A DNA stretch of 64,000 nucleotides from Kutzneria sp. 744 (GTDB lineage: Bacteria; Actinomycetota; Actinomycetes; Mycobacteriales; Pseudonocardiaceae), in contig NZ_KK037166.1 of assembly GCF_000568255.1 (NCBI RefSeq), positions 3,043,243 to 3,107,242 of the forward strand. Direction: 5' to 3'. The position numbers were made by a program, and so were the translations under genes. The notes below the pieces were generated by a model. The model was not told the origin of the DNA. It searched no databases and saw only the letters and a list, made by a program, of their open reading frames with translations. The number at the start of each line of letters is the position of its first letter. The stretch's first letter is position 1. Positions 1 to 64,000 of this stretch are shown here, piece by piece.

Positions 1-1413
1 GCAAAAGTTCTCCGTCACGGTCTGGCCGTCGCCGACCGCGACCCCGTCGACAGAGGCGGCCTGGTAGCCGAACTTGCTGGCCGTGGCGCTGTAGACGCCG
101 GCCGGCACGTCCAACGTGAAGTGCCCGGCGGAGTCGCTGTTGGCCGACAGGTCACCGACCTTGACCTGCGCCCCGGGTAGGGCCTTGCCGGTGCTGTCGG
201 TGACCGTTCCCGTGACGGAACCTGTTGCGCCGGCAGTGAAGGCGGCGATGCCGTTGGGTGAGCCGAGGCCGGTCGGGCCGTCGTAGCCGGCGCCGCCCTG
301 GCACAGGTAGGCCGGCGTGCACTGGCCGTTGGCACCGCCCGAGACGTCGTTCAACGCCCGGGAATCCTTGTACGGGAAGGTGTTCGGGTACGAGCCTTCA
401 CGTGGCGCGCCGGCGAGGGCGTACACGCCGGCGATGATCGGAGAGGACACGCTGGTGCCGCCCATGACCACCCAGCCGCCCTGCACGTACACCGCGACCG
501 GCGTGTTCAGGTCGGCCACCGCGGAGACGTCGGCGACGGTTCGGTTGGCACAGCCGGAATCCTGTTGGAAGGCCGGCTTCGCCTCGTACGCCGAGCAGCC
601 GCTGCCGGCGCGGTTCCACGCCGACTCGGTCCAGCCGCGGGTGCTGCCGTCACGCTGCAACGAGGTGCCGCCGACCGCCGTGACATGCGGCGATGAGGCC
701 GGGAACTCCACGCCGTAGCCGTAGTCGCCGGAGCTGACCGTCATCACGACGCCCGGGTGGTCGTAGTAGGCGCTGTCGATCTCCAGCTCCGACGGGTCCT
801 CGTCGGCGCCGTAGCTGTTGGAGACGAACTTCGCGCCCAGGGCCACGGCCTGGTTGACCGCCGCGCCCATGTTCGGCACCTGCGGGTCGTCGGCCTCGAT
901 CAGGATGATGTGGCACTTGGGGCAGACCGCGGACACCATGTCCAGGTCCAGGGCTTCCTCGTGCTGCCAGGACGAGTTCGGGGCCGGGTAGTCCGTGCCG
1001 CCGCGCTGGTCGACGCGCCGGAAGCAGCCGTTGGCCGTGGTGCAGGCCGGCAGTCCGTACTGCTGGCGGTAGATCGCCAGCTCCTCTTCGGCGTTCGGGT
1101 AGTCGTAGGCGTCGACGATGGCCACGGTCTGGCCGTCGCCGGCCGTCCCCGATGGCAGGTTGTAAGCGCTTCCCAGGTCGCTCGGGCCGTAGCCGGCCGG
1201 GGCCGCGTTCGCGTGCACTCCCGCCGCGCCCTTGACATCGGTGCGCTGGAGGGCGAAGCAGGTGACCTCACCCGGTCTCGGCTTCTGCGGACAGACGTGC
1301 TCGGCGGCGTGCGGCGACGGCGGGGCCGGCGCCGCGGCCGCCGCGGCGACCGGCGTCAACGCGGCCGCAACGGCTGTCGCCACCACCGCGAGCAGCGTTC
1401 GTAGTGCGGGCAA
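1..1413 (-). CDS. Secreted S53 (sedolisin) serine-carboxyl peptidase, C-terminus cut by window edge
   Basis: Read from a TTG start (1411-1413) preceded by an AAAGGA ribosome site; the frame stays open for 471 codons and runs off the window. Residues 1-30 form an Ala-rich signal peptide. The enzyme domain shows the sedolisin layout: an HEEALDLD segment near residues 151-158, giving the Glu/Asp pair (about E152 and D156), and a GGTSVSSP segment with the nucleophile Ser at about 321. A carboxypeptidase-regulatory-like beta domain (GSVTGTVTDSTGKALPG) begins near residue 390 and continues out of the window. S53 enzymes are acid-active extracellular endopeptidases. No ORF with an ATG start covers this frame, so automatic callers could miss the true start. 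Family call is confident; the substrate is unknown. Confidence 0.85.
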   Translation of the reverse strand, partial: MPALRTLLAVVATAVAAALTPVAAAAAAPAPPSPHAAEHVCPQKPRPGEVTCFALQRTDVKGAAGVHANAAPAGYGPSDLGSAYNLPSGTAGDGQTVAIVDAYDYPNAEEELAIYRQQYGLPACTTANGCFRRVDQRGGTDYPAPNSSWQHEEALDLDMVSAVCPKCHIILIEADDPQVPNMGAAVNQAVALGAKFVSNSYGADEDPSELEIDSAYYDHPGVVMTVSSGDYGYGVEFPASSPHVTAVGGTSLQRDGSTRGWTESAWNRAGSGCSAYEAKPAFQQDSGCANRTVADVSAVADLNTPVAVYVQGGWVVMGGTSVSSPIIAGVYALAGAPREGSYPNTFPYKDSRALNDVSGGANGQCTPAYLCQGGAGYDGPTGLGSPNGIAAFTAGATGSVTGTVTDSTGKALPGAQVKVGDLSANSDSAGHFTLDVPAGVYSATASKFGYQAASVDGVAVGDGQTVTENFC

Positions 1414-1554
1414 CTGTGTGTCCTTTCGCTGGCGTGGCGGCCAACGATCGGATCTTCGCACTCTGCCCTTGCGGAAAACCGGACAGGATGCGGACGGCTT
1501 CTCGCAATTTTTTGATACTTGACAGAAAAAGCCGCCGAACGGGCTAGGCCCGAT

Positions 1555-1607
1555 GCGGGGAAGGACGCCTTACCCGCGGTCAACGAGGGTAAGGCGTCCT
1601 TCCCTGC
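1555..1607. repeat. Palindromic repeat P1, copy 1 (probable terminator)
   Basis: Inverted repeat with 21-nt arms (1555-1575 and 1587-1607, one mismatch) around AAGGACGCCTTACCC, with an 11-nt loop. It lies 12 nt past the stop of the minus-strand lyase gene. The same sequence recurs as a perfect palindrome at 26400-26456, also just after a gene, so a transcription-terminating role is plausible. Confidence 0.75.
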
Positions 1608-1618
1608 ATGAAGGCGGC

Positions 1619-2959
1619 TCAGGCGCGGTGGTGCCGGAGCACACGGTCGACCAGCGCCGGGGCGTCGCCGATGTAGTGGGCCGGGTCCAACAGGTCGTCC
1701 AGCGGCAGCTCGATCTCGATGCGACCGGCCAGGGCTTCCCGCAGGGACTTGCCGGTGGCGGCGGCCTCGCGGGCGGCCTCGGCCAGCACCTTCTTCGCGG
1801 CGGCCTTGCCCAACACCGGCGCGAGAGCCACGTTGAGCCGCTCGCTGACGATGGCGCCGTTGGAAAGGGCCAGGTTGGCGGCCATCCGCGACGGAAAGAC
1901 CTCCAGCCCCTCCACCAACTCGGCGGCGGTGCAGGCCGCGCCGCCCACCAGCCGCAAGGCCTCGCGAAGGGTCTGCCACTCGGCATGCCACGCCCCGCCG
2001 GGCCGCTCGTCCTCGGCGACCATGCTGGCCGCCAGCACGGAGACGTAAGCGGGAACCTGACGGGCGGCGGTGACGATCAGCGTGGCCAACACGGGATTGC
2101 GCTTCTGGGGCATGGCGGACGAACCGCCACGGCCGTCGGCGGCGGGCTCGGCCACCTCGCCGATCTCGGTGCGGGACAGGACCTGCACGTCGATGCCGAT
2201 CTTTCCCAGGGCCCCGGCGGCGAACTGCAGGGCGTTGCCCACATCGAGAACAGGAGTGCGCACGGTGTGCCAGGGAGCGACCGGCTCGGCGAGACCGAGC
2301 TCCTCGGCGAAGGGGGCGATCAGCGCGACACCACCCGAAACACCGGCCAGCCGGCCGTACTCCACATATGCGGCAAGGGTTCCGGCGGCGCCGGCGAGCT
2401 CGGCCGGCAGCACCAGGGCTTCGAGGCGTTCGATGGCGTCCAGCACGAGCGAGAGCCAGCCGGCGGCCTTGAGCCCGAACGTGGTGGGCACGGCGTGCTG
2501 GGTGAGGGTCCGGCCGGCCATCAAGGTCTCGCGGTGCTGCGAGGCGAGCCGGGCCAGGGCCTCGGCGCAGCGGCGGAGGTCGGCCAGAACCAGGGACCGA
2601 ACCCGCTGCACGACAAGCATCGTGGCACTGTCGAGGATGTCCTGGCTGGTGGAGCCCCGATGCACGTACTCGGCCACGTCGGCGGGCACGAGCTTCATCA
2701 ACGCCGGCACGAAGGCGACAACGGGGTTGGCCGCGCCGCGAGAGGCGACCGCCAACGCGACGACGTCGAGCTGATCAGCGGAGACGGCGGAGATGGCCTT
2801 GGCGGCGCTGTCGGGCACGATCCCGAGCCGGGCCTGGGCCCGGGCCAGGGCGGCCTCGACGTCGACCATGGCCCGCAGCCACGCCTCGTCGTCGGTCTCC
2901 CCGGCCACGGGCGTGCCGGCCCAGGTCGGGGCCAGCAAACCGGAGTCGGTACCGGTCAC
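1619..2959 (-). CDS. creD-like: Nitrosuccinate lyase, CreD-like (aspartase/fumarase superfamily)
   Basis: A 446-aa member of the fumarase/adenylosuccinate lyase/3-carboxymuconate cycloisomerase superfamily. It shows the RGSTSQDILDSA segment and the family signature GSSAMPQKRNP. The GTG start (2957-2959) overlaps the stop of the CreE-like monooxygenase as GTGA, so the two are translationally coupled. In the cremeomycin pathway this pair makes nitrous acid: the monooxygenase oxidises aspartate to nitrosuccinate, and the lyase splits it to fumarate and nitrite. By sequence alone the protein could equally be called PcaB (3-carboxy-cis,cis-muconate cycloisomerase); coupling to the CreE-like gene and the griH/griI neighbours favour CreD. 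The P1 palindrome follows the stop. Confidence 0.8.
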   Translation of the reverse strand: MTGTDSGLLAPTWAGTPVAGETDDEAWLRAMVDVEAALARAQARLGIVPDSAAKAISAVSADQLDVVALAVASRGAANPVVAFVPALMKLVPADVAEYVHRGSTSQDILDSATMLVVQRVRSLVLADLRRCAEALARLASQHRETLMAGRTLTQHAVPTTFGLKAAGWLSLVLDAIERLEALVLPAELAGAAGTLAAYVEYGRLAGVSGGVALIAPFAEELGLAEPVAPWHTVRTPVLDVGNALQFAAGALGKIGIDVQVLSRTEIGEVAEPAADGRGGSSAMPQKRNPVLATLIVTAARQVPAYVSVLAASMVAEDERPGGAWHAEWQTLREALRLVGGAACTAAELVEGLEVFPSRMAANLALSNGAIVSERLNVALAPVLGKAAAKKVLAEAAREAAATGKSLREALAGRIEIELPLDDLLDPAHYIGDAPALVDRVLRHHRA

Positions 2960-4848
2960 GCCAGCCTCCCCACGTCCGCCGCCGACAGGCTGCCTACTGA
3001 CAGCCTGGTTCGCACGGACAGCGCGGCCCGCGCGATGGCGTCGGAGTCCTCCAGCGTCACCGAGCCGACGCCGGGGCGGATACCGGCGGCAGTCACCCAG
3101 TGAACGTACTCGGTGGGCACGCCGTAGGCGAACCGAGCGGGATGCGGCCGGTCGGTGGCGTCGATCACGTGGTACGGCCGGGCGGTGACGGCGACACCGC
3201 CGCTCTCGAACGACTCGGAACCCTCGTCGGGGATGTGGAACGGCCGGCACTGGCCGGTGGCCTTCAGGTAGCGCAGCAGTGGATTGGCGCTGCGGTTGAG
3301 GTCCACGTCGGGAATGCGGGCCTCGATCAGAGTCGTGACGGCGATCGGCGGCGCGGGCACGGAAGTGGCGTCCACCATGAACATCTCGTCGAGGGAGACC
3401 CGAACGCCGGGCCCGAGCACGCGCAGCACGCCGGCCTCCAGCAGCGCGGTCATCTCCTCGATCCGGCGCAGTGGCGGCCCGATGGACAGGAAGGCGTTGA
3501 ACGGCGTGTACCAGCGGGCCAGCTCGTCACGATAGGAGCCGCCGGTGATGCCGCCGTGGTCCACGACCATGCGGATCTCGTTGCGCAGGTCCCGAAGCGT
3601 GTCCAGTGCGGCCTTCAGCGGGCTGGACACGTTGCCGCGCATGGCTTCCCGCGCGTCGGAGCGCAGATAGCCGAGCAGCCACCGCTGGTAGTCGGCCTGG
3701 TCGCCGAACGCCTTCTCCCCGTAGGGCTTGGCGATCCGCTCCCAGTTCCACCGTTCCCCTTCGGCCACGCCGAATCGGGCCAGCAACGCGGAGTCGTCCC
3801 CGTCGGCGGCGAGAAGTTCACTGTAGAGCCGGGAGAACTCGGCGACCCGGTCTGCGTGCAGGCGGTCGGCCAGCAGCGTCGCGTAGTAGACGGCGCGGGC
3901 CTCCTTGTCGATCAGCGGCCACACGTCGCGCATGAAGCGGACCCGACCCGACCGACGTAACCGCTCGATCACCGGCGGGGTGAGGAAAACCGGCGTGTGC
4001 CGGCCGACCGGGCCCTTCTGGTTCTCGCCACGGGCGTGGTGCGGCACGCCACGACGCGAGCCGGCGTACATCGCCGGCTCCAGGCCGGACGGGTGGTAGA
4101 CCAGCCCGTCGGAGGTGCGCTCGTAGCGGCCGCCCCGACCGCTGGTGAACAGCGCCAGGTAGTCGAAGAAGTTCAGGCCCAGGCCGCGCAGCGCGACCTT
4201 CTCCCCCGGCTCGATCCGGGACAGGTCGAGGTCGGCGGGATTGCTGGGCGGAATGTAGGTGAGCCCCCGCTCGGCGGCGAAGTCCCGCAGCCGGGTCTCC
4301 TCGGCCGTGAGCACGACGGGGCCGTGCCCCAGTGCGAGCACGACGGCATCGGCGTCCACAGTGGACCCGTTCTTGAGCCGCACGGTCTGCCGGCCGTCGG
4401 GCTGGTCGTCGACGGCGACAGCGGTGCCGCGATGCACGGTCACGGCCACGTCGCCGGCCCGCGCGAGCAGCCGCGTGAACACCCATTCCAGGTAGTAGCC
4501 GTACAAAGCGCGGCTCGGGTACGTGTCCGGCCCCAGCCTCGCGGCCTCCTCCCGCACCGGCGCGGGATAGTCCGCGTCGGCGACGGACCGGGCCCACTCG
4601 TACAGGCTCGGCCCCGGCACGACCGGGCCATCCAGTTCCACACTCTCGTCCGTGTACAGGCTGACCTGGGACGCGACGGTGTTCATCAGCAACGTGCCGG
4701 ACTGGCTGATCCGCCACACACTGCCCGCCCCGGGCGGGAACGGGTCGATCAGGTGCACCTCGACGGGCATTCCCGGCGCGCGGTTGGCGATGATCCGCTC
4801 CAGCACGGACGTGCCGCGCGGACCGGCGCCGATGACGCAGATCCTCAC
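2956..4848 (-). CDS. creE-like: CreE-like FAD-dependent aspartate N-monooxygenase
   Basis: A 630-aa flavoprotein starting at GTG 4848, overlapping the upstream epimerase stop (GTGA). An N-terminal FAD-binding dinucleotide motif GAGPRGTSVLE is at about residues 7-17, and a second Rossmann segment includes ALGHGPV near residue 175. This architecture matches the 'FAD/NAD(P)-binding protein' family that includes CreE, which oxidises the amino group of L-aspartate three times to give nitrosuccinate. The CreD-like lyase lies directly downstream, the classical pairing of the aspartate-nitrosuccinate (ANS) route to nitrous acid. Substrate is inferred from context. A paralogue lies at 24549-26376. Confidence 0.8.
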   Translation of the reverse strand: MRICVIGAGPRGTSVLERIIANRAPGMPVEVHLIDPFPPGAGSVWRISQSGTLLMNTVASQVSLYTDESVELDGPVVPGPSLYEWARSVADADYPAPVREEAARLGPDTYPSRALYGYYLEWVFTRLLARAGDVAVTVHRGTAVAVDDQPDGRQTVRLKNGSTVDADAVVLALGHGPVVLTAEETRLRDFAAERGLTYIPPSNPADLDLSRIEPGEKVALRGLGLNFFDYLALFTSGRGGRYERTSDGLVYHPSGLEPAMYAGSRRGVPHHARGENQKGPVGRHTPVFLTPPVIERLRRSGRVRFMRDVWPLIDKEARAVYYATLLADRLHADRVAEFSRLYSELLAADGDDSALLARFGVAEGERWNWERIAKPYGEKAFGDQADYQRWLLGYLRSDAREAMRGNVSSPLKAALDTLRDLRNEIRMVVDHGGITGGSYRDELARWYTPFNAFLSIGPPLRRIEEMTALLEAGVLRVLGPGVRVSLDEMFMVDATSVPAPPIAVTTLIEARIPDVDLNRSANPLLRYLKATGQCRPFHIPDEGSESFESGGVAVTARPYHVIDATDRPHPARFAYGVPTEYVHWVTAAGIRPGVGSVTLEDSDAIARAALSVRTRLSVGSLSAADVGRLA

Positions 4849-5783
4849 CGCGCGACCTCCGACAGGACCTGGCAGATGCCGTCTTCCCAGGTCGGCACGG
4901 TCGGACGCCAGCCGAGCTCGCGACGGGCCTTGGCGTTGGAGGCGCCGCGCTGGCGGGTCTGCTGGTAGGCCCCGTACCAGCCGAGCAGCCGCTCCCCCAG
5001 GTCCACGGGGATGCGCTTGGGTTCCGGCGCGCCGAGCAGGTCGGCGTAGCCGGGCAGCCAGGAGCGGGCCGGGGCGGGGGCGTCGTCGACGATGTTGAAC
5101 ACGCCGGTGGCGGGGTGCCCGACCGCCAGCACGGTGGCCAGGGCGGCGTCCCGGACGGTGACGAACGAGGTCAGCCCGGCACCGTCGCCGACCAGCGGCA
5201 ACCGGCCCAGGTGCACGGCCTGGCCGATGGCCCCGGACGCGTCGTAGAGGGTGTACTGGCCGTACAAACTGCCGTACCGCAACACGATCGGCGCGAGGTC
5301 CGCGGCGTCGAGCACGGTTCGTTCCAACGCCGCCACGGCCTGCACGGTCAACGCCCAGGTGGCGTCCGGGGCCTCGACGTACAGCGGCGCGTCCTCGGCC
5401 AGCACCGGACCACCAGACGGAGCCGTGGCGAAGGCGATGCTCTGCGCCACGATCCGCCGCGCGCCGGCGGCACGGGCCGCGTCGACCAGGTTGGCCGTGC
5501 CGACGCGGCGCACGTGCGCGGTCCGTTCGAAGACCTCCCAGCGGGTGTCGCCGCTGACCGGCCGCAACGCGGTCACCTGGTGCACCACGACCTCCGGCCG
5601 CGCGGCGGCGACGGCCGCCACCAGCCCGGGCCCGTCCAACAGGTCGCCGGTGACCACGGCGTCCGCGTCCAGGTCCTGGACGGGACCGCGCACCAGCGCG
5701 GTCACGTGGTGGCCTGCCTTCCGCAGCAACGGAAGCAGCTCCCGCCCGAGCACCCCGGTCGCACCGGCCAGCAACACCCGCAT
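4845..5783 (-). CDS. NAD(P)-dependent epimerase/dehydratase-family reductase (atypical extended SDR)
   Basis: 312 aa from ATG 5783, two bases after the upstream stop. The N-terminus has the GATGVLG nucleotide-binding motif (residues 7-13) and the protein is otherwise NmrA/epimerase-like. The usual catalytic YxxxK is not evident at the expected place, so it may be a reductase working by another mechanism. In diazotisation-dependent deamination pathways such as ava, an NAD(P)H-type enzyme replaces the diazo group by hydride, and this gene is a candidate for such a step. A sugar-modifying role is less likely because no glycosyltransferase is nearby. The function is inferred from context only. 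Confidence 0.6.
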   Translation of the reverse strand: MRVLLAGATGVLGRELLPLLRKAGHHVTALVRGPVQDLDADAVVTGDLLDGPGLVAAVAAARPEVVVHQVTALRPVSGDTRWEVFERTAHVRRVGTANLVDAARAAGARRIVAQSIAFATAPSGGPVLAEDAPLYVEAPDATWALTVQAVAALERTVLDAADLAPIVLRYGSLYGQYTLYDASGAIGQAVHLGRLPLVGDGAGLTSFVTVRDAALATVLAVGHPATGVFNIVDDAPAPARSWLPGYADLLGAPEPKRIPVDLGERLLGWYGAYQQTRQRGASNAKARRELGWRPTVPTWEDGICQVLSEVAR

Positions 5784-5785
5784 GA

Positions 5786-6274
5786 TCAGCCTCTCCCTCC
5801 GACCCGCATCAGCAGGCGGCACGCGGGATCCCCGTGCCGCAGGCAGCCGGTCGCCCTGTTCTCCGTCAGCGTCACCCCGAGCCCGTCCGACCAGCCGGCG
5901 TGGATCTCGGTGCAGGGGCACCGGTATCCGTCCAGCGAGCCGGCCATCCGGACCATGACCACGGCGAAGTTCTGCCGCATGGTCAGCTCCAGCAGCTCGT
6001 CGTCGAGCGCCGTCACGCCGCCGTCCCGCAGCTCGTTCGGGAACATGATGTCGGCGCAGCGCTCGTACAGCTTGGCCAGCGTCGCCGAGTCGGCGTCGGC
6101 CACGGGCTCACCGTGCGCCCTCGCGACCTGTTTTCCCACGCGGGTGGCCACAAAACGCATGGCCTCGGCGTTGATCTCGTTGGCGACGTCCTGGCCGAAG
6201 CGGCTGGCGACCCCCTGGTACCAGCGGGCGTCGTGCAGCCACCACAGCCGGTACACCTCCATCGGAGCCCCCAC
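5786..6274 (-). CDS. DUF6125-like small protein of unknown function
   Basis: 162 aa from GTG 6274 (an ATG four codons later is possible). It has a conserved-looking WWLHDARWYQGVA segment near the N-terminus and a Cys-rich C-terminus (CPC, GCLRHGDPAC) reminiscent of ATC-hydrolase/DUF6125 proteins that end in a GDPxC motif. The gene lies one base after the diazotase-like ligase stop, within the overlapping operon. No catalytic role can be assigned. The Cys and His residues could bind a metal or an acyl group, but that is a guess. Confidence 0.55.
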   Translation of the reverse strand: MGAPMEVYRLWWLHDARWYQGVASRFGQDVANEINAEAMRFVATRVGKQVARAHGEPVADADSATLAKLYERCADIMFPNELRDGGVTALDDELLELTMRQNFAVVMVRMAGSLDGYRCPCTEIHAGWSDGLGVTLTENRATGCLRHGDPACRLLMRVGGRG

Positions 6275-6275
6275 G

Positions 6276-7943
6276 TCACTTCCCCTCGGCGCGCGCGACC
6301 AGCTCCTTGGCCCGTTCGCGCATCACCCGCTTGAGCACCTTACCGGTCACGCCGACGGTCACATCGGTGTAGTCCATCCGCAGGGCCCGCGTGACCGGCG
6401 GAAATCCGTGCTGCGACAACACCTCGTTGACCCACACGGTCAGATCCTCGGCCGGGTCCTGCGCCCCCGCGAACTGCAACAACACGTACGCGTCGCCGAT
6501 GCCGTCGCCGTCCCAGTCGGCCTGCACGCCGTCCTCGACGATCGCGGTGACGGTGCAGTCCACCAGCTCCGGGCGGTTGGCCAGCAACAACTCCTCGGTG
6601 CGGGTGCTGAACACGATGCCGTCGCGGGTGCGGATGGCGTCGGGAACCCGGTCCAGGTGGTAGAAGTTGCCCTCCTTGTCCTGGTACGACAGGTCGCCGG
6701 TGAGCCAGTAGCCGCCCAGCCGCAGCCGGTGCCAGGTGATGGAGTCGTTCCAGTATCCGGGAGTCAGCGTCGGGGACTTCACGCCGAGCCGCCCGACCTC
6801 GCCGGCCGGCAGCGGGCGGCCGTCCTCGGACAGCACGGCGGCCTGGGCGAAGCTCATCGGCTTGCCGATGCAGCGGCCGAAGGAGGCGCTGCCGGGCTTG
6901 TGCCCGTTGTGGAAGATGGAGTATCCCGTCTCGGACGAGCCGAGGCCGTCGGTGAACACCGAGCCCGGCACCCGGTGCGGCTTGAAGTCGTCGCCGATCT
7001 CCTCGTGGCTGCCCAGGCCGACCAGCACCCGGATGTGCGCCTCGTGGGCGGCGTCGCCGGTGTTGTAGTACGCCTCGATGCTGGAGGTGTCCCATTGGGA
7101 CAGATCGGCCGTCGCCATCTGCGCGTAGGTGCCGGAGAAGCCGAACACCGTGGTGGGCTTGAACTTCTGCACGGCGTCGAGCACGTCCTCGCCGCGCTGG
7201 CTGGACAGCATCATCACCGGCGAGCCCAGCAGCAGGCCGAACATCATCACCGACATGGCGGCGTTGTGGTTGCCCGGCAGGGCCACCAGCAGCCGGCCCA
7301 TGGAGCCGCCGACCGAGAGCTTGAGCCGGTGCAGCTGGGCGTAGAGCAGGGTCTCGTGGGTGTGCGGCACGGCCTTGGGCATGCCGGTGGTGCCGGAGGA
7401 GTGCGAGATGATGATCGGGTCGGTCTTGTCGTGCCGGTACGGCCAGCCCGTCGCCGGCAGCTGGTCGCGGTGCTCCGGCCGCACGTCGGAGGCCGTGATG
7501 ACGAAGCCCAGTTCCCCGCTCTGGGCCAGGGTTTCGTACCGCTCGGCGTCGGTGACGGCCCCGGACGCGCCCTGCCGGCGGATGTACTCGCGGGCGATCT
7601 CCGGGCGCAGCTTGGCATTGGCGAAGGACGGGATCGCGCCCAGCGAGTTGATCGCCATGAAGTTGATGGCGAACTCGGTGCTGGACGCCGTCAGCACGCC
7701 GACCACGTCCCGCGGCTTGATACCGAGGCCGGCGTAGAAACCGGCGTAGGTCTCCACGGCCTCGTACAGCTGGCCGAAGGTCAGCACCTCGGGCCGGCTG
7801 CCGTCGGGGGCCAGCCAGGTGCCGTCGGTCCACAGCACCGGCTCGTCGGGCGACCGCCCGTACTCCTTGATGCGGTGCAGCACATTGCCGGCGCCGAGCT
7901 CGGTGTCCGCGTTGATCCGGGCGCGCTCTTCTTTGGAAATCAC
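6276..7943 (-). CDS. AMP-binding ligase, candidate ATP-dependent diazotase (CreM/CmaA6/AvaA6-like)
   Basis: 555-aa ANL-superfamily enzyme from GTG 7943, overlapping the preceding stop as GTGA. Core motifs are present: SHSSGTTGMPKAV (A3, near residue 185), SSETGYS (A5), a GYWLTGDLSY segment (A7) and a C-terminal TGKVLKRVMRE lysine motif. ANL proteins of this group in cremeomycin, avenalumic acid and p-coumaric acid clusters activate nitrous acid and diazotise an aromatic amine. Co-occurrence with the CreE/CreD pair and with 3,4-AHBA genes supports that role here. A simple aryl-CoA or acyl-ACP ligase remains possible; there is a second, frame-damaged ligase in the same operon that would fit substrate loading better. 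Confidence 0.7.
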   Translation of the reverse strand: MISKEERARINADTELGAGNVLHRIKEYGRSPDEPVLWTDGTWLAPDGSRPEVLTFGQLYEAVETYAGFYAGLGIKPRDVVGVLTASSTEFAINFMAINSLGAIPSFANAKLRPEIAREYIRRQGASGAVTDAERYETLAQSGELGFVITASDVRPEHRDQLPATGWPYRHDKTDPIIISHSSGTTGMPKAVPHTHETLLYAQLHRLKLSVGGSMGRLLVALPGNHNAAMSVMMFGLLLGSPVMMLSSQRGEDVLDAVQKFKPTTVFGFSGTYAQMATADLSQWDTSSIEAYYNTGDAAHEAHIRVLVGLGSHEEIGDDFKPHRVPGSVFTDGLGSSETGYSIFHNGHKPGSASFGRCIGKPMSFAQAAVLSEDGRPLPAGEVGRLGVKSPTLTPGYWNDSITWHRLRLGGYWLTGDLSYQDKEGNFYHLDRVPDAIRTRDGIVFSTRTEELLLANRPELVDCTVTAIVEDGVQADWDGDGIGDAYVLLQFAGAQDPAEDLTVWVNEVLSQHGFPPVTRALRMDYTDVTVGVTGKVLKRVMRERAKELVARAEGK

Positions 7944-8440
7944 TGCGGGTCCCTCTCCAACAGGAGCGCTGTCGCGCCGTCGGTGGTCGGTGGGGTGCGC
8001 CCGAGCAGCCGGTACGCGGCGGCGGTGCGCTCGTCGGCGGCCAGCTCCACGGTGAGCAGCAGCACGGCGTCCAGCTCGGGGTCGGCCAGCAGCAGCTCGG
8101 CGGTGTCCCGCGGATCATCGTCCACTGTGGACATGCTGAGCAGTGGCCCGGTGAGGTCGAACTCGCGGCTGAGGTAGCCCAGCACGGCGTTGGCGGTGGC
8201 CTGCATGAACAGGATGGCGTTGTGCACCTGCCCGTCGACCAGCAGCCGGCTGGCCAGGCCGGTGGTGGTGGCGTCGCCGATCAGGCTGCACACCACCACG
8301 GCCAACCGGGAGCCGTCGAACTCCCGGCCGGTCAGCACTTCCACCGCCGCGCGGTACACGAGCGGGTTGAAGTTGGACTCGATGAAACCGGGCACCGGCT
8401 CCAGCGCCCCGGTCAGCTCCGCGCCGGCTACGGTGATCAC
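7940..8440 (-). CDS. Half-length ketosynthase-like protein (chain-length-factor-like partner)
   Basis: 166 aa from GTG 8440, overlapping the ketosynthase stop by GTGA. The fold looks like the N-terminal half of a thiolase-superfamily ketosynthase (NFNPLVYRAAVEVLTG, a region with QATANAVLGYLSR, and LDAVLLLTVELAADERTAAAY). It has no active-site Cys, no HGTGT and no C-terminal half. Similar short proteins sit beside ketosynthases in highly reducing type II PKS sets, where they may act as a non-catalytic partner or chain-length factor. The fold assignment is by eye and tentative. Confidence 0.5.
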   Translation of the reverse strand: MITVAGAELTGALEPVPGFIESNFNPLVYRAAVEVLTGREFDGSRLAVVVCSLIGDATTTGLASRLLVDGQVHNAILFMQATANAVLGYLSREFDLTGPLLSMSTVDDDPRDTAELLLADPELDAVLLLTVELAADERTAAAYRLLGRTPPTTDGATALLLERDPQ

Positions 8441-9555
8441 GGCTGCTCCAACAGGATCGCGGTGTTCATGCCGCCGAACGCGGCGTTCAGGGACAGGACC
8501 CGGTGCAGCGCAAGCCGTCGCGGTCCCTCAGTCACGTAGTCGAGGTCGCAGGCCGGATCCGGGGTGGTGTATCCGGCCGTGGGCGGCACCGCGCCGTCGA
8601 GCAGGGCCAGCAGCGACACCACGAACTCCACCGCGCCGGAGGCCTCCAGCATGTGCCCGGTGGTGCTCTTCGTCGAGCTGATCGGGGTGTTGGTCCCCAG
8701 CGCCGCCCGCAGGCCGTTGGTCTCCGCGCCGTCGTTGGCCGGGGTCCCCGTGCCGTGCGCGTTGACGTAGTCCACACCGGACACTCCGGCCCGGCGAAAG
8801 GCCTGCGAGACGGCGGAAGCGATGCCCCGGCCCTCAGGGTGCGGCTTGGCGATGTGGAAGGCGTCGGAGGCGACGCCGAAGCCGGTCATCCGGGCCAGCA
8901 CCTGAGCGCCACGGGCAAGCGCGTGCTCCTCGGACTCCAACACGATCGCCGCCACGCCGTCGCCCAGCAGCAAACCGGTGCGGTCCAAGGAGAACGGCCG
9001 GATGACGCCGTCCTTGGACAGGGTGCGGCCGGAGTCGAACTTGGCCATGTTCTCCTCCTCGACCAGGTACGCCCCCGCGCACAGCGCCACGTCCTGCCGG
9101 CCGGCGGTGATCAACCGCCAGCCGTGGATCAGCGCCGAGGCCGAGGCCACGCAGGCGTTGGTGAACGCCAGCCGTGGCCCGCGAAAGCCCACCCGGTCGG
9201 CCACCGCGCCGGCCAGCACGCCGGGAACGCCGGCACCGGGCGAAAAATCCAGCCCGCGGGAGTACCGGGTCACCGACTTCCAGTCGCCGGCCGAGCCGAG
9301 CAGCGTCGCCCCGGCCGTGCCCGGCGGCAGGCCGGCCATGTCCACGGCGTCGTCGGCGCAGCCGCCGAGCACGTCGACCAGATCGGGGTCGCCGGCCGCG
9401 GCGGCGGTCATCGGCGTCCGGAACGGCGTCGGGTCGAAGCGGTTGGCCGGAGCGAACACCTGGGTGCCGGTGAACACCCCGTCCCGCAACGCCTTCTCGC
9501 CCCAGCCGAACGCCGTGAACACGCCGTACCCCGTGACGACGACCCCGCCGGTCAT
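8437..9555 (-). CDS. Beta-ketoacyl-ACP synthase (type II PKS ketosynthase)
   Basis: 372 aa. The start is ATG 9555 (MTGGVVVTGYG), overlapping the upstream ACP stop as ATGA; longer upstream readings are not protein-like. The complete catalytic triad is visible: Cys135 in TNACVAS, His267 in NAHGTGTP and His301 in STTGHMLEASG. It would condense malonyl-ACP with an acyl or aryl primer. Neighbours are one ACP directly upstream, a second ACP 0.3 kb upstream and a half-length KS partner downstream, so this is the extension module of the cluster. A fatty-acid FabF role is less likely given the operon. Confidence 0.85.
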   Translation of the reverse strand: MTGGVVVTGYGVFTAFGWGEKALRDGVFTGTQVFAPANRFDPTPFRTPMTAAAAGDPDLVDVLGGCADDAVDMAGLPPGTAGATLLGSAGDWKSVTRYSRGLDFSPGAGVPGVLAGAVADRVGFRGPRLAFTNACVASASALIHGWRLITAGRQDVALCAGAYLVEEENMAKFDSGRTLSKDGVIRPFSLDRTGLLLGDGVAAIVLESEEHALARGAQVLARMTGFGVASDAFHIAKPHPEGRGIASAVSQAFRRAGVSGVDYVNAHGTGTPANDGAETNGLRAALGTNTPISSTKSTTGHMLEASGAVEFVVSLLALLDGAVPPTAGYTTPDPACDLDYVTEGPRRLALHRVLSLNAAFGGMNTAILLEQP

Positions 9556-9782
9556 GCCCGTACCCGGTTCAGGTACGCCGTGATCCGACTGATCGACGTG
9601 AACTCGTCCAGCTCGGAGTCCTCCGGGTCGGCGTCGACGCCGAAGCGGGCCTTCACCTGGTGCAGCAGCCACACCAGGGCCATCGAGTCGATCACCAGCT
9701 CGGCGTCGGCCGGCAGGTCGGCCGGCAGGTCCGGGAAGATCCGCCGGTCGGCCAGCAGCTCACGGACCTCCTGCTCGGTCAC
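9552..9782 (-). CDS. Acyl carrier protein (second, DSM-type)
   Basis: 76 aa from GTG 9782. A four-helix ACP with the phosphopantetheine serine in VIDSMALVWLL (about residue 33). The start overlaps the stop of the 81-nt linker ORF (GTGA) and the stop overlaps the KS start. It probably carries the growing acyl or aryl chain. Confidence 0.8.
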   Translation of the reverse strand: MTEQEVRELLADRRIFPDLPADLPADAELVIDSMALVWLLHQVKARFGVDADPEDSELDEFTSISRITAYLNRVRA

Positions 9783-9859
9783 TGGCCCACCTCGCTAACG
9801 CTCGGCGGGTCCGCGACCCAGGTCCCTGTGCTCATTGGCGCCCTCGCAAGCTCGGTCAC
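9779..9859 (-). repeat. 81-nt intercistronic linker element, copy 1 (encodes a 26-aa ORF)
   Basis: Exactly 27 codons from GTG 9859 to TGA 9779-9781. The start overlaps the upstream ACP stop and the stop overlaps the downstream ACP start, both as GTGA. The peptide begins VTELARAPM and ends PPSVSEVGQ. The DNA begins GTGACCGAGCTTGCGAG and ends near CCGAGCGTTAGCGAGGTG; the middle has a small inverted repeat GGGTC-GCG-GACCC. Closely related copies of identical length lie at 28471-28551 and 62271-62351. Confidence 0.8.
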
Positions 9860-10149
9860 TGCGCCGGCTCCTGTTGGGTCGCCTTGCGTCGCACGATGTC
9901 GGCGGCCAGCTGGCCCAGGGTCATGGCGCCGATGGCCTCGATGTCGGTGTCCGGGATCTTCACCTCGAACTCCCGCTCCAGCCGCAGCGTCAGCTCGACC
10001 AGGCTCAGCGACTCCAGGTCGATGCCGTTGGTGCCGATGGGGCTGTCGTCGGTGACGGTCTCCCGGTTGATGGGCACGTTCATCTCGACGGCGAGCGTGC
10101 TCAGCACGAACTCCCGCACCCGCTCGTCGTCCACTGTGGACGCAGTCAT
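9856..10149 (-). CDS. Acyl carrier protein (first, DLES-type)
   Basis: 97 aa from ATG 10149 with an upstream GAGAGGAACC ribosome site. It has a typical ACP sequence with the phosphopantetheine site in NGIDLESLSLVELTLRLE (Ser about 47). It is followed by the 81-nt linker and a second ACP, so the cluster has two carrier proteins, possibly one for the aryl starter and one for extension. Confidence 0.85.
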   Translation of the reverse strand: MTASTVDDERVREFVLSTLAVEMNVPINRETVTDDSPIGTNGIDLESLSLVELTLRLEREFEVKIPDTDIEAIGAMTLGQLAADIVRRKATQQEPAQ

Positions 10150-10163
10150 GTCGGTGGTTCCTC

Positions 10164-11541
10164 TCAGGCAGATAGGGCGGATCCGGAGACCAGCGCGGCC
10201 GCGCGCAGCGCGCTGCGGTCGCGGATGAGCTTCCCGTTGGGGGTGCGGGGCAGCGTGGGCAGCACCCGGACCAGTTTCGGCACCTTGTAGTCGGCCAGCT
10301 GGGACGCACACCAGCGGACGAGGTCCTCGGCCGCCAGGTCGGTGTCCTGTGTGGACACATAGGCCTCGATGACGTCGCCGTGCACCAGCACCGCCTCGGC
10401 CACCGAGCCGTGCCGGGTCAGCACGTCCTCGATCTCGGTCAGGTCGACCTTGAGACCGCCGATGACCACCAGCGAGTCGCCGCGGCCGAGCAGCCGGACC
10501 GTGCCGTCCACGGTCAGCTCGGCCCGGTCCCGGGTCCGCAGCCAGCCGTCGACGTAGCGGTCCTGACCGTCGGCCGTGAGGTACGGCGTCGCCGGCAGCC
10601 GCACCTCGATCTCGCCGTCCTGGATGCGCAGCAGGATGCCCGGGGTGGCCGGGCCGACCGACGGCCGCAGCCGCCCGCTGACGTCCATCGCGATCACGCC
10701 GGTCTCGGTGGTGCCGTAGGACTCGCCGACGCGCACCCCGTACACCTCGTGGAACCGGTCGGCGACGGCCGGCGGCATCAGCTCGCCGCCGGACACCGCG
10801 CACCGCAACGACGGCAGCAGCGGTGGATTGTCAGCGGTGGCAAGGAGTTCGTAGTGGAACGGCACCCCGAACACCGCGCTGACCTCGTGATCGGCGGCGG
10901 CCCGCAGGATGTCGCTCGCGGCGACCTTGGCCGCGAACACCACGCCCACGCCGGCGAACAGCGAGTGCAGCAGCCCGGCGATCAGGCCGAAGCTGTGCGC
11001 CGTGGAGCTGAGCAGCAGCACCCGCTCCCCCAGCGCCGGCATGCCGGGTGAGCTGGTTGAACCGCCGGATCTCGGCGGCGATCGAGGCCTCGGGCCGCCC
11101 GACCACCTTGGGCCGGCCGGTCGAACCCGACTGAACTGATCAACCGGTGATCGCTGCTGCGGGCAGGCGTCGAACGCTTCTCGGTGACGAGCTCGTGCCG
11201 CGAGCGGAAGCTCAGCCGGGGCAGCCGGCCGCGCCGGCCCGGACCACGTGCTGCGGCCGGCACAGCGCCCGCAGCTGCTCGACCTCGGCCGGCTTGAGGC
11301 GGTGGTCGACCACCATCACCTGCGCGCCGAGCTGCCACAGCGCCAGGAGCACCTCGATCTGGGTGAAACTGGGCGGCACCTGGAGGGCGACGGTGCTGCC
11401 CTCGCGGACGCCGGCCGAGGCGAACAGCGCCGCCTCCAGCTTCACCGCCTCACGCAGTTCCCCGTGCGTCACAACGTGATCCGCGATCAGGTAGGGCAGG
11501 TCGTCGTGGTGTTGGGCCAACAGGTCGGAGACGAGCCGCAT
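10164..11541 (-). pseudogene. AMP-dependent aryl ligase broken by about three frameshifts (as assembled)
   Basis: An ANL enzyme of about 455 aa if repaired. The N-terminal part (MRLVSDLLAQHHDD, from ATG 11541) stops near 11212. The next stretch reads in another frame to about 11130, then the P-loop SGSTGRPKVVGRPE appears in a third stretch to about 11040, and the C-terminal part (SSTAHSFGLIAG, SYGTTETG, YVDGWLRTRD, TPNGKLIRD) runs cleanly to the stop at 10164. All core motifs are intact, so the breaks may be sequencing errors. By position, next to an ACP and the 3,4-AHBA genes, it is the likely enzyme that loads the aromatic starter onto the ACP. If the breaks are real, the pathway lacks its loading step. 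Confidence 0.75.
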
Positions 11542-11544
11542 GGG

Positions 11545-12624
11545 TCAGCTCTCCTTGCAGAACTCGCCGATCGGGATGCCGACGTGTCGCTTGTCGGTGG
11601 CGATGTAGCCCAGGAGCTCGTCGCCCTGCTGCAACTCCGTGACGTTGCGGACCTTCGGGCCCGGGCCGAGCACCCGCACGTGCCAGTCGTCCTGCACGGT
11701 CAGGCTCACCTCCACGCCGTCCTGCGAGTGCGCGGTGATCTGCAGCAGCGGGCGGGACTCCAGCTTCGAGCGGCCCACCACCACGCGGCGGGTCTTGCCC
11801 TCGGTGTTCACGGCCAGCACCGTGCTGCCGGAACGCAGCTCCGACAGGTAGTTCGTGCGGTTGTCCGGGCCGAGCACGTACGAGTGCAGCGCGCCGGCGT
11901 TCACGCGGAACGGCCGGGTCGGCATGTACGGCAGCGGGTGCGTCTCGCTGACACACAGGACGAAGCCGGACGAGTAGGAGCCGACCAGGATGCCCTCGTC
12001 CTGCTCGAAGTGCGAGCAGGTGTCCACGCAGACCCGGTCGCCGAGGCCGACGTGGTCGATGCGCTCGACCGTCAGCGTGGACAACTGGAGGTCGTTGCTG
12101 CCGGCCTCCAGCAGCCGGGACAGCTGGAACACCTCGTTGGCGTCGCGGGGCGCGAGCAGCAGGCCGTCCGAGCCGTGCTCCAGGACGTCCAGCACGATGG
12201 TGGCTTCCTCGATGTCGCCGACCACGCAGACCAGCTTGCCGTCGTGGCGGTCGGCCGCCGCGATGACGATCTCCAGCGGGATCTTCGTCGGGTCGGTGAA
12301 GCTGACGATCGTCCACGGCAGCCGGGCCGCGGCCGTGCAGGCCAGCTGGAGCGTGCGGTCGTCGCTCACCTCGACGAAGACCACCCCGGCGTGCCCGGCG
12401 GAGATCAGCCGATCCAGCTGGTCGCCGTCGTTGACGATCGTCGTGACCAGGTCGCCGCCGGAGTCCGGTCCCAGCACCACCTTCTGCAGCGTCGGCGGCA
12501 GCGTGGCCAGCAGCGCCGGGTCGTCCGAGACGACGCCCACGATGCGGGTGTGCACGGCGGCCGCGACCACGGCCTCCAGCTGCGGCTGGGGCACGGTGCG
12601 CAGGTCGATCCAAGCGAATTTCAC
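11545..12624 (-). CDS. griH-like: GriH-like 3-dehydroquinate synthase II homologue (3,4-AHBA synthase)
   Basis: 359 aa from GTG 12624 (KFAWIDLRTVPQ) with a GGAG ribosome site 6 nt upstream. It resembles archaeal-type DHQ synthase II along its whole length (segments DQDEGILVGSYSSGF and GSTVLAVNTEGKTR). In actinomycetes this protein pairs with the aldolase GriI: together they convert aspartate-4-semialdehyde and DHAP into 3-amino-4-hydroxybenzoate. The GriI-like gene is the next gene upstream on the same strand, separated only by the TnpB element. A shikimate-pathway role is unlikely because actinobacteria use the AroB type. Confidence 0.85.
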   Translation of the reverse strand: MKFAWIDLRTVPQPQLEAVVAAAVHTRIVGVVSDDPALLATLPPTLQKVVLGPDSGGDLVTTIVNDGDQLDRLISAGHAGVVFVEVSDDRTLQLACTAAARLPWTIVSFTDPTKIPLEIVIAAADRHDGKLVCVVGDIEEATIVLDVLEHGSDGLLLAPRDANEVFQLSRLLEAGSNDLQLSTLTVERIDHVGLGDRVCVDTCSHFEQDEGILVGSYSSGFVLCVSETHPLPYMPTRPFRVNAGALHSYVLGPDNRTNYLSELRSGSTVLAVNTEGKTRRVVVGRSKLESRPLLQITAHSQDGVEVSLTVQDDWHVRVLGPGPKVRNVTELQQGDELLGYIATDKRHVGIPIGEFCKES

Positions 12625-12639
12625 TTGAACTCCAATCGA

Positions 12640-13951
12640 TGGGAGCCCGGCAGTTCACGGCCGGGAGGAGCTGAAACCGACTTGCTAGGGTGATCATCGT
12701 GAAGCGCACGGCGCCGGTTCGGTTGCTGCCGACGCCCGAGCAGGCGGTGGCGCTGCGGTCGACACTGCACGCCTGCAACGTCGCCGGGTCGTGGCTGTCG
12801 CGGCAGATGCACGCCAACCACGTGTTCGGCAAGCACGAGGCGCAGAAACGCTGGTACAGCGAGATCAAGGCTCGGTTCGGGCTGTCGGCGCAACCCGCGA
12901 TCAGGGTCATCGGCAAGACCGCCGATGCCTACGCCACGCTGCGGGCGAACCTGCGGGCCGGCAACTATGGGCCGCCGGGATCGGAGCGTCGCCGCGCGGT
13001 CGAGGCAGCCCCGATCGTGTTCCGCGCCGAGGCGGCGCAGCCGTTCGACGCTCGCTGCCTGTCCTGGCAACTGGATGAGCGGGGCCGTGGGGGCACCGTG
13101 TCGATCTGGACCACAACCGGCAGGCTCAAAGGACTGCCGCTGGTGGGTGGTGACGCGCAGGTGGCGTTGCTGCGGACGCGGCCGATCGGCGAGAGCGACC
13201 TGGTTCACCGCGACGGGGTGTGGTTGTTGCACGCCGTCGTCGACATCGCCGAGATGCCTCTGCGCGAGCCGGTGAATGGGTTCCTCGGAGTTGACCTGGG
13301 CATCGTCAACGTCGCCACCACCTCTGACGGTGATCGGATGAGCGGGTCGCGTCTGAACCGCTACCGCAAGCGTCAACTGCAGCAGCGGAAGCGCTTGCAG
13401 GCCAAGAAGACCTCCTCCGCGCGGCGGCTGCTGAAGAAACGCCGACGCAAGGAGGCCCGGTTCGCCACCGACGTCAACCACCAGGTCAGCAAGAACATCG
13501 TGGCCGAGGCTGAACGCACCGGACGCGGGATCGCCGTCGAGGAGTTGACGGGAATCCGCGCGCGGGTACGGCTTCGCAAGCCCCAACGGGCCACGCTGCA
13601 CAGCTGGGCATTCGCCCAGCTCGGACAGTTCCTGAGCTACAAAGCCCAGCGGGCCGGTGTGGTTGTGGTGCAGGTCGATCCGGCCTACACCTCGCAGACC
13701 TGTCACGTCTGCGGGCACGTCGACAAACGCAACCGCCGCAGTCAGGCGGTGTTCCATTGCGGCCGGTGTGACTTCGTTGGGCACGCCGACCACAACGCGG
13801 CGCTCAACATCGCGACACGCGGTGTGCAGCGCTGGGGCGAAGTCAAGCGTCCACACGCAGCGCCCATCCTGGCAGCCAGCCAGGACGGCAGCAGCAAGCC
13901 TACGAACCGCCGCCAGCGGCGGCCGGCAAACTCGTCCCCCCAGGGACGAGC
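12640..13951 (+). mobile_element. TnpB-only (IS605/IS607-type) element inserted between griI-like and griH-like genes
   Basis: Approximate extent. The left part holds a 6-bp inverted repeat (CCCGGC at 12646-12651, GCCGGG at 12660-12665) upstream of tnpB. The right part ends in a structured segment and an 8-bp hairpin at 13931-13950 that touches the stop codon of the griI-like gene. No tnpA transposase is present, so this is a solo or immobilised element, on the strand opposite to the host operon. Exact ends cannot be fixed without an empty site. Confidence 0.6.
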
Positions 13952-14105
13952 TCATGACGCGGTCTCCAAGAGTCGGGCGGCGGCCTGGGCGGGGTGCAGC
14001 ACGGCGGCGAGCTTGTTCATCAGCGAGCGGGGCGTCGGCGAGGTGAAGATCCGCCGCCCGACGGCGAGTCCGGCGCAGCCGGCGTCCAGCGCGGCGCGGG
14101 CGTAG
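12690..14105 (+). CDS. tnpB: TnpB RNA-guided nuclease (OrfB/IS605-IS607 family)
   Basis: GTG start at 12690 (VIIVKRTAPVRLLP). RuvC-like catalytic residues are all present: Asp202 in GVDLGIVN, Glu284 in VEELTGIR and Asp367 in HADHNAALNIA. A Cys4 zinc ribbon lies between (CHVC at 338-341, CGRC at 357-360). The RuvC and ribbon core ends near residue 380. The frame then stays open past the element's right end into the antisense of the griI-like gene, so the last 50 or so residues are probably not native and the true C-terminus may be lost. TnpB proteins cut DNA guided by an omega-RNA from the right end of their element. The intact active site suggests it could still be functional. Confidence 0.85.
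   Translation: MIIVKRTAPVRLLPTPEQAVALRSTLHACNVAGSWLSRQMHANHVFGKHEAQKRWYSEIKARFGLSAQPAIRVIGKTADAYATLRANLRAGNYGPPGSERRRAVEAAPIVFRAEAAQPFDARCLSWQLDERGRGGTVSIWTTTGRLKGLPLVGGDAQVALLRTRPIGESDLVHRDGVWLLHAVVDIAEMPLREPVNGFLGVDLGIVNVATTSDGDRMSGSRLNRYRKRQLQQRKRLQAKKTSSARRLLKKRRRKEARFATDVNHQVSKNIVAEAERTGRGIAVEELTGIRARVRLRKPQRATLHSWAFAQLGQFLSYKAQRAGVVVVQVDPAYTSQTCHVCGHVDKRNRRSQAVFHCGRCDFVGHADHNAALNIATRGVQRWGEVKRPHAAPILAASQDGSSKPTNRRQRRPANSSPQGRAHDAVSKSRAAAWAGCSTAASLFISERGVGEVKIRRPTASPAQPASSAARA
13907..13951 (+). ncRNA. Putative omega-RNA 3' scaffold / right-end hairpins of TnpB element
   Basis: Two consecutive hairpins: GCCGCC/GGCGGC-type pairing at about 13908-13924, and CTCGTCCC-CCCA-GGGACGAG at 13931-13950. 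In TnpB elements the omega-RNA scaffold covers the right end and the guide is the flanking DNA just downstream, which here is the 3' end of the griI-like gene. RNA production is inferred; only the structure is seen. Confidence 0.4.
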
Positions 14106-14758
14106 CCGACGAGGGCGGAGCCGTCCGGGTCGGCGTCGGCGGCCGGGCCGCCGGCCACGAGCACCGGGATCGGGCAGCTCGCGGTCACCTCGGCCATCCG
14201 GTCGCACGGCAGGGCCATCGAGGTCTTGACGAGGTCCGCGCCGAGGTCGGCGGCGATGTTGACCACGTGGGAGAGCACGGTGGGGTCGAATGAGTTGGCC
14301 ATGCGGGCGCCTCGGGCGTAGGCCATCGCGATCAGCGGCACGTTCCACTCCTGGCACTGGCTGGCCACCGCGCCCAGGTCGGCCAGCTGCCTGGCCTCGG
14401 TGTCGGAGCCGACGTTGACGTGCACGCTGACCGCGTCGGCGCCCAGCCGCAGCGCGTCCTCCACGTCCCCGACGAGCACTTTGGCGTGCTGGTCGGCGGC
14501 GTGCGAGGTGCCGGCCGACAGGTGCACGACCAGGGCGCAGTCCTCCAGCAGCGACACGTCGATGGCCCGCATCCGTCCCTTGTGGACGATGATGGCATCG
14601 GCCCCGCCGAGCACGACGGAGTGGATCAGCTCGTCCCAGTCCTGCATGGGCACCACCGGTCCGTCCGACACGCTGTGGTCCAGCGGCACGAACAGATGCC
14701 GGCCGTCCCCGGCGCGCGACAGGCGCCGGGTGCGAAACGCCTTCCCGGGATCGGCCAC
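13952..14758 (-). CDS. griI-like: GriI-like class I aldolase (2-amino-4,5-dihydroxy-6-one-heptanoate-7-P synthase)
   Basis: 268 aa. GTG 14758 is chosen because AGGAGG lies 8 nt upstream; an ATG 26 codons earlier has no ribosome site. It is a DhnA/FbaB-type aldolase with a DHSVSDGPV segment near the start and the Schiff-base lysine probably in DLVKTSMA. Family knowledge: GriI condenses DHAP with aspartate semialdehyde, the first step to 3,4-AHBA. It is the first gene of the long minus-strand operon, and the intergenic DNA upstream has a LysR-style palindrome. Confidence 0.85.
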   Translation of the reverse strand: MADPGKAFRTRRLSRAGDGRHLFVPLDHSVSDGPVVPMQDWDELIHSVVLGGADAIIVHKGRMRAIDVSLLEDCALVVHLSAGTSHAADQHAKVLVGDVEDALRLGADAVSVHVNVGSDTEARQLADLGAVASQCQEWNVPLIAMAYARGARMANSFDPTVLSHVVNIAADLGADLVKTSMALPCDRMAEVTASCPIPVLVAGGPAADADPDGSALVGYARAALDAGCAGLAVGRRIFTSPTPRSLMNKLAAVLHPAQAAARLLETAS

Positions 14759-14842
14759 GGTGCGCACCTCCTGTTCAAACTGCTTCGGCGATCCATTGAA
14801 TGATTGGGGCTCAATCAAAGGCGGGACAACTAACACATCGCG

Positions 14843-14858
14843 ATAACTTCGCAGTTAT
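14843..14858. promoter_or_regulatory. LysR-box-like palindrome in divergent promoter region
   Basis: ATAACT-TCGC-AGTTAT, a perfect 6-4-6 palindrome located 85 nt upstream of the griI-like start, in the 321-nt region between the divergent transcription units. The cluster's LysR regulator gene (17208-18161) makes this its natural candidate target. No experimental support. Confidence 0.45.
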
Positions 14859-15079
14859 GTCCTTGCAGAGATTGTTCCGATGACCGCGCATGCAAACTCT
14901 GATGAGACTTTGAAGCGGGTCTGCTATGTGCGGCGCCAAGTTTGGTCAAGTGTCAATGAGACGAACGTCCACGCAGGCAGACGGCCTATGGTTGACCGTG
15001 CGGCACCTCGCTAGCATGACTGTCCGCGGGGCGGTGACGGCCGTGTCGACGAATATTCTTCACATGATCGGAGTCGATC

Positions 15080-15682
15080 GTGGCAATTTCCGTGCACGTT
15101 GCGGTGGCATACCACGGCGGTGCAGGACACACGGCGAGATTTGCGGGCGCCGTGCACGCCGGAGCGTCATCGGTGAGCGGCTGTGAATCGACGCTGGTCA
15201 GCGTGGACCCGATCGACGAGGCCGGCTGGGCCGCGCTGGACGGCGCCCAGGCCATCGTGTTCGGCGCACCCACCTACATGGGCTCCGCCTCGACCGCGTT
15301 CCACCGCTTCGCCGAGAGCACCTCGATGCGCTTCATGCGGCAGACGTGGCGGGACAAGCTGGCCGCGGGCTTCACCAACTCCGGCGACAAGGCCGGCGAC
15401 AAGGCCTCGACGCTGGGCTACTTCCAGACGTTGGCCGCCCAACACAGCATGACCTGGGTCAACCTGGCGCTGAAGTCGGGGTGGAACACCGCCCGCGGCA
15501 CCGAGAACGACCTCAACCGGCTGGGCTTCCACGAGGGGGCGGCGGCGCAGTCGCTGCTGGGCAGCCGCCCCGACGACGTGAACGCGGCCGACCTGGCCAC
15601 CGCCGAGCACCTCGGCCGGCGGGTCGCCGAGCACGCCCTGATCTTCGCCGCCGGTCGCGCGGCGCTGGCCCCCGTGTCGTGA
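15080..15682 (+). CDS. Flavodoxin-like NAD(P)H:quinone / FMN reductase (WrbA-type fold)
   Basis: 200 aa from GTG 15080 with CGGAG upstream. It begins with a flavodoxin phosphate-binding region (AYHGGAGHTARFA, residues 10-22) and has a YMGSASTAFHRF and AAGFTNSGDKAGDK pattern typical of NAD(P)H-dependent FMN reductases. First gene of the divergent plus-strand operon; its stop overlaps the MFS start. It may supply reduced flavin to the CreE-like enzyme or reduce a quinone-like product; both are inferences. Confidence 0.75.
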   Translation: MAISVHVAVAYHGGAGHTARFAGAVHAGASSVSGCESTLVSVDPIDEAGWAALDGAQAIVFGAPTYMGSASTAFHRFAESTSMRFMRQTWRDKLAAGFTNSGDKAGDKASTLGYFQTLAAQHSMTWVNLALKSGWNTARGTENDLNRLGFHEGAAAQSLLGSRPDDVNAADLATAEHLGRRVAEHALIFAAGRAALAPVS

Positions 15683-17196
15683 CTGTCACCAACGATCCCG
15701 TTGCGCGGCCCCGGATCTGGGCGGCCGTGCTGGGCGTCGCCGTGCTCGCGCAGACGGTGGCGGCGATGGACAACTCGGTGCTCAACCTGGCCGCGAAGAC
15801 GCTGGCCGACCCGGTGGCCGGGCTTGACGCCAGCACCGGCGAGCTGGCCTGGACGATCAGCGCCTACACCGTCGTCTACGCGGCGGCGATGTTCGCCGGC
15901 GGCGCGCTGGCCGACCGGTTCGGGCCGCGATGGGCGCTGTGCACCGGTCTCGCCGTGTTCATGGTCACGTCCACGCTGGCGGCGTTTTCGGTGACACCGC
16001 TGGAACTTGTGCTCTGCCGAGGCGGCATGGGCGTCGGTGCGGCCCTGATCACACCGGCCACGCTGTCGATCGCCTTGCGGGCCTCGGAGCCGGCGCAGCG
16101 GCCGAAGGCGGTGGCGATCTGGGCCTCGGCCGCCGCGGTCGGCATCGCCATCGGGCCGGTCGTCGGCGGGCTGCTGCTGAGCAGGCTGTGGTGGGGCTCG
16201 GTGTTCCTGCTCAACCTGCCCGTGTCCCTGATCTGCCTGGTGGGCATCGGGTTGTGGGTGCCGCGGCTGCACGTGGAGCAGCGGCGGCCGTTGGACTGGC
16301 CGGGGCTCGTGCTGTCCTTCGGCGGCCTGCTGGGCGTGGTCTACGGCGTGATCCAGATCGGCGGCGACATCGGCTGGAACTCGCCGTCCGTGCTGGTGCC
16401 GCTGGTCGTCGGGCTAGCGCTGCTAGCGGTGTTCGCCGTGCAGCAGAGTCGTTCCCGTGCACCGAGTTTCGACGTTCGACTGTTCCTGCGGCGGCGGTTC
16501 GCCGGCGGCGGGCTGGTGCTGACCGTGGCCTTCTTCGGCATCACCGGGCAGCTGTTCTACGCCTCGTTCTATCTCCAGGACGTGCTGGGGCTGAGCCCGC
16601 TCGGCGCGGGGCTGGCCATTGCGCCCACCGCAATCGGCATCCTCGCCGGCAACCTGTGGGCGCCGGCGCTGGTGCGGCGCTTCTCCGTGCGGAAGGTCGC
16701 GTCGGTCGGCATGGTCGTCACCACCGCGACGCTGGCGTCCTATCTGGTGTTCGACGCGTCCACACCGGTTGCCGTGTTCGGGCTGATGATGCTGGTGCAG
16801 GGCTTTTCGATGGGCACGGTGGTGGTGCCGGCCACCACCGCGGCCATGGACGATCTGCCGTCCGACCGCAGCGGCGCCGGCTCGGCCGTGACGTCCGGGC
16901 TGCGGCAGCTCGGCGGCACGCTCGGCATCGCCGTGGGCAGCACGATTCTGAGCGCGTGGTACCGGTCGGGCCTGCGCCCGGCGTTGTCCGGGCTGCCGGA
17001 CGATCTCGCACGACAGGCCGTCGGCTCGGTGCAGGCGGCGCTGTCCGTCGCCCGCACGGCCGGCCGGCCCGAACTGGTGGAGGCCGCCACCTCCGCGTAT
17101 CTGCACGCGATGCGGATCACCGCCGGCGTGAGCGCCGTGCTGTGCCTGAGCGGGCTGGTCCTGATCGCCGCGTGCCTGGGTGGCAAGTCCGACTGA
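15679..17196 (+). CDS. MFS drug exporter, DHA2 / 14-TM family
   Basis: 505 aa from GTG 15679, overlapping the flavodoxin stop (GTGA). It is a hydrophobic protein with about 14 predicted membrane spans, starting at AAVLGVAVLAQTVAAMDNSVLN. The DHA2 motif C-like region is seen in MGVGAALITPATLSI and AIGPVVGGLLL, and motif A in GGALADRFGPRWAL. It probably exports the cluster product and gives self-protection. Its position between the reductase and the LysR regulator is usual for a pathway-specific transporter. Confidence 0.85.
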   Translation: MTVTNDPVARPRIWAAVLGVAVLAQTVAAMDNSVLNLAAKTLADPVAGLDASTGELAWTISAYTVVYAAAMFAGGALADRFGPRWALCTGLAVFMVTSTLAAFSVTPLELVLCRGGMGVGAALITPATLSIALRASEPAQRPKAVAIWASAAAVGIAIGPVVGGLLLSRLWWGSVFLLNLPVSLICLVGIGLWVPRLHVEQRRPLDWPGLVLSFGGLLGVVYGVIQIGGDIGWNSPSVLVPLVVGLALLAVFAVQQSRSRAPSFDVRLFLRRRFAGGGLVLTVAFFGITGQLFYASFYLQDVLGLSPLGAGLAIAPTAIGILAGNLWAPALVRRFSVRKVASVGMVVTTATLASYLVFDASTPVAVFGLMMLVQGFSMGTVVVPATTAAMDDLPSDRSGAGSAVTSGLRQLGGTLGIAVGSTILSAWYRSGLRPALSGLPDDLARQAVGSVQAALSVARTAGRPELVEAATSAYLHAMRITAGVSAVLCLSGLVLIAACLGGKSD

Positions 17197-17207
17197 GGGG
17201 AACTTCG

Positions 17208-18161
17208 ATGCAGGTCGAGTTGCGACATCTCCAGGTGATCCAGTCGGTCGCGGACGCCGGCAGCATCAGCCGGGCCGCCGCCCAGCTGAGGATCGCCCAG
17301 TCCGGCCTGACCGCGCAGGTGCAGCGGATCGAACAGGAGCTCGGCGGGGCCCTGTTCCGGCGCACGCCCAGCGGCGTCGCGCTCACCGAACTCGGCCAGC
17401 ACGTGGTGGCCCGGGCCCGTGACGTGCTGGCGCAGTTCGACGATCTGGTGGAGAGCACCCGCGTGCTGGCCGTTCGGGACGAGCCGCCGGCGGCGATCCG
17501 GGTCTGCGGGCCGCTGGGTCCGATCACCCCGATGCTGGCCGGCGCCATCCAGGAGCTGCTGCCCGACCGTGAGCAGGTCACCCAGCTCACGCACACCACG
17601 GAGACGCTGAACGAGGTGCTGCACTCGTCCGACTTCGACATCGCGGTCTACGGGCAGCAGCCGTCCGTGCCGGTCCAGCTGCCGGACGGCCTGCACACCC
17701 GCAACCTGGTCAACGAGACCGCCTACATCGGGCTGTCGGCGTCACACCGGCTGGCCGACCGGATGGCGATCCGGCTGGCCGACCTGGCCGACGAGGACTG
17801 GGTGCTGCCCAACGAGAAGCTGTCCGGGCTGACCACCTCGCTGCGGCTGGCCTGCGAGGAAGCCGGTTTCACGCCGCGCTGCCGGCACCGCGGGGCGGAC
17901 ATGGCCACCGCGGCCATGATGGTCCGATGTGGACACGCCATCGCCGCGTTCTACCCGTCGGCCGTGACCGTGCCGGGCATGGTGCTGCGGCCGCTGGTGG
18001 GAAACCCGTTGCAGCGCACCATGCAGCTGGTGTGGCGACCGAACTCGCCGCTGGCCGGGCTGGCCGATCTGGTGCACGCCAAGGTGGTCAAGCGCTACCA
18101 GACCCTGGTGCACGACCATCCCGTGTACGCCGCGTGGTGGGAGTCGACGGTCAGCCCGTGA
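17208..18161 (+). CDS. LysR-family transcriptional regulator
   Basis: 317 aa from ATG 17208, 11 nt after the exporter stop with a GAGGGGAA ribosome site. The N-terminal winged helix-turn-helix (LRHLQVIQSVADAGSISRA, then AAAQLRIAQSGLTAQVQRIE) is followed by a periplasmic-binding-like effector domain. It is the likely pathway-specific regulator; the palindrome at 14843-14858 in the divergent promoter is a candidate operator. The last 11 bases overlap the convergent lipoprotein gene. Confidence 0.85.
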   Translation: MQVELRHLQVIQSVADAGSISRAAAQLRIAQSGLTAQVQRIEQELGGALFRRTPSGVALTELGQHVVARARDVLAQFDDLVESTRVLAVRDEPPAAIRVCGPLGPITPMLAGAIQELLPDREQVTQLTHTTETLNEVLHSSDFDIAVYGQQPSVPVQLPDGLHTRNLVNETAYIGLSASHRLADRMAIRLADLADEDWVLPNEKLSGLTTSLRLACEEAGFTPRCRHRGADMATAAMMVRCGHAIAAFYPSAVTVPGMVLRPLVGNPLQRTMQLVWRPNSPLAGLADLVHAKVVKRYQTLVHDHPVYAAWWESTVSP

Positions 18162-19095
18162 AGCGGCCGTCGAAGAGGATCTTGGCGACCTGGTTGTCGG
18201 TGGCCTGGCCCTCGTCGTAGCCGCCCTGGCCCTGCAGGCTGTTCATGACCGCCAACGTGTAGCGGGCGTCGGGGCCGATGAAGCCGACGGTGTTCATCAC
18301 CCAACCGCCCTGCTCCAACGACCAGCCGTCCTTGTTGCCGGGCTGCCCCGCCGGCCCGGCCGCCCACACGCCCCACTGCTGGTCGGGCGCGACCGCGCGC
18401 AGCTGGCCCACGATGTAGTCGCGCAGGTCGGCCGGCAGCTTGGTCAGCACGTAGTTGATCAGCGCGTCGAGGTCGTCCGGCGTGCACTTCTGGAAGCCCC
18501 AGTAGGGGTAGAAGTTGCTGAAGCCCTTCTGCGGCTGGATCGACGCCATGCCGTAGCCGGGAAAGGCGTTGTTGAAGGCCATGTGGTCGGCGCCGGCGTA
18601 CTTGAACCACAGCGAGTCCGCGGCCTTGTCGTCCGAGCTGTTGAGCATGCGCTGGATCAGGTTGCGGTCGTCGGCGGTCAGCGAGATCTGGCCGGCCCGG
18701 TCCCGCAGGAACAGGTTGACCGTCATCGCCAGCTTGATCGTCGACGCGGTCCAGACCAGGGCGCCAGCCTTGTCGTTGCGCCACACCTGGCCGGTCTGCC
18801 GGTCCCGCAGCACGATGCCGGTCGCGCCCGGGCGCGTGCCCACGTACTCCTGGGCCTTCTGGATGCGTTGGCGCAGGTCGCAGTCGAAGTCCGTGCCGGG
18901 CGCCGGGCAGGTCGGCGTGGCGCTGGTCGTCGTGGTGGTGGTCGCGGTCGTCGCCTTGGTCGAGTCCTTGACGTCCTGCATGCTGGCGGTGATCGGCGGC
19001 AGCGCGGACTCCGGCACGCCGGCCCCGCCGCATCCGGCGAGGACGAGGGCAGCCAACAGGAGCGCGCACCCGCGCAGAGCCGTTCGGATCACCAC
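18151..19095 (-). CDS. Beta-lactamase-like serine hydrolase lipoprotein
   Basis: 314 aa. The signal peptide ends in the lipobox LAGC (Cys at about 21), so it is membrane-anchored. A low-complexity Thr-rich tether (TTATTTTTT) follows, then a class A beta-lactamase/transpeptidase-like domain with STIKLA (SxxK), an SSDD motif at the SxN position and NKDGW in place of KTG. It lacks the obvious omega-loop Glu motif, so it may be a carboxypeptidase-like or non-hydrolytic homologue rather than a resistance enzyme. A TATAG -10 lies a few bases upstream of GTG 19095, suggesting a leaderless message. Confidence 0.75.
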   Translation of the reverse strand: MVIRTALRGCALLLAALVLAGCGGAGVPESALPPITASMQDVKDSTKATTATTTTTTSATPTCPAPGTDFDCDLRQRIQKAQEYVGTRPGATGIVLRDRQTGQVWRNDKAGALVWTASTIKLAMTVNLFLRDRAGQISLTADDRNLIQRMLNSSDDKAADSLWFKYAGADHMAFNNAFPGYGMASIQPQKGFSNFYPYWGFQKCTPDDLDALINYVLTKLPADLRDYIVGQLRAVAPDQQWGVWAAGPAGQPGNKDGWSLEQGGWVMNTVGFIGPDARYTLAVMNSLQGQGGYDEGQATDNQVAKILFDGRFTG

Positions 19096-19165
19096 CGCAG
19101 GCTATAGGGCGGCGGGCCCGGCCGATGTTGACGGGCCGTGCACACTATGGAAGCCTGGCCGAGAT

Positions 19166-19177
19166 TGGTCTAGTCCA
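19166..19177. promoter_or_regulatory. DasR-responsive-element-like operator (dre)
   Basis: TGGTCTAGTCCA, one mismatch from the DasR core TGGTCTAGACCA, inside a longer inverted repeat TTGG-N6-CCAA, 23 nt upstream of the GH3 hexosaminidase start. DasR is the GntR-type GlcNAc-responsive repressor of actinomycetes, and GlcNAc-releasing enzymes are its classic targets. Confidence 0.7.
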
Positions 19178-19199
19178 ATGATGTGTGGAGGGAAGACCG

Positions 19200-20678
19200 G
19201 TGACACGCAGCCCGGAACTGCTCCGTCTGGCCGATGCCGTGCTGCAGCCCGGCTTCGAGGGCACCACGCCGCCGGAGTGGCTGCGCCGCAGGCTGGAGGA
19301 GGGTCTCGGCGGTGTCGTCCTGTTCTCCCGGAACATCGCCTCCGCCGGCCAGGTCGCCTCGTTGACCGCCGCCCTGCGTGAACACCGGCCCGAGGTGCTC
19401 GTCGCCATCGACGAGGAGGCCGGCGACGTGACCCGGCTGGAGGCCGCCACCGGCAGCACCCGGCCCGGCAACCTCGCCCTCGGTGTCGTCGACGACGCCA
19501 AGCTCACCGCCGAGCTGGCCCGTGGCCTCGGCCGGGACCTCGCGGCCGTCGGCGTGAACCTCAACTACGCGCCCAGCGGCGACGTCAACTCCAACCCCGA
19601 CAACCCGGTCATCGGCGTACGCTCCTTCGGCTCCGACCCCGCGCTGGTCGCCCGTCAGACCGCCGCGTGGATCCAGGGCCTCCAGGCGGCCGGCGTTGCC
19701 GCCTGCGTCAAGCACTTCCCCGGTCACGGCGACACCGGCGTCGACTCGCACCTCGCCCTGCCCGAGATCGCCGCCTCGGCCGACGAGATGGCCGCCGTCG
19801 CCCTGCCGCCCTTCCGTGCCGCCTTCGACGTCGGCGTGAAGTCCGTGATGTGCGGGCATCTGATGGTTCCCGCCTACGACACCGAGTTCCCGGCCACGCT
19901 GTCCCGTCGCATCCTGGTCGACCTGCTGCGGACCGAGCTCGGTTTCGACGGCCTGCTCGTCACCGACGCCCTGGAGATGAAGGCCGTCTCCGACCGTTGG
20001 GGCCTCACCGGCGCCGCCGTGCTGGCCATCGCCGCCGGGGCCGACGCCCTGTGCGTGGGCGGCGGGTTGTGCGACGAGGACACCGCCATCACGCTGCGGG
20101 ACGCCTTGGTCGACGCCGTCGTCTCCGGTGATCTGTCCGAGGACCGCCTGCGGGAGGCCGCCGGCCGTGTCTCCTCTTTGGCCTCTTGGGTCGGCACCGT
20201 CTCCGACTCCTCCGCCGCCGACCCCGGTCTCGGTCTGGAGGCCGCCCGCCGGGCCATTCGCGTCACCGTCGCCCCCGGCGAGCGCTCCCTGCCGTTGCAG
20301 TCCGCGCCCCACGTCGTCGAGTTCCGGCCCGAGATGAACCAGGCCGTCGACCGCTCCACCCCCTGGGGCCTCGGCGCTCCCCTGTCGGCCCTGATGCCCG
20401 CGACCTCCGTCGCCACCTTCACCCCCGCCGACGCCTCCTGCCTGGACGAGATCGCCCTCGACCCCGCGGCCGGGCGGCCCTTGGTGCTGGTCGTCCGGGA
20501 CGCTCACCGCCACCCGTGGATGACCGCCGCCCTCGACCGCATCCTCGCCGCCCGCCCCGACGCCGGCATCTGTCGAGATGGGCCTGCCCGACGGCCCCAC
20601 CCGCGGCGCCTTCCACTCGCCACCCACGGCGCCACCCGCGTCACCGGCCAGGCCGCCGCCGAAGTCCTCGCCGGCTGA
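19200..20678 (+). CDS. GH3 beta-N-acetylhexosaminidase (NagZ-like), C-terminal frame disturbed
   Basis: About 492 aa from GTG 19200 with a GGAGGGAAG ribosome site. The GH3 domain is clear: VAIDEEAGDVTRLEA, KHFPGHGDTGVDSH (catalytic His/Asp loop) and LLVTDALEMKAVS with the nucleophile Asp. It cleaves terminal N-acetylglucosamine from chitin- or peptidoglycan-derived sugars; no secretion signal is seen, so it is probably cytoplasmic. Between about 20565 and 20630 the expected sequence (VEMGLPDGPTRGAFH) lies in another frame and the original frame resumes afterwards, indicating two compensating single-base indels, probably assembly errors. The upstream DasR-like box implies GlcNAc control. Confidence 0.85.
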   Translation: MTRSPELLRLADAVLQPGFEGTTPPEWLRRRLEEGLGGVVLFSRNIASAGQVASLTAALREHRPEVLVAIDEEAGDVTRLEAATGSTRPGNLALGVVDDAKLTAELARGLGRDLAAVGVNLNYAPSGDVNSNPDNPVIGVRSFGSDPALVARQTAAWIQGLQAAGVAACVKHFPGHGDTGVDSHLALPEIAASADEMAAVALPPFRAAFDVGVKSVMCGHLMVPAYDTEFPATLSRRILVDLLRTELGFDGLLVTDALEMKAVSDRWGLTGAAVLAIAAGADALCVGGGLCDEDTAITLRDALVDAVVSGDLSEDRLREAAGRVSSLASWVGTVSDSSAADPGLGLEAARRAIRVTVAPGERSLPLQSAPHVVEFRPEMNQAVDRSTPWGLGAPLSALMPATSVATFTPADASCLDEIALDPAAGRPLVLVVRDAHRHPWMTAALDRILAARPDAGICRDGPARRPHPRRLPLATHGATRVTGQAAAEVLAG

Positions 20679-20726
20679 CCCGCCCCCACTCCCCACCCGC
20701 GCCCCACTCCCGCCACCTTTAACGCG

Positions 20727-20773
20727 ACATGCGCTTCCCACTTGGCGCCAGGGCGCAAGTGGGAAGCGCATGT
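20727..20773. repeat. Palindromic repeat P2, copy 1
   Basis: Perfect inverted repeat with 18-nt arms (20727-20744, 20756-20773) and an 11-nt loop; the arm contains CATGCGCTTCCCACTTG. A second copy at 34259-34305 has the same stem except for one base pair changed on both arms (C:G to T:A). It lies between the GH3 stop and the rhomboid start and probably ends GH3 transcription. Confidence 0.75.
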
Positions 20774-20819
20774 GGCGAAAGAGGGGGCTGACCGGCGCAA
20801 ACCGGGCTATTCTCCGGCC

Positions 20820-21464
20820 GTGGTCGAGCAGATGAGCGCCGAGGCGGTACTGGCCGAGGCGCGGCGGGCGTTCTGGGTGATGGTGACGGCGCTGGGCCTG
20901 ATCTGGGGGATCCAGGTGGTCAACGCGCTGCTGGGGTACAGCCTGAGCTACCAGTTCGGGGTGCAGGCGTGGAACCCGCTGTCGCTGCCGGAGGTGTTCA
21001 CGGCGCCGTTCCTGCACTACGGGTGGGACCACATCGAGGGCAACTCGGGACCGCTGTTCATCTTCGGCTTCCTGGCGGCGTTCCGCGGGGTGCGGAAGTT
21101 CGTCAGCGTGACGGTCCTGATCATCGTCGTCAGCGGCCTGGGGGCCTGGCTGACGTCGCAGCCGGGCTCGGTGACGGCGGGCGCGAGCGGCGTGGTGTTC
21201 GGCTACTTCGGCTACATCATGGTGCGCGGCGTGTTCGACCGGCACGGCATCGACATCGTCATCGGCCTGGTGATGGCCCTGTCGTTCGCCTACCAGTTCT
21301 CGGTGATCGTGCCGGGCACACCGGGCGTCAGCTGGCAGGGCCACCTGTTCGGCTTCATCGCGGGCATCGCGGGCGGCTGGGTCTTCCGCGAGCGCCGGGC
21401 GAAGCCGGCAGCGCCGGCCACATCGAGCGTGACGCTGCCGGACCTGCCGACTACTTCCCTGTGA
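20820..21464 (+). CDS. Rhomboid-family intramembrane serine protease
   Basis: 214 aa with about six membrane segments. Rhomboid hallmarks are present: HxxxN (HIEGN), the serine motif GASGVVFG and the histidine in WQGHLFGFIAG, giving the Ser-His dyad. GTG 20820 lies just after a TATTCT -10-like box and has no ribosome site, suggesting a leaderless transcript. The last 14 bases overlap the convergent hydratase gene. Confidence 0.85.
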   Translation: MVEQMSAEAVLAEARRAFWVMVTALGLIWGIQVVNALLGYSLSYQFGVQAWNPLSLPEVFTAPFLHYGWDHIEGNSGPLFIFGFLAAFRGVRKFVSVTVLIIVVSGLGAWLTSQPGSVTAGASGVVFGYFGYIMVRGVFDRHGIDIVIGLVMALSFAYQFSVIVPGTPGVSWQGHLFGFIAGIAGGWVFRERRAKPAAPATSSVTLPDLPTTSL

Positions 21465-22224
21465 AGACGGCCTGACGCCGCTCCACGAACGACCGCACAC
21501 CCTCGGCGGCGTCCTCGCTGGCCAGCAGGGGCTGAAGGCCGGCGCCGAGACGGGCGAGAGCGCCGGAAGGGTCGTCCAAGGCGGCACGGGCGGACGCGAG
21601 CGTGGCCCGCACGCCGAGCGGGGCCTGGGCGGCGATCCGCTCGGCCAGCTCGATGGCCCGGTCGACCTGCTGTCCGAGGGGCACGACCTCCTGCACCAGA
21701 CCGATCCGGTACGCCTCGGCGGCGTCGAACTCGTCGCCGGTGAGCAGCCACCGCATGGCGTTGACCCAGCCGGCGGCCTGCGGCATCCGCACGGTCGCGC
21801 CGCCGAACGGGTAGATGCCGCGCTGGATCTCGATCTGCGCGAACCGGGTGCCCTCGGCGGCCAAGCGCACGTCGGAGGCCAGCAGCAGCTCGATGCCCAG
21901 GGTCAGGCACCAGCCCTGAGCGGCGGCGACCAGCGGCTTGGTGCGCACAGCGCCGGACACGCCCCAAGGGTCGACGGACCCTTCGGCCAGCGGCAGGCCG
22001 GAGCCGCCGGTTAGCGTTGGCGCGACCTGGGCCAGGTCGAGGCCGGCGGTGAAGTGGTCGCCGTGGGCGAACAGCACACCCACCCACGCGTCGGAGTCCC
22101 GCTCCAGCTCGCCGTACGCGGCGGCCAGCTCGGCCAGCATGTCCGTGGTGAACGAGTTGCGCTTGTCCACCCGGTCCAGCCCGATCAGCAGCAGGTGCCC
22201 GCGACGCTCAACGGTGACCGACAT
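21451..22224 (-). CDS. Enoyl-CoA hydratase/isomerase family protein (crotonase fold)
   Basis: 257 aa from ATG 22224 (MSVTVERRGHLLLIGLDR) with a GGAGG ribosome site. Crotonase features: HGDHFTAGLDL forming the oxyanion-hole loop (like GAGDxFCAGxDL) and AAQGWCLTLGIELLLASDVRLA. It hydrates trans-2-enoyl-CoA thioesters in fatty-acid catabolism, or acts as an isomerase. It is a monocistronic unit convergent with the rhomboid gene. Confidence 0.85.
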   Translation of the reverse strand: MSVTVERRGHLLLIGLDRVDKRNSFTTDMLAELAAAYGELERDSDAWVGVLFAHGDHFTAGLDLAQVAPTLTGGSGLPLAEGSVDPWGVSGAVRTKPLVAAAQGWCLTLGIELLLASDVRLAAEGTRFAQIEIQRGIYPFGGATVRMPQAAGWVNAMRWLLTGDEFDAAEAYRIGLVQEVVPLGQQVDRAIELAERIAAQAPLGVRATLASARAALDDPSGALARLGAGLQPLLASEDAAEGVRSFVERRQAVFTGK

Positions 22225-22350
22225 GCCCAACCTCCGCCAGCTGAGTTTCACTTTGAGACTCAACACTCAACCCGAGAAGGAGACGGACCGCAAGTGGGGC
22301 CTACGACACGGTCCGGTCCACAGGCGAGCAGGCCTCGGCATACTGGCCAG

Positions 22351-23301
22351 GTGGTCAACCATCGCGAAGTAACGGTCAACGGTCTCCAGATGCACATCGC
22401 AGAGCAGGGGGAGGGCCCGCTGGTCCTGCTGCTGCACGGCTTCCCGGAGAGCTGGTACTCCTGGCGGCACCAGTTCCAGCCGCTGGCCGACGCCGGCTTC
22501 CACGTCGTGGCCCCGGACCAGCGCGGCTTCGCCGGCACCGACCGGCCCGACTCCGTCGACGACTACACGATGCTGCACCTGGTCGGCGACGTGGTCGGCC
22601 TGATCCACGCCCTCGGCGAGCGGGAGGCCGTGGTCATCGGGCACGACTGGGGCGCCCCCGTCGCCTGGGCCACCGCGCAGCTGCGGCCGGACATCGTCCG
22701 CGGCGTCGCCGGCCTGAGCGTGCCGCCGCCGCGCCGGGCCCCGGCCCGGCCGCTGAGCCTGCTGGAACAGCGCTTCGGCAAGGGCTTCTACCAGATCTAC
22801 TTCCAGGAGCCGGGCGTCGCCGACGCCGAGCTGGGCGCCGACCGCAAGGACACCTTCCGCCGCTTCCTCGTCGCCGCCTCCGGCGACGGCACGGGCTCGG
22901 CCCCGGTGGTGCCGGAGGGGGCCAAGGGCTTCCTCGACACGATGCCGTACCCGGAGACGCTGCCGTCCTGGCTGACCGAGGCCGACATCGACGCGTTCGC
23001 CCAGCAGTACGAGCGCAACGGCTTCACCGGCGGCCTGAACTGGTACCGCAACATCGACCGCAACTGGGAGCTGATGGCGGCCTGGTCGGACGCGAAGATC
23101 ACGCCGCCGTCCTTCTACATCACCGGCACCAAGGACGTGGTCCGCACCTTCGGCGGCGGCCCCGGCTTCATCGAGAAGCTGCCGGAGGTCGCGCCCAACC
23201 TGCGCGGCGTGCTGGACCTGGAGGGCTGCGGCCACTGGACGCAGCAGGAGCGTCCGGATGAGGTCAACGCGGCGCTGGTGGAATTCGTCAAGGGACTCTG
23301 A
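22351..23301 (+). CDS. Epoxide-hydrolase-type alpha/beta hydrolase
   Basis: 316 aa from GTG 22351 (VVNHREVTVNG). Motifs: HGFPESWYSWR (oxyanion HGxP), GHDWGAPVAW with the nucleophile Asp, FYITGTKD with a possible acid residue, and GCGHWTQQERP with the catalytic His. This pattern is typical of microbial soluble epoxide hydrolases. It lacks an evident ribosome site; a TACTGG-type -10 sits just before the start. Confidence 0.85.
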   Translation: MVNHREVTVNGLQMHIAEQGEGPLVLLLHGFPESWYSWRHQFQPLADAGFHVVAPDQRGFAGTDRPDSVDDYTMLHLVGDVVGLIHALGEREAVVIGHDWGAPVAWATAQLRPDIVRGVAGLSVPPPRRAPARPLSLLEQRFGKGFYQIYFQEPGVADAELGADRKDTFRRFLVAASGDGTGSAPVVPEGAKGFLDTMPYPETLPSWLTEADIDAFAQQYERNGFTGGLNWYRNIDRNWELMAAWSDAKITPPSFYITGTKDVVRTFGGGPGFIEKLPEVAPNLRGVLDLEGCGHWTQQERPDEVNAALVEFVKGL

Positions 23302-23331
23302 ATCGATGTCCGGGCGTAGCCTGAAATTCTG

Positions 23332-24114
23332 ATGGGCATCGTCCTGGATCTGCTGCTCGACCTGCTCGGCGTCGGCATCGTCGGGCTGGTCAGCAGCGCG
23401 CGGGTCGTGAAGCAGTACGAGCGGGGCGTGGTGTTCCGGCTGGGCCGGGTGCGCGACGCCCCGCGCGGCCCCGGCCTCACCCTGCTGACGCCGGCGGTGG
23501 ACCGGATGACCAAGGTCAGCGTGCAGATCATCTGCCTGCCGGTGCCGGCCCAGGACGGCATCACCCGGGACAACGTCACCGTCCGGGTGGACGCCGTCGT
23601 CTACTTCTCCGTCGTGGACCCGGTCAAGGCGATCGTGGCCGTGCAGGACTACCAGTTCGCGGTGTCGCAGGTGGCGCAGACCTCGCTGCGCTCGATCATC
23701 GGCAAGAGCGAGCTGGACGACCTGCTGTCCAACCGCGAGCAGCTCAACCAGGGGCTGGAGCTGATGATCGACAGCCCCGCGCTGGGCTGGGGCGTGCACA
23801 TCGACCGGGTGGAGATCAAGGATGTCGCGCTGCCGGAGGCCATGAAGCGGTCGATGTCCCGGCAGGCCGAGGCGGAGCGGGAGCGGCGGGCCCGCGTCAT
23901 CTCCGCGGACGGCGAGCTCCAGGCCTCGCACAAGCTCGCGCAGGCGGCGGCCACCATGGCGGACACGCCGGCCGCGCTGCAGCTGCGGCTGTTGGAGACG
24001 GTGGTCGAGGTGGCCGCCGAGAAGAACTCGACCCTGGTGCTGCCGTTCCCGGTTGAGCTGTTGCGTTTTCTCGACCGGGCAACGGAGTACCGCTCGACCA
24101 ACGGCAGCATGTGA
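23332..24114 (+). CDS. SPFH-domain stomatin/prohibitin-like membrane protein
   Basis: 260 aa. A short N-terminal hydrophobic hairpin (IVLDLLLDLLGVGIVGLV) is followed by the SPFH/Band 7 domain (QYERGVVFRLGRVRD, GLTLLTPAVDRM) and a charged helical region rich in Glu/Arg/Ala (RQAEAERERRARVISADGEL). The family organises membrane microdomains and often pairs with NfeD, which is not seen here. Confidence 0.85.
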   Translation: MGIVLDLLLDLLGVGIVGLVSSARVVKQYERGVVFRLGRVRDAPRGPGLTLLTPAVDRMTKVSVQIICLPVPAQDGITRDNVTVRVDAVVYFSVVDPVKAIVAVQDYQFAVSQVAQTSLRSIIGKSELDDLLSNREQLNQGLELMIDSPALGWGVHIDRVEIKDVALPEAMKRSMSRQAEAERERRARVISADGELQASHKLAQAAATMADTPAALQLRLLETVVEVAAEKNSTLVLPFPVELLRFLDRATEYRSTNGSM

Positions 24115-24129
24115 AAGGCGGGACTACCC

Positions 24130-24486
24130 TTGGTAGCCGTGACGGCATTCCCAGCTCGATCCCTCGATACGGTCGCGGGCCTGCGTAGCGCGGTGGACGC
24201 CACCCTGACCGAACTGCTCACCGCCCGGCCGGAGCCGGACCGGGTCTGTCCCGGCCTGTCTGCGGCGCTCACGGCCTGCGCCTTCGGCGAGGTCGACGAC
24301 ATCGGCGACGCCCCCGACCTGCTGCGGGCCGCGGTCGACCACGCCCGGCACGAGGAGTTCGCCGAGGCGCGCATGCTGCTCGTCGCCGCGCAGCACGTGC
24401 TGCGGGCCACGGCCACGCGCCGCGCGCTGCTCATCCCCTCGCGCCGCGACCCCGTGCCGGCGGAGGTCGGCGTCCCCGCCGGCTGA
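24130..24486 (+). CDS. Hypothetical actinobacterial protein
   Basis: 118 aa from TTG 24130, or 115 aa from GTG 24139 (VTAFPARSLD). It looks soluble and helical, with a repeated LRSAVDATLTELL/LLRAAVDHARHEEFAEARMLL character. It is 15 nt downstream of the stomatin gene and may be co-transcribed with it. I recognise no domain and assign no function. Confidence 0.6.
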   Translation: MVAVTAFPARSLDTVAGLRSAVDATLTELLTARPEPDRVCPGLSAALTACAFGEVDDIGDAPDLLRAAVDHARHEEFAEARMLLVAAQHVLRATATRRALLIPSRRDPVPAEVGVPAG

Positions 24487-24548
24487 GGGTTTCTCACACC
24501 TGCGTCCCAGCAATGAGACGTGCTCCGCGCGCTGGCTACCCTGGATCC

Positions 24549-26376
24549 GTGACCACGCTGGTGTTCGTCGGGGCCGGGCCGCGGGCCACTGGTCTGCTCG
24601 AACGGATCGCCGCCAACCTGCCGGAGTTCCCGCAGGCGCTGGACATCCACCTGGTCGACCCGCATCCGCCGGGGGCCGGCCGGGTGTGGCGTCATGCGCA
24701 GTACGCAGATGCTGCGCATGAACTCCATGGCCGAGGACGTCACGATGTTCACCGACGACAGCGTGGTCTGCGAGGGGCCGATCCGGCCGGGTCCCTCGCT
24801 GTACGAATGGGCCGAGCAGGTGCGGGCCGGCGGGCTGGGCGATCCCGTGCTCACCGCACAGGTTCGCGCCTTGCGCGGTACCAGTTTTCCCACCCGTCAG
24901 CTCCAGAGTCGTTACCTGGAGTGGGTTTTCGACACCGTCGTCAAGCAGTTGCCCGACACCGTCACGGTCACCGTGCATCCGACGACCGCCCTGAGCGTCA
25001 CCGACGATTCCGACGGCCGCCAGGTCGTCGCGCTGGCCGACGGGGAGACGCTGGTCGCCGACCTGGCCGTGCTGACGCTGGGACACCTGGACTCGGATCC
25101 CCTGCCGGAGCATCGGGAGCTGGCGAAGTACGCCGCCGACAACGACCTGCGCTACATCCCGCCGGAATACGCCTCCGACACCGACCTTTCCGGGCTCCGG
25201 CCGGGCGAACACGTTGTCATGCGGGGATTCGGGCTGTCGTTCATCGACCTGATGGTGCTGCTGACCGAGGGCCGCGGCGGCCGCTACGTCGAGGCCTCCC
25301 CCGGCGTCCTGCGCTACGAGCCCTCGGGCCGGGAACCCGTGCTGCACGTCGGGTCGCGGCGTGGCGTGCCGTACCACTCGAAGACCAACTACCGCCTGCT
25401 CGGCGAGCGGCCCGCGCTCCCCCGCTTCCTCACGCCCGAGGTCATCGACGCCCTGCCGGCCGGCAGCGACTTCCGTCGGGACGTCTGGCCATTGGTGGCC
25501 AAGGAGATCGCCTGGGCCTACTACCACGAGCTGTTCACCGGCCACCCTTCGCGCGTGCGGATGGACTGGGTCGACTTCGACCGCTGGTACGCCCAGTTGC
25601 CGTGGGGCAGCCCGATCCTGGACTCCCTGATCCAGCGGGCCGTGCCCTCGCCCGACGACCGCATCCACTTCGAGGCCCTCGACCGCCCCCTTCGCGGCCT
25701 CTCCTTCGCCGAGAACGAGCTCCAGGACCGCCTGCGCGACCACATCGCCGCCGACATCTCGCGCCGTACCGACGATCGGTTCAGCGCCGATCTCGGCGCC
25801 TTCCTCGGCCTGCTCAGCTGCTACGGCCAGCTCCAGCGGCTCAAGTCGCTGCGCCCCGAGTCCCAGGTGCGGGACCTCGACCGCTGGTGGCACGGATTCT
25901 TCAGCTTCATGGCCAGCGGGCCGCCCGACTTTCGCCTCCGCCAGCTGCTGGCCCTGTCCGACGCCGGCATCGTCCGCTTCCTCGGCGCCGACATGTGGGT
26001 CCGCCCCGCCGACGGCGTCTTCCTCGCCGGCGGCCACTCCTCCCCCGGCACGGTCGCCGCCACCGCCCTCGTCGAGGCCCACCAGCCCGGCCCCTCCGTG
26101 CGTACGAGCGGCTCCGCCCTGCTGCGCGCCTTGGACGGCCTGGAGGAGCTCCTCGTCGACGACTCCTACTCCGTGCACACCGGCCTGCTCCGCATCGCCC
26201 CCGACGGCCGCCTGCTCACCCCCTCCGGCCGGCCCCACCCCCGCCGCTTCGGCCTCGGCGCCTACTCCAACGAACGCGCCGTCCCCGCCTTCGCCCGCCC
26301 CCGCACCAACGCCCCCGGCTTCCGCCAGAACGACGCCACCGCCCGCGCCCTCCTCGCCACCCTCCGCCTGTTCTGA
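24549..26376 (+). CDS. Second CreE-like FAD/NAD(P)-binding monooxygenase, one frameshift as assembled
   Basis: About 609 aa if repaired. It starts at GTG 24549 (VTTLVFVGAGPRATGLLERI), which matches the FAD motif of the CreE-like protein. The frame breaks between about 24695 and 24715 (end of GAGRVWRHAQ, resuming at STQMLRMNSMAED), consistent with one lost base. The rest is intact: PGPSLYEWAEQV, LTLGHLDSDPL, RGFGLSFIDLMVLLTEGRG, RPHPRRFGLGAYSN. It aligns with the 2956-4848 protein over its length but no lyase partner is adjacent. It could be a second N-oxygenase or a housekeeping member of the family. A P1 palindrome follows 23 nt after the stop. Confidence 0.75.
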
Positions 26377-26399
26377 CCCCCGCTCTCCTCCCCCCGGTT

Positions 26400-26456
26400 A
26401 TGCAGGGAAGGACGCCTTACCCTCGTTCAACGAGGGTAAGGCGTCCTTCCCTGCAT
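26400..26456. repeat. Palindromic repeat P1, copy 2 (perfect 28-bp arms)
   Basis: Arms 26400-26427 and 26429-26456 are perfectly complementary with a single C between them, the core being AAGGACGCCTTACCC. It lies 24 nt after the flavoprotein stop and before the fabG promoter. Same family as 1555-1607. It is probably a terminator, though the length and perfection exceed what termination needs. Confidence 0.85.
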
Positions 26457-26487
26457 CCCCCCTGCGTGACGTGGCTCTACTGGTCGA

Positions 26488-26507
26488 CATACCGCCTGGT
26501 CGGTATG
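26488..26507. promoter_or_regulatory. TetR-type operator, site A (upstream of fabG-fadE operon)
   Basis: CATACCG-CCTGGT-CGGTATG, a 20-bp palindrome overlapping a TATGCT -10-like element and 40 nt upstream of the SDR start. Site B at 63156-63173 shares the ATACCG-N6-CGGTA core and precedes the operon that encodes a TetR regulator (60711-61310), the obvious candidate repressor for both. Confidence 0.65.
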
Positions 26508-26546
26508 CTCGCCGGAAACAGCGCCGTCCAGCTCAAGGAGGAGCAC

Positions 26547-27308
26547 GTGCCGGAGACGAGCCAACGGGTCGCGATCGTGACCGGAGCAGCCCGGGGAATC
26601 GGCGCCGCCACGGCGGTGCGGCTGGCCGCGGACGGGTTCGCGGTGGCGGTGCTCGACCTGGACGAGGCGGCCACCAAGCAGACGGTGGACGCCATCGTCG
26701 AGGCGGGCGGCCGGGCGATCGGGGTGGGCGCGGACGTCAGCGACGCCGAGCAGGTGCAGGCGGCGGTGGACCGGGTGGCCTCGGAGCTGGGCGGGCCGAC
26801 GGTCCTGGTCAACAACGCGGGCGTGACCAAGGACAACCTGATCTTCAAGATGTCCGAGAACGACTGGGACCTCGTCATGAACGTGCACCTGCGCGGCTCG
26901 TTCCTGATGACCCGGGCGGTGCAGAAGCACATGACCGAGGCCAAGTGGGGCCGGATCGTGAACCTGTCCAGCACCTCGGCGCTGGGCAACCGCGGCCAGG
27001 TCAACTACTCGGCGGCCAAGGCGGGCCTGCAGGGCTTCACCAAGACCCTGGCCATCGAGCTGGGCAAGTTCAACGTCACGGCGAACGCCATCGCCCCGGG
27101 CTTCATCGCCACCGACATGACCGCGGCCACCGCGGAGCGGATCGGCGTGGGCTTCGAGGACTTCAAGACGATGGCCGCGCAGCAGATCCCGGTGAACCGC
27201 GTCGGTGTGCCCGACGACATCGCGCACACCGTGTCCTTCCTGGTCAGCGACGGCGCGGGCTTCGTGTCGGGCCAGGTCATCTACGTCGCCGGAGGGCCCC
27301 GTGACTGA
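26547..27308 (+). CDS. fabG-like: FabG-like 3-oxoacyl-ACP/CoA reductase (classical SDR)
   Basis: 253 aa from GTG 26547 with AAGGAGG upstream. Classical SDR motifs: TGAARGIG (cofactor loop), NNAG in VLVNNAGVT, the catalytic Ser in NLSSTSA, and YSAAK (YxxxK). The high similarity to FabG, including NRGQVNYSAAKAG, suggests reduction of 3-ketoacyl thioesters with NADPH. First gene of an operon with two acyl-CoA dehydrogenases and a MaoC hydratase; its stop overlaps the next start. Confidence 0.85.
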   Translation: MPETSQRVAIVTGAARGIGAATAVRLAADGFAVAVLDLDEAATKQTVDAIVEAGGRAIGVGADVSDAEQVQAAVDRVASELGGPTVLVNNAGVTKDNLIFKMSENDWDLVMNVHLRGSFLMTRAVQKHMTEAKWGRIVNLSSTSALGNRGQVNYSAAKAGLQGFTKTLAIELGKFNVTANAIAPGFIATDMTAATAERIGVGFEDFKTMAAQQIPVNRVGVPDDIAHTVSFLVSDGAGFVSGQVIYVAGGPRD

Positions 27309-28474
27309 CCTTGTGGCCAAGGTCGAGCAGTTCCTGGCCGAGCACCCCACCGAGGGCGCGGACGCCGTCGAGTGGCTGGGCGCGCGCTTCGACGCGGGCC
27401 TGGCCTGGGTGCACTTCCCCGTGGGCCTGGGCGGCCTCGGCGCGTCCCGGTCCGGGGCAGCAGGCGGTGGACGAGGCCTTCCTGCCGCCAAGGGGCAGCC
27501 CAACCCGGCCGCTCCGGTGATCGGCTACGGCAACGGCATGGGCCGCGCCGACCATCCTCAGGTTCGCACCGACGAGCAGAAGCAGCGCTACCTGCCGCCG
27601 CTGGACGAGGCGAAGGAGTGGGTGCCAGCTGTTCAGCGAGCCGGGCGCCGGCTCCGACCTCGCCACGCTGGCCACCCGCGCGGTGCGTGACGGCGACGAG
27701 TGGATCGTCGACGGCCAGAAGGTCTGGACGACCATGGCGCACGTGGCCCGCTGGGCCATCCTGGTCGCCCGCACCGACCCGTCGCTGCCCAAGCACCAGG
27801 GCCTGAGCTACTTCGTCTGCGATATGACGGACCCGGGCGTGGATGTGCGCCCGCTGCGCCAGATCACCGGCGAGGCCGAGTTCAACGAGGTGTTCCTGTC
27901 CGGGGTGCGCATCCCGGACACGGACCGCCTGGGCGCGGTAGGCGAGGGCTGGAAGGTCGCCACCACCACGCTGATGAACGAGCGCGTCACCATCGGCGCG
28001 CACGCCGCCGAGCGTGAGGACGGCCTGATCGGCGCCGTCACGAAGACCTGGCGGGAGCGGCCGGAGCTGCGCACGCCGGGCCTGCACGACCGGCTGCTGC
28101 GGCTGTGGGTGGACGCCGAGGCGCTGCGTCTGACCGCGGAGCGCCTGCGTCAGGGCCTGGCCGCCGGCCAGCCCGGCCCGGAGGGCTCGGCCGCCAAGCT
28201 GACCTTCGCCACGCTCAACCAGGCCATCACCGGCCTCGACGTGGAGCTGCACGGCGAGGAGGGCCTGTCGTACAAGGACTGGACCATGCGCCGTCCCAAG
28301 GACGCCGACTGGGCCAGCCGCGACGCGGGCTTCCGCTACCTGCGCATGAAGGGCAACTCCATCGAGGGCGGCACCTCGGAGATCCTGCGCAACATCATCG
28401 CCGACCGCATCATGCAGCTGCCCAAGGAGCCGCGCGGCGACGTCGACATCCCGTGGAAGGACCTGCCCCGATGA
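27301..28474 (+). CDS. Acyl-CoA dehydrogenase (FadE, large partner), about three frameshifts as assembled
   Basis: About 390 aa if repaired; start GTG 27301 inside the end of fabG. The N-terminal half is shifted near 27452 (after SRSG), near 27490, and near 27622 (an extra G in TGGGTGCC, since CQLFSEPGAGSDLATLA reads perfectly in the next frame). From 27683 the frame is clean: GQKVWTTMAHVARW, GEAEFNEVFLSGVRIPD, KGNSIEGGTSEILRNIIADR. The shifts fall at or near short G/C runs, so assembly error is likely. The final ATGA overlaps the 81-nt linker ORF. Confidence 0.8.
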
Positions 28475-28551
28475 GCGAGCTTGCGAGCGAATCATTCAGC
28501 ACAGAGCGTCCGCGAACGCGGACGCCGAGCTTTAGCGAGGCGCAGCAGTGA
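28471..28551 (+). repeat. 81-nt intercistronic linker element, copy 2 (encodes a 26-aa ORF)
   Basis: 27 codons from ATG 28471 to TGA 28549-28551. It starts inside the stop of the first acyl-CoA dehydrogenase (ATGA) and ends overlapping the GTG start of the second (GTGA). The peptide begins MSELASESF and ends TPSFSEAQQ. The centre is a perfect hairpin GCGTCCGCG-AA-CGCGGACGC. The 5' 20 nt closely match copies at 9859, 39191 and 62351. Confidence 0.85.
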
Positions 28552-29639
28552 GCGATCTTCTTTACGGAGAGGTCGAGAACGACCTGCGGGCTTCCGTGCG
28601 GGATCTGCTGACCGACCGGTCGCCGTGGACGTCGGTGCTGGCCCGGGTGGAGACCGACAAGCCGTACGACCTGGAGCTGTGGCGGGCCCTGGCCACCGAG
28701 ATGGGCCTGGCCGGCCTGCTGGTGCCGGAGGACCTGGGCGGCGCCGGGGCGTCGGCCCGCGAGGTCGCCGTGGTGCTGGAGGAGCTGGGCCGCGCGGTGA
28801 CGCCGACCCCGTTCCTGGGCAGCGCGGTGCTGGCCACGAGCGCGCTGCTGGCCGCCGGCGACACCGAGACGGTGGCGAAACTCGCTGCGGGGCAACGGAT
28901 CGGCACGCTCGCGGTGTCGCTGACCACTGCGCCCAACGCCGCTTTCCCCGGTGCCGTCAAGGTTGTGGACGGCAAGCTGACCGGTCGGGTCGGCAGCGTC
29001 GTGGACCTTGAGGTAGCCGATGTCATTGTGGTGCCGGCGATCGGCGCCGACGGGCCGGAGCTGCACGTCGTGCAGACGGCGTCCGCGGGCGTCACGATCA
29101 CGCCGATCACGCCGCTGGACCTGACGCGGCGCATCGCCACGCTGGAGCTGTCCGGTGTGGAATCGCGCAAGCTCTCCGGCGATGCCGAGTCGGCGCTGCG
29201 CAAGGCATTGACCACCGGCGCGGGCCTGCTGGCGGCCGAGCAGCTGGGCGTGGCCCAGTGGTGCCTGGACACGACCGCCGAGTACGTCAGCACGCGGCAC
29301 CAGTTCGGCCGGCCGATCGGCTCGTTCCAGGCGCTGCGGCACCGGCTGGCCGACCTGTGGGCCTCGGTGTCCTCCGCGGTCGCCGTTTCCCGTGCGGCAG
29401 CCGACGCCCTGGCCACCGAGTCCGATGTGGACATCGCGGTCGCGGTCGCGGCCTCGTTCTGTTCGGAGCTGGCCGTGCTCGCGGCCGAGGAGGCGCTCCA
29501 GCTGCACGGCGGCATCGGCATGACCTGGGAGCACCCGGTGCACCTGTACCTGGGGCGCGCCAAGAGTTCCGAGCTGGCCCTGGGCACGCCGGAGCGGCAC
29601 CGCGACGCGCTGGCCACCTTCGTCGACCTGCCGGCCTGA
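28548..29639 (+). CDS. Acyl-CoA dehydrogenase (FadE, small partner)
   Basis: 363 aa from GTG 28548. It has an acyl-CoA dehydrogenase C-terminal helical domain with RHQFGRPIGSFQALRHRLAD and the LHGGIGMTWEHPVHLY signature, but a weaker, shorter N-terminal half. Paired adjacent dehydrogenases in actinobacteria often form alpha2beta2 heterotetramers that desaturate bulky or branched acyl-CoAs such as sterol side chains; that substrate class is an inference. It is coupled to the preceding dehydrogenase through the 81-nt linker. Confidence 0.85.
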   Translation: MSDLLYGEVENDLRASVRDLLTDRSPWTSVLARVETDKPYDLELWRALATEMGLAGLLVPEDLGGAGASAREVAVVLEELGRAVTPTPFLGSAVLATSALLAAGDTETVAKLAAGQRIGTLAVSLTTAPNAAFPGAVKVVDGKLTGRVGSVVDLEVADVIVVPAIGADGPELHVVQTASAGVTITPITPLDLTRRIATLELSGVESRKLSGDAESALRKALTTGAGLLAAEQLGVAQWCLDTTAEYVSTRHQFGRPIGSFQALRHRLADLWASVSSAVAVSRAAADALATESDVDIAVAVAASFCSELAVLAAEEALQLHGGIGMTWEHPVHLYLGRAKSSELALGTPERHRDALATFVDLPA

Positions 29640-29653
29640 GGGGAACCCAAGCG

Positions 29654-30115
29654 ATGCGCACGTTCGCGAGCCTCGACGAGGTCAAGGCGGCCAAGGGCGA
29701 GGAGCTGGGCGTCACCGACTGGCACCTGGTGACGCAGGAACAGGTCAACCTGTTCGCCGACGCCACCGAGGACCACCAGTGGATCCACGTGGATCTGGAC
29801 AGGGCGGCCAAGGGTCCGTTCGGCGGTCCGGTGGCCCACGGCTACCTGACGCTGAGCATGCTGGCCAAGTTCTCCGGCCAACTGTGGACGGTCGGCGGGC
29901 TGTCGATGGCCGTCAACTACGGGCTCAACAAAGTTCGCTTCCCGCAACCAGTTCTGGTCGGCAAGCGGATCAGGGCCCGCGGGCAGCTGGCCGACGTGGC
30001 CGAGAACAAGATGGGCCTGCAGGTGACGGTGCTGATCACCGTCGAGATCGAGGGCGAGGACAAGCCCGGCTGCGTGGCCGAGTCGCTGGCTCTCCTGGTG
30101 CCACAGTCCGGGTAA
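29654..30115 (+). CDS. MaoC-like (R)-specific enoyl-CoA hydratase
   Basis: 153 aa from ATG 29654, 14 nt after the dehydrogenase stop with a GAGGGGAACCC ribosome site. It is a hot-dog fold protein with the hydratase motif FADATEDHQWIHVD (catalytic Asp/His) and GGPVAHGYLTLS. It hydrates the enoyl-CoA made by the two dehydrogenases. It is the last gene of the operon; a strong palindrome follows. Confidence 0.85.
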   Translation: MRTFASLDEVKAAKGEELGVTDWHLVTQEQVNLFADATEDHQWIHVDLDRAAKGPFGGPVAHGYLTLSMLAKFSGQLWTVGGLSMAVNYGLNKVRFPQPVLVGKRIRARGQLADVAENKMGLQVTVLITVEIEGEDKPGCVAESLALLVPQSG

Positions 30116-30175
30116 TCCCGGAATAGTCACGGTTCGGAAACTCCGGCGACACCGGTCGGCTCCGACTGCGACAGT

Positions 30176-30209
30176 GCTCCGGCGGCGGGCGATCGCCCGC
30201 CGTCGGAGC
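30176..30209. terminator. Strong palindrome, probable terminator of the fabG-maoC operon
   Basis: A 34-bp inverted repeat (one mismatch) centred on CGGCGGGCGATCGCCCGCCG, 60 nt after maoC and 21 nt before the next gene. It lacks a T-run, as is usual in actinobacteria. Confidence 0.6.
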
Positions 30210-30230
30210 CTTCCATTCCCGGAGCAATCA

Positions 30231-30626
30231 GTGAACTACGACCAGACGGCGTCCACCGGCATGAGCCCGGCCTTCGCCATCGTTTTCGGTCTCATCTACG
30301 CCGCCGTGATCGTGTTCGAGATCGCGGCCCTGTGGAAGGTGCTCGTCAAGGCCGGCCGCCCCGGCTGGGGCGCGATCATCCCGATCTACAACACCTATCT
30401 GCTGGTGAAGGTGGCCGGCCGGCCCGGCTGGTGGGTGATCCTCTACTTCATCCCGCTGGTCAACATCATCATCCACCTGATCGTCTCGCTGGATGTCGCC
30501 CGCAACTTCGGCAAGGGCGGCGCGTTCGGCTTCTTCATGGTGTTCCTGCTGGGCCCCATCGGCTTCCCGATCCTGGGCTTCGGCAGCGCGCAGTACCAGG
30601 GCCCGAGCCCGCTGCAGCAGTTCTGA
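30231..30626 (+). CDS. DUF5684-family small membrane protein
   Basis: 131 aa from GTG 30231 with a GGAG site. Four hydrophobic spans are visible, with the characteristic GWGAIIPIYNTYLLVK and RPGWWVILYFIPLVNIII segments and a C-terminal PILGFGSAQY. The family is common in actinobacteria and of unknown function. Confidence 0.75.
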   Translation: MNYDQTASTGMSPAFAIVFGLIYAAVIVFEIAALWKVLVKAGRPGWGAIIPIYNTYLLVKVAGRPGWWVILYFIPLVNIIIHLIVSLDVARNFGKGGAFGFFMVFLLGPIGFPILGFGSAQYQGPSPLQQF

Positions 30627-30637
30627 CGATCCTCGGT

Positions 30638-30670
30638 CATCGCCCGATTCCTTTGTAGGATCGGGCGATG
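30638..30670. promoter_or_regulatory. Inverted repeat overlapping promoter and start codon of the enoyl-CoA hydratase
   Basis: CATCGCCCGAT (30638-30648) and its exact complement (30660-30670) flank an 11-nt spacer containing TAGGAT, a good -10 element for a leaderless transcript. The right arm includes the ATG at 30668. It could be an operator or an RNA hairpin hiding the start codon. Confidence 0.5.
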
Positions 30671-31465
30671 ACCGATGTCGTGCTGGCGGAGAACACCGAC
30701 GGGGTGCTGCTGCTCACCCTGAACCGGCCGGAAAAGCTCAACGCGTGGACCCCGGCGATGGAAGAGCAGTTCTTCGGCGCGCTGGCCGCCGCCGACGAGG
30801 ACCCGTCGGTGCGGGTGATCGTGGTCACCGGCGCCGGCCGCGGCTTCTGCGCCGGGGCCGACCTGAGCGCCCTGGGCGCGGTCGATCCGTCCGCCATCAG
30901 CGAGGCGGACATCCACCCCAGCGGCAAGCCCATCAGCTACGCCCTGTCCCTGCGTAAGCCGGTGATCGCCGCCGTGAACGGCCCGGCGGCCGGCATCGGG
31001 CTGGTCATCGCCCTCTACTGCGACGTGCGGTTCGCCGCCGCGGACGCCAAGCTCACCACCGCGTTCTCCCGGCGCGGGCTGATCGCCGAGCACGGCATCG
31101 CGTGGCAGCTGCCCCGGCTCGTCGGGGCCAGCCGGGCCATGGACCTGTTGCTGTCCAGCCGAATCCTGCTCGGCGAGGAGGCCGGCCGGATCGGCCTGGT
31201 CGACCACGTGCTGCCCGTCGACGAGGTGCTGCCGGCCGCGCTGGCCTACGCCCGCGATCTGGCCGAGAACTGCTCCCCGCGGTCGATGGCGATCATCAAG
31301 CGGCAGGTGCTCCAGGCCCTGGAGTCCGATTTGGACACCTCGCGGCAGGAGGCCGTGCGGCTGATGCTGGCCTCGTTCACCGACGACGACTTCCGCGAAG
31401 GTGTGCTGAGCCACCTGGAGAAGCGGCCGCCGCGGTTCGCGGCGCTTGACCCTGACACCGTGTGA
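30668..31465 (+). CDS. Enoyl-CoA hydratase/isomerase
   Basis: 265 aa from ATG 30668, apparently leaderless. Crotonase motifs: LNRPEKLNAWTP, GAGRGFCAGADLSALG (oxyanion hole) and VNGPAAGIGLVIALYCDVRFA, with the catalytic Glu region RGLIAEHGIAWQLPRLVG. It resembles PaaG/EchA hydratases of fatty-acid or phenylacetate breakdown; the substrate cannot be read from sequence. Flanked downstream by a MerR regulator. Confidence 0.85.
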   Translation: MTDVVLAENTDGVLLLTLNRPEKLNAWTPAMEEQFFGALAAADEDPSVRVIVVTGAGRGFCAGADLSALGAVDPSAISEADIHPSGKPISYALSLRKPVIAAVNGPAAGIGLVIALYCDVRFAAADAKLTTAFSRRGLIAEHGIAWQLPRLVGASRAMDLLLSSRILLGEEAGRIGLVDHVLPVDEVLPAALAYARDLAENCSPRSMAIIKRQVLQALESDLDTSRQEAVRLMLASFTDDDFREGVLSHLEKRPPRFAALDPDTV

Positions 31466-31486
31466 GCCCCTAGACCTGACGGCATC

Positions 31487-32308
31487 ATGTTCAGCATCGG
31501 AGACTTCGCCCGGCTGGGGCTCGTGTCGGTCCGCATGTTGCGGCACTACGACGGCATCGGGCTGCTGCCGCCCGCCCGTGTCGACGACACCACCGGTTAC
31601 CGGTGGTACGCCGCGGACCAGCTGCCGCGGCTCAACCGGATCGTCGCGCTGCGCAAGCTCGGTTTCACCCTGCACCAGGTGGCCGGGCTGCTCGACGACA
31701 CCGTGAGCGCCGAGCAGCTGTACGGCATGCTGCGATTGCGCCGCGCCGAGCTGGCGGCCCAGGTGGCCGCCGACAGCGCCCGGCTGGCCCAGGTCGAGGC
31801 CCGTCTCCGAAGCATCGAGAGGGAGGGCAAGATGCCGTCGGTCGACGTTGTGCTCAAGAAGGTGCCGCCGGTTCGGGTGGCCGAGCTGACCGCGCTCGCC
31901 GCCAGCTACGCGCCGGAGGACATCGGGCCGGTGATCCAGCCCCTGTACGGCCGCGTGGAGGCCGAACTGGCCCGGTCGGGTCTGACCGTGTCGGGGCCGG
32001 GAATCGCGTACTACGAGGAGGTTCCGGACGGCGTTCTCGTGCATGCCGCCCTGGAGGTGTCGGGAGAGCCTGCCGCGGACACCGAGTTGCGGGTGACGAC
32101 GCTGCCCGAGCTCCAGGAGGCCGCCACCGTCGTGCACCACGGTCCGATGTCCGAGTGCGGGCCGGCATTCGACGAGCTGGCCCGCTGGCTGTCGGAGAAC
32201 GGTTGTCGGGGAGGGCAGTACGCCCGCGAGGTGTACCTGCACTGCCCGCCCGGTGTGGAGCAGCAGGGGTGGGTCACGGAGCTCCAGATCCCCGTGGTCC
32301 GGGACTGA
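31487..32308 (+). CDS. MerR-family regulator with GyrI-like effector domain
   Basis: 273 aa. The N-terminal MerR winged helix (FSIGDFARLGLVSVRMLRHY, then YRWYAADQLPRL) and dimerisation coiled coil (about 75-110) are followed by an AraC-effector/GyrI-like ligand domain (PSVDVVLKKVPPVRVAEL, then ATVVHHGPMSECGPAFDEL). The BmrR-like layout fits a multidrug- or small-molecule-sensing activator. The target is unknown; the gene 21 nt upstream is a hydratase. Confidence 0.85.
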   Translation: MFSIGDFARLGLVSVRMLRHYDGIGLLPPARVDDTTGYRWYAADQLPRLNRIVALRKLGFTLHQVAGLLDDTVSAEQLYGMLRLRRAELAAQVAADSARLAQVEARLRSIEREGKMPSVDVVLKKVPPVRVAELTALAASYAPEDIGPVIQPLYGRVEAELARSGLTVSGPGIAYYEEVPDGVLVHAALEVSGEPAADTELRVTTLPELQEAATVVHHGPMSECGPAFDELARWLSENGCRGGQYAREVYLHCPPGVEQQGWVTELQIPVVRD

Positions 32309-32317
32309 TCCGAAGGG

Positions 32318-32360
32318 GTGGCTGGTCGTGGCCCGCCGCCACGTGACCACGACCAGCCAC
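32318..32360. terminator. Hairpin terminator after merR-type gene
   Basis: Perfect 14-bp arms (GTGGCTGGTCGTGG at 32318-32331 and its complement at 32347-32360), loop of 15 nt, 10 nt after the stop. Confidence 0.7.
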
Positions 32361-32405
32361 TCCACAGAGTGTGTCCGCCCTGGCACTGTCCGGCAATGCT
32401 CCAGT

Positions 32406-32419
32406 TGGAAGCGCTCTCA
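32406..32419. promoter_or_regulatory. Orphan LacI/CebR-like operator half-palindrome
   Basis: TGGAAGCGCTCTCA, close to the actinomycete sugar-operon operator TGGGAGCGCTCCCA (two mismatches), within the 388-nt gene-free stretch 32309-32696. The next gene is not a sugar gene, so this could be chance or a remnant. The rest of the stretch holds the merR terminator and a P3 repeat; no gene is seen. Confidence 0.3.
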
Positions 32420-32494
32420 TCGCCGGGTTTACGCCGAACGGCCGACGACATCTTTCACGTAATGCATTAAGCCCAGCTCAGAGCCGTCCGACTC

Positions 32495-32541
32495 CCCCGG
32501 CGAGTCACGCTCTCCGGCACACCGAAACACGGTTTCGGGCA
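32495..32541. repeat. 47-bp repeat P3, copy 1
   Basis: Shares CACACCGAAACACGGTTTC and the flanking GAGTCACGCTCTCCGG with 34211-34257, and a diverged form at 50072-50118. It includes a small hairpin CCGAAAC-ACG-GTTTCGG. Confidence 0.7.
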
Positions 32542-32696
32542 GCCCGGGTTTCCTGTTGGCACTGACCGGTTCCACGGGTCGCTCGGCCTTTCGGGCAACC
32601 GTCGCCGCAGGCTTGATCGTCGGCCGCCGGGGCGGGCGGTGATCGCCGGTAGCGTCGGCCACGTCGCGAAAATCCCACCCACACAAGGAGAAGCGC

Positions 32697-33629
32697 GTGT
32701 CCGACGAGAACACGGGCCGGGGCGAGTTCGCCAGACGGAGCCTGATCGCGGGCGGCATCGCCGCGGCCGCGACGGCCGCCGTCGCGGCGCCCGCGGTGGC
32801 CGATCCGGCGACCACGAGCCAGTCGGAGGAGAAGCTGCTGGGCTACAGCCTTCCGTTGAGCGCCAATGGGACGGCGAACGTCGTGCCCGCGCCGCCGTGG
32901 CACTACGCCGGCGACGTGGTCGGCGTCGAGTTCTGGACCACGCCCGCCGCCGCGGCGGCCACGCTCCCGTCCGGACTGACACCGGACCCGACCACCTCCG
33001 GCCACGCCTACGCGCTGTTCGTCGACTGGCAGTGGGCCGGTTCCCACCAGGAGTACCTGGATCCGGTGCGCAGCCAGTACTCCGAGTTCCTGATCCTCAT
33101 GGACGCCCAGTTCCAGGGCAGGGCGGTGGCCTGGTGCCCGTACATCTGGGTCGACAACGACGCCGCGCTGGCCCGGGGCTGGTTCCAGGGCTTCCCCAAG
33201 AAGCTGGGCGCCATCCGGCAGACGCGGGCGTTCTCCGTGCCGGGACAGGCATCCCCGGTCGTCGGCCCGGGCGGCCAGTTCGGCGCCAGCCTGTCGGCCG
33301 CCGGACGCCGGCTGGCCGAAGCGCAGATCACCCTCCAGGCCCCGTCGGCCACGCTGCCGGCGCTGGGCCGGCCGATCGTGAACCTGCGGCACTTCCCGCG
33401 CCTGATCGCCGGCCAGTACGACAACCCGTCCGTGCACGAGCTGACGCAGTCCGTTTTGGACACTCCGGTCGTCGGCAACAACTGGACCGGCACCAGCACC
33501 CTGAACTTCTTCACCGCGCCCGGCGAGGAACTGGCCGACCTCCAGCCCGTGCGGACCGGGTCCGGCTTCCGCGGCTCGCTGTCGTACACCGTGACCACGC
33601 TGAAGATGCTCTCCGGCCCGGACGCCTAG
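32697..33629 (+). CDS. Tat-exported acetoacetate-decarboxylase-family protein
   Basis: 310 aa from GTG 32697 with AAGGAG upstream. A twin-arginine signal ([18 protein letters not shown]) covers residues 11-38. The mature part resembles acetoacetate decarboxylases (PF06314), with [13 protein letters not shown] holding the lysine pair expected around the Schiff-base site. Export of such an enzyme is unusual, so it may be a secreted aldolase/dehydratase-like relative rather than a true decarboxylase. It is followed by a padR gene on the same strand. Confidence 0.75.
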
Positions 33630-33650
33630 GGCGTGCCATAAACTGCGGTG

Positions 33651-34181
33651 ATGAGCCTGCGGTTTGCCCTGATCGGTCTCCTGCGCGAACGGCCGGCCAG
33701 CGGCTACGACCTGATGCAGGTCTTCGAGAAGTCCCTGCACCAGGTGTGGCCGGCCACCAAGAGCCAGGTCTACGCCGAGCTGGCCAAACTGGCCGACGCC
33801 GGGCTGATCGAGGTCACCGACGAGGGCCCGCGCGGGCGGCGGGAGTACGCCCCGACCGAGGCCGGCCTGGCCCAGCTGCGGCACTGGCTGGTGGAGATCA
33901 CGCCCGAGGAGAACCAGCGCAGCGAGACGCTGCTGCGGGTGTTCCTGCTCGGGGCGGTGGATCGACCGCAGGCCAAGGAGTTCCTGCTGGCCGTCCGGGA
34001 GCGCACGCTGGCCGACCTGGCCCGGCTGGACGCGCTGACGGCCAGCATCGACTGGGACCGGCACCGGGACGACGACGATGACCTGGTGCGCTACGGCCTC
34101 ATGGCGCTGGAGTGGGGCCGCCGCATGATGGAGATGACCCGCGACTGGTCCGAGTGGGCCGCCGCCCGCATCCCCGACTGA
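33651..34181 (+). CDS. PadR-family transcriptional regulator
   Basis: 176 aa from ATG 33651 (MSLRFALIGLLRERPASGYDL). It has a PadR winged helix (LHQVWPATKSQVYAELAKL, then GPRGRREYAPTEAG) and a C-terminal Vir-type helical dimer domain. An ACATAAAC-like -10 region lies just upstream. It may regulate the neighbouring decarboxylase-like gene. PadR proteins often sense phenolics, but no such link is shown here. Confidence 0.85.
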   Translation: MSLRFALIGLLRERPASGYDLMQVFEKSLHQVWPATKSQVYAELAKLADAGLIEVTDEGPRGRREYAPTEAGLAQLRHWLVEITPEENQRSETLLRVFLLGAVDRPQAKEFLLAVRERTLADLARLDALTASIDWDRHRDDDDDLVRYGLMALEWGRRMMEMTRDWSEWAAARIPD

Positions 34182-34210
34182 ACCCTCCACGACTCGCCGA
34201 GGCCTTTTCA

Positions 34211-34257
34211 CCCCCGCGAGTCACGCTCTCCGGCACACCGAAACACGGTTTCCGGCA
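34211..34257. repeat. 47-bp repeat P3, copy 2
   Basis: Nearly identical to 32495-32541 over GAGTCACGCTCTCCGG and CACACCGAAACACGGTTTC. Immediately abuts palindrome P2 (34259-34305) in the gap between convergent genes. Confidence 0.7.
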
Positions 34258-34258
34258 C

Positions 34259-34305
34259 ACATGCGCTTCCCATTTGCGCTCAGGTGGCAAATGGGAAGCG
34301 CATGT
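34259..34305. repeat. Palindromic repeat P2, copy 2 (bidirectional terminator candidate)
   Basis: 18-nt perfect arms (34259-34276, 34288-34305) and an 11-nt loop. Compared with 20727-20773 one stem pair is changed on both sides (CACTTG/CAAGTG to CATTTG/CAAATG) while the loop is largely different. It lies between convergent padR and alpha-galactosidase genes. Confidence 0.8.
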
Positions 34306-34315
34306 GGCACGTCGG

Positions 34316-36571
34316 CTAGTTGGTGCTGAAGCCGCTGAAGTCGACCTCGGCGGTGGTGCGGGGCGCGTGCGAGATGGCGTACACGCCGACGTCCTGGGTC
34401 GCGGCGGCCGACGGCACGGCGCCGGTGCCCACGAGGTTCCAGGTGACGCCGTCGGTCGAATAGTAGCCGCTGAACGTGTTGCCGCTGCGGGCCAGCTTCA
34501 GCCACGCCGGGTACACCGCGGCCGCCACGGAGGCCTGCTGGTCGAGCAGCCCGTCGCCGTCGCTGTCCCAGTCGAGCAGGAACCCGTTGCCGGGCGTCTC
34601 GGCCAGGATCACGTGGCCCGCGCCGGCGTTGGCGTTGCTGATGTCGTTGCGCACCATGATGCCGGCCTTGGCCCAGACGTTGCTGTTGGCCTGGGAGTCG
34701 ATCCGCACGACGGTGGTGGAGCCGTCGTGTTCCTTGCCCGGCAGGTACATCGCGCCGTACTCGTTGGTGCTGCCCCACAGGTCCGCGCCCTGGGCCTGGA
34801 TGCCGAGCCGGTCACCGAGCTGGCTGAACTGCGCGGTCGTGGAGGCGAACGTCTTGTACGGCCCGGTGACCGGGTGGCTGACGGTCGTCGAGTCCGCCGC
34901 CGCGAGCTTGCCCGAACCGCCGATGAGGTAACGGAAGTCGGCGCTGGCGTTGACCGAAGCCGTGGTGAACAGGGCGTCCGACGCGGCGATCGTCACCGTG
35001 AACGGGATCCGGATCTTCTCCCCCGGCCACACCACCGACCGCGACGGCACTGACGCCGGCGTCACCGTGGCGCCGGAAGATGCCGTCAGGGCAAGGGAAA
35101 CACCCCGGACCGGGGTCGAGCCGTTGTCCACGAACTCCAGCACGCCGGTCCGCTTCAGGGGATCGGCCCCGACCGCGTCCCACGTCAGCGAGACCGAGGT
35201 GTTGGGCTTGGCCAGCAGATCCGCGTGGTGCAGCGCACGAACCCGGTACAGGGCAACGCCATGCGCCGGCATGTCGGTGGAGATGGTCCCCGTCGACTCC
35301 GACTTCGCGCCGGTCCACAGGTCCTGGAGCGAGTAGTCGACGGCACGGGCAAGCCCCAGCGCGGCCGCGGTCGTGGAGACGGCGCGCGGGGCGCCGGCGG
35401 TGTTGAACAGGCCGACGATCACGTCGCCGTTGGTCTCCTTCTTGGCGAACACCTGCGTGTCCGCGTCGCCGGAGATCCGCTTGGCGTCGATCCCGTCCTG
35501 GTCCACTGCCAGCACGTCGGCGTTGCGCAGCAACGAAAGGTCGCCGGCGTCGAGGTGCGTCAGGTCGGTGCCGAGGATCAGCGGCGACGCGGCCAGCGAC
35601 CACAGGCTCGCCTGCGTCCTGCGCTCGTCCGGGGTCAGGCCGTCGTTGTCGCCGTTGCCGATCTCCAACGAGTCGTAGTCGTTGAAGCCCTTGGGACCGC
35701 CGTTGCCGGCCCACGCCGCGACCTGGTCGAAGCGCGAGGCGACCGACGCCCACGACGTCAGCGGAAAGCTGGAATCGTTGGCGCCGCAGTAACATTCCAC
35801 GTCGCCGCCGGTGCGCCAGCCGTCGGCCAGGTCCTGCCACGCCTTGGCGTTGTTGATGTCCAGGCTGTTGGACAGCTCCAGGTGGATCTTGCGACCGGTG
35901 TTGACCAGCGCCGTGGACCAGGCCTGCACGTCCTGGATGTCCTGCGTGCCAACGCCGTCCAGCTTGAGGTAGTCGACGCCCCACGACGCGAACTGCTTGG
36001 CCCAGCCGTCGATGAAGGCCTGGGCTCCGGGCTTGGTGTAGTCGATGCCGACCATGCCGCCGCAGTTGTAGTTGGCCTCGTTGTAGGAGGTCGCGATGTC
36101 ACGGGCGTGGTAGGGCGTGCCCTCGATGGCGCTGTTCTGCTCCACGGCCTGCTTGGAGATGCCGGGTGTCATGTACAGGCCGAATTTCAGGCCCAGCGAG
36201 TGCACGTAGTCGGCGGTGACCTGGATGCCGCTCTTCGATCCCTGCGCTGGAAACTTGGTCGAGTCGATCACCCAGCGGCCGTTCTGGTCCACGTTCGGCC
36301 CCTGCGCACCGGGGCACTGGTACCAGAAGTCGTCGATGTTGACGTACTGGTAGCCGAGTTTGGTCAGGCCACTGTCCTTCATGGCCTTGGCCTGCGCCTC
36401 GATGATGGCGGCGGTCGGGTTCTTGCGGATGAAGCTCCAGCTGCTCCAGCCCAGCAGCGGCTTGGCCGTCGGCGTGTTGTCGGCGGCGGCCGTGGCCGGC
36501 GAACCGACGGCGGCCACGCCGCCGATCGCCAGCAGAACGGCTAATGCCGTGGTCAGGGCGCGTTTCCTCAT
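34316..36571 (-). CDS. Secreted GH27 alpha-galactosidase with C-terminal accessory domains
   Basis: 751 aa from ATG 36571 with GGAAGG upstream. Signal peptide residues 1-32 (RKRALTTALAVLLAIGG, cleavage after ATAAA). The GH27 barrel begins KPLLGWSSWSF. The nucleophile Asp lies in YLKLDGVG and the acid/base in the GWRTGGDVECYCG region; a C-terminal greek-key domain follows, then an NPCBM/NEW3-like linker and a DUF1349/laminin-G-like domain (NVWAKAGIMVRND, LLDWDSDGDGLLDQ). It releases galactose from plant galactosides outside the cell. A TTGACA -35-like box at 36675-36680 may drive it. Confidence 0.85.
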   Translation of the reverse strand: MRKRALTTALAVLLAIGGVAAVGSPATAAADNTPTAKPLLGWSSWSFIRKNPTAAIIEAQAKAMKDSGLTKLGYQYVNIDDFWYQCPGAQGPNVDQNGRWVIDSTKFPAQGSKSGIQVTADYVHSLGLKFGLYMTPGISKQAVEQNSAIEGTPYHARDIATSYNEANYNCGGMVGIDYTKPGAQAFIDGWAKQFASWGVDYLKLDGVGTQDIQDVQAWSTALVNTGRKIHLELSNSLDINNAKAWQDLADGWRTGGDVECYCGANDSSFPLTSWASVASRFDQVAAWAGNGGPKGFNDYDSLEIGNGDNDGLTPDERRTQASLWSLAASPLILGTDLTHLDAGDLSLLRNADVLAVDQDGIDAKRISGDADTQVFAKKETNGDVIVGLFNTAGAPRAVSTTAAALGLARAVDYSLQDLWTGAKSESTGTISTDMPAHGVALYRVRALHHADLLAKPNTSVSLTWDAVGADPLKRTGVLEFVDNGSTPVRGVSLALTASSGATVTPASVPSRSVVWPGEKIRIPFTVTIAASDALFTTASVNASADFRYLIGGSGKLAAADSTTVSHPVTGPYKTFASTTAQFSQLGDRLGIQAQGADLWGSTNEYGAMYLPGKEHDGSTTVVRIDSQANSNVWAKAGIMVRNDISNANAGAGHVILAETPGNGFLLDWDSDGDGLLDQQASVAAAVYPAWLKLARSGNTFSGYYSTDGVTWNLVGTGAVPSAAATQDVGVYAISHAPRTTAEVDFSGFSTN

Positions 36572-36740
36572 GCGTCGGCGTTCCTTCCACCCCGGTGTGA
36601 AAGCGGCACGACTCCACTCATGAACGAACGGAATCGAACACGACTCGCCAGAGCTCACCAAACGCGCTGACGGGTGTCAAGAGCGGGTGAGGATGTGGGC
36701 AGCGGCGGGCGCACACCGGGACGCCCGCCGACGCCGCAGG

Positions 36741-37364
36741 TCAGGCGGTGCGTCGCCGGACCAGATGCACACCCATACGCAGCACCGGCAACAGCAGCCA
36801 GCACAGCGGCGCCAGCGTCGTCACGAACGCGACCGGGATCGACACCACGAACATCAGCACCACCGCGCTCATGAACTCGGTGGTGTTGGCGATCACCTCG
36901 TCCGGGGTGTTTGGCCGCAGCAGCCCGCCCCGGCGCAGATCCGAGAAGGCCAACAGCAGGAACAGACCGGCCAGTGCCTGATTCCCGGCGTACACAGTGA
37001 ACTGCACCGGGAACGCGTCGACCTCGCTGGTCAACAGCTTGGTGGTGAACGGCATCAGCACGATCATGAGCAGCCACAACAGGTTCCACCGGATCACCCG
37101 GCCTTCCAGCCCCGCGACGTAGCGGAACAGGCGTTGGTGGATCAGCCAGTGCATGGCCACGGCCGCGAAGCTGATCAGGAACGCGACGTACTCGGTGGAG
37201 TGCCCGCCCAGGAACTGGAGCAGGCCGTCATTGCCGTGCACGCCCCCGGTCGGCGTGGGCAGTTCCAGCGCCAGCAGCGTGATGGCGATGGCGATCACCG
37301 CGTCCGAGAAGTAGATCAGCCGGTCCGGGGTGCCGACCTCGGGGCGCGCAGCAGTCTCGGACAT
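36741..37364 (-). CDS. TMEM175-family potassium channel (DUF1211)
   Basis: 207 aa from ATG 37364 with a GAGAGGAAAG site. About six membrane helices. The family hallmark FSDxxxAIxxTLL is present as FSDAVIAIAITLL, the residues that line the K+ pore in bacterial TMEM175. Its promoter region holds three direct repeats of ACGGTCC. Confidence 0.85.
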   Translation of the reverse strand: MSETAARPEVGTPDRLIYFSDAVIAIAITLLALELPTPTGGVHGNDGLLQFLGGHSTEYVAFLISFAAVAMHWLIHQRLFRYVAGLEGRVIRWNLLWLLMIVLMPFTTKLLTSEVDAFPVQFTVYAGNQALAGLFLLLAFSDLRRGGLLRPNTPDEVIANTTEFMSAVVLMFVVSIPVAFVTTLAPLCWLLLPVLRMGVHLVRRRTA

Positions 37365-37376
37365 TTCTTTCCTCTC

Positions 37377-37444
37377 ACGGTCCTGAAATGGACGGTCCAA
37401 AGCTTGACCATCACGCGGGCGCGCGTCAAGAGAGAGAACGGTCC
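37377..37444. promoter_or_regulatory. Promoter with ACGGTCC direct repeats upstream of TMEM175 gene
   Basis: ACGGTCC occurs at 37377, 37392 and 37438, with a fourth near-copy at 37453. One sits in the palindrome TGGAC-G-GTCCA (37388-37398). On the minus strand a TTGACG -35 lies between them (about 37424-37429). The repeats could be an operator for an unknown regulator. Confidence 0.4.
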
Positions 37445-37456
37445 AATGTCGGACGG

Positions 37457-38242
37457 TCAGCGGGCGGTGCGGATCATCTCACCGAGGCGGTAGACCATGC
37501 GCGAGCCGTCGCCCGGGCACACCGTGGCCCAGTCCTGCCCGTCACGGCCGCGCGCGACCACGCTGTAGTAGCGGCCGGCGGCGTTGTCGAACCAGCTCAT
37601 GCCCGGCAGCCGCCGCACCCGGCCGCGCTCGTCGTACAGGCCGACGCCGATCTGCCCGAGCCGCAACACCGCCGGCTCCAGCATGGTCGCGAGGACCTTC
37701 TGCTGGTCCTTGGACACCGACGCCGCGGTCCGCCGTGTGACGGCCATCTGCGGCATCGCCGGCCGCCCGTCGCCGGAGGCGCCGACCAGGCCGGCCGGCA
37801 GCGAGACCTCCTGCCCGGGCCCGGCTTTCGTCGGCGGCAGCAGGCTCACGATGCTCGCCGCCAACGCCGTGTCCCGGGTCCACTCCAGCCGGACCATCTG
37901 TCCTTCTTGGACCATCAGCACGGCGTCCCGCCCCCGCGCCGCCGCGGCCGCGCGCAGCATCGACGACTGCGCGGCCTGCACGTCGACGGTGGAGATGGTG
38001 TCCAGCTGGATGTGCGGCCGGGCCACCAGGGCCATCGCCGCCGCAATCGGTTGCGCCACCCGCCCCCGCTCGGTCACGCCCCGCTCTTCGAGGTCGGCAT
38101 GGACCGCGGCACGGATACGTGACCGTTCCTCATGGGTCTCCCCATAGCTGGGGATCTGGAACGGGTAGGGCGGCGAGCCCAGCCGCAGCTCTTCCCAGAG
38201 CACGTCGAACGCGGCCAGGGACACAGTGATGATCGGTGACAT
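37457..38242 (-). CDS. EspG-family ESX secretion-associated protein
   Basis: 261 aa from ATG 38242 (GTG 38248 also possible). It matches the EspG fold by pattern: N-terminal ITVSLAAFDVLWEELRLG, central LDTISTVDVQAAQSSMLRAAAAARG, and C-terminal SWFDNAAGRYYSVVARG. EspG proteins chaperone PE/PPE or WXG-like substrates of type VII secretion. No other ESX gene is in the window, which is common for solitary EspG paralogues in Pseudonocardiaceae. Confidence 0.75.
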   Translation of the reverse strand: MSPIITVSLAAFDVLWEELRLGSPPYPFQIPSYGETHEERSRIRAAVHADLEERGVTERGRVAQPIAAAMALVARPHIQLDTISTVDVQAAQSSMLRAAAAARGRDAVLMVQEGQMVRLEWTRDTALAASIVSLLPPTKAGPGQEVSLPAGLVGASGDGRPAMPQMAVTRRTAASVSKDQQKVLATMLEPAVLRLGQIGVGLYDERGRVRRLPGMSWFDNAAGRYYSVVARGRDGQDWATVCPGDGSRMVYRLGEMIRTAR

Positions 38243-38396
38243 CGGCACCGAAGTTACCGCACTTGCCGCGAGCGGACGGGTGGAACGGCGGAGTCACATT
38301 GACTCCACCACCCGAGCCGCAGTATGTTCGGACAGAGAACGAGCGTGCGCATTACGAACACCAACACGGTCGACCGGATCACCGGAGGACGGGCAG

Positions 38397-39194
38397 ATGG
38401 CACGGATCGGGACCCTCGCGGAGGGGGTGGCGGCGGTCGTCCACGACGGCGACACGGTGGCGTTCGAGGGCTTCACGCACCTCATCCCGTTCGCCGCCGG
38501 GCACGAGGTGATCCGGCAGCGGATCCGCGACCTCACGCTGGTCAGAATGACCCCGGACGTGCTCTACGACCAGTTGATCGGCGCCGGCTGCGCCCGCAAG
38601 CTGGTGTTCTCCTGGGGCGGCAACCCCGGCGTCGGCTCGCTGCACCGGTTCCGCGACGCCGTGCAGCACGACTGGCCGGCCCCGCTGGAGCTGGAGGAGC
38701 ACAGCCACGCCGGCATGGCCAACCGCTACGTCGCCGCCGCCTCCGGGCTGCCGTTCGCGGTGCTGCGCGGCTACCGCGGCACCGACCTGCCGGCCCAGAC
38801 CGACAACATCAAGCCGATCACCTGCCCGTTCACCGGCGAGGTGCTGACCGCGGTGGCGGCGCTGCGGCTGGACTCCGCCGTCATCCACGCGCAGCGGGCC
38901 GACCGGCAGGGCAACGTGCAGCTGTGGGGCATCACCGGCGTGCAGAAGGAGGCGGTGCTGGCGGCCAAGCGCTCGCTGGTCACGGTCGAGGAGATCGTGG
39001 ACGAGCTGGCGCCGGTGCCGGGCGCGGTCGTGCTGCCGTCCTGGGCGGTCGGCCACGTCGCGGCTGTGCCGGGCGGCGCGCATCCCTCCTACGCCGCCGG
39101 GTACTCCGTGCGGGACAACGACTTCTACCAGGAATGGGACGCGATCAGCCGGGACCGGGACGAGTTCACGCGCTGGCTGGAGGACCTGAAGTGA
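38397..39194 (+). CDS. pcaI: 3-oxoadipate CoA-transferase subunit A
   Basis: 265 aa from ATG 38397 with a GGAGG site; longer readings upstream are not protein-like. It is a type I CoA-transferase alpha subunit (MARIGTLAEGVAAVVHDGDTV at the start, then SWGGNPGVGSLHRFRDAV). With the B subunit it moves CoA from succinyl-CoA to 3-oxoadipate in protocatechuate degradation. First gene of the pca operon; its stop overlaps the remnant linker sequence at 39191. Confidence 0.85.
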   Translation: MARIGTLAEGVAAVVHDGDTVAFEGFTHLIPFAAGHEVIRQRIRDLTLVRMTPDVLYDQLIGAGCARKLVFSWGGNPGVGSLHRFRDAVQHDWPAPLELEEHSHAGMANRYVAAASGLPFAVLRGYRGTDLPAQTDNIKPITCPFTGEVLTAVAALRLDSAVIHAQRADRQGNVQLWGITGVQKEAVLAAKRSLVTVEEIVDELAPVPGAVVLPSWAVGHVAAVPGGAHPSYAAGYSVRDNDFYQEWDAISRDRDEFTRWLEDLK

Positions 39195-39256
39195 GCGAGC
39201 TTGCGAGCGAGCCATTCAACACAGGGAGTGCTCTCGCTGCCGACGAAGGAGGCGGC
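39191..39256 (+). repeat. Partial copy of the 81-nt linker element between pcaI and pcaJ
   Basis: The first about 40 nt (GTGAGCGAGCTTGCGAGCGA, encoding VSELASEPFNTG) match the full elements, starting as GTGA over the pcaI stop. The 3' half is replaced by unrelated sequence with no stop, so the frame runs straight into pcaJ. A strong AAGGAGG 5 nt before GTG 39257 gives pcaJ its own start. Confidence 0.75.
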
Positions 39257-40006
39257 GTGAACTACACGGCCGACGAGATGATGACCGTGGCCGCGGCGCG
39301 GGCGCTGGGCGACGGCGTGGTGTGCTTCGTGGGCATCGGCCTGCCGAGCACCGCCGCCAACCTGGCCCGCCGCACCCACGCCCCGAACCTGGTGCTGGTG
39401 TACGAGTCGGGCACGCTCGGGGCCAAGCCGGACCGGCTGCCGCTGTCCATCGGCGACGGCATCCTGGCCGAGACCGCCGACGCCGTGATCGGTGTGCCCG
39501 AGGTGTTCAACTACTGGCTCCAGCCCGGCCGCATCGACGTGGGCTTCCTCGGCGCGGCCCAGATCGACAAGTTCGGCAACATCAACACCACCGTCATCGG
39601 CGGCGACTACCGCAACCCCAAGGTGCGGCTGCCCGGCGCGGGCGGCGCGCCGGAGATCGCGGCCTCCTGCCGGGAGGTCATCGTGGTGGTGCGGCAGAAC
39701 CAGCGGGCCTTCGTGGACCGGGTCGACTTCGTCACCTCCTTCGGCTTCGGCCGCGGGCCCGGCGAGCGGGAGGCGCTCGGCCTGCGGGGCGGCGGCCCGC
39801 GGCGGATCATCACCGATCTCGGTGTGCTGCAACCGGATCCGGACAGCTGCGAGTTCGTGCTCACGCATCTGCACCCGGGCGTGGAGCTGGCCGACGTGAA
39901 GGCCGCCACCGGGTGGGACCTCGGCGTCTCCCCCGACCTGAGCCGGTCGGACGCGCCGACCGAGCGGGAACTGTCCGTGCTGCGTGCCCTGAAGGCGGCG
40001 TCATGA
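39257..40006 (+). CDS. pcaJ: 3-oxoadipate CoA-transferase subunit B
   Basis: 249 aa from GTG 39257 (VNYTADEMMTVAAARAL) chosen for its AAGGAGG site; a 22-codon in-frame extension encoded by the linker remnant is possible. The catalytic Glu is in the ESG motif (VYESGTLGAKPDRL). It forms the active CoA-transferase with the upstream subunit. Its stop overlaps the thiolase start (ATGA). Confidence 0.85.
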   Translation: MNYTADEMMTVAAARALGDGVVCFVGIGLPSTAANLARRTHAPNLVLVYESGTLGAKPDRLPLSIGDGILAETADAVIGVPEVFNYWLQPGRIDVGFLGAAQIDKFGNINTTVIGGDYRNPKVRLPGAGGAPEIAASCREVIVVVRQNQRAFVDRVDFVTSFGFGRGPGEREALGLRGGGPRRIITDLGVLQPDPDSCEFVLTHLHPGVELADVKAATGWDLGVSPDLSRSDAPTERELSVLRALKAAS

Positions 40007-41184
40007 CCACCGACGTGTTCATCGCGGACGCCGTCCGCACCCCCATCGGCAAGTACGCCGGCGGCCTGGCCAAGGTGCGCCCGGACGACCTGGCCGCCAG
40101 CACGCTGAAGTCGTTGCTGGCCCGCAGTCCCGAGCTCGACCCGGCCCGCATCGAGGACGTGGTGCTCGGCGACGCCAACGGGGCCGGCGAGGACAACCGG
40201 AACGTGGCCCGCATGGCCACGCTGCTGGCCGGCCTGCCGGTATCGGTGCCCGGCAGCACCGTGAACCGCCTGTGCGGCTCCGGCATGGAGGCCGTGATCG
40301 GCGCTTCCCGCGCGGTCGCGGTCGGCGACGCCTCGATCATCGTGGCCGGCGGCGTGGAGTCGATGACCCGCGCGCCGTGGGTGCTGCCCAAGCCCGACCA
40401 CGCCTTCGACCGGGCCCACGAGACGCTGCACTCCACGACGCTGGGCTGGCGCATGGTCAATCCCGCCCTGCCCGACCAGTGGACCGTCAGCCTGGGCGAG
40501 GCCACCGAGATCCTGGCCGAGAAACACGGCATCGGGCGTGAGGCCCAGGACGTGTTCGCCGCGGCCAGCCACCACAAGGCCGCGGCCGCCTGGGAGAAGG
40601 GCGTGTTCGCGGACGAGATCGTGCAGGTGCCGGGGGCGGAACTGGAGCGGGACGAGAACATCCGTCCCGACACCTCGGTCGAGAAGCTGGCCCGGCTCAG
40701 GCCGGCGTTCCGCCCCGACGGCACCATCACCGGCGGCAACGCCTCCCCGCTCAACGACGGCGCCGCCGCGCTGGTCATCGCCGACCAGGCCGGCATCGAC
40801 TCCTTCGGCGGCCGCCCGCTGGCCCGCATCGCCGCCCGCGCCGCGCACGCCGTCGAGCCCCAGTTCTTCGGCATCGGCCCGGTCGAGGCGGCCAACCGGG
40901 CGCTGGCCAAGGCCGGTGTCGGCTGGTCCGATCTGAGCGTGGTCGAGCTCAACGAGGCCTTCGCCGCCCAGTCCCTGGCCTGCCTGTCGCTGTGGCCCGA
41001 ACTGGATCCGACCATCGTCAACCCGCACGGCGGCGCCATCGCCATCGGGCACCCACTGGGCTGTTCCGGGGCACGCATCCTGGGTTCGCTGGCCTGGGAG
41101 CTGCACCGCCGCGGCGGCGGGTGGGGGCTGGCCGCCATCTGCATCGGCGTCGGTCAGGGCCTGGCCGTCGTACTGGAAGCGTGA
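40003..41184 (+). CDS. pcaF: Beta-ketoadipyl-CoA thiolase
   Basis: 393 aa from ATG 40003. Thiolase motifs: nucleophile Cys in NRLCGSGMEAV (about 88), GGAIAIGHPLGCSGARI, and the second catalytic Cys in CIGVGQGLAVV. It cleaves 3-oxoadipyl-CoA to succinyl-CoA and acetyl-CoA, the last step of the pathway. The position between pcaJ and pcaH fits the Streptomyces-type operon order. Confidence 0.88.
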   Translation: MTTDVFIADAVRTPIGKYAGGLAKVRPDDLAASTLKSLLARSPELDPARIEDVVLGDANGAGEDNRNVARMATLLAGLPVSVPGSTVNRLCGSGMEAVIGASRAVAVGDASIIVAGGVESMTRAPWVLPKPDHAFDRAHETLHSTTLGWRMVNPALPDQWTVSLGEATEILAEKHGIGREAQDVFAAASHHKAAAAWEKGVFADEIVQVPGAELERDENIRPDTSVEKLARLRPAFRPDGTITGGNASPLNDGAAALVIADQAGIDSFGGRPLARIAARAAHAVEPQFFGIGPVEAANRALAKAGVGWSDLSVVELNEAFAAQSLACLSLWPELDPTIVNPHGGAIAIGHPLGCSGARILGSLAWELHRRGGGWGLAAICIGVGQGLAVVLEA

Positions 41185-41208
41185 CCTGGAAGCGTGAAGG
41201 AGAAGCCG

Positions 41209-41922
41209 GTGAAACTTCCGCACTACGCCTCGGACGGTGAGTCGCACCCGCCGAACTCCAGCGAGCACTACCGGTCCAGCGTCCTGCGCGCCCCGCACCG
41301 ACCGTTACAGCTGATCCCCCAGCACCTCACCGAGATCACCGGGCCGCTGCTGGGTGCGGACCGGGTCGGGGAGCTCGACCACGACCTGACCCGGCAGCAC
41401 GTCGGGGCGCCGCTGGGCGAGCGGATCATCGTCAGCGGCCGGGTGCTCGACGCCAACAGCCGGCCGGTGCCCAACACGCTGGTCGAGGTGTGGCAGGCCA
41501 ATTCGGCCGGCCGGTACGCCCACGACCGGGACCGGCACGACGCGCCGCTGGACCCCAACTTCAGCGGAGTCGGCCGCACGGTCACCGACGCGCAGGGGAA
41601 CTACCGGTTCGTCAGCATCAAGCCCGGTGCCTACCCGTGGCGCAACCATGACAACGCCTGGCGGCCCGCGCACATCCACTTCTCCCTGTTCGGCCGGGCC
41701 TTCACGCAGCGGCTGATCACCCAGATGTACTTCCCGAACGACCCGCTGTTCCCGTTCGACCCGATCTACAACTCGGTCCGCGACGAGCAGGCCCGGCAGC
41801 GCCTGATCGCCCGGTTCGACCTGCCGACCACCCAGCCCGAGTGGGCCCTGTCGTACCAGTTCGACATCGTGCTGCGGGGCAGCGACGCGTCGGTGTTCGA
41901 GGACGAGGAGGACGACGAATGA
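41209..41922 (+). CDS. pcaH: Protocatechuate 3,4-dioxygenase beta subunit
   Basis: 237 aa from GTG 41209, preceded by AAGGAG. It is an intradiol dioxygenase with iron ligands readable in NSAGRYAH (Tyr), PGAYPWRNH (Tyr) and RPAHIHFSLFG (two His). It opens the ring of protocatechuate to 3-carboxy-cis,cis-muconate. The stop overlaps pcaG as ATGA. Confidence 0.9.
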   Translation: MKLPHYASDGESHPPNSSEHYRSSVLRAPHRPLQLIPQHLTEITGPLLGADRVGELDHDLTRQHVGAPLGERIIVSGRVLDANSRPVPNTLVEVWQANSAGRYAHDRDRHDAPLDPNFSGVGRTVTDAQGNYRFVSIKPGAYPWRNHDNAWRPAHIHFSLFGRAFTQRLITQMYFPNDPLFPFDPIYNSVRDEQARQRLIARFDLPTTQPEWALSYQFDIVLRGSDASVFEDEEDDE

Positions 41923-42473
41923 CTACTCCGTCCCAGACGGTCGGGCCCTTCTTCGCGCTGCCGGACGGCCTGCCGTGGCCCGACGGCCCGGAGGTGGTCG
42001 CCGAGGGCACGCCCGGCGCGGTGGTCATCCGCGGCACCGTGTACGACGGCGCCGGCGATCCCGTGCCCGACGCCATGATCGAGACCTGGCAGGCCAGCGC
42101 CGCCGGCCGCTTCGACCACCCTGACGACCCGCGCGGGGCCGTGGACGAGGGCTTCCGCGGTTTCGGCCGCTCGGCCACCGATCCCGAGGGCAATTTCTGG
42201 CTCCGCACGGTCAAACCGGGCCCGCTGCCCACGCCCGACGGCGGCGCCGAGGCCCCGCACATCGACGTCACCGTGCTGGCCCGCGGCCTGCTGCAGCGGC
42301 TCGTGACCCGCATCTACTGGCCCGACGAGGAACAGGCCAACGCCGCCGACCCGGTGCTGGGGGCCGTGCCGGCCGAGCTGCGGCACACTCTCATCGCCCG
42401 GCGGGAGGGCGACGAGCTCCGGTTCGACATCCGCCTCCAGGGTGATAGGGAAACCGTCTTCTTCGAGCTGTGA
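41919..42473 (+). CDS. pcaG: Protocatechuate 3,4-dioxygenase alpha subunit
   Basis: 184 aa from ATG 41919. It begins TPSQTVGPFFALPDGL and keeps the subunit pattern (VRGT-like VIRGTVYDGAGDPVPDAM, then APHIDVTVLARGLLQRL) but not the full set of iron ligands, as expected for the non-catalytic alpha chain. The next gene starts 8 nt later, where pcaB is found in related operons. Confidence 0.9.
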   Translation: MTTPSQTVGPFFALPDGLPWPDGPEVVAEGTPGAVVIRGTVYDGAGDPVPDAMIETWQASAAGRFDHPDDPRGAVDEGFRGFGRSATDPEGNFWLRTVKPGPLPTPDGGAEAPHIDVTVLARGLLQRLVTRIYWPDEEQANAADPVLGAVPAELRHTLIARREGDELRFDIRLQGDRETVFFEL

Positions 42474-42480
42474 GGGACGC

Positions 42481-43565
42481 GTGACGGACTACCGGTGGGC
42501 CGGCGCTGACGAGGGCCCGGTGCTGGTCGTGGGCAACTCGCTCGGCGCCGACGCGCGAATGTGGCGGGAGCAGCTGCCCGCGCTCGGCGAACGGTTGCGG
42601 CTGCTGCTGATCGACCACCCGGGGCACGGCGGGGCGGCGGCGGTGCCCGGACTCGACACCATCGACGGCCTCGGCGAGCGGACCCTGCACCTGCTCGACG
42701 AGGCCGGCGTGGAGCGTGCCCACTACCTCGGGCTGTCGCTGGGCGGCATGGTCGGCCTGTGGCTGGCGGCCAACTCCTCCGAGCGCATCGACCGGCTGGC
42801 GGTGTGCTGCACCACGGCGTACTTCGGCACGCCCCAGGCCTGGCGGGACCGAGTGCAGGCGGTGCGGGCCAACGGCACCGCCTCGATCGCCCCACAGGTC
42901 GTGGACCGCTGGGTGACCGCGGACCACACCGACCGGGCCTGGCTGGTGGAGATGATGTCCGCCGTCGACGACGAGGGCTACGCGGCGTGCTGCGAGGCCC
43001 TGGCCACGCTGGATCTGCGGGCCGCGCTGCCGTCCGTCGCGGCCCCGACGCTGGTGATCGCCGGCGACGCGGACCGGGCCACCCCGGTGGAGCACGGGCA
43101 GGCCATCGCCGACGCCGTTCCCGGCGCGCGGCTCAAGGTCGTGCCGGGGGCGCACCTCGCCCCGCTGGAGTCACCCGATGTGGTGACGCCGTTGCTGGTG
43201 GAGCACTTCACCTCGGTGCGTCGGCAGGTCCTCGGCGACGCCCACGTGGACCGGGCCCAGGCGGCGACGACCCCGTTCACCGCCGACTTCCAGGACTTCA
43301 TCGGCCGCTACGCGTGGGAACGAACATCTGGACCCGGCCCGGCCTGGACCGCCGCACCCGCAGCGCCATCACGCTGGCCATGCTGGCCACCCTGCAGCAC
43401 GAGGACGAGCTGGCCATGCACGTGCGGGCCGCGCTGCGCAACGGGATGACCGCCGAGGAGATCAAGGAGGTGCTGCTTCAGGTCGCGGTGTACGCCGGCG
43501 TGCCCACGGCCAACCGGGCGTTCCGTGTCGCCGACCGGGTGCTGTCTACCCTGGACACACCATGA
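42481..43565 (+). CDS. pcaL: PcaL: 3-oxoadipate enol-lactonase fused to 4-carboxymuconolactone decarboxylase, one frameshift as assembled
   Basis: About 361 aa if repaired. GTG 42481. Residues 1-245 form an alpha/beta hydrolase (GNSLGADARMW, LSLGGMVGLWLAANS nucleophile Ser, GDADRATPVEHG Asp, GAHLAPLESP His), the enol-lactonase. After a junction, the decarboxylase domain (TRPGLDRRTRSAITLAMLA, EEIKEVLLQVAVYAGVPTAN) follows in a shifted frame. The break is at about 43315 in GCGTGGGAACG; one missing G restores GRYAWGTNIWTRPG. It looks like a short-run sequencing error. The ATGA end overlaps the IclR gene. Confidence 0.85.
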
Positions 43566-44365
43566 GCGAGCCATCCGGAACCGACACCGAGACATCAGCC
43601 CGCGGCAACGCGTTCGTCCAGTCCCTGGAGCGGGGGCTGGCGGTGATCCGCGCGTTCGACGCCGAGCACAGCGAGCTGACGCTCAGCGACGTCGCCCGCA
43701 GCACCGGGCTCACCCGGGCCGCCGCCCGACGGTTCCTGCACACCCTGGTCGAGCTGGGCTACATGCGGACCGACGGCCGGCTGTTCGCGCTGCGGCCCCG
43801 GATCCTGGAGCTGGGCTACGCCTACCTGTCCAGCATGGGGCTGCCCGAGGTGGCGCAGCCGCACCTGGAGAACCTGGTGTCCAAGGTGCACGAATCGAGC
43901 TCGGTGTCCGTGCTGGACGGCGAGGACGTCGTCTATGTGGCCCGCGTGCCGACGAAGCGGATCATGACGGTGTCCATCGCGGTCGGCACCCGGTTCCCGG
44001 CCTACGCCACCTCGATGGGCCGAGTGCTGCTGGCCGCGCAGTCCGACGAGTGGCTGGACGCCTACTTCGAGCGGGCGGAACTGCACGCGCTGACCCGGTA
44101 CACCACGGTGGAGCGGCAGCTGCTGCGCACGATGCTGGAGCACATCCGCACCACCGGCTGGGCCCTGGTGGACCAGGAATTGGAGGTGGGGCTGCGCTCG
44201 ATCGCGGCGCCCATCCACGACCCGGCCGGTGAGGTGATCGCCGCGGTGAACGTGTCCGCGCACGCCAGCCGGGGCAGCGGCGAGGACATCCGCAACGAAC
44301 TGCTTCCGCATCTGCTCGGCGCCGCCGAGGCGATCGAACACGATCTGCGCGGCAGCCGTCGCTGA
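43562..44365 (+). CDS. pcaR: IclR-family regulator of the pca operon (PcaR-like)
   Basis: 267 aa from ATG 43562. The N-terminal winged helix (LERGLAVIRAFDAEHSELTL, TGLTRAAARRFLHTLVELGY) is followed by the IclR effector domain (RIMTVSIAVGTRFPAYATSM, GWALVDQELEVGLRSIAAPI). These resemble PcaR/PobR proteins that respond to protocatechuate-pathway intermediates. Translationally coupled to pcaL, so it likely controls its own operon. Confidence 0.88.
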   Translation: MSEPSGTDTETSARGNAFVQSLERGLAVIRAFDAEHSELTLSDVARSTGLTRAAARRFLHTLVELGYMRTDGRLFALRPRILELGYAYLSSMGLPEVAQPHLENLVSKVHESSSVSVLDGEDVVYVARVPTKRIMTVSIAVGTRFPAYATSMGRVLLAAQSDEWLDAYFERAELHALTRYTTVERQLLRTMLEHIRTTGWALVDQELEVGLRSIAAPIHDPAGEVIAAVNVSAHASRGSGEDIRNELLPHLLGAAEAIEHDLRGSRR

Positions 44366-44466
44366 GGATTCGCCACAGGGGGTGTCGGCACAGCGGGATT
44401 CGGCACAGGGGGGATTCGGGCGAACGGGCGCGTCCATTTGACGTAAATTCGAAAATCTGAAACAAG

Positions 44467-44504
44467 TGAAACAAACGAAAGGCCCGCCACCGTTGGTGAC
44501 GGGC
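44467..44504 (-). terminator. Intrinsic terminator of cspA
   Basis: On the minus strand, 10-bp stem GCCCGTCACC/GGTGGCGGGC with loop AAC (one mismatch), followed by the T-rich CTTTCGTTTGTTTCA. It is 41 nt after the cspA stop and between convergent genes. Confidence 0.8.
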
Positions 44505-44544
44505 TTCGCTCAGCCGAACCAGGTCAGCCGATAATCAGACGATC

Positions 44545-44748
44545 TCAGATCGCCCGCACGCCCATGGCCTGCGGGCCCTTCTGGCCCTGACCGACCTCGA
44601 ACTCGACCTGCTGGTTCTCCTCCAGGGACTTGAAGCCGTTGCCCTGGATCTCCGAGTAGTGCACGAAAACGTCAGCGCCACCATCGGACGGGGCGATGAA
44701 GCCGAAGCCCTTTTCCGAGTTGAACCACTTGACGGTGCCCTGAGCCAC
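44545..44748 (-). CDS. cspA: CspA-type cold-shock / RNA-chaperone protein
   Basis: 67 aa from GTG 44748 with a GAGGAG site. It is a classical cold-shock domain with RNP1 KGFGFIAP and RNP2 VFVHYSEI. It binds single-stranded RNA or DNA. Upstream lies a gene-free stretch (44749-45104) holding its leader with a CGCCGC-N4-GCGGCG hairpin at 44781-44796, usual for csp leaders, and the promoter of the next gene. Confidence 0.92.
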
Positions 44749-44983
44749 TTGATCTATCTCCTCAAACAGGTACTACGTCTCGCCGCAACCGCGGCGCTAC
44801 GGGTCTGATCGCGGACGGGGGACTTCACCCGGTTCCCTGCGAGGAGGACCACCGCCCGCGACTTCTTCCGCGAGCGTGGATACGACACGAACACAGAATG
44901 CGACCACACACAGTGAACCACACCGAGTGCTCAAGGTGGAAGTCCGCCACCCGTCCAGGTGTGACCGCTGGCACTTCTCCCTC

Positions 44984-45012
44984 TTGACGCGACAAGAGTT
45001 CACCTCTTAAAT
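44984..45012 (+). promoter_or_regulatory. Sigma70-type promoter for the GH30 gene
   Basis: TTGACG (44984-44989), 17-nt spacer, TTAAAT (45007-45012), about 90 nt before the GTG at 45105. The spacer contains AAGAG-TTCAC-CTCTT, a small inverted repeat that might bind a regulator. Confidence 0.55.
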
Positions 45013-45104
45013 CATGACTCGAAATAAGGTGTGACGCGCGCACCGCCACCGAGCCTCACACACCGACGGACCCCTGCGAACCTGTCGAACCGAGGTGCCC
45101 TGCC

Positions 45105-46940
45105 GTGCGACCAACGCTGCTCGTCGTGCCCCTGGTGCTCGTGGCCGGAATGGTGGCGGCCCCGGCCGCCAACGCCGCCAACGAGTCCGTCAACATCTGG
45201 CTGACCTCAACCAATGACTCCGGTGGCCGCAACGTCACCCGCGGGCTGCAACAGCAGAGCCCGATCAGCTTCACCGCCGGCACCGGGACCGGCCAGCAGA
45301 CCATAACGGTCGACGAGAACACCCGGTACCAGCAGTTCGAGGGCGCGGGCGCGTCGTTCACCGACACAACCGCGTACCTGATGAACTCCAGCGGCGCCCT
45401 GTCCGCCGCCACCCGCAACGCCACCATGCAGAAGCTGTTCGACCCGGTCAACGGCATCGGGCTGAGCTTCCTGCGCAACCCCATGGGCGCGTCGGACCTG
45501 GCCCGCTACAGCTACACCTACGACGACGGCGCGGCCGACCCCAACCTGACCCGCTTCAGCCTGTCGCACGACCTGGTCGACGTCATCCCGCTGACCAAGC
45601 AGGCCAAGCAGCTCAACCCGCAGCTGAAGGTCATGGCCTCGCCGTGGACCGCGCCGCCGTGGATGAAGGACAACAACTCCTACATCCAGGGCTGGCTGCA
45701 GTCGCAGTACTACCAGGCCTACGCCAACTACTTCGTCAAGTACATCCAGGGCTTCCAGGCTCAGGGCGTGCCGGTCGACTACGTGTCCGAGCAGAACGAG
45801 CCGACGGTCGGCGGCAACTACCCCGGCATGAACTGGAACGGCTCGGGCCTGGCCGTGTTCGCCAAGAACAACCTGCTGCCGGCGCTGCACAACGCGGGCC
45901 TGTCGACCAAGGTGCTGGCCCTGGACTGGAACTGGGACAGCTACGACAGCTTCGCCGCCCCGACCGTCAACGACGCGTCGATCCGCAACGACCCGAACTT
46001 CGGCGGCGTGGCGTGGCACGGCTACGAGGGCGACGTCTCGGAGCAGACCACGATCCACAACCAGTACCCGTCGATGAACATGTACGAGACCGAGCACTCG
46101 GGCGGCAACTGGATCGGCAATCAGCAGAACGAGGACATGAACAACATCATCGACTACACCCGCAACTGGGACCGTAGCGTGGTGAAGTGGAGCCTCGCCG
46201 TCGATGAGCACCAGGGCCCCAACAACGGCGGCTGCAGCACCTGCACCGGCCTGATCACCGTGCACCAGAACGACAATCGCGGCCAGGTCGACTACAACAT
46301 CGAGTACTACGACATGGGCCAGCTGACCAAGTTCGTGAAGCCGGGCGCCACCCGCATCGCCTCCAACGACAGCGCGGTGCGCAACGTCGCGTGGATCAAC
46401 CCGGACGGCTCCAAGGCCCTCGTGGCCTACAACCCCAGCGGCAGCGCGCAGAGCGTGCGGGTCAACTGGGGCAACGAGTCCTTCACCTACTCGGTGCCCG
46501 CCGCCACCAGCGCCACGTTCACCTGGAACGGCACGCAGGGCGGCACCACCACCCCGCCGCCCGGTGGCCGCACCATCACCGGCATCGGCGGCAAGTGCGT
46601 CGACGTGGCCGGCGCCAACTCGGCCAACGGCACCCAGGTGCAGATCTACACCTGCAACGGCACCGCCGCGCAGACCTGGACCCAGTCCGGCAGTGCGCTG
46701 CAGTCGCTGGGCAAGTGCCTCGACGTCTCCGGCGCCAGCACCGCCAACGGGGCCAAGGTCCAGCTGTACGACTGCAACGGCTCCGGCGCCCAGCAATGGA
46801 CCCAGAACGGACAGCACGAACTCGTCAACACCGGTTCGGGTAAATGCCTCGACGCCACGAACCAGAGTTCGGCCGATGGAACTCCGCTCCAGATCTGGAC
46901 CTGCGCCGGCGGCGCGAACCAACAGTGGACGCTCAACTGA
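45105..46940 (+). CDS. Secreted GH30 glycoside hydrolase with ricin-type beta-trefoil lectin domain
   Basis: 611 aa from GTG 45105. Signal peptide residues 1-25 (LLVVPLVLVAGMVAAPA). The GH30 domain includes QQFEGAGASFTD, the acid/base Glu in SEQNEPT, and the nucleophile Glu in MYETEHSGGN. A Thr/Pro/Gly linker (GGTTTPPPGG) precedes a ricin B-type (CBM13) domain at residues 490-611. It is similar to glucosylceramidase or endo-beta-1,6-glucanase enzymes; a fungal cell-wall glucan substrate is a reasonable guess. The lectin domain is almost the same as that of the downstream chitinase. Confidence 0.85.
   Translation: MRPTLLVVPLVLVAGMVAAPAANAANESVNIWLTSTNDSGGRNVTRGLQQQSPISFTAGTGTGQQTITVDENTRYQQFEGAGASFTDTTAYLMNSSGALSAATRNATMQKLFDPVNGIGLSFLRNPMGASDLARYSYTYDDGAADPNLTRFSLSHDLVDVIPLTKQAKQLNPQLKVMASPWTAPPWMKDNNSYIQGWLQSQYYQAYANYFVKYIQGFQAQGVPVDYVSEQNEPTVGGNYPGMNWNGSGLAVFAKNNLLPALHNAGLSTKVLALDWNWDSYDSFAAPTVNDASIRNDPNFGGVAWHGYEGDVSEQTTIHNQYPSMNMYETEHSGGNWIGNQQNEDMNNIIDYTRNWDRSVVKWSLAVDEHQGPNNGGCSTCTGLITVHQNDNRGQVDYNIEYYDMGQLTKFVKPGATRIASNDSAVRNVAWINPDGSKALVAYNPSGSAQSVRVNWGNESFTYSVPAATSATFTWNGTQGGTTTPPPGGRTITGIGGKCVDVAGANSANGTQVQIYTCNGTAAQTWTQSGSALQSLGKCLDVSGASTANGAKVQLYDCNGSGAQQWTQNGQHELVNTGSGKCLDATNQSSADGTPLQIWTCAGGANQQWTLN
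46572..46940 (+). repeat. Duplicated ricin-lectin module, copy in GH30 gene
   Basis: 369 nt encoding the lectin domain and stop. Protein identity to the copy at 48188-48556 is 114 of 122 residues by direct comparison, far above the unrelated catalytic domains, so this is a recently shared module (duplication or gene conversion). Confidence 0.85.
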
Positions 46941-47209
46941 CGTCCTGATCGTCCGAATTCTCCGTCCCGGCCCGTCGCGCGTTCCGCCCGCGATGGGTCG
47001 GGACGGCTCCAGCATTCCTAAAACCGGCCCTGAGCTGCGGTTTTACGTCCGAACGCACTATTGATCGCTGCCCGATCGGGCGGTATGAATACCGCACGGA
47101 ATCAGCGCGTGGTCTCCCCGCCGTCAGGCTCGCGCCCATTTCGTGAAATGCCGGATCTTCACCCCTGCCTGCACGATTCCGGCCGTGCGATACCCGTAGG
47201 AGATCGACC

Positions 47210-48556
47210 ATGCGCATCACGACAAGAGCGGTGTTGGCCGCCGCGCTACCGTTGGCGGCGACCGCGGCCATGGTGGCCGCACCGGCCGCGACGGCGGCCC
47301 CGGCCGCGGGCGGGGCCTTCCCGGCCCACTACTCCGCGCCCTACCTCCAGGTCAGCGACGCCGACGCGGGCCAGATGGCCTCGGACATGAACGCGACCGG
47401 CACCAAGTTCTACACGCTGGCGTTCCTGACGCCGCAGTCCGGCTGCACGCCGGTCTGGGAGGCCAACGGCACCGGCGTCGGCTCGTTCAAGTCGCAGATC
47501 ACCGCGCTGCAGAACGCCGGCGGCAACGTGATCCCCTCCTTCGGCGGCGCCGAGGGCGGCGAGCTGGCCCAGACCTGCACGAACGTGTCCAGCCTGACCG
47601 CCGCGTACGCCAACGTCGTCAACCAGTACGGCACCAACCGCCTGGACTTCGACATCGAGGGTGGCGTCATCAAGGACACCGCGTCGATCGCCCGGCGCGA
47701 CCAGGCCCTGGCCGCGCTCCAGGCCCAGAACCCGAACGTGCAGGTCGACTACACCCTCGGCGTCGGCTCCGACGGCCTCGAGGGCGACCAGATGACCGTC
47801 CTCAACGACGCCAAGGCCAAGGGCGTCAAGGTCAGCGTCATCAACCTGATGGTGATGGACTTCTACGACGGACAGCCCGTCATCAACGACGCGCTGTCGG
47901 CCGCTCGCAACGCCGCCAACCAGATCGCCGGCCTGTACGGGATCTCCACCTCCGCCGCCTACGGCATGATGGGCCTGACCCCCATCGCCGGCCGCAACGA
48001 CGACGGCGCCCAGTTCAGCCAGACCGACGCCCAGACGCTGGAGACCTTCGCGGCCCAGAACGGCGTGGCCGAGCTGTCCTTCTGGGAGCTTCAGGACTAC
48101 GACCGGGCCACCGGCTACGCCTACTCCCGGATCTTCCAGAAGCTCACCGGCGGCACCACTCCGCCCCCGCCGCCGCCCGGCGGCGGCACCATCACCGGCA
48201 TCGGCGGCAAGTGCGTCGACGTCGCCGGGGCCAACTCCGCCAACGGCACCCAGGTGCAGATCTACACCTGCAACGGCACCGCCGCACAGACGTGGTCGCA
48301 CTCCGGCAACTCGTTGCAGGCCCTCGGCAAGTGCCTCGACGTCTCCGGCGCCAGCACCGCCAACGGCGCCAAGGTCCAGCTGTACGACTGCAACGGCTCC
48401 GGCGCCCAGCAGTGGACCGTCAACGCGCAGAAGGAGCTCGTGAACACCGGCTCCGGCAAGTGCCTCGACGCCACCAACCAGAGCTCCGCCGACGGCACCC
48501 CGCTCCAGATCTGGACCTGCGCCGGCGGCGCCAACCAGCAGTGGACCCTCAACTGA
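47210..48556 (+). CDS. Secreted GH18 chitinase-like enzyme with ricin-type lectin domain
   Basis: 448 aa from ATG 47210 with TAGGAGAT upstream. Signal peptide residues 1-30. The GH18 barrel has the DxxDxDxE-type motif as NRLDFDIEGG, plus SFGGAEGG in the conserved SxGG strand. A short Pro/Gly linker (TTPPPPPPGGG) leads to a ricin B domain (residues 327-448). The GlcNAc-polymer substrate is expected from the family. Region 46941-47209 upstream shows no gene. Confidence 0.88.
   Translation: MRITTRAVLAAALPLAATAAMVAAPAATAAPAAGGAFPAHYSAPYLQVSDADAGQMASDMNATGTKFYTLAFLTPQSGCTPVWEANGTGVGSFKSQITALQNAGGNVIPSFGGAEGGELAQTCTNVSSLTAAYANVVNQYGTNRLDFDIEGGVIKDTASIARRDQALAALQAQNPNVQVDYTLGVGSDGLEGDQMTVLNDAKAKGVKVSVINLMVMDFYDGQPVINDALSAARNAANQIAGLYGISTSAAYGMMGLTPIAGRNDDGAQFSQTDAQTLETFAAQNGVAELSFWELQDYDRATGYAYSRIFQKLTGGTTPPPPPPGGGTITGIGGKCVDVAGANSANGTQVQIYTCNGTAAQTWSHSGNSLQALGKCLDVSGASTANGAKVQLYDCNGSGAQQWTVNAQKELVNTGSGKCLDATNQSSADGTPLQIWTCAGGANQQWTLN
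48188..48556 (+). repeat. Duplicated ricin-lectin module, copy in GH18 gene
   Basis: Same length and frame as 46572-46940; differences are eight residues, clustered around WSHSGNSLQA and VNAQKE. Confidence 0.85.
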
Positions 48557-48576
48557 GGTAACCCCCCGCCACAGCG

Positions 48577-48608
48577 AAGGGGCCTGCCAACGCCAGGGCA
48601 GGCCCCTT
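48577..48608. terminator. Bidirectional terminator between GH18 and GH27 genes
   Basis: AAGGGGCCTGCC (48577-48588) pairs perfectly with 48597-48608 across an 8-nt loop, with a T run on the plus strand, in the 62-nt gap between convergent genes. Confidence 0.8.
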
Positions 48609-48618
48609 TGCGCCGGGG

Positions 48619-49944
48619 TCACCCCACCTTGATCAGCCGGGAGCCGTGGGACGGGACGGCCGTCGCGGTCCAACTTCCGTTGAACGAGCCCAGATCCGTG
48701 CGTGACACCAGGTCCCGCACCGGATGGCTGCCGCTGACCCCGAGATCGCTCCAGTTCACGGTGACGTTCGCCGTCGAGGAGCCCATGTTGTACACGGCCA
48801 CCGCCCAGCTCCCGTCGGGCATCTGCTTACGCCACTTCTGCAGGGTGCCTCCGGTCACGCGGGTCGGGAACCGCGAGGCCTGGTCCACCGCAACCACTTC
48901 CGGGTTGGTCAGGATGGAAACCGCCCCGCTGTCAAGGAAGTAGACGTCGCCGCCGACCCACAGGGGCGCCGAGGCCATCGACCAGAAGGTCATCACGCTC
49001 TGGCGTTCGGTGCTGGTGATGCCGTCCTGGATGGCCTGGCCCGAGTTGTTGGAGATGGGCATCGAGTCCAGGTTCGGGAAGTAGCCCGCCTGCAGGCCGG
49101 ACAGCCAGTTCGGCAGGTCGTTCCACCGAACGCTGACGGAACTGGACCAGGTCGACAAGGTTCCGCAGTAGCACTCGACGTCCGTGTCGATGCGAACATC
49201 GTTGGTGTAGCTGGAAAGTTGCGACTCGATGGACTGGGGCACGGGCCAGGCGCTGGTGCTGAGCCAGATGCTGCGGCCCGCCTGGTCGATGGCCCGGGAC
49301 CAGGCCTGGATGTCGGCCACGTTGTCAGTCGTCGTGCCGTCGACCTTGATCAGGTCGACGCCCCAGGAGGCGAAGCGGCTGGCGATGGAGTTGATGTAGG
49401 CCTGGGCGCAGGAGTTGGCGTAGTTGATCTTCCACGAGCTGCCCCAGCCATTGGTGGCGGTCAGGGGCTGCTGGGCGATGTCCTGGGTGTGGCAGCTGGT
49501 GCCGAGGATGGGCGCGTTCTTGTCGTAGACGCCCTTGTCCAGTCCCACGGTGGTGTACAGCCCGAGCAGCAGACCCTCGCCGTGGACGTGGCCGGCCACA
49601 CCGGCGATGCCGTTGGGGAATCTGGTCGGGTCGGGGTCCGGAATTCCGTTGCCGTCGGTGTGGCCGTGGAAGGCCAGGTCAGCGTTCCAGCCGGAGTCGA
49701 TGTCGATGTACCGGTACCCCGCCGACTTCAGCTTCGACGCCACCGCGTCCGCCGCACCCTCGACGTGCGACTCGGTCAGCCAGCTCGTGCCGTACGTGGC
49801 CCGGGCCGAGGCCTCCACGCTCCAGCTGCTCCACCCCATCCCCGGCATCGCGAAGCCGGTCCGGGCATCCGCCGGGCTCGCGCCCGGTAGCAGCAGAGCG
49901 ACGGCGGCCAACGCCGCCGCACCCGCCATGAGACGACTGGGCAT
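48619..49944 (-). CDS. Secreted GH27 alpha-galactosidase (single-domain)
   Basis: 441 aa from ATG 49944. Signal peptide residues 1-27. The barrel starts MPGMGWSSWSVEA; the nucleophile Asp lies in DLIKVDGTTT and the acid/base in RIDTDVECYCG. It lacks the accessory domains of the 34316-36571 enzyme and is clearly diverged from it, so the two may act on different galactosides. It is driven by the TTGACG/TACGGT promoter at 49988-50017. Confidence 0.85.
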   Translation of the reverse strand: MPSRLMAGAAALAAVALLLPGASPADARTGFAMPGMGWSSWSVEASARATYGTSWLTESHVEGAADAVASKLKSAGYRYIDIDSGWNADLAFHGHTDGNGIPDPDPTRFPNGIAGVAGHVHGEGLLLGLYTTVGLDKGVYDKNAPILGTSCHTQDIAQQPLTATNGWGSSWKINYANSCAQAYINSIASRFASWGVDLIKVDGTTTDNVADIQAWSRAIDQAGRSIWLSTSAWPVPQSIESQLSSYTNDVRIDTDVECYCGTLSTWSSSVSVRWNDLPNWLSGLQAGYFPNLDSMPISNNSGQAIQDGITSTERQSVMTFWSMASAPLWVGGDVYFLDSGAVSILTNPEVVAVDQASRFPTRVTGGTLQKWRKQMPDGSWAVAVYNMGSSTANVTVNWSDLGVSGSHPVRDLVSRTDLGSFNGSWTATAVPSHGSRLIKVG

Positions 49945-49987
49945 GGCAGTCTCTTTTCTCCCGGTCCACGCTGATCAGGGAAAACTC

Positions 49988-50017
49988 ACCGTAGCCCCGC
50001 TAAATTTCCGCCGTCAA
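49988..50017 (-). promoter_or_regulatory. Promoter for GH27 gene
   Basis: On the minus strand, TTGACG (50012-50017), 18-nt spacer, TACGGT (49988-49993), 44 nt upstream of the ATG. Confidence 0.55.
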
Positions 50018-50071
50018 CTATCTCTTGCAGCGCGAGTCCCGCTCGCGGACAGCCATGAAGCAGCTTCCGAA

Positions 50072-50118
50072 CCCCGGCGAGTCCCGCTCAGCGGCACACC
50101 GAAATACGGTTCCGGGCA
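50072..50118. repeat. 47-bp repeat P3, copy 3 (diverged)
   Basis: Matches copies at 32495 and 34211 around CGGCACACCGAAATACGG, with GAGTCCCGCTCAGC in place of GAGTCACGCTCTCC. Confidence 0.6.
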
Positions 50119-50136
50119 GGTGTGGCCGACGCGCCG

Positions 50137-51084
50137 CTAGCCCGGGCAACCGGTCCGCGCGAGCACGCCGAGGCCCTGGACCTCAGTGCCGGGGCCGAGG
50201 TCGCGCGGTAGGACGGACAGGGCGGAGGCGACGTCGTTGGCGTTGCCCGAATCGGGGACGTTGTACTCGGCCTGGAGCCGGCGGTAGCGGTCATGGAAGC
50301 GGACGGCGGCCTCCCGGCCGACGTGGTTCGACAGGATGTCGTTGAAGGAGTCCTCGGGCCACGGGTCGGGTTCGTGCGGGAGGCGGAAGCCGGCCTCACC
50401 GGGGTGGGGCGGGCCGATCTGCTGCTCGGGCACCATGAGGTCGTACCAACGGATCAGTTCGCCGTGCTCGGCGATGAACCACGAGGTGGTGGAGTCCCCG
50501 TAGCTCTTCAGGTACAGGTGCGCGGCGCCGAGGCGGCGGCTCAACGACGCGCACCGCTCACGGCGCACGGCGCGGCGCGCGGCCTCGTCGGCAGCCATTT
50601 GTTTGACCCCATAGGGATCGTCCTCGCCGGGCGGGAGCGTGCCGACGGCGTGGCGGTCGACGGACGGCTCACCGAACACGAGGGTCCAGCCGTCCAACAC
50701 GGGGCTCACGTAGACGACGGAGCACCGGCCGTGGTCCGACCACCACCGGGTGCCCTCGAACCGCCAAGCCAGCCGCCCCATGCGCATGGTCACCGGCACG
50801 GGCGACGAGAAGCCGAACGCGTCGAGCGCCGCGGCCCGGTCGCCGGTCGGCAAGGCGTACCAGAACTCGCATTCGCTGAACGGCAACGGCTTCTCGGCCG
50901 GCAGCAGGGCGGGGTCGAACGGCTCACGCAGGGTGGCCAGCACCGCCAACGCCGCTTCCCGCAGCGCCGACGACGACAACGCCGCCCGCACCTCGGCGAT
51001 CTCCGCGGGCCCGAAGTCCTTCAGGGAGAACGGGTTGTAGTCGCCGTCGGCGGCGATCCGGCTCAACAGCTCGGCAACGTCCAC
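50137..51084 (-). CDS. Hypothetical actinobacterial protein
   Basis: 315 aa from GTG 51084. A TATAGT -10-like box 7 nt before the start suggests a leaderless transcript; longer upstream reading frames are not protein-like. The protein is soluble, Trp/Arg-rich, with segments FEGTRWWSDHGRCSVVYVSP and TTSWFIAEHGELIRWYD. The latter pattern is seen in SMI1/KNR4-like or other actinobacterial 'hypothetical' proteins, but I do not assign a domain. The N-terminal SRIAADGDYNPFSLKDF is helical. Region 51085-51420 upstream shows no convincing gene. Confidence 0.6.
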   Translation of the reverse strand: MDVAELLSRIAADGDYNPFSLKDFGPAEIAEVRAALSSSALREAALAVLATLREPFDPALLPAEKPLPFSECEFWYALPTGDRAAALDAFGFSSPVPVTMRMGRLAWRFEGTRWWSDHGRCSVVYVSPVLDGWTLVFGEPSVDRHAVGTLPPGEDDPYGVKQMAADEAARRAVRRERCASLSRRLGAAHLYLKSYGDSTTSWFIAEHGELIRWYDLMVPEQQIGPPHPGEAGFRLPHEPDPWPEDSFNDILSNHVGREAAVRFHDRYRRLQAEYNVPDSGNANDVASALSVLPRDLGPGTEVQGLGVLARTGCPG

Positions 51085-51420
51085 GCCCCGAACTATAGGT
51101 ATCGCCGCGCCGACGCCGCGAAGGCGGCTTTGGGTTCCCACCCGCCCTCGACGACCCGCACCACGCCGTAGCTCGCGAGGTCCGACCGTGAACATGCTCA
51201 GCTCCGCCCCGGCAAGCAGCACGACCTCGGAGACGAAGGGCTCGAACCTCAGGCACACCAACGGAATTTCGAGCCGCGGCTCACAGCTAGTCCACTACGG
51301 CGCCGAAGGTGACGACCAAGGAGCACAGCCAGACCTTCACCAGGTCCCACAGCAATGCCCGCCGACGGGCGTCCCTGCGCACGATGTCGAGGCGCTCGAC
51401 GCCTTGACCTCGATCGCCGG
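51085..51420. other. Gene-free stretch
   Basis: 336 nt between the hypothetical gene's promoter and the RDD gene's stop. A 78-codon plus-strand frame exists but its composition is unlike protein. No repeat, RNA or clear operator is seen. Confidence 0.4.
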
Positions 51421-51876
51421 CTAGAGCGACATCAGGCCCATCACCAGCGAGGTCGGCATGAGCAGAATGATCATCGCGCAGCCGATGAACCAGTCCCGGA
51501 CCAGGTCCATCAACTCCGGCCGATCCCGGGTGTCCCGCATGACCAGGCACAGCCCCACCAGCGCCTTGCCGATGGTGGCCCCGATCAGCCGCTGCAGGAA
51601 CACCCGGTGCGCGCACGACACCAGCGCGTAGGCGGTGACGGCCACCTCGACCTGCCACCAGAAGTGGGCGTCGGGCACGGCCGTGGCGAACAAGCGCCAG
51701 GCGGACAGGGCGACGGCCAGGTGCAGCCCGGCGTCCACGAGGAACGCCACGGTCCGCCGGACCGGGTGCCGCTGCTGCTCGTGCACGTCCCGACGGCGAA
51801 CGCAGACCAGTTCGCTGATCTCCTCGACGGGCTCCGTCTCGGCCTTGGTGGTGTCCACGGGTGCCATGGGTCGCAT
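51421..51876 (-). CDS. RDD-family membrane protein
   Basis: 151 aa from ATG 51876 (MRPMAPVDTT; ATG 51867 also possible). The RDD signature is seen as RRTVAFLVDAGLHLAVA, with LQRLIGATIGKALVGLCL as the family's second motif. Three or four membrane helices, the last ending the protein (GCAMIILLMPTSLVMGLMSL). Function unknown for the family; some act in ion or solute transport. Confidence 0.75.
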   Translation of the reverse strand: MRPMAPVDTTKAETEPVEEISELVCVRRRDVHEQQRHPVRRTVAFLVDAGLHLAVALSAWRLFATAVPDAHFWWQVEVAVTAYALVSCAHRVFLQRLIGATIGKALVGLCLVMRDTRDRPELMDLVRDWFIGCAMIILLMPTSLVMGLMSL

Positions 51877-51935
51877 GTACCGATAACGCCGAAAAGCCCC
51901 GAACGGTTGCCCGGGACTTCTCGGCCGAACGGGTG

Positions 51936-53450
51936 TCAGATCTCGATGGTGTGCTTGGGGCCGGTGAACCACTTGCGGGCCGAGGCGAACCACCAGATGG
52001 CGATCAGCAGCACCAGCCCGCCGACGGCCAGCGGGGCGTAGTTCACGGCGGTCCAGCTGAAGTCGGCGGCGCCGGGCACGCCGGCCGGAACAGTGGGCAG
52101 GATGAAGTACACCGAGATGATGACGATCTCGATGATGGCCGTCCAGCACATCCACTTGTAGTTGCGGCCCAACGACCACGGCCCGGGCACGAACGAGGAG
52201 CCGGCCCGCAGCCGCAGGGCGATGGGGATCAGGAACGCCAGGTACAGCCCGATCACCGCCACCGACACGACGGCGTAGAACGCGGTGGGCACGCCGGCGG
52301 AGCTCTTGTACAGGGCGGGAAGCGTGAGCACGAGACCGGCGACGCAGGAGCCGATCACGGCGTTCACCGGCACCCGGTTGGCGTTCAGCTTGGACCACAG
52401 CCGGTGGCCGGGGACCGCGCCGTCCCGGCTGAAGGCGTAGCTCATCCGGGACGTGCTGGTCACGCAGCTCATGCCGCAGAAGAACTGGCCGATGGCCGAG
52501 ATGCCGATGACCACGATGGCCAGGTTGGAGTTGAGCGCCGTGGTGATGATCGAGCCGACGAAGCCGGCCTGCTTGTTGATCTCGTCGACGTTGGTGGCGG
52601 CGAACAGGAAGGCCAGCAGCAGGACCCAGCCGCCGATCGCCGAGTACAGAATGGACTGCCAGATGCCGCGGGCGGCGGTGCGCGCGGCGCCCTTGGTCTC
52701 CTCGGAGATGTGCGCGCAGGCGTCGAAGCCGGTGATCGTGTACTGGGTGAGCAGAAAACCCAGCGGCAGCACGTAGAACCAGTAGGTGCCGTCGGCGAAG
52801 CCGGAGTTGTTGATCCGCTGGGTGAACACGAACGCGAAGCTCTGGTGCGAGGTGGGTGCGAAGGCCAGGATCGCCACCACGGCCACGACGCCGACCACGT
52901 GCCAGTACACGGAGACGTTGTTGAGCATGGCGACCAGGTGGCTGCCGAAGATGTTGATCAGCGCGTGCAGCACCAGCACGATCACGAAGATGACGAAGAT
53001 CTCGTTGAGCGTGCCCTCCCACCCGGAGTCCACAAGGGACAGGAAGAAGGAGATGAAGGTGGCGCAGCCGTAGTCGACGGATGCGGTCACGGCGACCAGC
53101 CCGACCAGGTTGAGCCACCCGGTGAACCAGCCGTGCACCGGCTTGCCCAGTTTCGAGGCCCACCAGTAGATGCCGCCGGCGGTGGGGAACGCCGACACCA
53201 GCTCGGACATGCACAGCCCGATGATCAGGATGAAGGCCGAGATCACCGGCCAGCCCCAGCTGATCGCCACCGGGCCGCCGTTGTTCCAGGCCTGGCCGAA
53301 GGTGGTGAAGCAGCCGGACAGGATGGAGATGATGGAGAAGGAGATGGCGAAGTTGGAGAAGCCGCTCCACGTCCGGCGCAACTCCTGCCGGTAGCCCAGT
53401 CGGGCCAGTGTTGTCGCGTCGTCGTCGATGTGCTCGACCTGCTCGCTCAC
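51936..53450 (-). CDS. APC-superfamily amino-acid/choline-type permease
   Basis: 504 aa from GTG 53450, two bases after the phosphotransferase stop. Twelve membrane spans; begins RRTWSGFSNFAISFSIISIL, with GGPVAISWGWPV and the conserved TITGFDACAHISEETKGA loop typical of the ACT/UGA4-BAT1 group. The neighbours (choline-kinase-like protein, dimethylglycine/sarcosine dehydrogenase) suggest import of a choline-, betaine- or GABA-like amine. Confidence 0.85.
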   Translation of the reverse strand: MSEQVEHIDDDATTLARLGYRQELRRTWSGFSNFAISFSIISILSGCFTTFGQAWNNGGPVAISWGWPVISAFILIIGLCMSELVSAFPTAGGIYWWASKLGKPVHGWFTGWLNLVGLVAVTASVDYGCATFISFFLSLVDSGWEGTLNEIFVIFVIVLVLHALINIFGSHLVAMLNNVSVYWHVVGVVAVVAILAFAPTSHQSFAFVFTQRINNSGFADGTYWFYVLPLGFLLTQYTITGFDACAHISEETKGAARTAARGIWQSILYSAIGGWVLLLAFLFAATNVDEINKQAGFVGSIITTALNSNLAIVVIGISAIGQFFCGMSCVTSTSRMSYAFSRDGAVPGHRLWSKLNANRVPVNAVIGSCVAGLVLTLPALYKSSAGVPTAFYAVVSVAVIGLYLAFLIPIALRLRAGSSFVPGPWSLGRNYKWMCWTAIIEIVIISVYFILPTVPAGVPGAADFSWTAVNYAPLAVGGLVLLIAIWWFASARKWFTGPKHTIEI

Positions 53451-53452
53451 GG

Positions 53453-54376
53453 CTACCTCCGCACTGTGTCCAGCAACGCTCCCAGCCCGGGGTCGCCGAG
53501 ATCGCTCAGCGCCCGCCCCCACTTCGCGGCCGCCTCGGCCGCGTAGTCGAAGTCGGCGGCGGCCCGGCCGCCAAGTAGTCCACTGTGGACCGTGAACCAG
53601 AGCGTCCAGGTCACGTTGGACATCGTCCGGTACAGCCGCACCCTGGCCAGCAGTTCCGGGGAACGGTCCCGACCGAAGTAGGCGTCGGCCAGCCGCGTCA
53701 CGCCGTCCACGTCGAGCAGCGCCTCGGCGGCGATGTCCCCCAGCTCGAAACAGGGGTCGTTCTGGCCGGACAGCTGGTAGTCGACGATGCGCACGCGGCC
53801 GCCGTCGGCGATGAAGTTCTCGGCCAACAGGTCGTTGTGGCACGGCACGCGCGGCACCGGCCGGGCGGCCAGCGCCTCCCGGATGCGGGCCACCAGCGGC
53901 AGCTGGTCGGCGTAGCCCTCGGGCAGCCCCAGCCCGTTCCGGTCGCACAGCGCGAGGAACTCGGCCAGCTTGTCGAAGATGTCGAAATCGTTGCCGAACG
54001 GCCGCCCCGAGTGCAGCCGGCGGCACGCGGCGGCGATCCCCTCCAGATGGGCCGGCACGTCGGCGGTCGACAGCGTCACGCCGTCCACGTACTCCAGCAC
54101 CAGGGCGTGCTCGTCGGGCAGGACGCGCAGCACCTTCGGCCCGGCCCCGGTCTCGGCCGCCTGCACGGTGTTGGCGATCTCCTGGGCCATGGGCACGCCC
54201 AGGCCGGCCTCGGCGACGGCCGGGTCGAGCACCCGCAGCACGAACCGTCTCCCGCCGGCGTCCACCCGCACGACCCGGTGGCTGAGCCCGCCCTTGATCA
54301 CGGTCAGCTCGACCGGCCCGGCGAACTCGGGCACCTGGGAGACGATCGATTCCACCACGGGCTCGTCCAGCACCAC
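53453..54376 (-). CDS. Choline/aminoglycoside-type phosphotransferase (APH fold)
   Basis: 307 aa from GTG 54376 with GGAGG upstream. Kinase-like motifs: LTVIKGGLSHRVVRV (nucleotide loop), the Brenner motif CHNDLLAENFI (catalytic Asp) and IVDYQLSGQNDPCFELG (Mg-binding Asp). It is closer to choline/ethanolamine kinases than to resistance enzymes by the NDP/FELG pattern. Translated together with the permease, and divergent from the dehydrogenase gene. Confidence 0.8.
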   Translation of the reverse strand: MVLDEPVVESIVSQVPEFAGPVELTVIKGGLSHRVVRVDAGGRRFVLRVLDPAVAEAGLGVPMAQEIANTVQAAETGAGPKVLRVLPDEHALVLEYVDGVTLSTADVPAHLEGIAAACRRLHSGRPFGNDFDIFDKLAEFLALCDRNGLGLPEGYADQLPLVARIREALAARPVPRVPCHNDLLAENFIADGGRVRIVDYQLSGQNDPCFELGDIAAEALLDVDGVTRLADAYFGRDRSPELLARVRLYRTMSNVTWTLWFTVHSGLLGGRAAADFDYAAEAAAKWGRALSDLGDPGLGALLDTVRR

Positions 54377-54467
54377 CTGACCGCGCCTCCCGCCATCGGA
54401 CGAACGTGATCAGCAAGTGTCGGCCCGCGGCTGGCCAGCGTCAACCCGATGCGGTAACAAGGGCGTC

Positions 54468-56918
54468 GTGGCAGCTGACAGGGCACTCCCCGACCGGGCC
54501 CGGATCGTGATCATCGGTGGCGGGGTGGGCGGCGCCAGCGTCGCGTACCACCTCGCCCAGCTGGGCGAACGCGACGTGATCGTGCTCGACCGCGACGAGC
54601 TGACCAGCGGCTCGACCTTCCACTCGGCCGGGCTGGTCGGCCAGCTGCGGTCCGATCCGACGCTGACCAGGATGAACCAGCACTCCGCGCAGCTGTACGC
54701 GCAGTTGCAGACGGGTGAACATCCGCCCGGCTGGGTGCAGTGCGGCGGCATCCGGCTGGCCTGCACGCCGGACCGGATGGCCGAGGTGCGCCGGCAGATC
54801 GGCTGGGCCCGGGCGTTCGGCGTGCCGCTGGAGGAGATCAGCGCCGAGCAGGCCCGCGAGCTGTTCCCGCTCATGGACACCAAGGGCGTGCTGGGCGGCT
54901 CGTACCTGCCGACCGACGGCTACGTGGACCCCTCACAGCTGGCGTACTCGCTGGCCGCCGGGGCCCGCGCCGGCGGCGTGCGCATCCACCAGCACACCCG
55001 AGTGACCGGCATCGACGTCGAGCGCGGCCGGGTGACCAGGGTCCGCACCGACAAGGGCGACGTCGAGGCGGAGATCGTCGTCAACTGCGGCGGCATGTAC
55101 GCGGCGGAAATCGGCCGGCTGGTCGGCGTGCGGATCCCGATCATCCCGATGTCCCACCAGTACGTGGTCACGGAGCCGGTGCGCGAGCGGGACGGTACGC
55201 ACCTGCCGACGCTGCGCGACCCGGACAACCTCGTGTACTGGCGCGAGGAGGTCGACGGCCTGCTGATGGGCGGCTACGAGCGTGACTCACGGGCGTGGTC
55301 GCTCGATGACACCGGCCTGGACCGAATCCCCCAGGACTTCAACGGAAAGCTGCTCGCCGCCGACTGGGAGCGGTTCGCCGAGATCAGCGAGAACGCCGCG
55401 ATGCGCGTGCCGGTGATGGCCGACCTGGGCATCCGCAAGCTGATCAACGGGCCGGAGGCCTTCACCCCGGACAACGAGTTCTGCCTCGGCGAGACCGAGG
55501 TGGCCGGCTTCTTCGTGGCCGCCGGGTTCTGCGCGCACGGCATCGCCGGCGCCGGCGGCATCGGCAAGGTGATGGCCGAGTGGATCGTGGCCGGCGAGGC
55601 CCAGCTCGACGTGTCCCACATGGACGTTCGACGGTTCGGCCGGCAGTACCGGTCGCCCTCGTACACGCTGGCCCGGGTCACCGAGAACTACGAGACGTAC
55701 TACGACATCCCCTTCCCGCACCGGCAGCGCAGCGCCGGCCGGCCGCTGCGGGTGTCGCCGGTGTACGCCTGGCATTCCCAGCAGCAGGCCCATTTCAGCG
55801 AGAAGTCCGGCTGGGAGCGGGTCGACTACTACCAGAACAACATGTACGGCGGCGACGACTTCATGCAGCCGCGGGGCTGGGCCGGCATGGGCTGGTCGCC
55901 GGCCGTCGTCGCCGAGCACCGGGGCACCCGCGCCGCCGCGGGCCTGTTCGACGAGTCCTCGTTCGCCAAGATCGAGGTGTCCGGGCCGGGCGCGGCGAAG
56001 CTGCTGAGTTGGTTGTGCGCCAACGATGTCGACCGCGAGGTCGGCAGCGTCACCTACACCCAGGCGCTGAACACGCGCGGCGGCATCGAGTGCGACTTCA
56101 CGGTGGCCCGGCTGGAGGAAGACCTCTTCCGGATCGTCACCGGCACCGCCTACGGCTCGCGGGACCTGGCCTGGCTGCGCCAGCACGCCCCGGACGACGG
56201 CTCGGTGCGGATCACCGACGTCACCGGGCAGTACACGTGTTTCGCCCTGTGGGGGCCGAATGCGCGCAAGATCCTGGCCCAGCTGACACCGGCCGGCCTC
56301 GACAACGAGTCGTTCCCGTACATGACGGCCCAGCAGATCACCGTCGGCGACGTGCCGCTGACCGCGCAGCGCGTGACCTTCGTGGGCGAGCTGGGCTGGG
56401 AGCTCTACGCCTCGGCCGAGTACGGCGCCGCGCTGTGGGCGGCGCTGTGGGAGTACGGGCAGGACTTCGGGCTGATCGCCGGCGGTTACAAGGCGATCGA
56501 CAGCATGCGGCTGGAGAAGGGTTACCGGCTCTGGGGTTCCGACCTCACCCCCGACCACAATCCTTACGAGGCCGGGCTGGGCTTCTGCGTCAAGAAGGAC
56601 AGGCCGTTCCTTGGCCGGGACGCCCTGCTGCGGGCCAAGGAGCAGGGCATCACCCGCCGTCTGCGCTGCCTGACGCTCGACGAGCAGCACATGGTTCCGT
56701 TGGGCGGCGAGCCGGTGCGCATCGGCGGCGAGGTGGTCGGCCGTGTGACGACCGGCGGATTCGGTTACACCGTGGACAAGCCCATCGCGTTCGCCTATCT
56801 GCCGGCGGACACCCCGATCGGCGCGGACCTTTCGGTGGAGTTGTTCGGCGAATGGGTCAATGGCGTGGTGGCAAGGGATCCGCTGTTCGACCCCAAGGGC
56901 GCGCGTATCAAGGCGTGA
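54468..56918 (+). CDS. Dimethylglycine/sarcosine dehydrogenase (FAD domain plus GcvT folate domain)
   Basis: 816 aa from GTG 54468 (VAADRALPDRARIVIIGGG). The N-terminal DAO domain has GGGVGGASVAYHLAQLG and the conserved TSGSTFHSAGLVGQLR with the flavin-linking His context. The C-terminal half is a GcvT/aminomethyltransferase domain (RGWAGMGWSPAVV, SFAKIEVSGPGAAKLLSWL, VTTGGFGYTVDKPIAFAYLP). It oxidatively demethylates a methylated glycine and passes C1 to tetrahydrofolate. The divergent permease and kinase suggest a choline/betaine breakdown unit. Confidence 0.85.
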   Translation: MAADRALPDRARIVIIGGGVGGASVAYHLAQLGERDVIVLDRDELTSGSTFHSAGLVGQLRSDPTLTRMNQHSAQLYAQLQTGEHPPGWVQCGGIRLACTPDRMAEVRRQIGWARAFGVPLEEISAEQARELFPLMDTKGVLGGSYLPTDGYVDPSQLAYSLAAGARAGGVRIHQHTRVTGIDVERGRVTRVRTDKGDVEAEIVVNCGGMYAAEIGRLVGVRIPIIPMSHQYVVTEPVRERDGTHLPTLRDPDNLVYWREEVDGLLMGGYERDSRAWSLDDTGLDRIPQDFNGKLLAADWERFAEISENAAMRVPVMADLGIRKLINGPEAFTPDNEFCLGETEVAGFFVAAGFCAHGIAGAGGIGKVMAEWIVAGEAQLDVSHMDVRRFGRQYRSPSYTLARVTENYETYYDIPFPHRQRSAGRPLRVSPVYAWHSQQQAHFSEKSGWERVDYYQNNMYGGDDFMQPRGWAGMGWSPAVVAEHRGTRAAAGLFDESSFAKIEVSGPGAAKLLSWLCANDVDREVGSVTYTQALNTRGGIECDFTVARLEEDLFRIVTGTAYGSRDLAWLRQHAPDDGSVRITDVTGQYTCFALWGPNARKILAQLTPAGLDNESFPYMTAQQITVGDVPLTAQRVTFVGELGWELYASAEYGAALWAALWEYGQDFGLIAGGYKAIDSMRLEKGYRLWGSDLTPDHNPYEAGLGFCVKKDRPFLGRDALLRAKEQGITRRLRCLTLDEQHMVPLGGEPVRIGGEVVGRVTTGGFGYTVDKPIAFAYLPADTPIGADLSVELFGEWVNGVVARDPLFDPKGARIKA

Positions 56919-56933
56919 CGCGGAAAGCGTTAA

Positions 56934-56977
56934 CAGTCAAGGGATTTGTGGGGGTTAACCCCCGAATTCCTTGACTG
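56934..56977. terminator. Nested hairpin terminator
   Basis: CAGTCAAGG pairs with CCTTGACTG (outer 9 bp) and GGGGGTT with AACCCCC (inner 7 bp), 15 nt after the dehydrogenase stop. Confidence 0.7.
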
Positions 56978-57031
56978 GCCTGGTTCTCCTGGTATCTGTG
57001 GGTGTGAGCCACGTTACTGAGGGGACACCAA

Positions 57032-58534
57032 GTGAAGACATTACGAGCAGCGCTGGCGCTGCCGGTGGTGGCGCTCGCCGCCATCACGACGACAGGGCTC
57101 TCAACAGCAGGGCCCGCGACCGCGGCGCCGGATCAGCCGAGCCGGACGATCACCTGGGCGCCCTGTGCCCAGGACACGACCGTCGACTGCGGCCAACTGG
57201 TCCTCCCGATCAACTGGGACAACCCGAAGGACGGCACGTTCACGCTGGCCCTGGCCCGCCGCAAGGCCACCGATCCGGCCAAGCGCATCGGGTCCCTGGT
57301 GTTCGACCCGGGCGGCCCGGGCGGCTCGGGTGTGCTGTCGCTGCTGTACAACCCGACCATGTTCTCGCCGGAGCTGATGAGCCGGTTCGACATCATCGGT
57401 TTCGACCCGCGCGGAGTCAACCCGGCCAATGCCATCAAGTGCGACAGCGACGTGCTCGACCAGGCGCCGACCGATCCGCCGGACACGCCCAGGGGATTCG
57501 CCGCCGCGGTCGCGTTCCGCAAGACCCTCATGGACGACTGCCGCAAGCTCAGCGGGCCGCTGATCGACCACGTGGACGACATCAGCGTGGTCAAGGACAT
57601 CGACGCGATCCGGGCCGCGCTCGGCGAGAAGAAGCTGACCTACTACGGCGTCTCCTACGGCACGCTGATGGGACAGCAGTACGCCGAACTGTTCCCCGAC
57701 CACGTGCGCGCACTGGCCCTGGACAGCAACATGGACCACAGCCAGCGCACCACCGGCTTCACCGTCACCGAGGCGCAGACCGACGAGGACGCCTTCCAGG
57801 AATTCGTGAAGTGGTGCGACCGCGACACCACGTGCGCGTTGCACGGGCAGGATGTCAACCTGCTGTTCAACCAGCTCTACGCCAAGGCGCAGGCCGGCAA
57901 GCTGATCGATCCCAACACCCAGAAGCCGATGACCCCCGACGAGCTGTCCGGACTGCCCGTCGGCTACCTGTACGGGCCGGACTGGAAGTACCTGGCCCAG
58001 GACCTCAAGGCGCTGGCCGACGGCACCACCGCGTTCGGCCCCAAGGCCGACACCCAGGTGTATGTGTACTTCCCGTTCGCCTTCTGCGCGGACTGGAAGT
58101 TCGACCTGCCCAACGCCGCCTCGGTGGCGGTCCAGCGGCGCATCAGCAACGCCGTCGCGCCGACGCTGCGCCTGTCCGGCATCGGCTGGGGCGCGATGAC
58201 CGGGTGTCTCGGCGTCGACAAGGTGGCCAATCCTCAGCACCAATACCAGATCCACGGCACGCCGCCGCTGCTGATCATCGGCGGCAAGCACGACCCGGCG
58301 ACGCCGTACGCGTGGTCGGTCGGCGCGGCCAGCCAGATCCACAACTCCACGCTGCTGACCTATGACGGCTGGGGCCACGGCCAGTACTTCAAGAGCCCGT
58401 GCGTGGTCGACGCCACCGACCAGTACCTGATCTCGGGCAAGCTGCCGCCCAAGGGCACGCACTGCCCGGCCGTGCCGCCGAACACCACCGGCTTCGCCGG
58501 CCAGCGCTCGCCCCTGCCGGCCACCGGCTTCTGA
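57032..58534 (+). CDS. Secreted S33 tripeptidyl-aminopeptidase-like alpha/beta hydrolase (SlpD/E family)
   Basis: 500 aa from GTG 57032 with GAGGGGA upstream. Signal peptide residues 1-32. Alpha/beta hydrolase features: FDPGGPGGSG (oxyanion), nucleophile Ser in YYGVSYGTLMGQQ (about 212), Asp in GGKHDPATPY and His in DGWGHGQYF. The family trims N-terminal tripeptides from extracellular proteins. It ends in LPATGF with no following hydrophobic tail, so it is not a sortase substrate. A broken tandem copy follows. Confidence 0.85.
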   Translation: MKTLRAALALPVVALAAITTTGLSTAGPATAAPDQPSRTITWAPCAQDTTVDCGQLVLPINWDNPKDGTFTLALARRKATDPAKRIGSLVFDPGGPGGSGVLSLLYNPTMFSPELMSRFDIIGFDPRGVNPANAIKCDSDVLDQAPTDPPDTPRGFAAAVAFRKTLMDDCRKLSGPLIDHVDDISVVKDIDAIRAALGEKKLTYYGVSYGTLMGQQYAELFPDHVRALALDSNMDHSQRTTGFTVTEAQTDEDAFQEFVKWCDRDTTCALHGQDVNLLFNQLYAKAQAGKLIDPNTQKPMTPDELSGLPVGYLYGPDWKYLAQDLKALADGTTAFGPKADTQVYVYFPFAFCADWKFDLPNAASVAVQRRISNAVAPTLRLSGIGWGAMTGCLGVDKVANPQHQYQIHGTPPLLIIGGKHDPATPYAWSVGAASQIHNSTLLTYDGWGHGQYFKSPCVVDATDQYLISGKLPPKGTHCPAVPPNTTGFAGQRSPLPATGF

Positions 58535-58705
58535 CTGTCTCAGGTGGACCGTTACTGGCCAGGTAGGTGCTGATCAGTCCGGTTCCGGCCGGCCGTTCGG
58601 ATCGGATCCGGCGGCCGTGCCGAGGCAGGAACGGCCGCCGGTCTTGAATCGTGGTCCCCTCCGTGACGAGCGTGGAAGTCCACCCGTACGGAGGGGACCA
58701 CTCCT

Positions 58706-59838
58706 GTGAGAACGACGATCACCCTGGCGCTCGCGGCCGCCACCGCGCTGTCGCTGGCCACGCCCGTGGCGGCGGCGCCGGTGCGTGCGATCACCTGGAC
58801 GCCGTGCGCCGAGGACGCGACCGTGGACTGCGGATCGCTGGTGCTGCCGATCGACTGGGCCGATCCCGGCGCCGGCACGTACACCTTGGCCCTGGCCCGC
58901 AGGAGGGCCCGCGTGCCGAGCGAGCGCCTCGGCTCGCTGGTGTTCGATCCCGGCGGGCCCGGCAACTCGGGCACGGACTGGTTGCTGCACAAGGACTTCT
59001 TCACCCCGCAGATCCACGACCGGTTCGACACCGTCGGCTTCGATCCGCGCGGCACCGGCCGGAGCCAGCCCATCACCCGCGATCCGACGCTGGTCGACGC
59101 CCTGCCCACCTCCGATCCCTCGACGCCGCAGGGTTACGCGGATGCCGTGTCGTACAACAGGAAGCTGGTCGCCGACTGCCGACAGCGCAGCGGGCCGCTG
59201 TTCGACCATATCGACGATCTGAGCGTGGCCAAGGACCTGGAGGCGATCCGGGGCGCGTTGGGCGAGGACAAGCTGACCTACTACGGCGTCTCCTACGGCA
59301 CGCTGATCGGCCAGCAGTAAGCCGAGATGTATCCGCAGCGGATCCGCACCCTGGCGTTGGACAGCAACATGGACCACAACCTGGACGTCACGTCGTTCCT
59401 GGGCACGGAAGCGCAGGCCAGCGCACGGCCAGGACGTCAACGCCCTGTTCAACCGGCTCTACACCAGGGCCCAGGCCGGCACGCTCGTCGACAGCGCCGG
59501 CGCGAAGATCACCCCGGACTTCCTGTCCGAGCTCCCCGGTCGGCCACCGTACGGGCCGGACTGGGCCGGGATCGCCCAGCAGCTCCAGGTGCACGGCGCG
59601 CCGCCGCTGCTGATGGTCGGCGCGTTGCACGACCCGGCCACGCCGTACGTGTGGCAGACCGATGTGGCCGGTCAGCTGCCGACCGCGACCCTGCTCACCT
59701 ATGACGGGTGGGGCCACGGCCAGTACTTCAAGAGCTCGTGCGTGGACGACGCGGTCGACGACTACCTGATTTCCCTGGCCCTGCCCGCGAAGTACACGCA
59801 CTGCCCCGCGGTGTCGCCCGCCGGCTCGCAACCGATGA
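58706..59838 (+). pseudogene. Degenerate tandem copy of the S33 peptidase
   Basis: GTG 58706 and signal peptide intact. The frame then reads closely parallel to the upstream gene up to YYGVSYGTLIGQQ, where a TAA (59318-59320) replaces the Tyr codon of the paralogue. Later there is loss of about 18 codons near 59410 with a frame change, and loss of about 80 codons near 59585 (between AQQ and VHGAPP). The Asp and His motifs (ALHDPATPY, DGWGHGQYF) survive. The multi-codon deletions show real decay, not only sequencing error. Confidence 0.85.
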
Positions 59839-59842
59839 GGCG

Positions 59843-59871
59843 AGGGGCTCCCGCTGTGGACGGGAGCCCCT
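59843..59871. terminator. Hairpin terminator after the S33 pseudogene
   Basis: AGGGGCTCCCG (59843-59853) and its complement (59861-59871), 7-nt loop. Confidence 0.75.
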
Positions 59872-59996
59872 CCGCGTCATGCGACGATGCCGAATTCGGG
59901 CGCCTGCACAGGATTCCCCTCCCCAAGGTCGATCTCCCCACGCCAGAAGTATCACGGGGCGCGCGGCAACGCCGACAGACCCGGGATTGCCCATCC

Positions 59997-60020
59997 GGCA
60001 TGGGTAAGTTCACCCATGCC
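59997..60020. terminator. Hairpin at the 3' end of the luxR-type gene
   Basis: GGCATGGGT-N6-ACCCATGCC, directly after the minus-strand stop at 60023. Confidence 0.6.
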
Positions 60021-60022
60021 GC

Positions 60023-60658
60023 TCACTCGGCTTCGGTCGGCCCCAGTCCGTGGCGTTTCGCGTACTCGACGGCCTCGGCCCGGTTCTGCAGGCCGACCTT
60101 GGTGTAGGCGTGGTTGAGGTGCGTCTTCACGGTCGCCTCGCTGACGGCGAGCCGGCGGGCGATCTCCGCGTTGGTCAGGCCGGCGGCGACCAGTCTGAGC
60201 ACGTCGGCCTCGCGGGCCGTCAGCTCGCCGCGGTGATCTCGCCCGATCGGGCGACGCGGGGCCGGATTCACGCCGGCCACCACGGCCCGCAGGGCGCGGA
60301 TCACCGTGTCGCGGTCGGCCGTCGGCGGCAGCCAGCCGGCCGCGCCGGCCTGCAGCGCCGGCAGCACCTGGTCGTTGGTCGCGGGCAGCACCGCGATCAC
60401 GATCACCACGGTCGTGGGGTGCTCGGCGCGGACCGCGCGCGTCAGCTCGACCGCGTCGCCGCCGGGCAGCGACAGGCCGAGCAGCAGCACTTCCGGTCGG
60501 TGCCGGTCGAGCAGCGGAGGTACCTGGGCGTGGTGCGTCGCCGTGCCGACCACGGCGACGCCGGGTAAGTGCCCGAGCGCGGCGTCCAGGCCGGATCTGA
60601 CCGGGACGCGGTCCTCCGCGACCACGACACGGACGATCGGGGTGTCCAAAGCCGTCAT
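60023..60658 (-). CDS. NarL/LuxR-type orphan response regulator lacking the phospho-acceptor Asp
   Basis: 211 aa from ATG 60658. The receiver domain has the acidic pair E15/D16 (VVVAED) but the phosphorylation site reads LLLGLSLPG, with Gly61 where Asp is expected. The C-terminal LuxR helix-turn-helix is standard (LTAREADVLRLVAAGLTNAEIARRL). No histidine kinase is nearby. It probably works without phosphorylation, as other atypical receivers do. Confidence 0.85.
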   Translation of the reverse strand: MTALDTPIVRVVVAEDRVPVRSGLDAALGHLPGVAVVGTATHHAQVPPLLDRHRPEVLLLGLSLPGGDAVELTRAVRAEHPTTVVIVIAVLPATNDQVLPALQAGAAGWLPPTADRDTVIRALRAVVAGVNPAPRRPIGRDHRGELTAREADVLRLVAAGLTNAEIARRLAVSEATVKTHLNHAYTKVGLQNRAEAVEYAKRHGLGPTEAE

Positions 60659-60710
60659 GGGCAAATGATGGTATGCCCACCCCGAACTCGCCCGGATTTC
60701 GGTGTCGGTT

Positions 60711-61310
60711 CTAGTTCGCCAGCGCCGCCAGCACGAAATCGGCGATCTCGGCACCCAGTTGCTCAGGGGACTTGGGGCCGTCCGGCCGATACCAGGTGGG
60801 CAATTGGTTCACCACGCCCAGCGCGATCAGGACGGCCGTGTCGGCCGGCGTCACCGAGCTGAACTCCCCCGACGCCTGCGCCTTGGCGATGACGTCACGG
60901 AACGTGCGCTGGTACCGGCGGCGGTCGGCCCGGAAGGCGGCCATCCGCTCGGAGTCCAGCTTGTGCATCTCCCGGACGAACACCGCCGTCTCGTCGATGC
61001 GGTCCGCGGTGGTGACGACCAGGTTGACCATGATCGCCCGGACGGTCTGCACCGCCCCGTTGCCCTCGGCGATGATCCGGTCCAGCTCGGCGGTCTGCAG
61101 GCCGATCAGCGAGTGGTAGATCTCGTAGAGCAGGTCGTCCTTGGAGTCGAAATAGTGGTAGAGCGCGCCCTTGGTCACCTCGGCGTAGGTCACCACCTCC
61201 TGCACGGTGGTGGCGTCGAAGCCCTTCTCCGCGAACAGCTTCACCGCCGCGCGCAGGATGCGGCTCTCCATCGGGGTCAGCTCGCCGCGCCCCTGCGATG
61301 CCTTGGTCAC
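60711..61310 (-). CDS. TetR-family regulator
   Basis: 199 aa from GTG 61310. The helix-turn-helix is RILRAAVKLFAEKGFDATTV with KGALYHYFDSKDDLLYEI, the pattern of acyl-CoA-sensing TetR proteins of actinobacteria (FadR/KstR2-like). It is the third gene of the SDR-LLM-TetR operon, whose promoter region holds TetR site B (63156-63173); site A lies before the fabG-fadE operon. This suggests an autoregulated lipid-type regulon. Confidence 0.88.
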   Translation of the reverse strand: MTKASQGRGELTPMESRILRAAVKLFAEKGFDATTVQEVVTYAEVTKGALYHYFDSKDDLLYEIYHSLIGLQTAELDRIIAEGNGAVQTVRAIMVNLVVTTADRIDETAVFVREMHKLDSERMAAFRADRRRYQRTFRDVIAKAQASGEFSSVTPADTAVLIALGVVNQLPTWYRPDGPKSPEQLGAEIADFVLAALAN

Positions 61311-61323
61311 GCCCGCTCCTTAG

Positions 61324-62274
61324 CTACTTCCGGCCCAGGGCCCTGACGACGTCGAACTGGTCCGCTCCCGTGGGCAGAACCATGATCGCGGGCGTGTCCA
61401 GGCCGTTCTCCACGTACTCCTGCACCCGCTCGCGACAGCGGTCAAGGCTGCCATGCACGACCAGGTCGTCCACCACGTGGTCCGGGATGGCCGCATTGGC
61501 GCCCTTGCGGTCGCCGGCCGCCCACAGCCGGTGCATCTCGGCCAGGTCCTCGCCACGGCCCAGCCAGTCGTGGAACGCCGCGTAGGCCGGCACCGTCAGG
61601 TAGCTGCTGATCAGCATCCGACCCAAAGCCCTTGCCGCCGCAACATCTTCCGTCGGACAGACGAAGACCCGGGCCACCAACTCCTTGCCCGTGCCCAGTT
61701 CCGCGCGCACCTGCGGCACGTCGGTCGGGGCCAGCCAGTTGGTGATCGCGCCGTCGGCCTCCTTGGCGGCCAGCCGCAGCATGCCCGGGCGCAGCGCCGC
61801 CAGCATGATCTGCGGGGCCTGCTCGGGGACCCGCTCCAGCTTGAACCGGCTCACCTTGAACGAGCCGAAGTCGCCGTCCACCTTCTCGCCGGCCAGCGCC
61901 TTCTGCAGGAACCGCAGCGTGTCGCGGACGTTGGCGAACGGCTCCGTGAACTCACGGGCGTTCCAGCCCTGCACGATCACCGGCGAGCTCGACCCGATGC
62001 CCAGCGCGAACCGTCCCGGCGCGAGCTCGGCGATGGTCGCCGCCTGCATCGCCAGCAGGCCGGGGCCGCGGGTGTAGACCGGGGCGATGGCCGTGCCCAG
62101 ACGCAGCGAGGGCGCCCACTCCGCGGCCAGCGCCAGCGGCGTGAAGGCGTCCGTGCCGGCCGTCTCGGCCGACCACACGTCGGTGTAGCCCAGGTCGGGC
62201 AGGGACTTGACCAGGTCGCGCTGCTTCGGCAGCGGAATGCCGGCCAGCGGAAGCGTGATACCCCAACGACTCAC
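61324..62274 (-). CDS. LLM-class F420-dependent oxidoreductase
   Basis: 316 aa; GTG 62274 (SRWGITLPLAGIPLP) overlaps the stop of the 81-nt linker ORF as GTGA, preferred over GTG 62280. It is a luciferase-like barrel (YTDVWSAETAGTDAF, LRLGTAIAPVYTRGPGLLAM, GRFALGIGSSSP). Such enzymes use coenzyme F420 for hydride transfer on diverse substrates. Next to SDR and TetR genes it likely works on a lipid- or terpenoid-type molecule. Confidence 0.85.
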   Translation of the reverse strand: MSRWGITLPLAGIPLPKQRDLVKSLPDLGYTDVWSAETAGTDAFTPLALAAEWAPSLRLGTAIAPVYTRGPGLLAMQAATIAELAPGRFALGIGSSSPVIVQGWNAREFTEPFANVRDTLRFLQKALAGEKVDGDFGSFKVSRFKLERVPEQAPQIMLAALRPGMLRLAAKEADGAITNWLAPTDVPQVRAELGTGKELVARVFVCPTEDVAAARALGRMLISSYLTVPAYAAFHDWLGRGEDLAEMHRLWAAGDRKGANAAIPDHVVDDLVVHGSLDRCRERVQEYVENGLDTPAIMVLPTGADQFDVVRALGRK

Positions 62275-62351
62275 TTCCACACCTCGCTAGCGCTCGGCGT
62301 GCGCGTTCGCGCGTGCACTGCGTTGAATGATTCGCTCGCAAGCTCGGTCAT
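62271..62351 (-). repeat. 81-nt intercistronic linker element, copy 3 (encodes a 26-aa ORF)
   Basis: 27 codons from ATG 62351 (2 nt after the SDR stop) to TGA 62271-62273, which overlaps the LLM start as GTGA. The peptide begins MTELASESF and ends PSASEVWK. It has the imperfect central palindrome around GCGCG-AA-CGCGC. Confidence 0.85.
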
Positions 62352-62353
62352 GC

Positions 62354-63117
62354 TCAGACCACCATCGGACGAATCGTGGCGCCGCCGTCGATGACCAGCG
62401 TCTGGCCGGTCATCCAGGACGAGTCGTCGCCGGCCAGGAAGACGGCCGCCTTGGCGATGTCCTCCGGCTCGCCGATGCGGCCGAGCGGCAGCGCCTTGTT
62501 CAGCTGCTCCTCGTTGTTCTCCCACAGGCCGCGAGCCAGGTGCGTGCGCACCACGCCGGGGGCGATCGCGTTCACCCGGGTGGTGGGGGCCAGCTCCATG
62601 GCGAACTGGCGGGTCAGGTGGATCACCGCCGCCTTGGTGGCGTTGTAGTAGCCGATGCCGATCTCCGGGGCCAGGCCGCCGATCGAGGCGATGTTGATGA
62701 CCGAGCCGCCGGTGGCCGACATCGAGGCCTTCCACACCAGGCCCGTCCACAGCACCACCGACATCTGGTTGACCTGCACGGTCTTGTCCGCGCGGGGCAC
62801 GTCCAGGTCGACCAGCGGGCCGTAGTACGGGTTCGTGCCGGCGTTGTTGACCAGGACGTCGATGCTGCCGAACTCCTCGACCGCCGCCGCGACACAGGCC
62901 TGGGCCTGCTCCGGCTCGCCGACGTGGGCCGCCTTGGCCAGCACCTTGGCCCCCGGCCGGGCCGCGCGCAGCTCCTCGGCGACCTGGTCGAGGGCCTCCT
63001 GCTTGCGTGAGGAGAGCACCACGTTCGCGCCCTGGGCGGCCAGCGCGAAGGCGATCGCCTTGCGATGCCGCGGGACGCGCCGGTGATCAGCGCGGTCTTG
63101 CCGGTCAGACCTGACAT
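62354..63117 (-). CDS. Short-chain dehydrogenase/reductase, one frameshift as assembled
   Basis: 254 aa if one base is restored (764 nt as read). Start ATG 63117 with AGGAG upstream. The motif TGASRGI is reached, then the frame changes near 63061-63067 (ATCGCAAGG for ATCGGCAAGG). Afterwards VLVNNAGTNPYYGPL, the Ser in INIASIGG, YYNATKA (YxxxK) and GQTLVIDGGATI follow cleanly. One missing G in the run explains it. First gene of the operon behind TetR site B. Confidence 0.85.
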
Positions 63118-63155
63118 CTTCGTCGCTCCTGTGGTCGGGTGGCCCCCACGGTACA

Positions 63156-63173
63156 ATACCGACCAGTCGGTAC
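63156..63173. promoter_or_regulatory. TetR-type operator, site B (between divergent SDR genes)
   Basis: ATACCG-ACCAGT-CGGTAC, sharing the core with site A at 26488-26507. It lies 39 nt from the minus-strand SDR start and 27 nt from the plus-strand SDR start, so one bound repressor could control both directions. Confidence 0.7.
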
Positions 63174-63199
63174 GCAGGAGCTACGAGGAGGTCTTCGGC

Positions 63200-63991
63200 A
63201 TGCAGGTGCGCGACAGCGTGGTCGTGGTGACCGGGGCCGGTCGGGGGATCGGGGCGGCCCTGGCCCGCCGATTCGCCGCCGAGGGGGCCGCCGGCATCGT
63301 CGTCTCCGACGTGGACGGGGACTCCGCCGCGGCCGTCGCCGCCGAGCTCGGGGGCAAGGCCGTCGCGGTCGCCGCCGACGTCACCGACGCCGCCCAGGTC
63401 GCCGCCTTGGTCGCCGCCGCCGAGTCCCACTTCGGGCCCGTCGACCTGTTCTGCTCCAACGCCGGCGTGGCCTTCGGCCGGGGCATGGACGCCTCCCCCG
63501 CCGACTGGGCGACGAACCTCAACGTCAACCTCATGGCCCACGTGCACGCGGCCAACGCCGCCCTGCCGTCAATGCTTTCCCGCGGCCGCGGCTACTTCCT
63601 CAACACCGCGTCGGCCGCCGGCCTGCTGATGTCCCCCGGCGACGCCCCGTACAACGTGTCCAAGCACGCCGCCGTCGCCTTCGCCGAATGGCTCTCCGCC
63701 ACCTACGGCGACCAGGGCATCGGCGTCAGCGTCCTGTGCCCCATGGGCGTGCGGACCGACATGCTCATGCCCGGCATCGAGCAGGGCGAGACCGCCGCCC
63801 TGGCCGTCGCCGCCTTCGGCGACATCCTCGAACCCGCCGCCGTCGCCGACATCGTCGTGGAGGGCCTGGCGGCGGAGCAGTTCCACATCCTCCCCCACCC
63901 CGAGGTCGCCACCTTCCTCCAGCGCAAGGCCTCCGACATCGACCGCTGGCTCTCCGGCATGCGCCGCGCCACCGCCCAACTCCCCCGCTAG
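63200..63991 (+). CDS. Short-chain dehydrogenase/reductase
   Basis: 263 aa from ATG 63200 with GAGGAGG upstream. Classical SDR motifs: TGAGRGIGAAL, SNAG in FCSNAGVAFG, the Ser in NTASAAG and YNVSKHAAV (YxxxK). The extended C-terminus (HILPHPEVATFLQRKASDID) is as in the CR-type 'SDR family oxidoreductases' of actinobacterial lipid metabolism. It diverges from the SDR-LLM-TetR operon over TetR site B. Confidence 0.88.
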   Translation: MQVRDSVVVVTGAGRGIGAALARRFAAEGAAGIVVSDVDGDSAAAVAAELGGKAVAVAADVTDAAQVAALVAAAESHFGPVDLFCSNAGVAFGRGMDASPADWATNLNVNLMAHVHAANAALPSMLSRGRGYFLNTASAAGLLMSPGDAPYNVSKHAAVAFAEWLSATYGDQGIGVSVLCPMGVRTDMLMPGIEQGETAALAVAAFGDILEPAAVADIVVEGLAAEQFHILPHPEVATFLQRKASDIDRWLSGMRRATAQLPR

Positions 63992-64000
63992 CTACCTGCC

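Follow-up and report, generated by a model that had tools for sequence, protein, structure and literature searches.

A cma-type gene cluster in Kutzneria sp. 744, most likely for p-coumaric acid, with a TnpB insertion in the cmaI/cmaH overlap and a candidate CmaR operator

Which diazotisation-dependent pathway is encoded at positions 1619-18161 of this 64,000-nucleotide stretch (the window, part of an 11,646,492-base single-contig Kutzneria genome), and does the sequence say what it makes? The preliminary description saw here a cluster of the cre, ava and cma kind, combining ANS, 3,4-AHBA and diazotisation genes, and this reading holds: the CreE/CreD and GriI/GriH pairs, the ketosynthase, the two ACPs, the exporter and the LysR regulator were all located in 1619-18161, and the gene set and order are those of cma. 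In K. albida the cma cluster makes p-coumaric acid (Kawai et al. 2024, PMC10777205; the result is repeated in PMC11705231) and consists of 15 genes, R, F, G, I, H, A1-A6, B, A7, E, and D (PMC10777205). We identified counterparts of all 15 in the same order (R F G | I H A1 A2 A3 A4 A5 A6 B A7 E D), including the two cma-subtype markers, cmaG and cmaR; A1 is recognisable, though split in the assembly. K. albida was compared through its published gene table (PMC10777205), with K. viridogrisea as its sequence stand-in, and some gene starts were read by eye. A chance assembly of these genes need not be considered, as relatives have them in this order too. We conclude that this part of a Kutzneria genome is very probably a cma cluster, with p-coumaric acid, formed by diazotisation-dependent deamination, as its most likely product. 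The earlier view that the product is not predictable from sequence was too cautious, as the AvaA7 equivalog and the cma gene order point to p-coumarate; its figure of over 100 ava-like clusters agrees with the abstract of PMC10777205. The p-coumarate cluster type itself is already published; what this locus adds is the TnpB insertion and the candidate operator, together with the finding that every Kutzneria genome examined has A6. The preliminary description lacked the A7 reductase, the CmaB-like protein, the half-size chain length factor (CLF), the CmaG-like flavoprotein and TnpB. An Rfam search over the whole window gave no match at gathering scores.

Nitrite would be supplied by two proteins at one end of the cluster. 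The cmaD-like gene for a putative nitrosuccinate lyase of the CreD type (1619-2959, minus strand; Pfam Lyase_1) has a GTG start, read from the sequence, that overlaps the cmaE stop. Its protein matches CreD (PDB 5xny) at 429.6 bits, and its best NCBIfam model is nitrosuccinate lyase NF052556 (590.4 bits, below the cut-off of 650); the PcaB model TIGR02426 scores 365.8 bits, barely above its cut-off of 355.75, and neither NF006554 (381.7; cut-off 595) nor NF004631 (199.8; cut-off 371) reaches its threshold. All 14 checked ScCreD positions, comprising active-site residues and the SSxMPxKRNP loop, are kept (residues from PMC13411527, placed by the single numbering offset that fits); CMLE also has the Glu/His dyad of this residue set, so the set is not exclusive (PMC13411527). 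Against a role solely as muconate cycloisomerase stand the kept residues and a nitrosuccinate lyase score far above that of PcaB; in its favour count the missed NF052556 cut-off, the PcaB cut-off just passed, and the residues common to CMLE. Because the NF052556 cut-off was missed, we file the protein as CreD-like only, and the cluster assignment comes from the surrounding E, A6, and A7 and not from the lyase alone. The neighbouring cmaE-like gene, for a predicted aspartate N-monooxygenase of the CreE type (2956-4848, minus strand; PF13454), encodes a protein that matches PDB 8cp2 at 672.8 bits, an entry named only FAD-binding protein; from this match we call it a putative nitrosuccinate synthase.

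The genes for the 3,4-AHBA starter are those of a cmaH-like 3,4-AHBA synthase (GriH type; 11545-12624, minus strand; NF002625, 527.8 bits, cut-off 375) and a cmaI-like aldolase (GriI type; 13952-14758, minus strand; NF005556, 293.7 bits, cut-off 241), the cmaI start at 14758 having been placed by eye from ribosome-site spacing in a frame open from 14836. The polyketide synthase genes, all on the minus strand, comprise the cmaA4-like ketosynthase (8437-9555), whose Cys-His-His catalytic residues are present as read by eye; the cmaA5-like CLF (7940-8440); a cmaA3-like starter-unit ACP (9552-9782); and a cmaA2-like extender-unit ACP (9856-10149), counterpart of the gene in the cma table. A3 has Trp38 and His41 (counted by eye), which in CmaA3 are linked to ligase recognition (PMC10777205). 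The 166-residue A5 matches no more than a part of the N-terminal half of a ketosynthase: the Pfam ketosynthase match is weak (E 0.16), and the best profile match (E 8.9e-05) is to a FabF chain of 417 residues, where it spans 91-199. Half-size CLFs are present in aryl polyene systems (PMC8358021), and we therefore rejected the idea that A5 is new in kind. A cmaB-like helper gene (5786-6262, minus strand) stands in the same place in relatives; its similarity to ATC hydrolase and DUF6125 is weak, with Pfam matches under cut-off. On the plus strand lie genes for a cmaG-like FMN flavoprotein (15080-15682; FMN_red, 29.7 bits, cut-off 24), a proposed beta-ketoacyl reductase, and, assigned by family match, a cmaF-like MFS exporter (15679-17196) and a cmaR-like LysR regulator (17214-18161).

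Two ANL ligases had been proposed, of which the first (6276-7943, minus strand) is intact and the second (10164-11541) is not one frame. The first, a cmaA6-like predicted ATP-dependent diazotase, does not by its model scores fall among ordinary acyl-CoA ligases: the AvaA6 equivalog model NF058622 (cut-off 975) gives it 1065.6 bits, and the next model 147.9. It matches PDB 8ztz at 1068.8 bits and is about 85% identical to the A6 of K. viridogrisea, which in turn is identical to PDB 8ztz/9ijf across 551 aligned residues; 8ztz is probably CmaA6, its PDB row reading only "Putative AMP-binding enzyme". The cmaA7-like gene, for a predicted NADPH-dependent denitrifying reductase (4845-5783, minus strand), scores 469.9 bits in the AvaA7 model NF058621, above the cut-off of 400. 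A second AvaA6-like ligase is encoded elsewhere in the same genome, outside the cluster.

We looked for the diazotase in seven Kutzneria genomes (the window's own and six others, among them CA-103260, K. buriramensis, K. viridogrisea, and one MAG), and A6 is present in all seven. It occurs in 45 of 297 family genomes at E<=1e-100, 17 of which match at no less than 58% identity; in a class-wide draw of 393 genomes, one has A6 at E<=1e-170, the window's own. Fifteen of 20 further stretches (L045-L059) have I, H, A1, A4, A5, and A6 all together; L060-L064 do not. The DNA beside the cluster is common to the window, G109, and CA-103260 (the two compared), so the cluster is in the same place in both. 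That all seven genomes have the diazotase, and that its surroundings are conserved in the two compared, suggests that the genus has kept the trait for long and did not pick it up as a stray acquisition.

Between cmaG and cmaI we found a palindrome, ATAACTTCGCAGTTAT (14843-14858), of the form ATAAC-N6-GTTAT, which is a candidate CmaR operator. It is the sole such site in the window (none in 100 shuffles), and a longer form, GATAACNNNGCAGTTAT, has a single occurrence genome-wide. The palindrome was sought in 28 loci (the window, 7 named loci and 20 others), with cmaR scored as present when tblastn found a match in the stretch; L031-L035 and L043, which come from the same genomes as other loci, and L044, a chance-level match, were left out. 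All 17 loci with cmaR have the palindrome (16 exactly, L051 with one mismatch), located in the extrapolated gap between G and I (in L050 it overlaps the gap edge). The 11 loci that lack cmaR offer no site closer than two mismatches. An I homologue occurs in eight of them, and in L037, L039, and L040 the two-mismatch site falls at its start. Fisher's test on the exact sites gives 5.6e-07, a value that is overstated as the loci are related. Since a word count gives no occurrence of "operator" for PMC10777205, we take the palindrome as unreported there. We put forward only tentatively, and with some doubt, the idea that CmaR controls the whole pathway via this one ATAAC-N6-GTTAT operator, so that a compound of the pathway could switch the cluster. 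The candidate site would offer a direct handle on the timing of pathway use.

Transferring the order of steps from the K. albida study, we propose that I and H would form 3,4-AHBA, which A1 would load on A3; A4/A5, with A2, B, and G, would then add one malonyl unit, and reduction and dehydration, aided by the fatty acid synthase, would give 3-aminocoumarate. E and D would release nitrite from aspartate; A6 would use ATP and this nitrite to form the 3-diazo compound; and A7 would replace N2 by hydride from NADPH, yielding p-coumarate. The amine would thus leave as N2, and F would export the p-coumarate. The two divergent arms would probably be under the control of CmaR, acting at the 14843-14858 palindrome.

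Two other kinds of product were weighed. Avenalumic acid (two extensions), or a compound of another chain length, might be argued from the match of A6 to an AvaA6-named model and from the few genes by which cma and ava differ. The identity of A5 is by itself undecisive here: it is 49-53% to the five Streptomycetaceae loci without cmaG and cmaR, and just 52-59% to seven of the more distant loci that have both. We nevertheless reject avenalumate, as a very unlikely product, by the cmaG/cmaR subtype and the type of A5: both markers are present; A5 shares 84-90% identity with its counterparts in four close Kutzneria and 65% with the one in K. viridogrisea, which is likewise half-sized; and four of the five Streptomycetaceae loci without cmaG and cmaR have a much longer A5. 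For example, the residues after the PGF motif of A5 number 150 in the window; of the 17 loci that have both cmaG and cmaR, 15 have 150-194 (250 in L052; L054 not matched), against 261-277 in those four of the five Streptomycetaceae loci (L041 not matched); three of the 28 loci have no A5. A scan for the SDR motif (avaA8/FabG) came up empty over the first 20 kb, as it did for four of the five Streptomycetaceae loci that lack cmaG and cmaR, so that its power is unproven. A5 size and subtype match only in part. Chain length has been tied to the CLF by phylogeny (PMC10777205); that it is set by the extent to which the C-terminal half of the CLF is retained we regard as unlikely. Against that idea stand the distant loci L061 and L062, with neither cmaG nor cmaR and 156 and 145 residues after PGF, and L053, with cmaG and no cmaR and 232. 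Also very improbable is a product that keeps an N-N bond (diazo or hydrazone) through other trapping of the diazo intermediate. Such intermediates are reactive, and N-N bonds are kept or formed in related pathways, among them those of spinamycin and the tasikamides (PMC11705231, PMC11429834), but A7 is an AvaA7 equivalog above cut-off, by which we reject an N-N end product, and apart from the cma counterparts and the TnpB element no gene, and so no additional tailoring gene, was seen in 1619-18161.

The chain of GTGA/ATGA overlaps that had been taken as support for a single operon is broken at GriI/GriH, and there the single-operon reading fails: a TnpB element of the IS200/IS605 type (12625-13958, plus strand, 1334 bp; tnpB from about 12699) sits exactly in the cmaI/cmaH stop-start overlap. 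Its flanks are joined as ...GCGAATTTCAC/GCGGTCTCC... in G109 and G057 and lie 1334 bp apart in the window; CA-103260 and K. buriramensis also have this site empty, differing there by one base, which makes four relatives with an empty site. The inserted gene encodes a protein with a TNB domain (Cas12f1-like; E 3.7e-24) and an OrfB_IS605 domain (E 4.8e-09), and these two domains and the precise insertion without target duplication place the element in the IS200/IS605 type. There are four other copies in the genus, of which three were examined (in this genome, CA-103260, and G109); the right end, CATGAC, is common to the window element and all three. The fourth, in K. buriramensis, is 63% identical. 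In the three copies examined, conservation does not reach the left end, the match beginning at element position 60, and the left boundary is therefore drawn from the empty site alone. On folding, the right-end stretch was matched by 1 of 200 shuffles and the left end by 47 of 200. TTTCAC would be the target-adjacent motif. In relatives the cmaI TGA overlaps the cmaH GTG at the insertion point; in the window the element supplies one Ser codon and the stop of cmaI, and the cmaH GTG is kept. Both genes stay open and their coupling is gone; tnpB opposes them in direction, and the element now stands between cmaI and the remaining eleven genes of that arm. Because the insertion falls exactly in the overlap of stop and start, it is a natural test of the importance of cmaI/cmaH coupling.

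The second ANL ligase, a cmaA1-like putative 3,4-AHBA:ACP ligase (10164-11541, minus strand), is one frame in three Kutzneria relatives and is split here by an indel-dense patch (about 11222 to 11048), with six frame-changing gaps within about 180 bp in the alignment with G109, G057, and CA-103260. In a frame control with the genes of G109 and CA-103260 in the window, pieces fell in more than one frame for 4/15, 3/15, 3/12, and 4/14, and in the reversed control for 1/17, 1/16, 0/15, and 1/13, some positives being overlapping-ORF artefacts. The positives include cmaA1 and the split I/H reading; the control also flagged window positions 4-1547 and 34319-36680 and, in addition, overlaps with antisense ORFs. 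Five stretches, four of them flagged by the control, were then aligned with relatives. The stretch 27200-28474 has a similar patch in a neighbouring gene, with five events within 165 bp (27454-27618) against both relatives; 24500-26370 has one single-base event (24703), again against both; 19185-20678 has two single-base events (20571 and 20615), likewise against both, and a 12-base change; 22100-23301 has a 3-base change only; and the alignment of 28548-29639 shows no event. This genome is 95.19% complete; of its six congeners, five reach 98-100%, and the remaining one (the MAG) has 93%. Because of the similar patch in the neighbouring gene and the lower completeness, we hold an assembly error to be more likely than true loss; the patch in the neighbouring gene also led us to reject cmaA1 as a proven pseudogene.

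It is conceivable, if somewhat improbable, that the cluster is dead in this strain, cmaA1 being truly a pseudogene and the TnpB insertion cutting off the eleven genes that follow cmaI. The clean insertion at the I/H junction and the six cmaA1 gaps in some 180 bp, missing from three relatives, would fit such a loss. The indel patch in the neighbouring gene, the single-base events, and the completeness of 95.19% form the pattern of an error-prone assembly, however, and the other cluster genes are open, cmaI and cmaH being open at the insertion itself. A dead cluster would concern activity, not identity, and does not compete with the cma assignment.

Among known systems, the cma cluster of K. albida is the closest, having the same 15 genes, order, cmaG/cmaR markers, and genus; the locus described here differs from it by the TnpB element in the cmaI/cmaH overlap and the split of cmaA1. 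The cre cluster (cremeomycin) shares the CreE/CreD nitrite pathway. We know of no A7-type step in cre. Its diazotase, CreM, is of the ANL type (PMC11429834), and cremeomycin keeps its diazo group (PMC10777205, introduction). The KS-CLF ApeO-ApeC of aryl polyene biosynthesis shares the half-size CLF (PMC8358021) but belongs to another pathway, product, and host group. Why actinomycetes take so long a route to p-coumarate is asked in PMC10777205. The ava cluster of Streptomyces sp. RI-77, which makes avenalumic acid, has in common with the present locus the 3,4-AHBA starter, the highly reducing type II PKS, the ANS nitrite supply, the diazotase, and the denitrifying reductase (PMC10777205), and differs in having avaA8 and avaC and in being without cmaG and cmaR (PMC10777205, Table 1).

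The divergent genes cmaG and cmaI of the cma-type p-coumaric acid gene cluster are separated by an ATAAC-N6-GTTAT palindrome (window positions 14843-14858); this palindrome is found in all 17 loci that carry the gene for the LysR regulator, cmaR (one of these copies has a mismatch), and is absent from the 11 loci that lack cmaR. Besides the TnpB element of the window, there are TnpB-like stretches (28-33% identical) within or close to related clusters in DNA from two other genomes (L058, 13641-14312; and L059, 1148-1486).

About 20 kb from the cluster, the window encodes a further CreE-like FAD protein (24500-26376), sharing 37% identity with cmaE; similar proteins (38-40%) lie near the cluster in five of the six other Kutzneria genomes. 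Its gene has one additional base at 24703 in the alignment with two relatives. Frame-changing indels relative to both of these Kutzneria relatives, G109 and CA-103260, were observed at 27454-27618, 20571, 20615, and 24703, which suggests that the window assembly is error-prone. The genes at 4-1547 and 34319-36680 are matched in two frames by their relatives.

Another AvaA6-like ligase is encoded ~190 kb from the cluster (L070, G000:C1:2845000-2864900, at 9888-11534), adjoined by a reading that matches DAHP synthase, a PLP-enzyme, and an L-amino acid ligase C-terminal; this region is possibly a further N-N or aminobenzoate-type cluster. Against the NCBIfam model of the ATP-dependent diazotase AvaA6 (NF058622), this ligase scores 390.6 bits, below the cut-off of 975 bits.
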